NCBI GenBank assembly: GCA_905236065.1 | Contig: CAJONZ010000113.1 | Coordinates: 1-35,608, forward strand | Direction: 5' to 3' | Length of the DNA stretch: 35,608 nucleotides | Origin: an uncultured Bacteroidaceae bacterium | GTDB taxonomy: Bacteria > Bacteroidota > Bacteroidia > Bacteroidales > Bacteroidaceae | Shown: piece after piece, positions 1 through 35,608 of the stretch | Layout: each line of letters opens with the position of its first letter | How positions within the stretch are numbered: the first letter of the stretch is position 1 | Notes under the pieces: model-generated | Seen by the model: the letters and a program-made list of their open reading frames with translations, nothing else | Told to the model about the DNA's origin: nothing | Databases searched by the model: none | Translations under genes and position numbers: made by a program

Positions 1-136
1 GAATGTGCAGTATATGCTCATAATGTTTCCCAAATGTTTCCCAGATTCGCCGTAAAGTGCTGATAATCAGTTCCCGTTAGCCGCCGCCCAGGCCGCAGTC
101 GGATGATAAAGAAGGACTGCTAAATATTAACAATTT

Positions 137-173
137 AGGTGGCAAAATCTTGGTAAACAAGGTTTTGCCACCT
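137..173. terminator. Strong hairpin, probable intrinsic terminator
   Basis: The left arm at 137-152 (AGGTGGCAAAATCTTG) pairs with the right arm at 158-173 through 16 base pairs with one G-T wobble, around a five-base loop (GTAAA). A pyrimidine-rich tract (TTCTCTTTC) follows on the plus strand. It probably ends a transcript entering from the left of the window, and it is symmetrical enough to work in both directions. No gene that it would terminate lies inside the window. Confidence 0.6.
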
Positions 174-355
174 TTCTCTTTCAAGGGTAAGCGGGCGTCC
201 TGCATATTTTCTGCGGCGAAATGGACGAGTTCTATCCCGTGTACATCCGCGTGATACAGCACCCACGATTGCAAACAAGCAAATAATTATCGTTTTCATT
301 TCCCTAATATTTCTTAAAACCTGCACAAAAAGCACAAACATTCATTGATTATTCG

Positions 356-363
356 TATCTTTA
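356..363 (+). promoter_or_regulatory. Possible -7 element upstream of the flavoprotein gene
   Basis: TATCTTTA differs by one base from the Bacteroidota -7 consensus TAnnTTTG and lies about 66 bases before the ATG at 430. No TTTG is seen at the expected -33 distance, so this is a weak assignment. Confidence 0.3.
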
Positions 364-429
364 CGTCCCAATTTAATATGCCTTGTCCTTGTGAAGGCAA
401 GCATTTAACCACTAAAAACATATACGGCT

Positions 430-945
430 ATGAAGATTCTGATTTTACAAGGCTCTCCAAGAGCTAACGGCAACACCGCTTGGATGGCGGAAGAGTACAA
501 GAAGGCTGCCGAGGCAGCAGGTCATGAGGTGACATTAGTGAATGTGTCGCGTAAGAAGATTGCAGGCTGTCTGGCTTGCGAGTATTGTCATTCCAAAGGC
601 AACGGCCAGTGCATTCAGAAAGACGACATGCAGGAGCTGTATCCGCTGTTGGCTGAGGCCGAGGTACTGGTACTGGCATCGCCCATCTACTACTTCACGC
701 TCTGCGCCCAGATTCAGGCTCCCATCCAGCGCTTTTACAGCGTGATGAAGCCCGCCAATGTCAAGAAGACCGCCCTGTTGCTGTCATCGCATTCACCGGG
801 TGTCTATGATGCAGCCATCGCCGAGTACAAACTCATTGCCGGCTTCTGTGGCTACGAGGACACAGGCATCGTCACCGCCAAACTTGACGAGCAGAAGACC
901 GACGAAACCAAGCAGAAAGTGATTGCACTTGCAAATAAGTTATAA
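430..945 (+). CDS. Flavodoxin-family NAD(P)H-dependent oxidoreductase with cysteine cluster
   Basis: This 171-residue protein belongs to the flavodoxin-like FMN reductase / iron-sulfur flavoprotein group. It begins with the FMN-phosphate-binding loop (GSPRANGNT, residues 8-16) after the first beta strand, and residues about 79-91 (VLVLASPIYYFTL) form the typical 'SPIYY' flavin-contacting segment. Cysteines 47, 50, 53 and 61 form a C-x2-C-x2-C-x7-C pattern. In the Isf family a closely similar spacing binds a 4Fe-4S cluster; iron binding here is inferred from spacing only. There is no signal peptide, so it is cytoplasmic. The likely role is FMN-dependent reduction of an unknown acceptor, such as a quinone or another redox partner. 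It appears to be transcribed alone or with the small protein 61 bases downstream. Confidence 0.85.
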   Translation: MKILILQGSPRANGNTAWMAEEYKKAAEAAGHEVTLVNVSRKKIAGCLACEYCHSKGNGQCIQKDDMQELYPLLAEAEVLVLASPIYYFTLCAQIQAPIQRFYSVMKPANVKKTALLLSSHSPGVYDAAIAEYKLIAGFCGYEDTGIVTAKLDEQKTDETKQKVIALANKL

Positions 946-1006
946 GCAACTTCTAATCAATGGAATTTTTTAGAACCAATCATACAATTCCCCCAAACTT
1001 TTAATT

Positions 1007-1192
1007 ATGAAATACCCATGTGAAAACTGCAAGCTACGTGCTGCGTATGACAAGAATCCGAAGTCTTTAATCGGGCGCTTCTGGCGTTGGCAAATCAACT
1101 TTTGTCCCAGTTGGCGAGGTTACTTTAAGTCGCTGCCACCTGAGAAACAGGAAGAGTTGCGCAAGAAGTATGACTTCTGGAAGTATCAATAA
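1007..1192 (+). CDS. Small conserved hypothetical protein (61 aa)
   Basis: This short protein starts with MKYPCENCKLRA, giving a C-x2-C pair at residues 5 and 8 and a third cysteine at 32. It is rich in Trp, Lys and Arg (GRFWRWQINFCPSWRGYF) and has no signal peptide or membrane helix. The organised composition, the good start 61 bases after the flavoprotein gene and my recollection of similar proteins in Prevotella and Bacteroides argue that it is real. The cysteine pair could bind metal, but the ligand set is incomplete within one chain. Function is unknown. Confidence 0.65.
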   Translation: MKYPCENCKLRAAYDKNPKSLIGRFWRWQINFCPSWRGYFKSLPPEKQEELRKKYDFWKYQ

Positions 1193-1305
1193 TTTTCTGG
1201 GCTCTGAAAATGGGAAAAAGGATCCTTACTGGCAAACCATCCCGAAGTGGTTAGGGAACCAAAGCAACAAGAAAACCTGTATTTAACGACACACATACAA
1301 ATATC

Positions 1306-2322
1306 ATGATACCAAAAACACGAATAGGAAGAATGGCATTGGCTAATATCCTGAAGAGAAAAAGAAATGTTTTCCTTCTATCGGTTACGGCCATCGTGCT
1401 TGGCTGCACGTCACCGACCACGTTTGTTCCACAGGCACCAGACTACAATGATGAAACGATGTGGATAACGACCGACGGCGACACGTTGGGTACAGGCGCT
1501 GACGTGTTCTATGTCGTTTCCACATGGGAAGAAGACTGGCAGGATGCCGAGGGCCGCACAAGCCATTATGCCGACGTGTGGAACCCGAAGCACCGCGAAC
1601 GCATGGCCCGGGAAATGAACAAGGCGGCTGCCTACATGGCACCTGGCAACCGCTTCTATGCCCCGTATTACCGCCACACGACGATGGAGACGTTCCTGAC
1701 ACTGAACGAGGACACCATCAGACAACGCGCACGGCTGGCCATGGACGATGTCTGCACGGCCTTCGACCATTTCCAGGCACGGCGCGACCAAAGCCGCCCA
1801 CTCATTATCGCAGGCTTCAGCCAGGGCGGCCTGGCCGTCGTGGAACTGCTGAAACACATTGACGACGAGACCTACAGCCAACTGGCCGCAGCGTATGTGC
1901 TGGGCTACAAGGTGACGCCGGAGGACACGCTACAGACCAACCACATCAAGGCGGCACAGGGTGAGACGGACACGGGCGTCACCATCTGCTACAACACGGT
2001 AAAGGACGTCCGCTACATCCAGCCTGTCATTGCAGCCACGTGCATGGGCATCAACCCCGTAAACTGGCACACGGATGCCACACCGGCCACACTGCACGAC
2101 ACCATCACCGTCACGCTGTCTCCTGAATACCACGTGCTTGTCGTCACGGGCTACAGCGGTTCGGAATACCGTCCCTACAAGAACTTCCTCAACGTAGGCG
2201 ACATCCACAGCTGCGAGCCGTGGCTCTACAGCGAGTGCCTGCAACGGAACATTCAAGTAAGGGCCAAGGAGTGGCGAAAGACAAATAATCACCAGATTCC
2301 ATCTGATGAACAAGGTTTGTAG
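1306..2322 (+). CDS. DUF3089-type alpha/beta-hydrolase-like lipoprotein
   Basis: This 338-residue protein has an N-terminal hydrophobic segment ending in a lipobox (VLGC, Cys34), so it is probably a lipoprotein in the periplasm or outer membrane. The mature part matches the DUF3089 family: a segment around DVFYVVST, then PGNRFYAPYYRH, and the nucleophile elbow GFSQGG with Ser172 in the centre, as in serine hydrolases. The substrate is unknown; an esterase or lipase-like role is an inference from the fold. The first ATG at 1306 gives a long basic N-region; the ATG at 1333 (MALANILKRK) would give a more usual signal peptide and may be the true start. It is a single gene; the next genes converge on it from the minus strand. 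Confidence 0.8.
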   Translation: MIPKTRIGRMALANILKRKRNVFLLSVTAIVLGCTSPTTFVPQAPDYNDETMWITTDGDTLGTGADVFYVVSTWEEDWQDAEGRTSHYADVWNPKHRERMAREMNKAAAYMAPGNRFYAPYYRHTTMETFLTLNEDTIRQRARLAMDDVCTAFDHFQARRDQSRPLIIAGFSQGGLAVVELLKHIDDETYSQLAAAYVLGYKVTPEDTLQTNHIKAAQGETDTGVTICYNTVKDVRYIQPVIAATCMGINPVNWHTDATPATLHDTITVTLSPEYHVLVVTGYSGSEYRPYKNFLNVGDIHSCEPWLYSECLQRNIQVRAKEWRKTNNHQIPSDEQGL

Positions 2323-2413
2323 CTCTTTCTTCAAGGAATACTTTCATGCCTCACGTGCTTTTTCATAATCTTATTCAGGGGGACTTTGAGAGCAAGGGAA
2401 GTGATAAACAAAA

Positions 2414-2442
2414 CGCCGAAACATCTTGCGGATGTTTCGGCG
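2414..2442 (-). terminator. Terminator of the toxin-antitoxin operon
   Basis: A perfect 12-bp stem (2414-2425 with 2431-2442, arm CGCCGAAACATC) has a five-base loop. Read on the minus strand it is followed by TTTTGTTT, so it is best placed as the terminator of the toxin gene, which ends 22 bases before it. It could also stop transcripts coming from the DUF3089 gene on the plus strand. Confidence 0.75.
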
Positions 2443-2464
2443 GATAAATGTGTGGAATAAGGAG

Positions 2465-2794
2465 CTAAAGTCCTTGATTCAGCTTTTCAAGCATTATGGA
2501 ATCGTCCATTCGGGCATTCTTTACAAACTCAATGAAGAGCGTGTCTTCGCTGACAGTGTAGAGCAACTTGATTTCACTGATGACAAGTATGCTGCGGTAT
2601 TCGATGCCTGTTGCCTCAACAAGGTCGGCTTCGCGCTTGCCCAAACCGGGGAAAGTGGCGATGCGGCGAGCGGTAGAACTTATCTGGGTCTTGAGTCTGC
2701 GCAACTGTCGCTCTCCGAACTCCTCGAAAGTGTACTCAAAAACCTCAGAAAGGCTCAGCAACGCAATAGGAGTCCACTGGATGTGTAAGTTCAT
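2465..2794 (-). CDS. ParE/RelE-family toxin
   Basis: This 109-residue protein has the layout of the ParE/RelE toxin superfamily: an N-terminal strand (LHIQWTPIAL), a long helix pair carrying FGERQLRRLKTQISSTARRI, the 'FPGLGKRE' turn, and a C-terminal sheet with YRSILVISEIKLLYTV and a late IEFVKNAR segment. ParE members poison DNA gyrase and RelE members cleave mRNA; the sequence alone does not say which applies. The gene starts inside the 3' end of the upstream antitoxin gene, overlapping it by 50 bases, which suggests coupled translation. A perfect terminator follows it. Confidence 0.8.
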   Translation of the reverse strand: MNLHIQWTPIALLSLSEVFEYTFEEFGERQLRRLKTQISSTARRIATFPGLGKREADLVEATGIEYRSILVISEIKLLYTVSEDTLFIEFVKNARMDDSIMLEKLNQGL

Positions 2795-2906
2795 ATACCT
2801 TGTCGTTCATAAAACGTTCAACCTCTTCCATCGATACGGTCTGACCTGCCATTGCCTGAGCATGGCTTCGGTTCAGAATAGTTTTCAATGCTTCGTTAGC
2901 TTCCAT
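2745..2906 (-). CDS. Probable antitoxin of the ParE/RelE-like pair
   Basis: This small protein of 53 residues (start MEANEALKTIL) lies directly before the toxin gene and overlaps it by 50 bases. The open frame extends further upstream to 3002, but the ATG at 2906 is preferred because a promoter-like -7 element lies at 2936-2943, upstream of it, and because the extension has no protein-like character. The segment AMAGQTVSMEEVERFMNDKVYEL looks like an amphipathic helix typical of short Bacteroidota antitoxins. No DNA-binding motif is clear. The assignment as antitoxin rests mainly on size and position. Confidence 0.7.
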   Translation of the reverse strand: MEANEALKTILNRSHAQAMAGQTVSMEEVERFMNDKVYELTHPVDSYCVAEPF

Positions 2907-2935
2907 ATTGTTACCGTTTTTATGATTTAACGGTG

Positions 2936-2969
2936 CAAAAATATAACAAATTTCCGACATTTTCGCCAA
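2936..2969 (-). promoter_or_regulatory. Promoter of the toxin-antitoxin operon
   Basis: On the minus strand, TATTTTTG (plus-strand 2943-2936) matches the TAnnTTTG -7 consensus. TTGG (2969-2966) sits 22 bases upstream as a one-mismatch -33 element. It lies 29 bases before the chosen antitoxin ATG. Confidence 0.55.
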
Positions 2970-3055
2970 GGAGGACGTTTTTTTATATGACAGACGCCTC
3001 ATTTCAAAAATTTTATCGATATTTGCTCACGGATTCATAAAACACAGGTTGGAAA

Positions 3056-4231
3056 ATGAAATATAATTTTGATGAGGTTGTGCCAAGAGCGCATACCGAT
3101 TGTTATAAGATTGAGGGGATGAGCGATGTCTTTGGGCGAAGCGACGTACTGCCCCTGTGGGTGGCCGACATGGACTTCCGCACACCTCCGTTTGTGTTCG
3201 AGGCCATCAACCGAAGGCTGCAACAGGGCATCTTGGGCTATACCTGCGGAATGCCCAGCTACAAGGAAGCCATCTGCCGATGGGTGGCAGCACGGCACGG
3301 CATGAACATCACGCCCGACATGGTGAGCTACGTGCCCGGCGTGGTGTCCGGCATCGTCCTTGCCATCCAAGCCTTCACCGAGAAGGGCGACAAAATCCTG
3401 ATTCAGGAGCCCGTCTATCACCCCTTCCGCATCGTTTCCGAAACCACGGGGCGCATCGTGGTGCGGAACATCCTGCGTCGCACCGCGGACAGTTTCGAGA
3501 TGGACTTTGAGGCACTGGAGCGCGACCTGCAAGGCTGCAAAATGATGGTACTCTGCAACCCACACAACCCCGCCGGCATCTGCTGGGGGACGGACACACT
3601 GCGGCGGGTGGCAGAACTCTGCGACCGGGCAGGCGTCCTCGTCGTCAGCGACGAAATCCACTGCGACATGGTGCTGCCCGGACACCGCCACGTGTCATTC
3701 TCCACGGTCAGCACTGCCGCCCGCAACCACTCCATCACCTTGCAAGCCCCTTCCAAGACCTTCAACATTCCTGGCATCGTCGTCTCCCACGCCATCGTGC
3801 CCAACGCGGAGCTGCGGGAGCGCTTCTTCGGCTACATCGAAGGCACCGACCAAGACCTTGGCAACGTGTTCGCCTACGATTGTGCCCGTGCCTGCTACAC
3901 GGAGCAGGGCAACGAATGGCGTGTGCAGATGATTGCCTACGTGCAAGGCATCATCGACTACGTGGATGACTTTCTCCGTCGGAACTGTCCACGCATCAAG
4001 GCCATCCGCCCTGAAGCCAGTTTCCTCATCTTCCTCGACTGCCGCAACCTGGGACTCTCCCACCCCGACCTTGAAGACTTCTTCGTCAACCAGGCTCACC
4101 TGGCTTTGAACTCCGGCACCATGTTCGGAAAATCGGGCGAGGGCTACATGCGCATGAACGTGGCCTGTCCGCGCTCCGTTGTGGAGCAGGCTCTACGGCA
4201 ATTACAAGCCGCCTACCAATTCCTTGATTAA
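3056..4231 (+). CDS. MalY/PatB-family PLP-dependent C-S lyase / aminotransferase
   Basis: This 391-residue cytoplasmic enzyme is a fold-type I, class I/II aminotransferase of the MalY/PatB branch. Signs are the N-terminal LPLWVADMDF motif (residues about 32-41), the substrate-loop GYTCGMPSYKEAI, the PLP ring-contacting segment CNPHNPAG, the cofactor-contacting SDEIHCDM, and the Schiff-base lysine K234 in SKTFNIPG. Family members cleave cystathionine or cysteine conjugates, giving pyruvate, ammonia and a thiol, so a role in methionine synthesis or in H2S production from cysteine is likely. The length is normal for the family. The start is preceded by the weak -7-like element GATATTTG at 3018-3025. 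It is followed by the repeat cluster, with no clear terminator. Confidence 0.88.
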   Translation: MKYNFDEVVPRAHTDCYKIEGMSDVFGRSDVLPLWVADMDFRTPPFVFEAINRRLQQGILGYTCGMPSYKEAICRWVAARHGMNITPDMVSYVPGVVSGIVLAIQAFTEKGDKILIQEPVYHPFRIVSETTGRIVVRNILRRTADSFEMDFEALERDLQGCKMMVLCNPHNPAGICWGTDTLRRVAELCDRAGVLVVSDEIHCDMVLPGHRHVSFSTVSTAARNHSITLQAPSKTFNIPGIVVSHAIVPNAELRERFFGYIEGTDQDLGNVFAYDCARACYTEQGNEWRVQMIAYVQGIIDYVDDFLRRNCPRIKAIRPEASFLIFLDCRNLGLSHPDLEDFFVNQAHLALNSGTMFGKSGEGYMRMNVACPRSVVEQALRQLQAAYQFLD

Positions 4232-4266
4232 CAGTCCTTTCTTCGGAACGCTGAACTCATCCAAAA

Positions 4267-4372
4267 ATCACGCAGAACTGTATCAGAGACGACGCAGAAC
4301 TCTATTCATTTAAAGAGTACTGCGTGAAGTCGAATAGAGTACTGCGTGAAATCAGAAAGAGTTCTGCGTGAT
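4267..4372. repeat. Cluster A of 22-base repeats, inverted around a centre
   Basis: The unit core is GAGTWCTGCGTGAA. Three units lie in plus orientation at a 22-base period (starting 4315, 4337 and 4359), and two units in minus orientation lie to their left (4267-4302) at the same period. The outer 13 bases (4267-4279 and 4360-4372) are perfectly complementary, as are ACTCTATTC at 4299-4307 and GAATAGAGT at 4332-4340. Positions 4298-4354 align closely with 33688-33744 in the other intergenic region of the window. The remainder of the gap 4232-4459 shows nothing else. Confidence 0.85.
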
Positions 4373-4459
4373 TGTTGGGGATTAAATGTCAAACATCAAA
4401 AGTGAAAATACAGAAGTAAAAATCGTCCTCTCGTAGGTGGAAAATCGTCAAATTGCAAA

Positions 4460-5800
4460 TTGATTCGCTTATTCCTTCCTTTTTTGTCGGGCATCGTGCT
4501 GGGCTATGTCTGCACCGTGAAGTTAGGCTGGACGGTGGATTTCAGGTGGTTGATTCTGCCCGTCTCCGTCTGTCTGTGCAGCATGTTGCTGTGCTATGGA
4601 GGGTTTAGGAACCGGGCTGCGGCAGTCTATCAGAAATTGTTTCTGGGCTTTACACTGACATTCTTCGGGTCGGTCGGTTACCTGCTCTCGGTCAGGAGCC
4701 ACCAACAGGCATTGGTCACCTACGGGGAAGGTTTCCGCTATGCCATCTATCAGCGGAATCAGTTTCAGAACACGAAAGCCCTGGCCCTGCAAGGACGGCT
4801 GCACAAGGCCTTTGCTGACAGAATGCCCGACGGGAACAGCCACAAGGAGGAGCAGGCCGTCATTGAGGCTATGACCATCGGCTACAAACAGGGGCTGACC
4901 AAGGACGTGAGACAACGATTCTCAAGGGCGGGCATCAGTCACCTGTTAGCCATTTCGGGCTATCACATCGGCATCCTTTTCTTTTTGCTGCATATCCTCA
5001 CCTCATGCATCAGCCGGAAAATAAGCTGGCGACGCTGGTCGAGGTTTCTTTCCCTGTTCGTACTCTGGGGGTATGCCTTTGTCACGGGCATGTCGCCCTC
5101 GGTGGTCAGGGCCGTCATCATGTTCACCTTCGTCACCTTCGGGTTGATGCTGGAACGCGACGTGAAGCTCCTCCATTCCTGCACGTTCGCCGCCTTCGTC
5201 ATCCTGGCCATCGACCCCATGCTCATCAGCCATGTGGGGTTCCAATTGTCATTCTGCTCTGTGGCCGGCATTGCCCTGAACGAGAAGTGGTTGAAAGAAG
5301 GCTTTCAGACAGGACAACTCTATGGATACACGGTGGGTGGACTGAAAGTCAGCCTGATTTGCACCTTGGCCACTTTTCCACTGGTGGCCTACCACTTCGG
5401 CACGGTGTCCGTGTGGGGACTGGCCGGCAACCTGGCCGCTTTGTTCCTTGCACCTCCCTTGATGCTGTTGGCGGGTGTGTGGTGGCTGCTGTATGCCCTG
5501 TCCATCCATGCGACTTGGGCCATGCCCTTGCTGACGGGCGCCGGGACGGCGCTGCAATGGGTGACAGGTTGTCTGACGGGCGTGGCGAGCCTCATCGAAG
5601 GGTGGCCGCTGGCAACCCTCAACTACCGCCCCAGTGTCGTGGAAGTGGCGATGTGGTACGGGGTACTCTTAGGCGGCATGGCCCTGTCAAACCGGGTGAC
5701 GGGCCGACGGGCCATCGTTTGGCTTTGTGCCGTCGAAGGGCTTTTGTTGGCCCTGATTGCACGAAAAACGGAGCTGGGCTTTGGTTTCCTCAAAGATTAG
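4460..5800 (+). CDS. ComEC/Rec2-like membrane protein, reduced form
   Basis: This 446-residue polytopic membrane protein matches the Competence domain of ComEC/Rec2, the inner-membrane channel for single-stranded DNA uptake. The hallmark motif is SRAGISHLLAISGYHIGIL (residues 155-173), followed by many hydrophobic helices. The start is TTG at 4460; no ATG occurs in frame between the upstream stop at 4403 and this point, and MIRLFLPFLSGIVLG resembles the usual ComEC N-terminus. It is short: only about 50 residues separate the early helices from the Competence domain, so the usual OB-fold region is absent, and the C-terminal metallo-beta-lactamase domain is missing too. It may be a lineage-specific minimal channel; transport function is inferred. 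The pyrF promoter overlaps its 3' end. Confidence 0.8.
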   Translation: MIRLFLPFLSGIVLGYVCTVKLGWTVDFRWLILPVSVCLCSMLLCYGGFRNRAAAVYQKLFLGFTLTFFGSVGYLLSVRSHQQALVTYGEGFRYAIYQRNQFQNTKALALQGRLHKAFADRMPDGNSHKEEQAVIEAMTIGYKQGLTKDVRQRFSRAGISHLLAISGYHIGILFFLLHILTSCISRKISWRRWSRFLSLFVLWGYAFVTGMSPSVVRAVIMFTFVTFGLMLERDVKLLHSCTFAAFVILAIDPMLISHVGFQLSFCSVAGIALNEKWLKEGFQTGQLYGYTVGGLKVSLICTLATFPLVAYHFGTVSVWGLAGNLAALFLAPPLMLLAGVWWLLYALSIHATWAMPLLTGAGTALQWVTGCLTGVASLIEGWPLATLNYRPSVVEVAMWYGVLLGGMALSNRVTGRRAIVWLCAVEGLLLALIARKTELGFGFLKD

Positions 5801-5811
5801 TCGTACTTTTG
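5780..5811 (+). promoter_or_regulatory. Promoter of the pyrF operon
   Basis: TTTG at 5780-5783, a spacer of exactly 20 bases, and TACTTTTG at 5804-5811 match the Bacteroidota housekeeping promoter (TTTG, 19-21, TAnnTTTG). The -33 element lies inside the 3' end of the comEC-like gene. The pyrF ATG is 32 bases after the -7 element. Confidence 0.8.
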
Positions 5812-5842
5812 CAAGCAAAATAAAATCAAACCCTTTATATTT

Positions 5843-6658
5843 ATGAACAAACAAGAACTCATCCGACAGATTCAAGAGAAGAAAACCTTCCTTTGCGTGG
5901 GCCTTGACACGGACATCAAAAAGATTCCCCAACACCTGCTTACTGAGGAAGACCCGATATTTGCATTCAACAAGGCGATTATCGACGCCACCGCCGCCTA
6001 CTGCGTGGCCTACAAGCCGAACCTCGCCTTCTACGAGAGCATGGGCGTGAAGGGATGGGTGGCCTTCGAGAAGACCATCAAGTACCTGAACGAGCACTAT
6101 CCCAACCACTTCATCATCGCCGACGCCAAGCGAGGCGACATAGGCAACACCAGTGCCATGTATGCTCGGACATTCTTCGAGGAGATGAACCTCGATGCCC
6201 TGACCGTGGCTCCCTATATGGGGGAGGACAGTGTGACGCCGTTCCTGCAATACCCCGGTAAGTGGGTGATTCTGTTGGCCCTGACGAGCAACAAGGGTAG
6301 CCAAGACTTCCAACTGACCTGCAACGCCGAGGGCGAGCGCCTGTTTGAGAAAGTGCTGCGCAAAAGCCAGGAATGGAGCAACGACGAGAACATGATGTAC
6401 GTGGTGGGTGCCACGCAGGGCCGCATGTTTGAGGACATCCGACGCATCGTGCCCAACCACTTCCTGCTGGTACCAGGCATCGGTGCCCAGGGCGGCAGTC
6501 TGGAAGAGGTGTGCAAATACGGCATGACGAAAGACTGCGGCCTGTTGGTCAACAGCAGCCGGGCCATCATCTACGCCGACAAGAGCGAGGCTTTTGCCGA
6601 AGTGGCAGCGGCTGAGGCTAAAAAGGTGGCCGAGCAGATGGCTGCCCTCTTGGGATAA
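5843..6658 (+). CDS. pyrF: Orotidine 5'-phosphate decarboxylase
   Basis: PyrF catalyses the last step of de novo pyrimidine synthesis, OMP to UMP plus CO2, in the cytoplasm. The 271-residue chain has FLCVGLDTD near the N-terminus, AYKPN (Lys58) and the catalytic Asp-Lys array in [11 protein letters not shown] with Lys96. The phosphate-binding segments VPGIGAQGG and NSSRAIIYA follow towards the C-terminus. The length and the DAKRGDIG motif fit the longer OMP decarboxylase group found in Bacteroidota and Actinobacteria. It is the first gene of an operon: the HD-domain gene begins 18 bases after its stop. A well-formed promoter lies just upstream. Confidence 0.95.
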
Positions 6659-6676
6659 CCTTTAACCGTAAGGACG

Positions 6677-7897
6677 ATGGCAGACCATAAAATCATTAAC
6701 GACCCGGTGTTCGGCTTCATCCGCATACCGAAGGGAACGCTGCTGAACATCGTAGCTAACCCCGACTTTTTCCGTCTGAGCAGAATCAAGCAACTGGGCG
6801 GGGCCAACATGGTCTATCCCGGTGCCCAGCACACCCGCTTTCAGCACTCCGTCGGCGCCTTCCACCTGATGAGCAAGGCGGTGAGGAACCTGCAAACGAA
6901 GGGAGTGGAAATCAGCGAGGAAGAGGAGGAAGCCGTAGAGGCAGCCATCCTGATGCACGACATCGGCCATGGCCCGTTTTCCCACGTGCTTGAACATACG
7001 TTGATTAGCGGCGTGTGCCATGAAGAGATTTCGCTCATGGTCATGGAAAAGCTGAACCGCGAGTTTCAGGGAGCCTTGACGTTAGCAATCAAGATTTTCA
7101 AGGACGAACATTCAAAGCACTTCCTCCACCAGCTGATTTCAAGCCAGTTGGACATGGACCGGCTGGACTACCTGCGAAGGGACAGCTTCTTTTCGGGTGT
7201 CACGGAGGGCAACATCGGCAGTGCCCGTATCATCGACATGCTCGACGTGAAGGACGACCACCTGGTCGTGGAAAAAAAAGGTATCTATTCCATTGAAAAC
7301 TATCTGGTAAGCCGACGACTGATGTACTGGCAGGTCTATCTGCACAAGACGGGCGTTTCCGCAGAGCATGTGCTCATCAATGCCCTGAGCAGGGCCAAGG
7401 ACCTGGCACGTCAAGGGGTTGAACTGCATTGCTCTCCGGCCTTACACTTCTTCCTATACCAGGACATTGACAAGGAGCGGTTCATGGCCGACGAAGCCTG
7501 CCTGGAGAACTACCTCGACCTTGACGACAACGACATCATGTCGGCCTTGAAGGTGTGGCAACGGCACGACGACCGCATCCTCTCCATGCTTTCTCAGGAT
7601 TTCATCGGACGAAGGATTTTCCATGTGGAGGTGACGGACGAGGCGGTGCCCGCAGCGTATATTGACGGCATCGTAACGGAGTTGTCCGACAGATACGGCA
7701 TTGGGTGTGAGGACGTTCGGAAATACCTGATAAGCCAGTTGGAAATTGGCAAGGACATGTACAGCATCGACGAGGACAAGATTGAGATTCTGATGAAGGA
7801 CGGCACCACTTGCGACATTTCCGAGGTGTCGGACATGCTGAACATCTCCACCCTGTCGAAAAAGGTGAGGAAACATTATTTTTGCTATCAAAGGTGA
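6677..7897 (+). CDS. HD-domain phosphohydrolase (dGTPase-like superfamily)
   Basis: This 406-residue cytoplasmic protein has a full HD metal site: His52 in [10 protein letters not shown], His94-Asp95 in [13 protein letters not shown], and Asp159 in [14 protein letters not shown]. This arrangement is that of the YdhJ / SAMHD1-like HD hydrolases, related to dNTP triphosphohydrolases, so hydrolysis of a nucleotide is the likely reaction; the exact substrate is not readable. The gene sits between pyrF (18 bases upstream) and uvrA (2 bases downstream), so it is co-transcribed with pyrimidine synthesis and DNA repair functions. The start ATG follows the pyrF stop with no better alternative. Confidence 0.9.
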
Positions 7898-7899
7898 AC

Positions 7900-10722
7900 A
7901 TGGATAACTGCATACGAATCAAAGGGGCACGGGTGAACAACCTAAAGAATGTCAGCGTGGATATTCCCCGCGACAAACTGATTGTGGTGACGGGCGTCAG
8001 CGGCAGCGGAAAGTCGTCGCTGGCCTTCGACACGCTCTATGCCGAGGGGCAGCGCAGATATGTCGAAAGCCTCTCCACCTATGCCCGGCAGTTCATGGGC
8101 CGCATGGCCAAGCCGGAATGCGACTTCATCGAAGGCATTCCACCCGCCATTGCCATTGAGCAGAAAGTGAGTTCGCGGAACCCACGAAGCACGGTGGGCA
8201 CCTCCACAGAGATTTACGACTACCTGCGGATGCTCTATGCCCGCATCGGAAAGACCATTTCCCCCATCAGCGGGAAAGAGGTGAAGAAGCACACGACGGA
8301 GGACATGGTGCAATGTATGCTCAGTCATGCACCGGGCACAAGGTTCATGGTGCTCTGTCCGCTGATTGCCCATGGCGAAAGAAGCCGGAAGGAGCAGTTG
8401 GAAATGGACATGAAGCAGGGCTTTGTCCGCATATTAGTGAACGACGAAATGACGGGTATCGAAGAGTACCTGCCTCAATACCAAGAGGAAGACAAGATTC
8501 TCATCGTGATTGACCGTCTGGTGGTGAACGAGGAGAAATCCACCATCTCCCGACTGGTCAACTCGGCAGAAACCGCCCTGTATGAGGGCGAGGGCGTCTG
8601 CATTCTCTGCTTCATGACGGAAAACGGCCTTGCCAAGGAGGGCGACCCAGACCGAGTGAGCTTCTCCCTGAAATTCGAGGCCGACGGCATCACCTTCGAG
8701 GAGCCTACCGACCAGATGTTTTCGTTCAACTCTCCCGTGGGTGCCTGCCCGGAGTGTGAGGGCTTCGGAAAAATCATCGGCATCGACGAAAGCCTCGTCA
8801 TTCCGAACACGGAACTGAGCGTCTATGGGGGAGCCGTGGTTTGCTGGCGTGGCGAGAAGATGGGCGAATGGAAGAAGGAGTTCTGCCGCAGTGCCGAGAA
8901 ATATGGATTCCCCATTTTCACCCCCTACTACCAACTGACACAGGAGCAGAAAGACATCCTGTGGCACGGCGTGCCGGAGGTCAACGAATGGGGCAACGTC
9001 TCCATCTGCATCGACGAGTTTTTCCGCATGTTGCGGGAAAATCAATACAAAATCCAGTACCGCGTGATGCTGGCCCGCTACCGGGGCAAGACGACTTGTC
9101 CCGTCTGCCACGGACACAGGTTGAAGAAAGAGGCAGAATACGTAAAAATCGGGGGGAAGTCCATCTCTGAACTGTGCGACATGAGCATCGCAACGCTCCA
9201 TGAGTTTTTCCGCACTCTGAAGGTGTCGAAACACGATGCGGAAGTTGCCAAGCGGCTGTTGGTGGAAATCCGCTCACGCTTGCAGTTCCTGGTGGATGTG
9301 GGACTGAGCTACCTTACCCTGTCGCGCCTCTCCAACACACTTTCGGGCGGCGAAAGCCAGCGAATCAACTTGGCCACAAGCCTTGGTTCCAGCCTGGTCG
9401 GCAGTCTCTACATCCTCGACGAACCAAGCATCGGATTACATTCAAGGGACACTCAAAGACTGATACACGTACTGCGTGAATTACAAAAACTTGGAAACAC
9501 CGTTGTCATCGTAGAACACGACGAGGAAATCATGCGAGCCGCCGACTACATTATTGATATAGGAAAAGACGCAGGCCGCCTCGGCGGCAACATCATCTAC
9601 GAGGGAAAACCACAGGGGAAACCCACAAAGGACATGAAGCCGGGAGTCAGCCATACACTTGACTACCTGATGGGCTGGGAAAACATTGACGTGCCCGCCT
9701 CGCGCCGCCCTTGGAATAACTACATTCTGGTGAAATGTGCCAGGGAGAACAACCTGAAGGGCATTGACGTGAAAATACCGCTGAACATCATGACGTGTGT
9801 GACTGGCGTAAGCGGCAGCGGCAAATCGACCTTGGTGCGCGACATCCTGTACAGAGCCATCAAGCGCAACTTAGATGAAAACTGCGACAAACCCGGACAA
9901 CACGCTGGTATATCAGGAGATATTGACATGATTCGCAAGATAGAGTTTGTAGATCAGAACCCCATTGGCACCTCTTCTAGAAGCAATCCCGTAACCTATC
10001 TTGGCGCCTACGATGAAATCCGAAAACTGATGTCGGAGCAACAGTTAGCCAAGCAGATGGGCTACACGCCGGCCTTCTTCTCCTTCAATGCCGAGGGCGG
10101 CAGGTGTGAGGAATGCAAGGGCGAAGGCACCGTCACCGTTGAGATGCAATTCATGAACGACCTCGTCCTGGAATGCGAATCCTGCCATGGCCGCCGGTTC
10201 AAGCAGGAAGTCCTCGACGTGCTGTTCCATGAGCAGTCCATCTATGACATCCTGAACATGACCATCAACCAAGCCGTCGAGTTCTTCACACAGCATGGGG
10301 AGAAAAAGATTGTGCAGCGGATGAAGCCCCTGCAGGACGTCGGACTGGGTTACATCAAACTGGGACAAACCTCCAGCACCCTTTCCGGCGGCGAGAACCA
10401 GCGCATCAAACTGGCCTACTACCTCAGTCAAGAAAAATCTGTCCCCACCATGTTCATCTTTGATGAGCCTACTACGGGACTCCATTTCCACGACATCAAG
10501 AAACTGCTCGCCGCCTTCAACGCCCTGATTGAGCGAGGGCACACCATTGTCATCATCGAGCACAACCTTGATGTCATCAAGTGTGCCGACCACGTCATCG
10601 ACCTCGGTCCCGAGGGCGGGGATGCCGGCGGAAACATCGTCGCTGAAGGTACGCCCGAAGAGGTGGCCGCCTGCACTTCCAGCTATACGGGGCAGTATCT
10701 GCGTGAAAAAATCAAGGTATAA
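7900..10722 (+). CDS. uvrA: Excinuclease ABC subunit A (UvrA)
   Basis: UvrA is the damage-recognition ATPase of nucleotide excision repair, working as a dimer with UvrB. The protein has 940 residues with two ABC modules: Walker [10 protein letters not shown] (from residue 32) with signature LSGGESQR (from 481), and GVSGSGKST (from 636) with LSGGENQR (from 828). Zinc-type pairs CPVCHG, CEECKG and CESCHG are present. The first cysteine pair of E. coli zinc finger 1 is replaced by [11 protein letters not shown], while the second pair (ACPEC) is kept; as I recall this is common in Bacteroidota UvrA. The open frame extends upstream to 7810 inside the HD gene, but the ATG at 7900, two bases after the HD stop, matches the normal UvrA N-terminus. 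A strong terminator follows. Confidence 0.95.
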
Positions 10723-10748
10723 ACGGCCATAAATTACAGACTTATCAG

Positions 10749-10789
10749 AAAAAATATCGGAAACGCTTGAAGATTCCGATATTTTTTTT
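10749..10789 (+). terminator. Intrinsic terminator of the pyrF-HD-uvrA operon
   Basis: A 14-bp stem (10749-10762 with 10774-10787, arm AAAAAATATCGGAA) with an 11-base loop is followed by further T residues up to 10789. It begins 27 bases after the uvrA stop. Confidence 0.88.
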
Positions 10790-10798
10790 GTATTTTTG
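10767..10798 (+). promoter_or_regulatory. Promoter of the M64 peptidase-GH128 pair
   Basis: TATTTTTG at 10791-10798 is a full match to TAnnTTTG. TTGA at 10767-10770, 20 bases upstream, is a near -33 element and lies in the loop of the uvrA terminator. The M64 gene ATG is 20 bases after the -7 element, so the leader is short. Confidence 0.65.
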
Positions 10799-10818
10799 CC
10801 CCCAAAACCATCTAATCA

Positions 10819-12267
10819 ATGAGAAATACCATCAGAACATCGTTTGTAAGCATCCTCCTTTGCTTCCTCATTCCTGCACCCTGTGCAGCCCAAGAGTTTG
10901 ACCGCTACTTTGAGGACAACACCCTCCGCATTGACTACATCTTTGCTGGAGATGCCAACAAGCAGGAGATTTTCCTTGAACAATTATACAAGCAGAAGAA
11001 ATGGGCGGGCCGGAAAGACCGATTGGCCGAAAAATACCTGAACGGCAACGGACAACTCAGCGTGCGCGACCATGCCACCCAGCAGCCCATCTACGTTTGG
11101 ACGTTCTCCACGCTCTTCCAGGAATGGCTTCAGTATGACGAGGCGAGAAAAGTCCAGAAAGCCTTCCAATGTGCCTACAACATTCCCTTCCCCAAGCAAC
11201 CCGTCGATATCACTGTCACACTGACCGACAACCACCAGAAGGTCGTGGCCGAAATGACCCACACCGTTGACCCAACCGACATCCTCATCCGCCCCATCGG
11301 CGACAATGGCATCCCCTTCCACTACATCCATAAGGGAAAATGTGCCGGCAACCCAAGCGCCGCCCCCAAAAAGGAGGAAGCCCGCAGCGGAAACGGACGC
11401 AACTTCGAGGCGACCGACTATGACCCGTTTGCCGGAGTGGATATCACCGGTAACGTCGATCTCGCCATCCTGGCCGAAGGATATACCGAGGCACAGATGG
11501 GCAAATTCTACGCCGACTGCCAGCGAGCCGTTGACGCCCTCTTTGCCTGGGAACCTTTTTCCAGCCTGAAAGATCGCTTCAACGTCGTGGCCGTGGCCGC
11601 ACCTTCCCTCGACGCCGGGCCCAGCGTTCCCCATCGGGGGGTATGGAAACGCGGCATCTCCAACTGCCACTACGACACCTTCTACAGCAACCGCTACCTC
11701 ATGTCACAGAACATGCACCGCATCTATGATGCCCTCTCAGGCGTTCCCTTCGAGCACATCATGGTCTTAGTGAACAGCGACACCTACGGCGGTGGCGGCA
11801 TCTATAACCAAGTCACATTCTCCACCAGCGACCACCCGACGTTCAAGGAGGTCTTCGTCCATGAATTCGGACATTCCTATGGCGGCCTGGCCGACGAATA
11901 TGCCTACGACGACATGGACAGCGAGTGGTATCCCGCCGACACCGAGCCTTGGGAGCCCAACATCACCACCCTGCACGACTTTGCCAGCAAATGGCAAGAC
12001 CTCATGCCGAAGAAGCAGCCCATCCCTACCCCGCTCGACCCCAAGGTGCCCAACTTCAAGTCCATTGCAAAAGACGATGTGAAAGCAATGGAGCGACTGA
12101 ATGCCTGCACCCAGGTCGTCGGCGTATTTGAAGGCGCAGGCTACCAAAGCAAAGGCTGCTATCGCCCTGCCCAGGAGTGCCGCATGAAGATCAACGAAGT
12201 CCGCGACTTCTGTCCCGTCTGTGCCCGCGCCATCCGCCGCATTACAGACTTCTATACAGCAAAATAA
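10819..12267 (+). CDS. Secreted M64-family zinc metallopeptidase (IgA peptidase type)
   Basis: This 482-residue protein begins with a cleavable signal peptide (residues 1-24, ending PCAAQ), then an N-terminal beta domain of the Peptidase_M64_N type (from FDRYFEDNTLRIDYIFAG to about residue 150) and the catalytic domain. The zinc site is HEFGHSYGGLADEY with His348, Glu349 and His352 and a downstream acidic ligand. M64 was named for an IgA1/IgA2-cleaving protease of Clostridium ramosum; most Bacteroidota members have unknown targets, so IgA cleavage should not be assumed. The protein probably acts in the periplasm or outside the cell. The GH128-type gene begins 27 bases after its stop, so the two are likely co-transcribed. 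Confidence 0.9.
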   Translation: MRNTIRTSFVSILLCFLIPAPCAAQEFDRYFEDNTLRIDYIFAGDANKQEIFLEQLYKQKKWAGRKDRLAEKYLNGNGQLSVRDHATQQPIYVWTFSTLFQEWLQYDEARKVQKAFQCAYNIPFPKQPVDITVTLTDNHQKVVAEMTHTVDPTDILIRPIGDNGIPFHYIHKGKCAGNPSAAPKKEEARSGNGRNFEATDYDPFAGVDITGNVDLAILAEGYTEAQMGKFYADCQRAVDALFAWEPFSSLKDRFNVVAVAAPSLDAGPSVPHRGVWKRGISNCHYDTFYSNRYLMSQNMHRIYDALSGVPFEHIMVLVNSDTYGGGGIYNQVTFSTSDHPTFKEVFVHEFGHSYGGLADEYAYDDMDSEWYPADTEPWEPNITTLHDFASKWQDLMPKKQPIPTPLDPKVPNFKSIAKDDVKAMERLNACTQVVGVFEGAGYQSKGCYRPAQECRMKINEVRDFCPVCARAIRRITDFYTAK

Positions 12268-12294
12268 ATGTAAAACCATAAAAACTCCACGAAT

Positions 12295-15162
12295 ATGACA
12301 TTAAGGAAACTAACCCTTGCACTTCTCATGGCAGCCACGCTGTCCGCAAGTGCCGCCAACGACACAAAGACTGTCACACAGTGTACCAATGGCGTAAACC
12401 TCACCACGGCAACCGACTACATCATTACTGGCACCACCCCCTTCTCCACGACTGGCTATGTTGACATCCAGAACGAAGACGCCGTCGTCATCTTCCTCTA
12501 CCTGAAACCCTCGGTGGCCAAAAGCTACCTCGCCAACATCAAAATCAATGGCGAAGCAGCCGTCAACGGCACCAACTGCTGGCTTGAAATCTACAAGAAC
12601 GGAGCCATCGTCTATCCACACACTGAACTGACCTTCAAACCCCTCACCGTCTATACCGAGGCCAACTTCGGCGGCGAGGCCAACAACAATTTCACCCCCT
12701 ACAACAAGTACACCAGTGGCAGCTGGACAAACAACTTCAAGAGCTTCAAGCTGAAGCGAGGCTACATGGCCACCATTGGTACCAATGCCAACGGACAGGG
12801 CTGGAGCAAATGCTTCATCGCCCAGGACCACGACCTCGAAATTGACTTCACCACCGTCAATTACGGCAAGTACATTGCCAACCGTGAAGGCTTTATCCGC
12901 GTATTCCCCTGGCGCAACGTCACCAAAAAGGGAACTGCAGGCTCACCCGGTCTCCAGGGCGACCTGAACATCACCTGGAAATACGGATGGGACGGCGGTG
13001 GATGGCACGACGAGGAAGTGGAATACATTCCCCAGCACCACCACGAAGGCTGGCCCTCCTGGAGCGGCATCAACGGTCTCAACAGCGTCAACACCGTCCT
13101 GGGTAACAACGAGCCCGACAACTCCGGCGATGCCCGCGAGCAATACATCAAGGTCGATGAAATCGAATCCCGTATGTTCGGCCCCAACGGTACCTGGCAG
13201 AATGAAGCCTACAGCGGCGGTCTGCGCGTCGGCTCACCCGCCATGTCGGGCGACTGCCGTGGCAGCTGGCTCTCCACCTTCATCAGCCTTTGTGAGAAGT
13301 ACAACTGCCGCATCGACTTCATCGCCGACCACTGCTACTGGCTCAGCAACGGTGGCAGCTTCTACTGGCAGATGAGCGAAACCTACAACAAATACAAGCG
13401 CCCCATCTGGATTACGGAGTGGAACTACGGTGCGAACTGGACCTCATGGCCCGGCAGCGACACCAGCGGCTCCGATGCCAACCAGACCATCGAGCTCAAT
13501 GCCATCAAGGACATTGTCGGAAACCTTGAAAGCCATCCGAACGTCGAGCGCTACGCCTTCTACAACTGGGTGCAGGACTGCCGCACCATCGTGCTCAACG
13601 GCAAGCTCACCAAAGCCGGCGAATGGTACGGAAACCTGAAATCTGCCCCTTCCTACGAAGACGCCAACGAATACACCATGGGATGGAACTACTGGGCACC
13701 CTCAGACCTCGAACTTACCTTCTCCAAGAACACCAAGCGTGTCGTCCTCAACTGGACGCACCTCAACGGCAAGCAGACCGACTCCGTCTGCGTACAACGT
13801 AAAATCGTCGATGGTAGCAACGTTTGGGAAAACATCAAGAACCTCGGCATGGTACAGGCCAGCAGCCCCACCTACAACTACGACGACCTCTCCGAGGAAT
13901 CCGGCGTAGTGTATTACCGCATTGCCAACTACGACTCTGACAGCAAAGTGCGCTACAGCAACGAAGCCTCCGTCACACTCGGTTCCGCACAAGGTAACGA
14001 CACCTTCCAATACGGAAAGCTGACCATCACCAACCTCGACGTCGTCACCACCGACTTTTCTGAAACCTTCAGCGAAATCCCCGGCGTCTTCATGGGCATC
14101 TGCACCAACAAGAACACCACCCTCTATCCAGGCAACCTGCTCACCAGCACTACGAAAGCAAAATTCGGCTACCAAATCCTGCCGTGGAAAAATCAGAAGT
14201 CTTCAGCCACGACCCTCTCCAAAAACGAGGAAATCGCCTTCATGGCCATGAAGACAGGCAACTACAAATTCGGCGACCTCGACTGTGAAGTCGTTGCCGG
14301 CACTGAGGTAAAGGCAAACATGGTCGATACCACCGAAGTCGTCTTCAAGCAACCATTCCCGGAAGGTGTCACCCCCATCGTCCTCGTCGAATTGCTCAAC
14401 ACCACGCTCAAGACCCTCCCCATCACCATCAATATCTGGGGTGTCACCAACACCGGTTTCAAGATGATACTCCAATATGAGGAGGCAGAGAACACCAAGA
14501 GCCGCGTGGCCCAAAAAGTAGCCTACATGGCCATCACACCCGGCAAGGGCGACGTCATCAACGAAATCAGCAAACACGACCTGATTGCCAGCGACACGCT
14601 CAAGGTTGATACTTTCCACATCGACAACCGCACAGACTCCCTCGTCTATACCCTCCGCAACACCTACGAAAACACGATGGCCAACACAACCATCGTTGCG
14701 GGAACGGGCGAGAACAACATGTACGCCGCCACGGGACGCCTCTGCACCTACACCGCCAACGGCGACACACTCTACTTCAACTCACCAAAACTTTTCGGAA
14801 AGTGCCAGACCTTCAACTACCCCGCCGCAGCCATCCTGCGTAAAGTCAGTGACGTCATCGAAAGCGACAAGAATTCTCCACACTACAAACAGATTTCCGG
14901 CTCGCGCATCAAGCGTCAGGTCGATGGCACCAGCACCACGACCGTGGGTAACACCGCCGCCAACTCCGACCGCCTCGGCTACGTCATTGTTGACAACGGC
15001 ATCACCACCCAGCAGGAAGAACTTCAGGAAACCACCTACCAGCTCGTGACGAAAGGCGCCACCATCGAGGACATCACTACCCTCATCAACGGCTACCTCA
15101 ACGGCACCCAGACCGTCACCCTCAGTGAAATCACCACACTCATCGAGGAGTTCCTGAAATAA
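12295..15162 (+). CDS. Secreted multidomain GH128-type glycoside hydrolase
   Basis: The 955-residue protein has a signal peptide (about residues 1-20), an N-terminal beta-rich region (20-190) and a catalytic domain resembling GH128 (Glyco_hydro_cc). The expected acid/base Glu273 lies in GNNEPDN and the nucleophile Glu375 in IWITEWNYG. GH128 enzymes cleave beta-1,3-glucan, so that is the likely substrate class. A fibronectin-III-like segment follows (about 465-565), then a beta-rich region whose part 682-755 (from VVFKQPFPEGVTPIVLVEL) resembles an H-type lectin repeat; this last match is tentative. The C-terminus (917-955) has two similar short helices (TIEDITTLINGYLNG and TLSEITTLIEEFLK), dockerin-like but without calcium-loop aspartates. 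It probably forms an operon with the M64 gene and ends at a strong terminator. Confidence 0.82.
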   Translation: MTLRKLTLALLMAATLSASAANDTKTVTQCTNGVNLTTATDYIITGTTPFSTTGYVDIQNEDAVVIFLYLKPSVAKSYLANIKINGEAAVNGTNCWLEIYKNGAIVYPHTELTFKPLTVYTEANFGGEANNNFTPYNKYTSGSWTNNFKSFKLKRGYMATIGTNANGQGWSKCFIAQDHDLEIDFTTVNYGKYIANREGFIRVFPWRNVTKKGTAGSPGLQGDLNITWKYGWDGGGWHDEEVEYIPQHHHEGWPSWSGINGLNSVNTVLGNNEPDNSGDAREQYIKVDEIESRMFGPNGTWQNEAYSGGLRVGSPAMSGDCRGSWLSTFISLCEKYNCRIDFIADHCYWLSNGGSFYWQMSETYNKYKRPIWITEWNYGANWTSWPGSDTSGSDANQTIELNAIKDIVGNLESHPNVERYAFYNWVQDCRTIVLNGKLTKAGEWYGNLKSAPSYEDANEYTMGWNYWAPSDLELTFSKNTKRVVLNWTHLNGKQTDSVCVQRKIVDGSNVWENIKNLGMVQASSPTYNYDDLSEESGVVYYRIANYDSDSKVRYSNEASVTLGSAQGNDTFQYGKLTITNLDVVTTDFSETFSEIPGVFMGICTNKNTTLYPGNLLTSTTKAKFGYQILPWKNQKSSATTLSKNEEIAFMAMKTGNYKFGDLDCEVVAGTEVKANMVDTTEVVFKQPFPEGVTPIVLVELLNTTLKTLPITINIWGVTNTGFKMILQYEEAENTKSRVAQKVAYMAITPGKGDVINEISKHDLIASDTLKVDTFHIDNRTDSLVYTLRNTYENTMANTTIVAGTGENNMYAATGRLCTYTANGDTLYFNSPKLFGKCQTFNYPAAAILRKVSDVIESDKNSPHYKQISGSRIKRQVDGTSTTTVGNTAANSDRLGYVIVDNGITTQQEELQETTYQLVTKGATIEDITTLINGYLNGTQTVTLSEITTLIEEFLK

Positions 15163-15192
15163 CATCCCTGAGAGGTATAAAAGAATAAGACG

Positions 15193-15229
15193 CAAAACGG
15201 ACATGGCTTTGAGAACCATGTCCGTTTTG
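15193..15229 (+). terminator. Intrinsic terminator after the GH128-type gene
   Basis: A perfect 14-bp stem (15193-15206 with 15216-15229, arm CAAAACGGACATGG) has a nine-base loop and is followed by TATTATTA. It isolates the M64-GH128 pair from the FAS1-Sus operon downstream. Confidence 0.85.
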
Positions 15230-15336
15230 TATTATTATGGACATTCAAAAGTGCGGTGGTGATACATTTTCTTTTCTTTCCCGCAACTTTAACTTTTATT
15301 AAGGTTTCGACTTCATTTCTTTTCGTGTAAAAGCCT

Positions 15337-15344
15337 TAAATTTG
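15337..15344 (+). promoter_or_regulatory. Probable promoter (-7 element) of the FAS1-Sus operon
   Basis: TAAATTTG matches TAnnTTTG. The -33 side is degenerate: only TTTC-type sequence is seen around 15316-15324. The element is 115 bases before the first ATG, leaving a leader of about 110 bases in which I see no riboswitch or strong hairpin. A weak -33 box may mean that an activator is needed. Confidence 0.55.
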
Positions 15345-15459
15345 CCCGACAAAATGTTAAAACATTTACTATATACCCTACCCTATGTGGAATAACGTGA
15401 AAACACGCTAAAAGTGAAGTTGCAAAAGCACTAACAATCAATAAATATTTTAACAATCT

Positions 15460-18417
15460 ATGAACAAACGTCTTTGTAAACTGGGGCTCAATGCCGTAAA
15501 GGCAGTGATGGCCGTCTCCGTTTGCGGAGCCATTTACTCATGCCGTGACGACTACAAGCTGGACGACGAAGCGCCGTCGTGGCTGGGTTCGAGCATCTAT
15601 GAGTATTTGGAAACGCAAGGGAGCTACACGAACTTCGTCAGACTGATTGACGACCTGAACTACAGGGAGGTGCTTGCACGCACGGGTTCCAAGACCCTGT
15701 TCGTCGCCGACGACAATGCGTTCAACACTTTCTATCAGAACAATGCGTGGGGAGTAAGCAACTATGAGCAGCTGACCATTTCGCAGAAGAAGCTGCTGCT
15801 GAACACGGCAATGATTAACAATGCCTACCTGCTGGAAATGATGTCGAGCAAGGAGGCAACTGGCGACTTGAATGCAACCCCAGAGCGGGGTCTGTACCTG
15901 CGCCGTGAGACGGCAATGGACATCACGGACTCCATCCCGTTCTTAAAAGGTGACGACCTGCCCGTGAACTACAATGCGGACGAGACGCACTATTGGGAGC
16001 GTTTCAAAGACAAGGGTATCTATCTGGCACTGGACGGTACGACACCGATGATTACGCATTTCCTTGCCACCCAAATGGCGAACAACAATATCACGACAGC
16101 GGACTTTGAGCGACTGACGGGGTCAACACGCTCGGAGAACGATGCCTTCATCTATGGATGCAAGGTGGTGGAGCAAGATATTACTTGCCAAAATGGCTAC
16201 ATCAACAAACTGGACCGTGTACTCGTGAATCCGCAGAACATGGCTGAGGTGTTGCGCACGAATGGCAAGACGAAGATTTTCTCCCACTTGCTCGACCGCT
16301 TCTCCGTGCCTATCTATGATGCGACCCTGACACAGCGTGCCAAGGACCTCTATGGCGACTATATCGACTCGGTCTTCCAGAAGCGCTATTTCGCCATCCG
16401 TTCACAGGGCAACAGCAAACTTTACAATGACAAGGGAGCAAACCTGAAGGAAAACGCGAACGGTAACGACGTATTCGACGACCAGGCAAACAAGCCGTTG
16501 CCATTCGATCCAGGATGGAACACATACCAGACGGACGAGAAAACGAACAAGGAGCAGGACATGGGTGTGATTTTCTGCCCAAGCGACAACAAAATCATGG
16601 AGTATTTCTTTGCCGGCGGTGGTGCCGCCTTGGTAGAGGCTTACGCCGGTGAATATACGGGACAGATTACTCCGCAAACCACCGACTTTGATTTGGTTTA
16701 TCATGCGTTGGACAAAATTCCACGCGACCGTATCCGTGCCATGATTAACAACTTGATGAAGGAATCGTTCAACAGCTCCGTGCCCAGCAAGTTCGAGAGC
16801 ATCAAGAACTCAGCCCAAGACGCCATGTTCAACAAGAACGACGACTATCACCGCAACAGAATCGACACAGTGCTGCTGGCCAGCAACGGTATCATTTATG
16901 TCATGGACGAGGTGACCACACCTGCGGAATATGCCTCAGTAAGTGCGCCAACCTACATCGAGACCGACAAGCGCATCTTCAACTGGGCCGTGCAGAGCGA
17001 CAAACTGGGCGGCATTCCAACGAACTATAGCGCCTACCTGCTGGCCATGAGCTCACGCTTCTCGTTCTTCGCACCGAAGGATGAGGGTTTCTGGTATATC
17101 GACCCGCTGTCGTTCTACAATCCCCAAATGAACGGTACGACCTTAGTGGGACGCGCATTCAAATATACATGGGACACATCGTCTGCCAACACAAAGGCTC
17201 CGAAGGTGGCCGCCTACAATTACAACTATGACCTTACGACGGGTACGGGCGCAATCGATGAGACCAGTACAGCTGCAAATGTTTCGGAAGCCGTAATGGG
17301 CAACCGCCTGAAGGACATGCTGGAAACACACACCATCATCCATGAGGACAAGAGCCAGATTACGGGCATTGACGAGACAGCAACAGGCGTGGAGTGCAAC
17401 CAGCACTATTTCATTGCCAAGAATGGTGCCGTAGTCCATGTAAACAACGCATCTGGACGCGACACGGAGGGCAGCCCAATGACGATTCAGGGTGGCTGGG
17501 ACGTACAGAACGGCAACAGTGTGAACGTGGTGAAGTTTGCTGACCAGTCTGAACAGACGAACGGCTACGGTAACGGTTTCGCCTACACCATCAGCGCCCC
17601 CATCCAGCCGACCATCGAATCGGTTTTCTCCGCCCTCTACAGCAATGACAATTTCAAGAACTTCTTCGAGCTTTGCCAGACAGACATGGAAGTGTTGGCA
17701 GAAATCGGCATCACCAAGGATTCCGAACGAAACAAGTATAACATCTTTGAGAACAACGGCGGTCTGCCCTGCTTCGACAAGACGACAGGCAGCAAGGTGA
17801 CGGACGCAACGAACGTGCGTTTCTTCAACAACTACCGCTACACCATCTACATCCCAACGAACGAAGCAATTAACGACGCCATCCTCAACGGACTGCCAAC
17901 CTGGCAGGCACTGCGCGACATACTTGAACTGGACCTCGACCCCGAAAGTCGCACGGAACTGACCACGGAGGAGGAGAATGCCCGTAACACCCGCGTGAAG
18001 GCCATGGCCACGGCAATAGTGAATTTCGTGAAGTATCACTTCCAGGATAACAGCATCTTCGTGGATCAGCCCACCATCAAGGCTACTGGCTACGAAACGG
18101 CAACCATGAACAGCGAGACACAGACTTACTACAAGGTGACCGTTTCTTCGACCGGCAACAACACGCTTTCGGTGAAGGACAACGCCGGACACACCCGTCA
18201 GGTGACTGCCGACCAGAACATCCTGGTGCGCGACTATATCACGGCAAAGAATGCGGGAACGGACAAGAACACCCTGACTTCGTCGTCGTCGGCTGTCATC
18301 CACGGCATCGACGGCGTACTGAACTACAAGACTTACGAAAACGGAAAGTATGACAGCGACTGGAGCACCTTGGCAAAGGCTCGCGCGTACCTTAATAAAT
18401 ATGGACTCACGGAATAA
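15460..18417 (+). CDS. Large multi-FAS1 (fasciclin) surface lipoprotein
   Basis: This 985-residue protein leads the operon. Its signal peptide ends in a lipobox (IYSC, Cys28) followed by RDD, an acidic signal associated in Bacteroidota with export to the cell surface. The first FAS1 domain is clear: PSWLGSSIYEYL, then the H1-type strand SKTLFVADDNAFNTFY (residues about 77-92) and the H2-type LLLNTAMINNAYLLEMM. Later segments repeat this pattern loosely, including RYTIYIPTNEAINDAI (about 793-808), so I estimate four FAS1-like units. FAS1 domains mediate adhesion or ligand binding in many organisms; the ligand here is unknown. The susC start lies 25 bases after its stop. Confidence 0.82.
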   Translation: MNKRLCKLGLNAVKAVMAVSVCGAIYSCRDDYKLDDEAPSWLGSSIYEYLETQGSYTNFVRLIDDLNYREVLARTGSKTLFVADDNAFNTFYQNNAWGVSNYEQLTISQKKLLLNTAMINNAYLLEMMSSKEATGDLNATPERGLYLRRETAMDITDSIPFLKGDDLPVNYNADETHYWERFKDKGIYLALDGTTPMITHFLATQMANNNITTADFERLTGSTRSENDAFIYGCKVVEQDITCQNGYINKLDRVLVNPQNMAEVLRTNGKTKIFSHLLDRFSVPIYDATLTQRAKDLYGDYIDSVFQKRYFAIRSQGNSKLYNDKGANLKENANGNDVFDDQANKPLPFDPGWNTYQTDEKTNKEQDMGVIFCPSDNKIMEYFFAGGGAALVEAYAGEYTGQITPQTTDFDLVYHALDKIPRDRIRAMINNLMKESFNSSVPSKFESIKNSAQDAMFNKNDDYHRNRIDTVLLASNGIIYVMDEVTTPAEYASVSAPTYIETDKRIFNWAVQSDKLGGIPTNYSAYLLAMSSRFSFFAPKDEGFWYIDPLSFYNPQMNGTTLVGRAFKYTWDTSSANTKAPKVAAYNYNYDLTTGTGAIDETSTAANVSEAVMGNRLKDMLETHTIIHEDKSQITGIDETATGVECNQHYFIAKNGAVVHVNNASGRDTEGSPMTIQGGWDVQNGNSVNVVKFADQSEQTNGYGNGFAYTISAPIQPTIESVFSALYSNDNFKNFFELCQTDMEVLAEIGITKDSERNKYNIFENNGGLPCFDKTTGSKVTDATNVRFFNNYRYTIYIPTNEAINDAILNGLPTWQALRDILELDLDPESRTELTTEEENARNTRVKAMATAIVNFVKYHFQDNSIFVDQPTIKATGYETATMNSETQTYYKVTVSSTGNNTLSVKDNAGHTRQVTADQNILVRDYITAKNAGTDKNTLTSSSSAVIHGIDGVLNYKTYENGKYDSDWSTLAKARAYLNKYGLTE

Positions 18418-18442
18418 TACTGACTTACAAAAAGAACACATT

Positions 18443-21400
18443 ATGAACAAGATTAAGTTTATCATTACAACCTTCGTGCTGTTCTTCTGCGTAAGTTCAG
18501 CAATGGCACAACAGCGACGCATTACGGGTACCGTCTATGATGACTTTGGCGGCATCATGATGGCCAACGTCGTGGAGCGTGATGCCAACAATCGTATCGT
18601 GGAGGCAGCCGTCACCGACGTGAACGGTAACTTCTCGATGCTTGTGAAGAATCCGAAAGACAAACTGGTGGTCAGCTATATCGGCTACAAGACTCACACA
18701 GAGGTGATTGGACAGAAGACGAAGTTCAACATCAAGATGCAGGACAACACCCAGTTGCAGGAAGTGGTCGTCAAGGCAAAGCCTAAGACCATGAGCAACG
18801 GTATGGCGATTCCATTGAAGGAAATCTCCGTAGCCACACAGACCATGAACATGGACGACGTAGAGGGACTTTCGTTTGCCAGTGCCGACGAGGCCCTGCA
18901 AGGTAAGATTGCCGGTCTGGATATTATCTCGAATTCTGGTAACCTGGGTGCCGGTACCTCCATGCGTATGCGTGGTGTGAGCACCATCAACGGTTCTGCT
19001 GAACCACTGATCGTCGTGGATGGAAACATCTTCGACCTGCCAGACGACGTCTCCGATGTGAACTTTGAGGACCTCGACAACGAGGAACAATTCTCCACCC
19101 TGCTCTCGGTGAATCCTGAGGACATCAAGGAAATCAAAGTGTTGAAGGATGCCGCAGCCACAGCCATCTGGGGTTCGAAGGGTGCAAACGGTGTGATTGA
19201 GATTACGACACGCCGTGGTGTTTCGGGTAAGACGAAAATCAACTTCTCGTACCGCTTCACAGGTGCATGGGCTCCAAAGGGTCTGAACATGCTGGACGGT
19301 GACGGCTACACGATGATGATGAAGGAGGCTTACTTCAATCCGAAGCAGAACAGTGCCTCGTCGAACATGGTGGAGCTGAACTACGACAAGTCATACCCGA
19401 CTCAGTACTACAACTTCAACCAGAACACAGACTGGGTAGATGCCGTCAACCAGTTTGGCCAGACACACAACTACTACCTCACGCTGACGGGTGGTGGCGA
19501 GAAGGCCAAATTCCGTATCTCCGGCGGTTATGACCATCAGACGGGTACGATTATCAAGCAGAAACTCGACCGTTTCTCCACCCGTTTGGTATTGGACTAC
19601 GACGTGAGTGACCGCATCCGTTTCTCCACGAACTTTGCGCTCACCTACACGGACAACCATCGTAACTGGAACTATGACACAGACAAGAGTTCGTACAATA
19701 CAACTTCGATTCTGGGTGCAGCCTACAAGTGTATGCCCAATATGAGCATCTACGAATATGCCTACGACCAAGCTACGCAGACCGCCTACCAAACGGGCGA
19801 CTACTACAAGATGTTGCCAACCAACCCAACGGAAGGAGGCAGTGGCAACAACGTGTATTCTTCAAACTACCTGAGCGACATGAAGGCTATCGGAAACCCC
19901 GTAGCTGCCGCTAACCTGGCATTCAACAATCAATCGACCTACCGTATCAACCCTCAGTTCAACTTGCAGTACAAGTTGCTCTCAAAGGATGACGAAGGTC
20001 ATCAGTTGAACCTGAACGCAGAGGTGTACATGGATATCTACAATGAGTCCGTCAACACCTATTACCCGAACTCACTGACCACTAATTCTTGGTCGTCGGG
20101 CGTGAATGAAAGCAGTAACAGTGAGTATAAGTCATTGGCTTTCACGAACCGTGAAAAACTCATCTTCATTCCAAAGACGAACACAGACATCTGGTCGGCC
20201 AGCGTAATGGCTCAGTTTGAGTTCACCAGCGGAAACGGTACAAGCCAAAACCTTTCCCAGGATGGTCTGCCAACAGGACTCACCTCTTCCATTGCCGAGG
20301 CTTACCTGCGCAATTCGTCTTCTGGTACGTCACAATGGCGTAGTGCCTCCATGCTTGCCAGTGCGCACATCGCCTTCTTCGACGGACGCTATGCTTTCGA
20401 TGCCACTGTACGCCGCGACGGTTCGACCAAGTTTGGTGCAGGTCGCAAGTGGGGTACATTCCCTGGTATCTCTGCCCGCTGGAACATCAGCCAAGAGCCT
20501 TTCTTCGAGAAGATTGACCCCAAGCACATTATCTCGCTGCTCTCCTTCCGCCCATCATGGGGTAAGGTGGGTCGCCAGCCAGGCAATGAGTACCTGATGT
20601 ACAACTCATACAGCTCTGCCGGTGTCTATGGTTCATCGAAGTATGCAGCCATCCAGGCTGGTAGCCTTCGATTGACGGACATCAAATGGGAGACCACAAA
20701 ATCGTGGAACCTGGGTGCAAACCTGAACCTGTTCAACGACCTGTTGCAGTTTGACTTCAACTACTACAACAAGCAGACCAGTGACCTGCTGATGAAGAAC
20801 GTAGGCATTCCCGGCACGACGGGTTACGGCACGTTGGCTTGGAAGAACGTAGGTGGCCTGCGCAACCGTGGTTGGGAACTTTACGTCAACACGGGTAAAT
20901 TTGCCAAAGCGGGCAAATTCTCCATGTCGGCCTCCTTCAACATTGCCCAGAACGTGAACACAATCACGGAAATGGATGCCAGCGTACTTTCTTCGATGAA
21001 TGGTGACTACAGCTATAGAGTGGCTGAATACTTGCAACGCATCCAGATTGGTAATGCCGTGGGTTCCATCTACGGCTTCAAGTATGCAGGTGTGTATGCC
21101 TACGACTATGACCATAGCGGCTACACCGAGACTTCGCTAAAGACTTACGGTAAGAACACCGCAGCGTATGCAGCTTCCGTTGGCCAGAACTCAACCGTGC
21201 CTGTTGCCCGTGACGAGAATGGGAACATTTTGTTCGACGCTAAGGGTAATCCACTCCACATGTATTATAATTATGGTGGCATCAACTATGAGTTCAAGGG
21301 CGGTGACGTTATGTACGAGGATATCAACCACGATGGTCAGATTAATGAACTTGATATCGTCTATCTGGGTAACTCCAACCCGAAGCTAAACGGTGGTTTC

Positions 21401-21877
21401 GGACTGAACTTCAACTATGGTCCTTTCACACTGAAGCTCTCGTTCACCTACCGTTGGGGTAACAAGATTGCGAACATGGCCCGCCTGAGAAACGAGTGGA
21501 TGCGTACCAACATCAACCAGAGTGCGGCAGTGGCATGGCGTTGGAGAAAGAATGGCGACGTGACGGAAATTCCACGTGCCATGAACGCAAGTATCGGTGC
21601 CTCCTACAACGCTTTGGCCAGTGACCGATATGTGGAAAACGGCGACTACCTGCGCCTGCAATACTTGCAGCTCAGCTACAGCTTGCCACAGAAGGTTTGC
21701 AAGAACATAGGTATGCAGTCTCTGCGTCTGTCACTTTCGGCAAACAACGTTTTCTGCCTGACCAAATATACTGGTGTTGACCCAGAGGTAAGCTATGGTT
21801 CATGGGGCGTATGTTACGACAATTCAAAGACTCCACGAGCAAAGTCCTTCACACTGAGCGTGAACTTGGGATTCTAA
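18443..21877 (+). CDS. SusC/RagA-family TonB-dependent outer-membrane transporter (first copy)
   Basis: This 1144-residue protein forms a 22-strand beta barrel that imports a large ligand with energy from TonB. It has a signal peptide (residues 1-22, ending SAMA), a carboxypeptidase-regulatory-like domain (about 25-100, starting RRITGTVYDDFGG), a TonB-box-like LQEVVV (105-110), and a plug (about 124-259) with MRMRGVSTING, PLIVVDG and the closing KGANGVIEITT. The C-terminus ends in aromatic Phe (LSVNLGF), the normal barrel-assembly signal. There is no N-terminal STN domain, so direct signalling to an anti-sigma factor is not expected. The open frame reaches back into the preceding gene, but the ATG at 18443 gives the signal peptide. 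Its SusD partner starts 39 bases downstream. Confidence 0.95.
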   Translation: MNKIKFIITTFVLFFCVSSAMAQQRRITGTVYDDFGGIMMANVVERDANNRIVEAAVTDVNGNFSMLVKNPKDKLVVSYIGYKTHTEVIGQKTKFNIKMQDNTQLQEVVVKAKPKTMSNGMAIPLKEISVATQTMNMDDVEGLSFASADEALQGKIAGLDIISNSGNLGAGTSMRMRGVSTINGSAEPLIVVDGNIFDLPDDVSDVNFEDLDNEEQFSTLLSVNPEDIKEIKVLKDAAATAIWGSKGANGVIEITTRRGVSGKTKINFSYRFTGAWAPKGLNMLDGDGYTMMMKEAYFNPKQNSASSNMVELNYDKSYPTQYYNFNQNTDWVDAVNQFGQTHNYYLTLTGGGEKAKFRISGGYDHQTGTIIKQKLDRFSTRLVLDYDVSDRIRFSTNFALTYTDNHRNWNYDTDKSSYNTTSILGAAYKCMPNMSIYEYAYDQATQTAYQTGDYYKMLPTNPTEGGSGNNVYSSNYLSDMKAIGNPVAAANLAFNNQSTYRINPQFNLQYKLLSKDDEGHQLNLNAEVYMDIYNESVNTYYPNSLTTNSWSSGVNESSNSEYKSLAFTNREKLIFIPKTNTDIWSASVMAQFEFTSGNGTSQNLSQDGLPTGLTSSIAEAYLRNSSSGTSQWRSASMLASAHIAFFDGRYAFDATVRRDGSTKFGAGRKWGTFPGISARWNISQEPFFEKIDPKHIISLLSFRPSWGKVGRQPGNEYLMYNSYSSAGVYGSSKYAAIQAGSLRLTDIKWETTKSWNLGANLNLFNDLLQFDFNYYNKQTSDLLMKNVGIPGTTGYGTLAWKNVGGLRNRGWELYVNTGKFAKAGKFSMSASFNIAQNVNTITEMDASVLSSMNGDYSYRVAEYLQRIQIGNAVGSIYGFKYAGVYAYDYDHSGYTETSLKTYGKNTAAYAASVGQNSTVPVARDENGNILFDAKGNPLHMYYNYGGINYEFKGGDVMYEDINHDGQINELDIVYLGNSNPKLNGGFGLNFNYGPFTLKLSFTYRWGNKIANMARLRNEWMRTNINQSAAVAWRWRKNGDVTEIPRAMNASIGASYNALASDRYVENGDYLRLQYLQLSYSLPQKVCKNIGMQSLRLSLSANNVFCLTKYTGVDPEVSYGSWGVCYDNSKTPRAKSFTLSVNLGF

Positions 21878-21916
21878 ATAATGCACAATGCACAATTGAA
21901 CTCAAAAACTTATAAT

Positions 21917-23797
21917 ATGAAATCAATCTATAAAAATATAGCCATCTGCGCCGCAGCCGTAATAGGCACAGGGATGCTTGCCAGTTGTGAAGATTTCCTC
22001 ACCATCACCCCTACCGACAAAATCGTAGAGGAAGAGTTCTGGCAGGACAGGAACGACCTGACCAATGCCGTCTATGGATGCTACAAGCGGCTTGCCTCCG
22101 ATGACATTTTGAGAAAATTTGTCTATTGGGGAGAGATGCGTTCTGACAATTTTGAACGCTCCACATCAACCAGTGCGACAGGTGAAGTCGCCAACATCAT
22201 GAATGCGAACCTACTGCCGACCTACGGAACTTTCAGTTGGACGGCACTTTACAAAGCCATCAACGATTGTAACAAAGTTCTGGCAAACGGTCCCGAAGTG
22301 GTTCAGACAGACGAAAGTTTCTCGGAAACGGCATGGATTCCCATCCGGGCAGAAATTATCACCCTGCGGGCACTCTGCCACTTCTATCTGGTGCGTACAT
22401 TCGGTGAGATACCTTACGTTGTGATAGATTACAACAACGACTCACAGGAACTGCGCCAGACGCAGGAGCCTCAACTCACCGTGCTGAACAAGATTATCGA
22501 CGACCTTGAGTCTGTAAAAGACCAGGCCATGAACGATTACGGTACAACGATGCTCAACAAGGGCCGCATCACAAAGAAAGCCATCTATACCCTTTTGGCT
22601 GACGTGTATCTTTGGCGAGCCAGCTACAAAGAGGGGGGATGTCATCCGTTCATAAACCGCACACTGCCTACCACGCAGAACTACTATGAGGGAGCCGTGC
22701 CTTATACTGACATTGAGTACGGCACGTCTGCACAATATGACTATCAGAAATGTGTTGAATGCTGCGACAAGGTTATCCAGATTGCAAAAGAGGAGTACAT
22801 CAAAAAAATCTCCAAGAGCCTCGTCGGCGGCGCAAGCATCGAATTTGAGTTGGACGACCTGCTTGAACAGAATGTTGCATCAACCAACTCCCTGCAAAGA
22901 TTCACTGTTTCTTCTTCCTTGGGTGCCTACTACAACCTGTTTAACACAGGAAACTCCTCGGAGAGCATTTTTGAGTTGCAGTTTGACGGAAACACGTACA
23001 GCAACAACATTGTTTCAGATTTGTACCTCCATTCCGACGGAAAATCCGGCACCTTTGTTGGGGCTCCTACCCTGTTTGAAGGTCTTGAGGTAACGCCTAA
23101 CACGGTAAGCCCAAGCAAACTTTTCACAAAGACGGATTACCGCAGATGGGAAAGTGTCTTATTCGATGGACAAGGACAGACAACCTTCTCGCTTTGCAAA
23201 TATGCGATGGGTGAGATTGAACAGTCAACGAGCAAGGCAAGCGATATGGTGACCGATAACGATGGCATGCTTACTTATACCACCAAGTACCGCACCATGA
23301 GTGATGCCAATTGGATTGTCTATCGTATGTCGGAAGTGCTCCTGATGAAAGCAGAAGCCATCTCCCGCCTATATACGGACAATGTGAACCTGAAAGAAGG
23401 TTTCGATTGTGTACGCACCGTCTTCAAGCGTTCCAATCCTTATCCATACGACAACACTGCAAGCGCAACAGACACCTTGGTCTTTGCACAAAACTTTGAC
23501 ACACAAAGCGGACTGGAAAGCCTAGTTATGCAGGAGCGCCAGCGCGAATTCATTTGCGAGGGCAAACGATGGTTCGACCTTGTTCGCTATGCACAGCGCA
23601 GAGGCAACACGGAGGACATGCTCGCTTTGCTAACCCGTAAGTACTCTACAAACCGCAAAGCGGTAGAGGCTAAACTGGCCGATATGCAATCGCTTTTCTC
23701 TCCAGTAAACGAGAGTGAAATTAAAAACAACACATGGCTCTACCAGAACGGCGTGTGGAAGATGACTGAATCGAGCAGCCGTACTGATAACATGTAA
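21917..23797 (+). CDS. SusD/RagB-family surface lipoprotein (first copy)
   Basis: This 626-residue lipoprotein is the lid partner of the SusC encoded just upstream. The ATG at 21917 is chosen over 21881 because it gives a normal signal peptide ending in LASC (Cys24) followed by EDF; the 12-residue extension comes from a short duplicated ATGCACA spacer. The N-terminal part has the usual FLTITPTDKIVEEEFW, the middle has the helical CHFYLVRTFGEIPYV region of the TPR core, and the C-terminal family motif ERQREFICEGKRWFDLVRY lies near residue 540. SusD proteins capture ligand and close over the SusC barrel. It is a little longer than the common 500-600 residues. The next FAS1 gene starts 15 bases after the stop. 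Confidence 0.93.
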   Translation: MKSIYKNIAICAAAVIGTGMLASCEDFLTITPTDKIVEEEFWQDRNDLTNAVYGCYKRLASDDILRKFVYWGEMRSDNFERSTSTSATGEVANIMNANLLPTYGTFSWTALYKAINDCNKVLANGPEVVQTDESFSETAWIPIRAEIITLRALCHFYLVRTFGEIPYVVIDYNNDSQELRQTQEPQLTVLNKIIDDLESVKDQAMNDYGTTMLNKGRITKKAIYTLLADVYLWRASYKEGGCHPFINRTLPTTQNYYEGAVPYTDIEYGTSAQYDYQKCVECCDKVIQIAKEEYIKKISKSLVGGASIEFELDDLLEQNVASTNSLQRFTVSSSLGAYYNLFNTGNSSESIFELQFDGNTYSNNIVSDLYLHSDGKSGTFVGAPTLFEGLEVTPNTVSPSKLFTKTDYRRWESVLFDGQGQTTFSLCKYAMGEIEQSTSKASDMVTDNDGMLTYTTKYRTMSDANWIVYRMSEVLLMKAEAISRLYTDNVNLKEGFDCVRTVFKRSNPYPYDNTASATDTLVFAQNFDTQSGLESLVMQERQREFICEGKRWFDLVRYAQRRGNTEDMLALLTRKYSTNRKAVEAKLADMQSLFSPVNESEIKNNTWLYQNGVWKMTESSSRTDNM

Positions 23798-23812
23798 AAG
23801 AAAGGTAATATC

Positions 23813-25942
23813 ATGATAAGAAATATAAAAAATCTTTTCAGCCTTGCACTTTTATTGGGAAGTGCTGCGGCCATGACTCTAAACTCATGTAAAGAGAACA
23901 TTGACGATAGCGACCTCTACACCTTCACGGGTGAGATGATGACCGACCACTTCGTCAATAATCCTGAGCAGTTTAGCAGTTACCTCACCCTCCTGAGCAG
24001 GGTCACGCCAAGCAAACGCTCCGCATCGACCATGCGCGAGCTTCTGAACGCACGTGGACATTACACATGTTTTGCGCCGACCAACCAGGCGATTGCTGAG
24101 TACATTGCATCGCTTTACAATGCAGAGAAGCCACAGGTTTCGTCCCTCAATCTGGATGAGGTTCCCGACTCTGTGGCAAAGTCGATTGTCTTCAACTCAA
24201 TCATTGAGAACGGAAACAACGAGGCATACGCAACGACCGACTTTGAAACGGGTGCGCTGGGAACGACCAACATGAACGATCGATACATCAGTATCTCTTA
24301 CGGCACGGAGATTGCCAATATCAGCCAGAGCGGCGACACAGCCCTGAACACCATCATCTACGTCAACACAAACTCCAAGATTATTGAGAGTGACATTGAA
24401 GTGGAGAACGGTTACATCCATGTGGTTGACCATGTGCTCGCCCCATCTACTGCAACGGTGGCCGACCTGGTCATCAGCACGCCGAACATGCAGTTCTTTG
24501 GCGACCTGCTGAAAAAGACAGGCTGGAACTCCAAGCTGACGAACTACAAGGACGAGGCTTGGGAAGAGAAACACGACGACATTCGTGGAACCATCTACAA
24601 CGGTATGAACGGTGGTTGGGAAGGTCTCTATCCCGAACATCACTACTATGGCTATACCCTTTTCGTAGAGACCGACTCTGTCTATCAAAGCAAGGGCATC
24701 ACAGACATTGAGAGCCTGAAACAGTGGGTAATGGCAAACAACCATTTTGACGACGACACCAATCAGGGGCACGTCACCAGCTGGGGCACGGACTATTCCA
24801 GCGACTACAACTGGCTGAACCAGTTTGTCGCTTACCACATCCTGCCGGAGCGTCTCACCTATAACAACATGGTGACATTTGCCAACGAATACGGATGTGA
24901 TGCTTCCATGATGAAAGACCGCACTCCTTCCCAGTTCTACGTAAACGTATGGGAATACTGGGAGACCATGGCCATTCAACGCCGCTCCATCAAGATTACC
25001 GGTTGCCGTCACGATGGAACCATCCAACGTCGCATCAACCGTGTGTCGAAATACAACCAGAAAACCTACAAGGAGAACAGAGGCGAAATGACTGAAGACG
25101 ACTACGGCATCCGCATTTCTGACTCGAACGAATCGTACGATAACAATGCGCTCAACGGCTACTACTACCCCATTGACGACATCCTCATTTGGAACAGCCG
25201 CGTACCCAACCGCGTACTGAACGAGCGTCTGAGATTTGACATCACCTCACTCTTCCCTGAAATGATCACGAACAACATCCGACAGAACCGTGTCAACTCT
25301 TGGTATTTCACAGAGGACTATCTGGCAGGCATTGTCGATATGACCTCAAGCACCGACTTTGAGTATCTGCCCAATACCTCCTACTCTACGGGTCTTGGTT
25401 CATGGATGGACTATCAGATTGACGAGTTCAACATCCGTGGTCAATACGACTTCACCATGAAGTTGCCACCTGTTCCATACACCGGCACCTACGAATTGCG
25501 CTATGGTGTCTGGGCAAACGACAACCGAGGCATGGCACAGATTTACATGGGCGAGAACTGGAAGAACCTTCCCGCCATCGGCATCCCGCTTGACCTCCGC
25601 TCAAGTTCCGGTACCAATCCTTCTTCCACGGGATGGGTGGCAGAGTCAAGCATTGCCCCGACAGGTACAGACTCCACCTCACTGTTCGAAAATCAGAAGA
25701 CCATGCGTAACCTGGGATTCATGAAGGGTCCGAAGTATATTCAGGTAAACGGTGGTACGGGACGCGACAGCCAAAACAACCTGCGTAAAATCATCTACAC
25801 GGGTCAGTTTGAGGCTGGAAAAACCTACTACATCCGCTTCAAGTCGGTACTGACAAGTACAAATACTGAGTTCTTCTTTGACTACATTGAATTGGTACCC
25901 AAGTCAGTATATTCAGGCGAGAACAACGAAGACATCTGGTAA
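23813..25942 (+). CDS. FAS1 lipoprotein with C-terminal beta-sandwich
   Basis: This 709-residue lipoprotein has a signal peptide ending LNSC (Cys26). The first FAS1 domain contains LLNARGHYTCFAPTNQAI (H1 region, residues 78-94). A second FAS1-like domain follows, with YTLFVETDSVYQ near 281 and an H2-like WLNQFVAYHILPERLTY near 334. From about 543 the chain becomes a beta-sandwich (YTGTYELRYGVWAND, GIPLDLR, TYYIRFKSV, FFFDYIELVPKSVY) similar in style to a carbohydrate-binding jelly roll. This layout is often labelled fasciclin plus DUF5108, as far as I recall. It probably sits on the surface beside the Sus pair. The ligand is unknown. The spacing of 15 and 25 bases to its neighbours supports co-transcription. 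Confidence 0.82.
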   Translation: MIRNIKNLFSLALLLGSAAAMTLNSCKENIDDSDLYTFTGEMMTDHFVNNPEQFSSYLTLLSRVTPSKRSASTMRELLNARGHYTCFAPTNQAIAEYIASLYNAEKPQVSSLNLDEVPDSVAKSIVFNSIIENGNNEAYATTDFETGALGTTNMNDRYISISYGTEIANISQSGDTALNTIIYVNTNSKIIESDIEVENGYIHVVDHVLAPSTATVADLVISTPNMQFFGDLLKKTGWNSKLTNYKDEAWEEKHDDIRGTIYNGMNGGWEGLYPEHHYYGYTLFVETDSVYQSKGITDIESLKQWVMANNHFDDDTNQGHVTSWGTDYSSDYNWLNQFVAYHILPERLTYNNMVTFANEYGCDASMMKDRTPSQFYVNVWEYWETMAIQRRSIKITGCRHDGTIQRRINRVSKYNQKTYKENRGEMTEDDYGIRISDSNESYDNNALNGYYYPIDDILIWNSRVPNRVLNERLRFDITSLFPEMITNNIRQNRVNSWYFTEDYLAGIVDMTSSTDFEYLPNTSYSTGLGSWMDYQIDEFNIRGQYDFTMKLPPVPYTGTYELRYGVWANDNRGMAQIYMGENWKNLPAIGIPLDLRSSSGTNPSSTGWVAESSIAPTGTDSTSLFENQKTMRNLGFMKGPKYIQVNGGTGRDSQNNLRKIIYTGQFEAGKTYYIRFKSVLTSTNTEFFFDYIELVPKSVYSGENNEDIW

Positions 25943-25967
25943 AACCTATTAAACGAAATGAATCATT

Positions 25968-27875
25968 ATGAAAATCAACAATAGAAAATGGGTTACGATG
26001 ACCTTCATGGCGGGAGCTTTGGCAACTGTCATCACAGGTTGTAAAGACGACCACTTCGATTTAAATTCCGACGTGGCTGGCACCCAGACAATCTGGCAGA
26101 ACATCAAAAACAACCCAGACTTGTCGCAATATGCCGACATTCTTCAGAGTGTGTATTATTCCATGACAGATGAAAAAACCTCCTCTGAGACATACGCCGA
26201 TTTCCTGAACGGCGACCAGACACTCACCGTCTGGGCACCGCTGAACGGACAATTCGACTATGCCTACTACAAGGGACTTCTGGGCACAGGAATCCGTGAC
26301 AGCATTTACAAGGTGGAGAAAGAGCTCATCCGCAACAACATGACACGCTTCTCCTACGTGCTGAACGGACAAGACTCTGTAAAACTGGAACTTTTCAACG
26401 ATAAAGCCGCCTGGCTCAATTACAACCGGGCAACCCTTCAGGGTCGAAAGATTACGACACCTAACATTGCGGCAAGCAACGGTGTGCTGCACATCATCGA
26501 GACCCCTGTCACCTACCAACCCAACCTCTATGAGTACATGGCATCACGTCCAGACCTGGACTCCCTCAACAACTTCATCAAGGGATTCCAGAAACTGGAG
26601 TTCAACGAATATGCCTCTACACAGGGACCGACCATCAACGGAGAAGTCACGTGGGTGGATTCCATCACTTATGTCTCCAACAACTACACCAATCTCTACA
26701 TGGATGCCTACCTGAATCGTGAAGACAGTAACTACGTGATGATTATGCCAACCAACACGGCCTGGGATGCCATTTTGGCAAAGACCAAGAAGTATTACAC
26801 CTTCAAGCAGGAATACAACCAGACCATCCACACCCAGACCGAGTTGGGCAACGATACCACCTATGCAGCTAAAACGACCTTCACACAGGAGGAACTGGAC
26901 TCCATCCAGAACCTTTACTCCAAGAACGCCATCTGTCAGGATCTGACGTTCAATGCCAACTGGCAGTACGAAGGTATTCCCATCACAAGCATTCAGGACA
27001 TCCGAAATTTGGACACACGCAGAGATTCATTGCAGTCAACCGCGGGGACAAAGTTCAAGAAGGCAGGTTCCGTGGACGGGACAAGCAGAAACAACCCCGC
27101 TGTTGAGGTCGAGAGTTTCGCTGAGATGTTTGGCAATGAAGCCCCAGTGGAGACCAGCAACGGTTATGCCTATATCGTGAACGAATGGAAACTTCCTTCC
27201 GAGGTTTATGCCCCAGTGATTGACAAAGATGCCCGCCTGTCGCTCGAATACTCCGACAACAACTGTAACGCATCCGACCTCACGTGGACAATCGAGTACC
27301 CTTCGTTCATCGATCAAGATGAAGGTAGCACCATCCAGGTTGACTCCGTTTACAAGTACAACTACTTGCAGATGAGCGCAAAGACTTCGAACACACACCC
27401 TGGAGCCTATTTCAAGATTCCCAACGTGCTTTCTGCCACCTACGACATCTTTGTGGTCATCGGTTACAACCTCGCTGACAACAAGCCAAACAAGTTCCGT
27501 GCATGGTTGGCATACGACCGGGAAAACGACCGCATCGACATCGAGCGTAAAAACAGTACGGCGAAAAACAACGATGCCATCCTGAAGAATCCCAACGAGG
27601 ACGCCGTGGATGTTGACGGCGTAACAAGCCTTTACAATGGAAACTTCTTTGTCAACAGAGACATTCGCCCCAGCATCAAAAACGGAAAGCTCAATGCCGA
27701 GCTGACCGACACCATTTGTCTGGCACGCGACTTCACATTCCCCATCTGCTATCATGGGCTGAAAGACGCTTACCCAACGCTTTTCCTGCAAAGTAGCTTC
27801 ACTTCATCACAAAAGGATAAATATTCCCGTAACATTTGGGTCAACGCCATCATCCTGAAACCCAAAGACAATTGA
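25968..27875 (+). CDS. Second FAS1 lipoprotein with C-terminal beta-sandwich
   Basis: This 635-residue lipoprotein ends its signal peptide with ITGC (Cys25) followed by KDD, a good surface-export signal for Bacteroidota. A FAS1 domain follows, with QTLTVWAPLNGQFDYAYY (residues 84-101); a second has NYVMIMPTNTAWDAIL near 255. A C-terminal region from about 420 (AYFKIPNVLSATYDIFVVIGY, RNIWVNAIILKP) is beta-rich and has the same position as the sandwich of the preceding protein. The two genes therefore share one architecture and may be an old duplication, although their sequences have diverged widely. The function is unknown; ligand binding or bridging at the cell surface is inferred from the neighbours. 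Confidence 0.8.
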   Translation: MKINNRKWVTMTFMAGALATVITGCKDDHFDLNSDVAGTQTIWQNIKNNPDLSQYADILQSVYYSMTDEKTSSETYADFLNGDQTLTVWAPLNGQFDYAYYKGLLGTGIRDSIYKVEKELIRNNMTRFSYVLNGQDSVKLELFNDKAAWLNYNRATLQGRKITTPNIAASNGVLHIIETPVTYQPNLYEYMASRPDLDSLNNFIKGFQKLEFNEYASTQGPTINGEVTWVDSITYVSNNYTNLYMDAYLNREDSNYVMIMPTNTAWDAILAKTKKYYTFKQEYNQTIHTQTELGNDTTYAAKTTFTQEELDSIQNLYSKNAICQDLTFNANWQYEGIPITSIQDIRNLDTRRDSLQSTAGTKFKKAGSVDGTSRNNPAVEVESFAEMFGNEAPVETSNGYAYIVNEWKLPSEVYAPVIDKDARLSLEYSDNNCNASDLTWTIEYPSFIDQDEGSTIQVDSVYKYNYLQMSAKTSNTHPGAYFKIPNVLSATYDIFVVIGYNLADNKPNKFRAWLAYDRENDRIDIERKNSTAKNNDAILKNPNEDAVDVDGVTSLYNGNFFVNRDIRPSIKNGKLNAELTDTICLARDFTFPICYHGLKDAYPTLFLQSSFTSSQKDKYSRNIWVNAIILKPKDN

Positions 27876-27945
27876 TTTTAGCAAACAGGAATCATCGTAA
27901 AGTCTTAAAGTGTTTGGTTTATTTTAATACATTGTTTTTAACATT

Positions 27946-30900
27946 ATGATACGACATATTAATAACAACATTCTGCGCACAGGCATCGCACTCTGCATGT
28001 TCACGGCTTCTGCATCCCTCTTTGCGCAAGCAGAGGGACAAGAAACCCTGGAAGCACCCCAAAAGGCAAAAGTGGTCAAGCCTGAGCGTCAATATGAAAT
28101 GAAGACCGTCAGCGGCTACGTCTATGATGCCGCAACAGGCAACCCGATTGACGGAGCAAACGTGAAGGCATACGGCCACAACCGCTTTTCTGTCATGACC
28201 GACGAGAAAGGTCAATACACGCTGAGAGTGCCCGTGTTCGTCAACTCGCTCTACATCACCGTACCCGAGTACAACGACTTGCAGATTTCGTTCGACGGTG
28301 AGCAGGTGCCCGACGCTGCACTCTACTCTACCCTCTTCAAGAACATCTATGCTCCTCAGACTTCCACCTCACAGGTGAGCAAGGCCATCATCAACAACAC
28401 CAGTGCAGTCACTGTGGATGAGGAAATCGAAAAACAGCTGAACGGCGACATCCGTACCATTAACCGCACAGGTGTCAGGGGCCAAGGCGTGGCCATGTTC
28501 ATGAACGGCCTGAACTCGCTCAACTCCATTGCACAGCCGCTCATCGTGCTCGACGGCATGTTCATCGACATGCAGCTCGACCGCACCAGCATCCACGACG
28601 GTTTCTACAACAACATCCTTGCCGGCATCGACCCCGAGGACATCGAGACCGTGGAAATCGTGAAGAACGGAACCGCCCTGTACGGCTCACGCGGTGCAAA
28701 CGGCGTCATCCTTATCAACACAAAGCGTGGCCGCTCAATGGCAACACGCATCAACGTCAGCCTCAACGCCGGCTTCGAGTTGGCCCCTGGCTACACAAGC
28801 ATGATGAACGCTTCGCAGTATCGCAACTACGCCAGCAGCCTGATTGGTACGACTGAATACGGCCAGCTGCACTCCACGGCAAGCTCGCGTATTACCTTCC
28901 TGAACAACGATCCAAACTACTACTGGTATCCACTCTATCACAACGAAACCGACTGGAGCGACGGCCTTTACCGCACCGCTGCCACCCAGAACTACAAAGT
29001 CAGCGTACAAGGTGGTGATGACGTCGCCATGTACAACCTCTCTCTGGGCTACACCAACTCGCAGTCAACAGCCAAGCAAAACGGTTTTGACCGTCTGAAC
29101 ATCCGATTCAACACCGACATCAAGCTGGTAAAGAACGTATCCACCCAGCTCGACCTCTCCTACAGCAAGCTCGGATACAACCTGCGCGACAACGGATGGG
29201 CTGAAAGCTATGCCTCCAGCACCGTCTCCTCGCCTAATGTGCTTGGTCTCATCCAGTCTCCCTTCCTTTCCAAATACGGCTACTACACGGGCGACGACGG
29301 AAAGCTTCACCTTTCCAGCGTATATGCGGGCAAATACATCGACGACGACAACTATCCCTTCGACTTTGCAAGCGCATACGGCACAAACGCCGCACTGGCC
29401 AACCCCTACTGGATTCTGGAAAACGGCGACGGCTCGAACAAAAACCGTCAGGAGGTTACACAGTTCAACCTGAACGTGAATCCCCAATGGGATATTAACA
29501 AGCACCTCTCCATCTCCAACCGATTTGCCTATCAGCTGAACCGCACCAACGAGAAATTCTATCTGCCCGAGGCCGGTATTCCTCAATACACCTACGAGGG
29601 CTATGGCGACGTGACCTCCGTGGTGAAGTCCCTTTTCTCCAAGGAGACCTCCGTCTATGAGAACTTCAAGATTAACTGGGGCAACAACTACGGCATCCAC
29701 GACATTAACGTCTTCGGCGGTTTGCGCTACACCAGCAACACTTTCTCTGACAGCTACATGAGCGGTTACAACGCAGGCAACGACAAGATGCCGGACATGA
29801 AGAACTCGCTCGACTTCCGCAGCGTTCAGGGTAATCAGAACAAGTGGCGCAACCTGGCCTACTATCTGAACGCCAAGTGGGGAATCAAGAACACCTACTT
29901 CATTGAAGGCTCCTTCTCTGCCGAAACCTCCTCACGCTTTGGCCGTGAAACAGCCGAAGGTCTGAAAATGTTCGGCGTGAAATGGGGACTCTTCCCAAGC
30001 ATTCAGGGCGCATGGGTCATCTCTAACGAGAAATGGATGCAAAAAGGCAAAGGCATCAACTACCTGCGCCTCACTGCCGGCTACGACATCTCGGGCAACG
30101 ACAACATCGACTACGACCTTGCGCGTACCTACTTCAAGTCCTATACCTACCTGAAGAACGCCACGGCCCTGCAGCTTGCCAACATCGAGAATCAAGCTAT
30201 CCAGTGGGAAACCACCCGCAAGTTCAACGTCGGACTGGACGGTTCCTTCGTCAACAACCGCATTCAGGCAGGTATTGAGTTCTACGTAAGCAACACCAGC
30301 AACCTGCTTACCCAGAAGAACCTCAGCTACCTCACAGGTCTTCGAACCTATTACGCCAACGACGGTTCGCTCCGCAACGTCGGTGCCACAGTCAAGGTGA
30401 ATGCCATTATCCTCAATACAAAGAATGTTAAATGGCAGATTGGCGGAAGCATCGGACACTACAAAAACAAAATCACAGACCTTCCGACCGACGAATACAC
30501 CACAAAGATTTACGGCGCAGAAGTGCTGACCAAGGTGGGAAGCCCCGCAGGTCTCTTCTACGGCTATCAGACAGCAGGCGTGTTTGCCAGCAAGGAAGAG
30601 GCAAGCCATGCCACGACTCAAAACGACGGCTATCTGAAATATCCTACTGGTGTGACCAACAATCCATATAAGAACTTCCAGGCAGGCGACGTACACTTCA
30701 TCGACCAGAACAACGACGGCGTCATCGACGATGCAGACAAAATCGTCATTGGCGACCCGAACCCCGACATCTTCGGTGACATCTACACCAACCTGAAGAT
30801 TGGCAGCCACTGGACGGTGGACATCAACTTCAAGTACTCGCTGGGCAACGACATCTATAACTACCAGCGCAGTCAGCTGGAAGGGGTGAACAACTTCTAC

Positions 30901-31263
30901 AACCAGACGACAGCCGCAGTCAACCGCTGGTCATACGAGGGTCAGCGCACCGACATTCCACGCGCCGTTGCCACAACCTCCGAAGAGTGGGTGAACAACG
31001 AACGCTTCTCCGACCGTTGGATTGAGGATGGTTCTTACCTGAAACTCAAGAAAGTCCGCGTCAGCTACGAACTGCCCATCAACTCTGCGTGGATTCAAGG
31101 ACTCACCATCTGGGCCGAAGGCAACAACCTCTTCACCCTGACCAAATATTTAGGAAAAGACCCCGAGGTTTCTTGTGGTAACAGCGTACTCTATCAAGGC
31201 ATCGACGCCGGTCTCCTGCCAAGCGGACGCTCATTCAACCTGGGTGTAAAGATTAACCTCTAA
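27946..31263 (+). CDS. SusC/RagA-family TonB-dependent transporter (second, atypical copy)
   Basis: This 1105-residue protein has a signal peptide (ending SLFAQ, about residue 27), a 25-residue polar linker, a carboxypeptidase-regulatory-like domain (55-110, VSGYVYDAATGNPIDGANV) and a plug ending with GSRGANGVILINTKRG (247-262). The barrel and a KINL C-terminus follow. Two points are unusual: I see no EVVV-type TonB box, and the common RIRG plug motif is replaced by MFMNGLNSLNS (184-194) before PLIVLDG. It may therefore couple to TonB differently or have specialised. The 70-base gap in front of it is the largest in the operon, but I see no convincing promoter there. The SusD-like gene starts 23 bases after its stop. 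Confidence 0.92.
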   Translation: MIRHINNNILRTGIALCMFTASASLFAQAEGQETLEAPQKAKVVKPERQYEMKTVSGYVYDAATGNPIDGANVKAYGHNRFSVMTDEKGQYTLRVPVFVNSLYITVPEYNDLQISFDGEQVPDAALYSTLFKNIYAPQTSTSQVSKAIINNTSAVTVDEEIEKQLNGDIRTINRTGVRGQGVAMFMNGLNSLNSIAQPLIVLDGMFIDMQLDRTSIHDGFYNNILAGIDPEDIETVEIVKNGTALYGSRGANGVILINTKRGRSMATRINVSLNAGFELAPGYTSMMNASQYRNYASSLIGTTEYGQLHSTASSRITFLNNDPNYYWYPLYHNETDWSDGLYRTAATQNYKVSVQGGDDVAMYNLSLGYTNSQSTAKQNGFDRLNIRFNTDIKLVKNVSTQLDLSYSKLGYNLRDNGWAESYASSTVSSPNVLGLIQSPFLSKYGYYTGDDGKLHLSSVYAGKYIDDDNYPFDFASAYGTNAALANPYWILENGDGSNKNRQEVTQFNLNVNPQWDINKHLSISNRFAYQLNRTNEKFYLPEAGIPQYTYEGYGDVTSVVKSLFSKETSVYENFKINWGNNYGIHDINVFGGLRYTSNTFSDSYMSGYNAGNDKMPDMKNSLDFRSVQGNQNKWRNLAYYLNAKWGIKNTYFIEGSFSAETSSRFGRETAEGLKMFGVKWGLFPSIQGAWVISNEKWMQKGKGINYLRLTAGYDISGNDNIDYDLARTYFKSYTYLKNATALQLANIENQAIQWETTRKFNVGLDGSFVNNRIQAGIEFYVSNTSNLLTQKNLSYLTGLRTYYANDGSLRNVGATVKVNAIILNTKNVKWQIGGSIGHYKNKITDLPTDEYTTKIYGAEVLTKVGSPAGLFYGYQTAGVFASKEEASHATTQNDGYLKYPTGVTNNPYKNFQAGDVHFIDQNNDGVIDDADKIVIGDPNPDIFGDIYTNLKIGSHWTVDINFKYSLGNDIYNYQRSQLEGVNNFYNQTTAAVNRWSYEGQRTDIPRAVATTSEEWVNNERFSDRWIEDGSYLKLKKVRVSYELPINSAWIQGLTIWAEGNNLFTLTKYLGKDPEVSCGNSVLYQGIDAGLLPSGRSFNLGVKINL

Positions 31264-31286
31264 TCCTCTTAAAACCATCGATTACA

Positions 31287-33530
31287 ATGAAAAAGCAAAC
31301 ATATAGCATTAAAGGGAAAATGAAAAACATAAGCGCCCTCCTCGTCGGAGTATTCACGCTTCAGTTTTCACTCCTCGCCCTGTCTTCCTGCAATGACATG
31401 ATGACCGTGGATGCAGGCGACAAGACCTACGAGAATGCTCAGGACACCCTGTATTCCTATCTGGGCATCATGCGTGCCATGCAAGACATTGCCGAGCGTC
31501 AGGTCATTCTTGGCGAGATTCGTGGCGACCTTGTCAGTTCAACCGAGTACGCCACCGACACGCTCCACGCCATCTCCAACTTCGAGAACCCGCAAGACGG
31601 CTCCTGCTCCATGCTGAATGTGACAGACTACTACAACGTCATCAACAACTGTAACTTCTACATTTACAATTGCGACACCAATGCCGTCAAGTCGAACATC
31701 AAGTACATGATTCCAGAGTATGCCCAGGTAAAGGCCATCCGTGCGTGGGCCTACCTCCAGTTGGTCAAGAACTACCGCGAGGTACCCTACATCACCGAGC
31801 CAATCAGCAACCTCTCCGTCAGCACCAATTTCGACTTTGCAGGCAACATGGTCAACAAAGACAACCTGATTGACCGCCTCATCGCCGACGGACTCACCCA
31901 GATGGTTGACACACGCTATCCGCAGTACGGCAACACCAGCAACACCTGGGGAACCTGGAGCAACGGCTCGAAAGACATTTCCGCCCGTCTCTGCTTCATC
32001 CCTATCCGGGTTGTCCTCGGCGACCTCTACCTGCTTCGTGGCAATGGTGAGAACGACTACCGACAGGCTGCCCGCTACTACTACGAATACCTGAAACAGG
32101 AGACCATCCCACTCTACCTGCAAGGCTGCACCGCAACCAAGCTGAGAAACGGAGACATCAACGACACCCAATTGAACGCATGGGGCAACTGGGCAAACAC
32201 CTACACCTACACGGCTACCAGCTCCGAAGTCATCAGCGTCATCCCCAGTTCTGCCAACGCCGGATTGGGTAAGATGCTCACCCGCGTGGCCGACATCTAT
32301 GGCTACACACCGTCCTCCAGCCAGTCGTCCGACGCATCGGTCGATGATGAGGGTGAAAGCACCGGTGAGTACGAGGTCAGCGGTTCCATCAGCGTAACCC
32401 GCAACTACAAGCGTCAGTACTGCCCATCCGAGGCATACGTCGATGTCAACAACGCACAGACTTACATCACCTACAAGGAGAGCACCGTCAGCGGACAGGC
32501 CGAGATAAAGGACTCCATCCCCAGCCACGATGCACGCTACGGACGCTCCATCGAGGCCGACTTCAGCTACGAGGGCGAGCCCTATCCGCTCTGTTCAAAG
32601 GCAGCACGAGGCTATGAGTTCTACTACACCATTCCCATCTATCGCAAGTCGCTCGTATGGCTCCGCCTGGCCGAAGCCATCAACCGTGCGGGCTTCCCCG
32701 AGTTTGCCTTCGCCATCCTGAAGGACGGTCTGAACAAATACAACATCCCCGTGATGAAGACCTTCACCCTGGCTGAAAACATCACGACCAACGTCAACGG
32801 CTACGACTACTACACCAAGACGAATGCCGACCTGAACCTGACGGTCTATATCGACCCTGCCAACACCCGCAGCGTCTTCTACTATGACGGAAACGGTGAT
32901 TTCGTTGAATACACCAGTTCCGTCAGCTCCAACAAATGGGTCTGGAACCAGAACATCAGCACCTACCGTGCCATGGACTACGCAACCAAGTCCCCACTCT
33001 ACTACCTGACGGACACACTGCGCCTGACCCGCTTCAACCAGTTCCTCAACTTCAAGGACGACGTTTGGAACAGCACCTACGGCATCCATGCCAAGGGAGC
33101 AGGCATCATGGCACTCACCAAGGATAACAAGGCGGCCCAGTGGACTTCAACCAACGAGAGTCAGATTATCACCAACATCTATGGTCGGCTGGACGATGAA
33201 TACTACGACTATGCCCGTCAGCTCAATCTCCACGGTGTCACTGCCGCATCGACCACGCTGGCCGACACCATCGATGCCGTAGAGAACATCATCGTTGACG
33301 AACTTGCACTGGAAACCGCATTCGAGGGTAACCGCTTCACCGACCTTGTCCGCATTGCCGAGCACAAAAACGCCAGTGGCAAGCCGGGCACCCAGTGGCT
33401 GGCCAACAAGATTGCCAACCGCGGCACCCGAAAGGCCACCAGCACCGCTCCCGCCGTCAACGGCTACGACGGTACCCTCTACGTCAAGCTCCTCAATCCT
33501 GCAACATGGTACTTTGCACTTCCGCAGTGA
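31287..33530 (+). CDS. Oversized SusD-like surface lipoprotein (second copy)
   Basis: The 747-residue product is clearly longer than the usual 500-600 residues of SusD. The lipobox is LSSC (Cys35) followed by NDM; starting at the ATG at 31320 would shorten the basic N-region and is also plausible. SusD features include the early DYYNVINNCNFYIYN helix, the RAWAYLQLVKNYREVPYI segment of the TPR core, and LALETAFEGNRFTDLVRIAEHKN (about 673-695), the usual C-terminal motif. The extra length includes a Ser/Asp/Glu-rich linker (about 342-372, SSSQSSDASVDDEGES) leading into a beta-rich segment. It presumably forms the lid of the second SusC. A strong terminator follows 36 bases after the stop and closes the operon. 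Confidence 0.88.
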   Translation: MKKQTYSIKGKMKNISALLVGVFTLQFSLLALSSCNDMMTVDAGDKTYENAQDTLYSYLGIMRAMQDIAERQVILGEIRGDLVSSTEYATDTLHAISNFENPQDGSCSMLNVTDYYNVINNCNFYIYNCDTNAVKSNIKYMIPEYAQVKAIRAWAYLQLVKNYREVPYITEPISNLSVSTNFDFAGNMVNKDNLIDRLIADGLTQMVDTRYPQYGNTSNTWGTWSNGSKDISARLCFIPIRVVLGDLYLLRGNGENDYRQAARYYYEYLKQETIPLYLQGCTATKLRNGDINDTQLNAWGNWANTYTYTATSSEVISVIPSSANAGLGKMLTRVADIYGYTPSSSQSSDASVDDEGESTGEYEVSGSISVTRNYKRQYCPSEAYVDVNNAQTYITYKESTVSGQAEIKDSIPSHDARYGRSIEADFSYEGEPYPLCSKAARGYEFYYTIPIYRKSLVWLRLAEAINRAGFPEFAFAILKDGLNKYNIPVMKTFTLAENITTNVNGYDYYTKTNADLNLTVYIDPANTRSVFYYDGNGDFVEYTSSVSSNKWVWNQNISTYRAMDYATKSPLYYLTDTLRLTRFNQFLNFKDDVWNSTYGIHAKGAGIMALTKDNKAAQWTSTNESQIITNIYGRLDDEYYDYARQLNLHGVTAASTTLADTIDAVENIIVDELALETAFEGNRFTDLVRIAEHKNASGKPGTQWLANKIANRGTRKATSTAPAVNGYDGTLYVKLLNPATWYFALPQ

Positions 33531-33566
33531 AAGTAATCAGATCGTTCCTATTACCAATTCATATTC

Positions 33567-33593
33567 AAGCGCATCCCACTCCCGGATGCGCTT
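33567..33593 (+). terminator. Terminator of the FAS1-Sus operon
   Basis: A 10-bp stem (33567-33576 with 33584-33593, arm AAGCGCATCC) with a seven-base loop is followed by a run of T residues to 33599. It is the only clear terminator between 15230 and this point. Confidence 0.9.
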
Positions 33594-33687
33594 TTTTTTG
33601 CTCGCCATAGGCACCCGACCGCAATGCGGTCACTGCTCCGCAACCGAGGATACAAGCGTAGGGTGGCTTCCCGACAAAATGAAGCTT

Positions 33688-33765
33688 AACTCTATTCATC
33701 AAAAGAGTACTGCGTGAAATCGAATAGAGTTCTGCGTCATCTCAAATAGAGTACTGCGTTGCAAT
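33688..33765. repeat. Cluster B of 22-base repeats
   Basis: Three plus-oriented units of the GAGTWCTGCGTGAA family start at 33705, 33727 and 33749, again at a 22-base period, and half an inverted unit (AACTCTATTC) lies at 33688-33697. Positions 33688-33744 match cluster A (4298-4354) closely. ACTCTATTC at 33689-33697 and GAATAGAGT at 33722-33730 can pair. Compared with cluster A the left inverted arm is mostly missing. Confidence 0.85.
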
Positions 33766-33934
33766 CCATTGATTTCCATCTATTCCCATCCACTATTGGA
33801 TCACCAGGACGATGAAGGCGGGCAGAGATAACGATTTAGGCACTTTAGGCACTCCGACGTAATAAAATGGTCAGGAAATGAGTGAATAATCTATAATAAC
33901 GCACGTGAAAATGCGAAAAAAACAAACATTTCTG

Positions 33935-33976
33935 TACCTTTGTGTCACCTTTTGCGTCTCTGAACTGTTATATTTG
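33935..33976 (+). promoter_or_regulatory. Candidate promoter elements of the sigma-factor operon
   Basis: Two full matches to TAnnTTTG occur: TACCTTTG at 33935-33942 and TATATTTG at 33969-33976. Neither has a TTTG at the ideal 19-21 base distance. The ATG follows 50 bases after the second one. Either or both may be used, and the operon might also be autoregulated by its own sigma factor. Confidence 0.5.
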
Positions 33977-34026
33977 CGAATCGGTTCAAGAAAACAAAAG
34001 TTTAACCCTATAATAAAACAAGAATT

Positions 34027-34485
34027 ATGGATGTTTTTTTAAAGGAAATGATCGTTGAGATCTTTTTAATCGCTGGTGCTGTTGCACTCCCCGTTTTAAT
34101 CGTATGGTTGAATAACCGCAAAAAAATCAACGAGGCGAACCAACGTACTCAAATCGTGTTGGCGGCCATCGAGAAGAATGCAGAGACAGACGTTGAGGAT
34201 TTGCTCAAGAAGATGGCTCCGCAAAAGAACTTACTGAAGGAAAAACTGCTCACGAAACTGCTCTGGGGAGGAATCCTCTCGCTATTAGGTTTAGGTTGTA
34301 TTGCCATCGGTCTCTTCCTCGACTTCAAAGGCGGATGTTCCACCAAGGACCTAGCCTTACAATACTGGTTGGGAGGTAGCATCTTGGCCATAGGCATCGC
34401 CTTCCTCGTCACCTACGCTGTTGGCAAGAAACTTTTAGCCAAGGAGATTGAAGCAGAAGAAAAGAAAATGACTACACAGGCGTAA
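34027..34485 (+). CDS. DUF6249-like small membrane protein
   Basis: The 152-residue protein has three probable membrane helices: residues about 8-26 (MIVEIFLIAGAVALPVLIVWL), 79-99 (LWGGILSLLGLGCIAIGLFL) and 113-133. Between helices one and two lies a charged, helical cytoplasmic loop (NNRKKINEANQRTQIVLAA to KNLLKEK), and the C-terminal tail is strongly charged. This layout is that of the DUF6249 family as I remember it, commonly found beside ECF sigma factors in Bacteroidota. It is the first gene of a trio and the sigma-factor gene begins 3 bases after its stop. A role in sensing or in restraining the sigma factor is inferred from position only. Confidence 0.7.
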   Translation: MDVFLKEMIVEIFLIAGAVALPVLIVWLNNRKKINEANQRTQIVLAAIEKNAETDVEDLLKKMAPQKNLLKEKLLTKLLWGGILSLLGLGCIAIGLFLDFKGGCSTKDLALQYWLGGSILAIGIAFLVTYAVGKKLLAKEIEAEEKKMTTQA

Positions 34486-34488
34486 CCC

Positions 34489-34965
34489 GTGACACGCGAA
34501 GATTTCATAAAGCATGTGGAGCGCGAACAGGAAGCACTCAGAGGTTTCCTGCTCGCCCTCTGCTGTGGCAACAAGAGCAATGCAGATGACCTGGCACAGG
34601 ACACGTTGGTGAAAGCATACCTCTCATCAGCGGGTTATCAGGACAAGGGACGCTTCCGCTCGTGGCTTTTCAAAATTGCACATAACACATTCCTCAACCA
34701 CAAGGCGGGTATGCGCACTACGGAAAGCATCGACGAGGCACGAACGCTTGTCAGCAACGCTGCTGCCGACGCTCCTTTCGAGCATCAGGCTCTCTATCTC
34801 GCTCTTCGCACCCTTCCTCCCAAGGAACGTTCTGCCATCACGCTATTCTACCTTAGCGGATATAGTATCAAAGAAATTGCAACCATTACGGAAACCTCAG
34901 AAGATGCTGTCAAGAAGCAACTCTCACGGGGACGAGACAAATTAAAAGAAAGGCTACAATTATGA
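34489..34965 (+). CDS. ECF-type sigma-70 family RNA polymerase sigma factor
   Basis: The 158-residue protein has region 2 (NADDLAQDTLVKAYLSSAGYQ, then GRFRSWLFKIAHNTFLNH for -10 binding and core contact) and region 4 (ALRTLPPKERSAITLFYLSGYSIKEIATITETSEDAVKKQLSRGRDKLKERL), a helix-turn-helix for the -35 box. No other regions are present, as expected for ECF sigma factors. The start is GTG at 34489, three bases after the preceding stop; no ATG is available near the N-terminus. The next gene overlaps its stop as ATGA (34962-34965), so translation is coupled. The regulon is unknown. Its flanking membrane proteins are the obvious partners. Confidence 0.9.
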   Translation: MTREDFIKHVEREQEALRGFLLALCCGNKSNADDLAQDTLVKAYLSSAGYQDKGRFRSWLFKIAHNTFLNHKAGMRTTESIDEARTLVSNAAADAPFEHQALYLALRTLPPKERSAITLFYLSGYSIKEIATITETSEDAVKKQLSRGRDKLKERLQL

Positions 34966-35357
34966 CAAAAGATAAAGCCCTTGAGGAACTCTTCCTCGCA
35001 CAGACGCCTCATTTCGACGACAATGCCGACTTCATGGCCAAACTCACCAAGCGCCTGGATGCTGTGGAATATATCAAGCAGCATCAGGAAGCAACCATCC
35101 GTCGTTATAAGATAGCGATGGTCGCTGCGTTTGTCGCGGGAATCATAAGCGCTACTGTCGCTATGGTGTTTGTTCTTTCCATGCCTATTGACACCCCCCT
35201 GTTCACCGTTGGCACACAGACAGGTTTCCTTTTCTGGCTTGCCGAGAACTCCCGTTCTTTCGCTACCCTCGCCCTGCTGATGACCTTTGGCCTGATAAGC
35301 ATCATCACCAACGTCCAGGACATCATGTTGATGAGGGGAAGACAGATTACGACATAA
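34962..35357 (+). CDS. Small two-helix membrane protein, possible anti-sigma factor
   Basis: The 131-residue protein has a soluble N-terminal part (residues 1-45: KALEELFLAQTPHFDDNADFMAKLTKRLDAVEYIKQHQ), a membrane helix at about 50-73 (KIAMVAAFVAGIISATVAMVFVL) and a second at about 98-116. The position straight after the sigma gene, the overlapping ATGA and the cytoplasmic helical N-terminus resemble a membrane-bound anti-sigma factor, but no zinc-binding ZAS motif (HxxxCxxC) or FecR domain is visible. The assignment is from context only. No clear terminator follows. Confidence 0.65.
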   Translation: MTKDKALEELFLAQTPHFDDNADFMAKLTKRLDAVEYIKQHQEATIRRYKIAMVAAFVAGIISATVAMVFVLSMPIDTPLFTVGTQTGFLFWLAENSRSFATLALLMTFGLISIITNVQDIMLMRGRQITT

Positions 35358-35467
35358 AGAAGTGTTGACTTTTTGAATCAGTTCCGCGCCGTTTTATGCC
35401 TTGTGGTTAAGAATATTTAACTGCCTTAGACCAACTTTGAACAAGACAACATCGTTATAAATAAAAA

Positions 35468-35489
35468 ATTCAACTTTCGCAAGTTGAAT
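35468..35489. repeat. Short hairpin after the sigma-factor operon
   Basis: A perfect 9-bp stem (ATTCAACTT at 35468-35476 with AAGTTGAAT at 35481-35489) with a TCGC loop. No T-run follows, so it is a weak terminator at best. Confidence 0.5.
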
Positions 35490-35490
35490 G

Positions 35491-35608
35491 GAAGGGAAGT
35501 TAAAAGGGAGTTAAAGGGAAGTACTGCGCCAATAGTATTCCCATCAGCATCCCATACGTCCTTTTAACTTCCAAGCGGAGCGATAACTTCTTTTTAACTT
35601 CCCTTTAA
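35491..35608. repeat. Inverted and direct repeats at the right edge
   Basis: GGAAGTTAAAAGG at 35495-35507 is perfectly complementary to 35560-35572, and TTAAAGGGAAGT at 35511-35522 to 35597-35608, with near-repeats of AAGTTAAAAGG throughout. Between the arms lies AGTACTGCG (35520-35528), the core of the 22-base repeat family. The structure probably continues past the window. Confidence 0.7.

What the first reader, a model, noticed from the sequence alone, without database searches (positions are those of the whole stretch)
15460..33530. Seven-gene FAS1-SusCD-FAS1-FAS1-SusCD operon with no degrading enzyme
Two SusC/SusD pairs and three FAS1 lipoproteins lie on one strand with gaps of 15-70 bases, one clear promoter-like element in front and one clear terminator behind. 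Ordinary polysaccharide loci carry glycoside hydrolases or a hybrid two-component or SusR regulator; none is here. FAS1 domains are known for adhesion and protein or glycan binding. The inference is a surface uptake or adhesion machine in which FAS1 lipoproteins act as ligand-presenting subunits of two SusCD complexes. The ligand is unknown.
Basis: partly seen in the sequence, partly recalled or inferred. Interest (0 to 1): 0.75.

Follow-up and report, generated by a model that had tools for sequence, protein, structure and literature searches.

The report
Ancient twin-importer cassette with fasciclin arms
A block of seven neighbouring genes, two nutrient importers plus three fasciclin-domain surface proteins, is kept in the same order in very distantly related Bacteroidia, and one of the two importers lacks the short segment that normally connects such importers to their energy source.

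Summary
In detail: seven same-strand genes encode FAS1-SusC-SusD-FAS1-FAS1-SusC-SusD. It is a conserved cassette: complete in 18 of 20 genus orthologs (two cut by contig ends), four copies in the window's genome (8 of 12 SusC genes), same-strand seven-gene runs at 14 of 20 order-level loci, and 7 of 12 loci from other orders of the class, plus two six-gene forms. SusC1 and SusC2 form two clades with mirrored trees.

New here: SusC2 lacks a recognisable TonB box (0 of 77 scored; SusC1 45 of 82; controls 29 of 31). F1 models as tandem FAS1; F2 as two FAS1 plus a CBM-like sandwich.

The seven genes hold no enzyme; a GH128-like enzyme and M64 peptidase lie just upstream, not obligately linked. Some distant cassettes lie near rhamnose or rhamnogalacturonan genes.

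Best reading: one outer-membrane uptake complex, TonB-driven SusC1D1 beside box-less SusC2D2, with FAS1 capture arms. Assembly and ligand are inferred.

The parts
15460..18417 (+). F1: 985-aa FAS1 lipoprotein, modelled as tandem FAS1 domains along its whole length (four by comparison with TGFBIp/periostin)
   Evidence: Pfam PF02469 41.6 bits, 2 stretches; AlphaFold model mean pLDDT 87.8; Foldseek best TGFBIp E 1.8e-19 over 946 columns, but TMq 0.23
18443..21877 (+). SusC1: SusC/RagA transporter with TonB box LQEVVV (ORF can be read from 18350)
   Evidence: TIGR04056 678 bits; box
21917..23797 (+). SusD1 lipoprotein (ORF can be read from 21881)
   Evidence: PF07980 78.2 and PF14322 69.4 bits, both over cut-off
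23813..25942 (+). F2: 709-aa FAS1 lipoprotein, two FAS1 domains plus C-terminal CBM6/4/22-like beta-sandwich (about residues 497-696)
   Evidence: PF02469 49.7 bits; model mean pLDDT 66.8; Foldseek
25968..27875 (+). F3: 635-aa FAS1 lipoprotein; N-terminal part aligns with the first FAS1 of F2
   Evidence: PF02469 26.6 bits; hhalign F3-F2 98.4% over the N-terminal part only; profile match to periostin/TGFBIp
27946..31263 (+). SusC2: SusC/RagA protein with CarboxypepD_reg domain and plug but no recognisable TonB box; ALYSTLFKNIY at that place
   Evidence: TIGR04056 545.6 bits
31287..33530 (+). SusD2 lipoprotein, 747 aa, divergent SusD
   Evidence: PF07980 26.0 bits against 23.1; PF14322 19.0, below its cut-off of 27
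15320..15345 (+). Conserved promoter-like element in front of F1 (T-rich stretch, then TAAATTTGC)
   Evidence: conserved in most of 21 aligned genus upstream regions; no strict consensus match
33567..33601 (+). Intrinsic terminator-like hairpin and T run after SusD2
15193..15229 (.). 16-pair hairpin between the upstream enzyme gene and F1, probably ending the upstream unit
12295..15162 (+). Neighbour, not a cassette member: secreted GH128-like enzyme (Glyco_hydro_cc), weak H-type lectin match below cut-off
   Evidence: PF11790 89 bits, H_lectin 22.0 against 24; both catalytic Glu positions kept in 17 of 17 aligned; unlinked in 4 genus genomes
10819..12267 (+). Neighbour: M64 peptidase
   Evidence: PF09471 214.8 bits and PF16217 152.9 bits

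Best explanation
The seven genes encode one surface uptake machine of the SusCD kind that has become asymmetric. SusC1-SusD1 is the energised importer: it keeps the TonB box through which TonB pulls on the plug. SusC2-SusD2 is a second barrel and lid that lacks that box and cannot be driven in the canonical way; it probably takes the place of the second copy in the usual SusC2D2 dimer, as a partner that holds substrate and anchors surface proteins. F1, F2 and F3 take the place of surface glycan-binding proteins: strings of FAS1 domains, in F2 ending in a carbohydrate-binding-module-like sandwich, that catch a long plant cell-wall chain (pectic rhamnogalacturonan in the better-marked relatives) and pass pieces to the lids. 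Enzymes are supplied by variable neighbouring genes rather than by the cassette. Shown by computation: gene content, deep conservation of order, co-divergence of SusC1 and SusC2, absence of a recognisable TonB box in SusC2, FAS1 folds, partial clustering with rhamnose and rhamnogalacturonan genes. Inferred: physical complex, SusC1-SusC2 pairing, ligand, and that the missing box means no TonB coupling.
For: Order: complete in 18 of 20 genus orthologs, two cut by contig ends (the last SusD of G004 seen); of 80 loci fetched by the F2 profile (capped list) 36 complete and 9 partial at contig ends; 14 of 20 chosen order-level loci are same-strand seven-gene runs, 12 of them with a profile match at all seven places; 7 of 12 chosen loci, from 6 genomes of other orders, complete, and 2 more six-gene. 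Four copies in the own genome, 8 of 12 SusC and 8 of 12 SusD genes. Trees: SusC1 and SusC2 each one side of a branch, support 100 and 99, with path lengths correlated r 0.98 over 31 cassettes. TonB box: 0 of 77 scored SusC2 pass the shuffle threshold, 45 of 82 SusC1, 29 of 31 scored controls, 15 of 18 divergent control SusC; C2-specific LYS..F...Y in 45 of 77, none of 82 SusC1 or 31 controls; two SusC2 (L251, L252) lack the N-terminal extension as well. Box deletion abolishes function in Bt1763, and SusC2D2 dimers are usual (PMC7782687, passages). Folds. Ligand: rhamnose operon beside L248, PL4 lyase, GH2 and GH115 beside L244; RhaT within 20 kb of 4 of 27 cassettes, 0.22 expected; 4 of 10 cassette SusC near RhaT or RGI lyase against 3 of 91 others in four genomes.
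Against: No complex, expression or binding data. 35 of 80 loci carry an F2 homolog with no other cassette gene recognised, some on short contigs, so F2-like proteins also act alone. 37 of 82 SusC1 fall below the box threshold, and a few (for example L129, L126, L138) show no clear box. The box test is a sequence motif; SusC2 may use a different TonB contact, such as the conserved LYSxxFxxxY. Most cassettes (21 of 27) have neither RhaT nor RGI lyase within 20 kb, none of the four in the window's own genome does, and the pectin idea came from two of the loci, one of which (G363) is in the count. F2's model is of middling confidence (66.8) and its sandwich also resembles toxin domains of the same fold class. 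F3's C-terminal part was not shown to match F2's.
Confidence: 0.45

Rival explanations
1. Two independent, both TonB-driven SusCD importers share an operon with FAS1 glycan-binding proteins; SusC2 uses a diverged TonB box that motif searches miss.
For: SusC2 keeps plug and N-terminal extension in most members, and a conserved element (LYS..F...Y) occupies the same place. Double susCD pairs occur in known PULs, for example the B. xylanosolvens xylan PUL (PMC11216935, passages). Some SusC1 boxes are also diverged.
Against: Divergent control SusC of similar profile score keep the box in 15 of 18 cases, two more just below threshold; two SusC2 have lost the whole N-terminal extension; strict co-occurrence and mirrored trees suggest one unit.
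Confidence: 0.3
2. An ordinary polysaccharide utilisation locus whose enzymes happen to be next door (GH128-like and M64 in the window), the FAS1 proteins being a local kind of surface glycan-binding protein.
For: GH128-like gene directly upstream in 14 of 18 genus orthologs with flank, and in the window; catalytic Glu kept in 17 of 17; CAZymes beside other cassettes.
Against: Enzyme elsewhere in the genome in the 4 other genus genomes; a hairpin separates it from F1; neighbours differ from cassette to cassette while the seven genes do not; does not account for the box-less second SusC.
Confidence: 0.15
3. An adhesion machine: FAS1 strings hold the cell to plant particles or host matrix, and the SusCD barrels are mainly anchors.
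For: F1 resembles the matrix proteins TGFBIp and periostin; SusC2 lacks a recognisable TonB box; orphan F2-like genes exist.
Against: SusC1 keeps a TonB box in most members; SusD lids are kept in both pairs; clustering with rhamnose uptake and lyase genes.
Confidence: 0.1

Closest known systems
SusCD utilisomes (levan, dextran) of Bacteroides thetaiotaomicron (PMC7618045, passages; PMC7782687, passages)
   Same: SusC barrel with N-terminal extension and plug, SusD lid, extra surface lipoproteins encoded alongside; SusC1 has the same kind of TonB box as Bt1763 (VDEVVV).
   Different: Known ones use one SusCD pair as a homodimer with a glycoside hydrolase and an Ig-type glycan-binding protein. 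Here two different SusCD pairs are always encoded together in the runs seen, the second without the box, with FAS1 lipoproteins and no enzyme.
Double susCD pair of the B. xylanosolvens xylan PUL (PMC11216935, passages)
   Same: Two susCD pairs in one locus.
   Different: No FAS1 proteins mentioned (terms fasciclin and FAS1 absent from that paper); followed by DUF1735 and GH10 genes. Whether one of its SusC lacks a box was not tested here.
TGFBIp / periostin / fasciclin I (PDB 7asg, 5yjg, 1o70)
   Same: Tandem FAS1 fold.
   Different: Animal extracellular matrix proteins, 10-12% identical in the structural alignment; no lipoprotein anchor or SusCD partners.
[quoted passage not shown]
   Same: SusCD pair in stable complex with two further lipoproteins that are not enzymes.
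   Different: One SusCD pair; FAS1 content of those lipoproteins was not tested here.

Membership tests
SusC/RagA outer-membrane transporters | TIGR04056 over curated cut-off | tested here: met
   SusC1 678 and SusC2 545.6 bits against 368.25
SusC/RagA outer-membrane transporters | plug domain and N-terminal extension (CarboxypepD_reg) | tested here: met
   Plug 49.5 and 41.6 bits against 23.9; CarbopepD_reg_2 37.3 in SusC1, CarboxypepD_reg 35.5 in SusC2, both over their cut-offs; two remote SusC2 lack the extension
TonB-dependent transporters: SusC1 | TonB box between extension and plug | tested here: met
   LQEVVV in the window protein; 45 of 82 SusC1 over the shuffle threshold
TonB-dependent transporters: SusC2 | TonB box between extension and plug | tested here: not met
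   0 of 77 scored, 3 of 80 not scored
SusD lipoproteins | SusD_RagB or SusD-like_3 over cut-off | tested here: met
   SusD1 78.2 and 69.4 bits; SusD2 26.0 against 23.1 for SusD_RagB only
FAS1 / fasciclin domain proteins | PF02469 over cut-off and FAS1 fold | tested here: met
   F1 41.6, F2 49.7, F3 26.6 against 22; folds for F1 and F2; F3 by profile only
Polysaccharide utilisation locus | susCD pair physically linked to CAZymes and a regulator | tested here: inconclusive
   GH128-like enzyme adjacent but unlinked in 4 of 18 genus orthologs with flank; no regulator among the window genes identified by Pfam
Utilisome | stable outer-membrane complex of all components | not testable with these tools
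Surface glycan-binding protein | binds a glycan at the cell surface | not testable with these tools
   CBM-like sandwich in F2 is a lead only

The most novel reading that the evidence does not exclude
An obligate asymmetric twin-barrel importer: SusC1D1 (TonB-driven) and SusC2D2 (box-less) form a heterodimer in place of the usual SusC2D2 homodimer, dressed with three FAS1 lipoproteins. The split arose once, before the orders of Bacteroidia diverged, and the seven genes have been inherited and duplicated as a block since.
Probability: 0.4. Interest if true: 0.82.

Novelty: new variant of a known kind. Interest (0 to 1): 0.66.

Why it matters
SusCD complexes are thought to work as homodimers in which every barrel can be driven by TonB. 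A class-wide cassette in which one of two SusC proteins consistently lacks a recognisable box gives a natural experiment on why SusC barrels pair and what the non-driven partner contributes. It also gives FAS1 domains, best known as animal and plant adhesion modules, a likely role in bacterial nutrient capture, and names a large uncharacterised share (8 of 12 SusC genes) of the uptake apparatus of a herbivore-gut bacterium. Terms for FAS1 or fasciclin together with SusC, SusD or TonB receptors found no description of it in the held open-access library; subscription journals and preprints were not searched.

Tried and rejected
Considered and rejected: (1) that the seven-gene order is a chance neighbourhood or a private feature of one genome (rejected). 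(2) That the GH128-like and M64 genes belong to the cassette: adjacent in 14 of 18 genus orthologs with flank, but the GH128-like gene is elsewhere in the other four. (3) That the missing TonB box is just drift in low-scoring SusC: a second control of 18 low-scoring, non-cassette SusC kept it in 15, two were just below threshold, and one lacks it (L264); that one branches near the SusC1/SusC2 pair on a long branch (support 87) but has no cassette gene around it. (4) Consensus promoter scan: not above shuffles. (5) Rfam: nothing in the window.

Led nowhere: literature for GH128 with lectin in Bacteroidetes (listing only), for xylan-binding fasciclin (nothing relevant), and for SusC with TonB box and heterodimer (12 of 84 listed, mostly unrelated). 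PMC10199937 holds both fasciclin and SusD, but its FAS1 gene is mentioned apart from its double susCD locus (passages); PMC2668756 likewise (passages). The lipobox regex was too strict to be useful (F1 29 of 81, F2 57 of 142, F3 72 of 97).

Limits: the order- and class-level loci (20 and 12) were chosen by me from the hit lists, not drawn at random. The trees are quick LG+G4 trees with long-branch warnings. The proximity test treats features as independent and was suggested by two of the loci. In one search a run needed only seven same-strand genes around SusC1; L169 lacks a profile match at place 1 and L185 at place 5, and in five runs the last SusD scored best against the SusD1 profile. The other six of those 20 loci: L173, L175, L177 and L178 are cut by ends, L170 has a different order, L179 has F2 without the others.
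Full report
What is there. The window is a whole contig (G000:C113) of a 2.73-Mb draft genome estimated 88% complete. Seven ORFs on the + strand from 15460 to 33530 encode F1 (985 aa), SusC1, SusD1, F2 (709 aa), F3 (635 aa), SusC2 and SusD2. FAS1, SusD and Plug models pass their Pfam cut-offs, and both SusC pass TIGR04056. Contigs of relatives in the same genus match in length records labelled Candidatus Minthosoma equi and caballi (39953 and 18249 bases), so the genus is probably a herbivore-gut Bacteroidales lineage of that name; this is an inference.

Conservation in the genus and family. F2 has a homolog in 36 of the 37 genomes of the genus examined, the window's own included; in 20 others it is an ortholog at 59-84% identity. 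In 18 of these 20 all seven genes stand in the same order; the two others are cut by contig ends (the last SusD of G004 was masked by a reverse ORF and is seen on the same contig). Named carriers include Alloprevotella rava DSM 22548 (L125) and an uncultured Paraprevotella (L118).

Own genome. Besides the window there are cassettes on contigs C128, C71 and C68 (F1 of C128 runs off the contig). Of 12 SusC genes over the cut-off, 8 are in these four cassettes, and so are 8 of 12 SusD matches. Another F2-like gene on C60 stands without the others.

Depth. In 295 genomes of the order 55 have an F2 match at E 1e-10. I fetched 20 loci of my choice: 14 are seven-gene same-strand runs, 12 of them with a profile match at every place. 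In 296 genomes of the phylum 75 match at E 1e-8. Of 12 chosen loci, 7 from 6 genomes of other orders of the class have the complete order, 2 have a six-gene form with one FAS1 gene between the pairs, and 3 have none.

The two SusC are different and old. In a tree of 34 SusC1, 35 SusC2 and 19 other SusC, each of the first two is one side of a branch with support 100. Adding the class-level loci and more divergent controls (24, 25, 26 rows) gives 99 for each. SusC1 and SusC2 path lengths correlate at r 0.98 over 31 cassettes, and the branching order is nearly mirrored, so the pair has been inherited together; own-genome copies therefore look like block duplications. The trees are quick searches with long-branch warnings.

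The missing TonB box. In Bt1763 the box is VDEVVV, between the N-terminal extension and the plug, and deleting it abolishes growth on levan (PMC7782687, passages). SusC1 of the window has LQEVVV there; SusC2 has ALYSTLFKNIY. A position matrix from 34 control SusC, applied to the linker, exceeds the 95% shuffle level in 29 of 31 scored controls (leave-one-out), 45 of 82 SusC1 and 0 of 77 scored SusC2 (3 controls and 3 SusC2 could not be scored). Many of the 37 SusC1 below the level still show related motifs such as LKEVVI or LTDVIV; a few do not. An earlier count with another window gave 33 of 34, 38 of 73 and 2 of 71 above 5 bits, and a plain regex 45 of 73 SusC1 and 2 of 71 SusC2, the two being LQVVV inside the extension. 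Low-scoring non-cassette SusC pass in 15 of 18, with two just under and one (L264) without. SusC2 instead often has LYS..F...Y (45 of 77; 0 of 82 SusC1; 0 of 31 controls; looser form 63, 1 and 2). In the two six-gene loci SusC2 has also lost the extension.

FAS1 proteins. F1 is modelled well (pLDDT 87.8) and aligns along almost its whole length with the four-FAS1 proteins TGFBIp and periostin (E about 1e-19 to 1e-16), with low overall TM because the domain arrangement differs; four domains is my count from this. F2 (pLDDT 66.8) has two FAS1 domains and a C-terminal sandwich whose Foldseek neighbours are CBM6, CBM4 and CBM22 modules and other proteins of that fold class, at E about 1e-3. F3 is FAS1 by profile and aligns with F2 only in its first domain. 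Profile searches of solved structures for all three listed FAS1 proteins of other organisms, animal ones at the top.

Enzymes and regulators. Directly upstream lie an M64 peptidase and a secreted GH128-like enzyme with both expected catalytic Glu positions, as in all 17 aligned; the H-type lectin match is below cut-off. The GH128-like gene is next to the cassette in 14 of 18 genus orthologs with enough flank; in the other four (G004, G024, G029, G034) it is elsewhere. A strong hairpin lies between it and F1. So the enzyme is a neighbour, not a member. Other cassettes have other neighbours: GH43 (C68) and a SASA-type esterase (C128) in the own genome; GH2, a CBM-containing protein and a hybrid two-component regulator at order level; GH115, an esterase, FGGY kinase, GH2 and BNR proteins at class level; four of ten neighbours tested had no family.

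Ligand hint. One class-level cassette stands beside an L-rhamnose set (FGGY kinase, isomerase-like TIM barrel, aldolase-dehydrogenase, RhaT), another beside a three-domain PL4 rhamnogalacturonan lyase with GH2 and GH115. Prompted by these, I tested proximity in 25 genomes: RhaT lies within 20 kb of 4 of 27 cassettes (0.22 expected, P 8e-5), RGI lyase near 4 of 27 (0.55 expected, P 0.002). One of the RhaT cases (G363) is a prompting locus. In four genomes 4 of 10 cassette SusC genes (2 of 5 cassettes) lie near such a gene against 3 of 91 other SusC. GH88/105 genes were listed (capped) but not put into a test. Most cassettes, and all four of the own genome, have neither marker near. Pectic ligands are thus likely for some cassettes only.

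How it probably works. Known utilisomes hold two copies of SusCD with a hydrolase and a glycan-binding protein per barrel (PMC7618045, passages). The simplest mechanism consistent with the data is that here the dimer became a heterodimer: SusC1D1 imports, SusC2D2 without box serves as capture and anchoring partner, and the FAS1 strings gather polymer. Each of these last steps is inference.

Novelty. Searches of the held library for fasciclin or FAS1 with SusC, SusD, TonB receptors or Prevotella gave no description; three papers hold fasciclin and SusD, two of which I checked by passages, the third being a Drosophila paper seen as a listing. Double susCD loci are known. I therefore call it a new variant of a known kind.

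Noticed in passing
L046, L086, L087, L088 (upstream of F1): A 12-bp palindrome ATTTGGCCAAAT is conserved roughly 100-130 bases upstream of F1 in the C68-type paralogous cassettes; possible operator.
   Followed up: no
L264 (G212:C9) and L274: A SusC without a TonB box and without SusD or FAS1 cassette genes around it, branching near the SusC1/SusC2 pair on a long branch.
   Followed up: partly
L251, L252: Six-gene forms of the cassette with one FAS1 gene between the pairs; SusC2 of 933 and 919 aa lacks the N-terminal extension; followed by BNR-repeat lipoproteins.
   Followed up: partly
35 of 80 loci, e.g. L107, L122, L127, L133: F2-like FAS1 proteins without other recognised cassette genes, e.g. 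beside a GH20 gene (L127).
   Followed up: partly
window 15025-15162 (C-terminal tail of the GH128-like protein): The last 35-60 residues recur at the ends of other proteins in G000 and G004 (7 places, E about 1e-4 to 1e-3); possibly a dockerin-like or sorting tail.
   Followed up: no
L083, L084: Two GH128-like genes in tandem upstream of the cassette in G028 and G031.
   Followed up: no
L046:7499-10459: GH43 protein with Laminin_G_3 and a dockerin-type match upstream of the C68 cassette in the own genome.
   Followed up: no
L170: A cassette variant with F2 moved behind SusD2.
   Followed up: no
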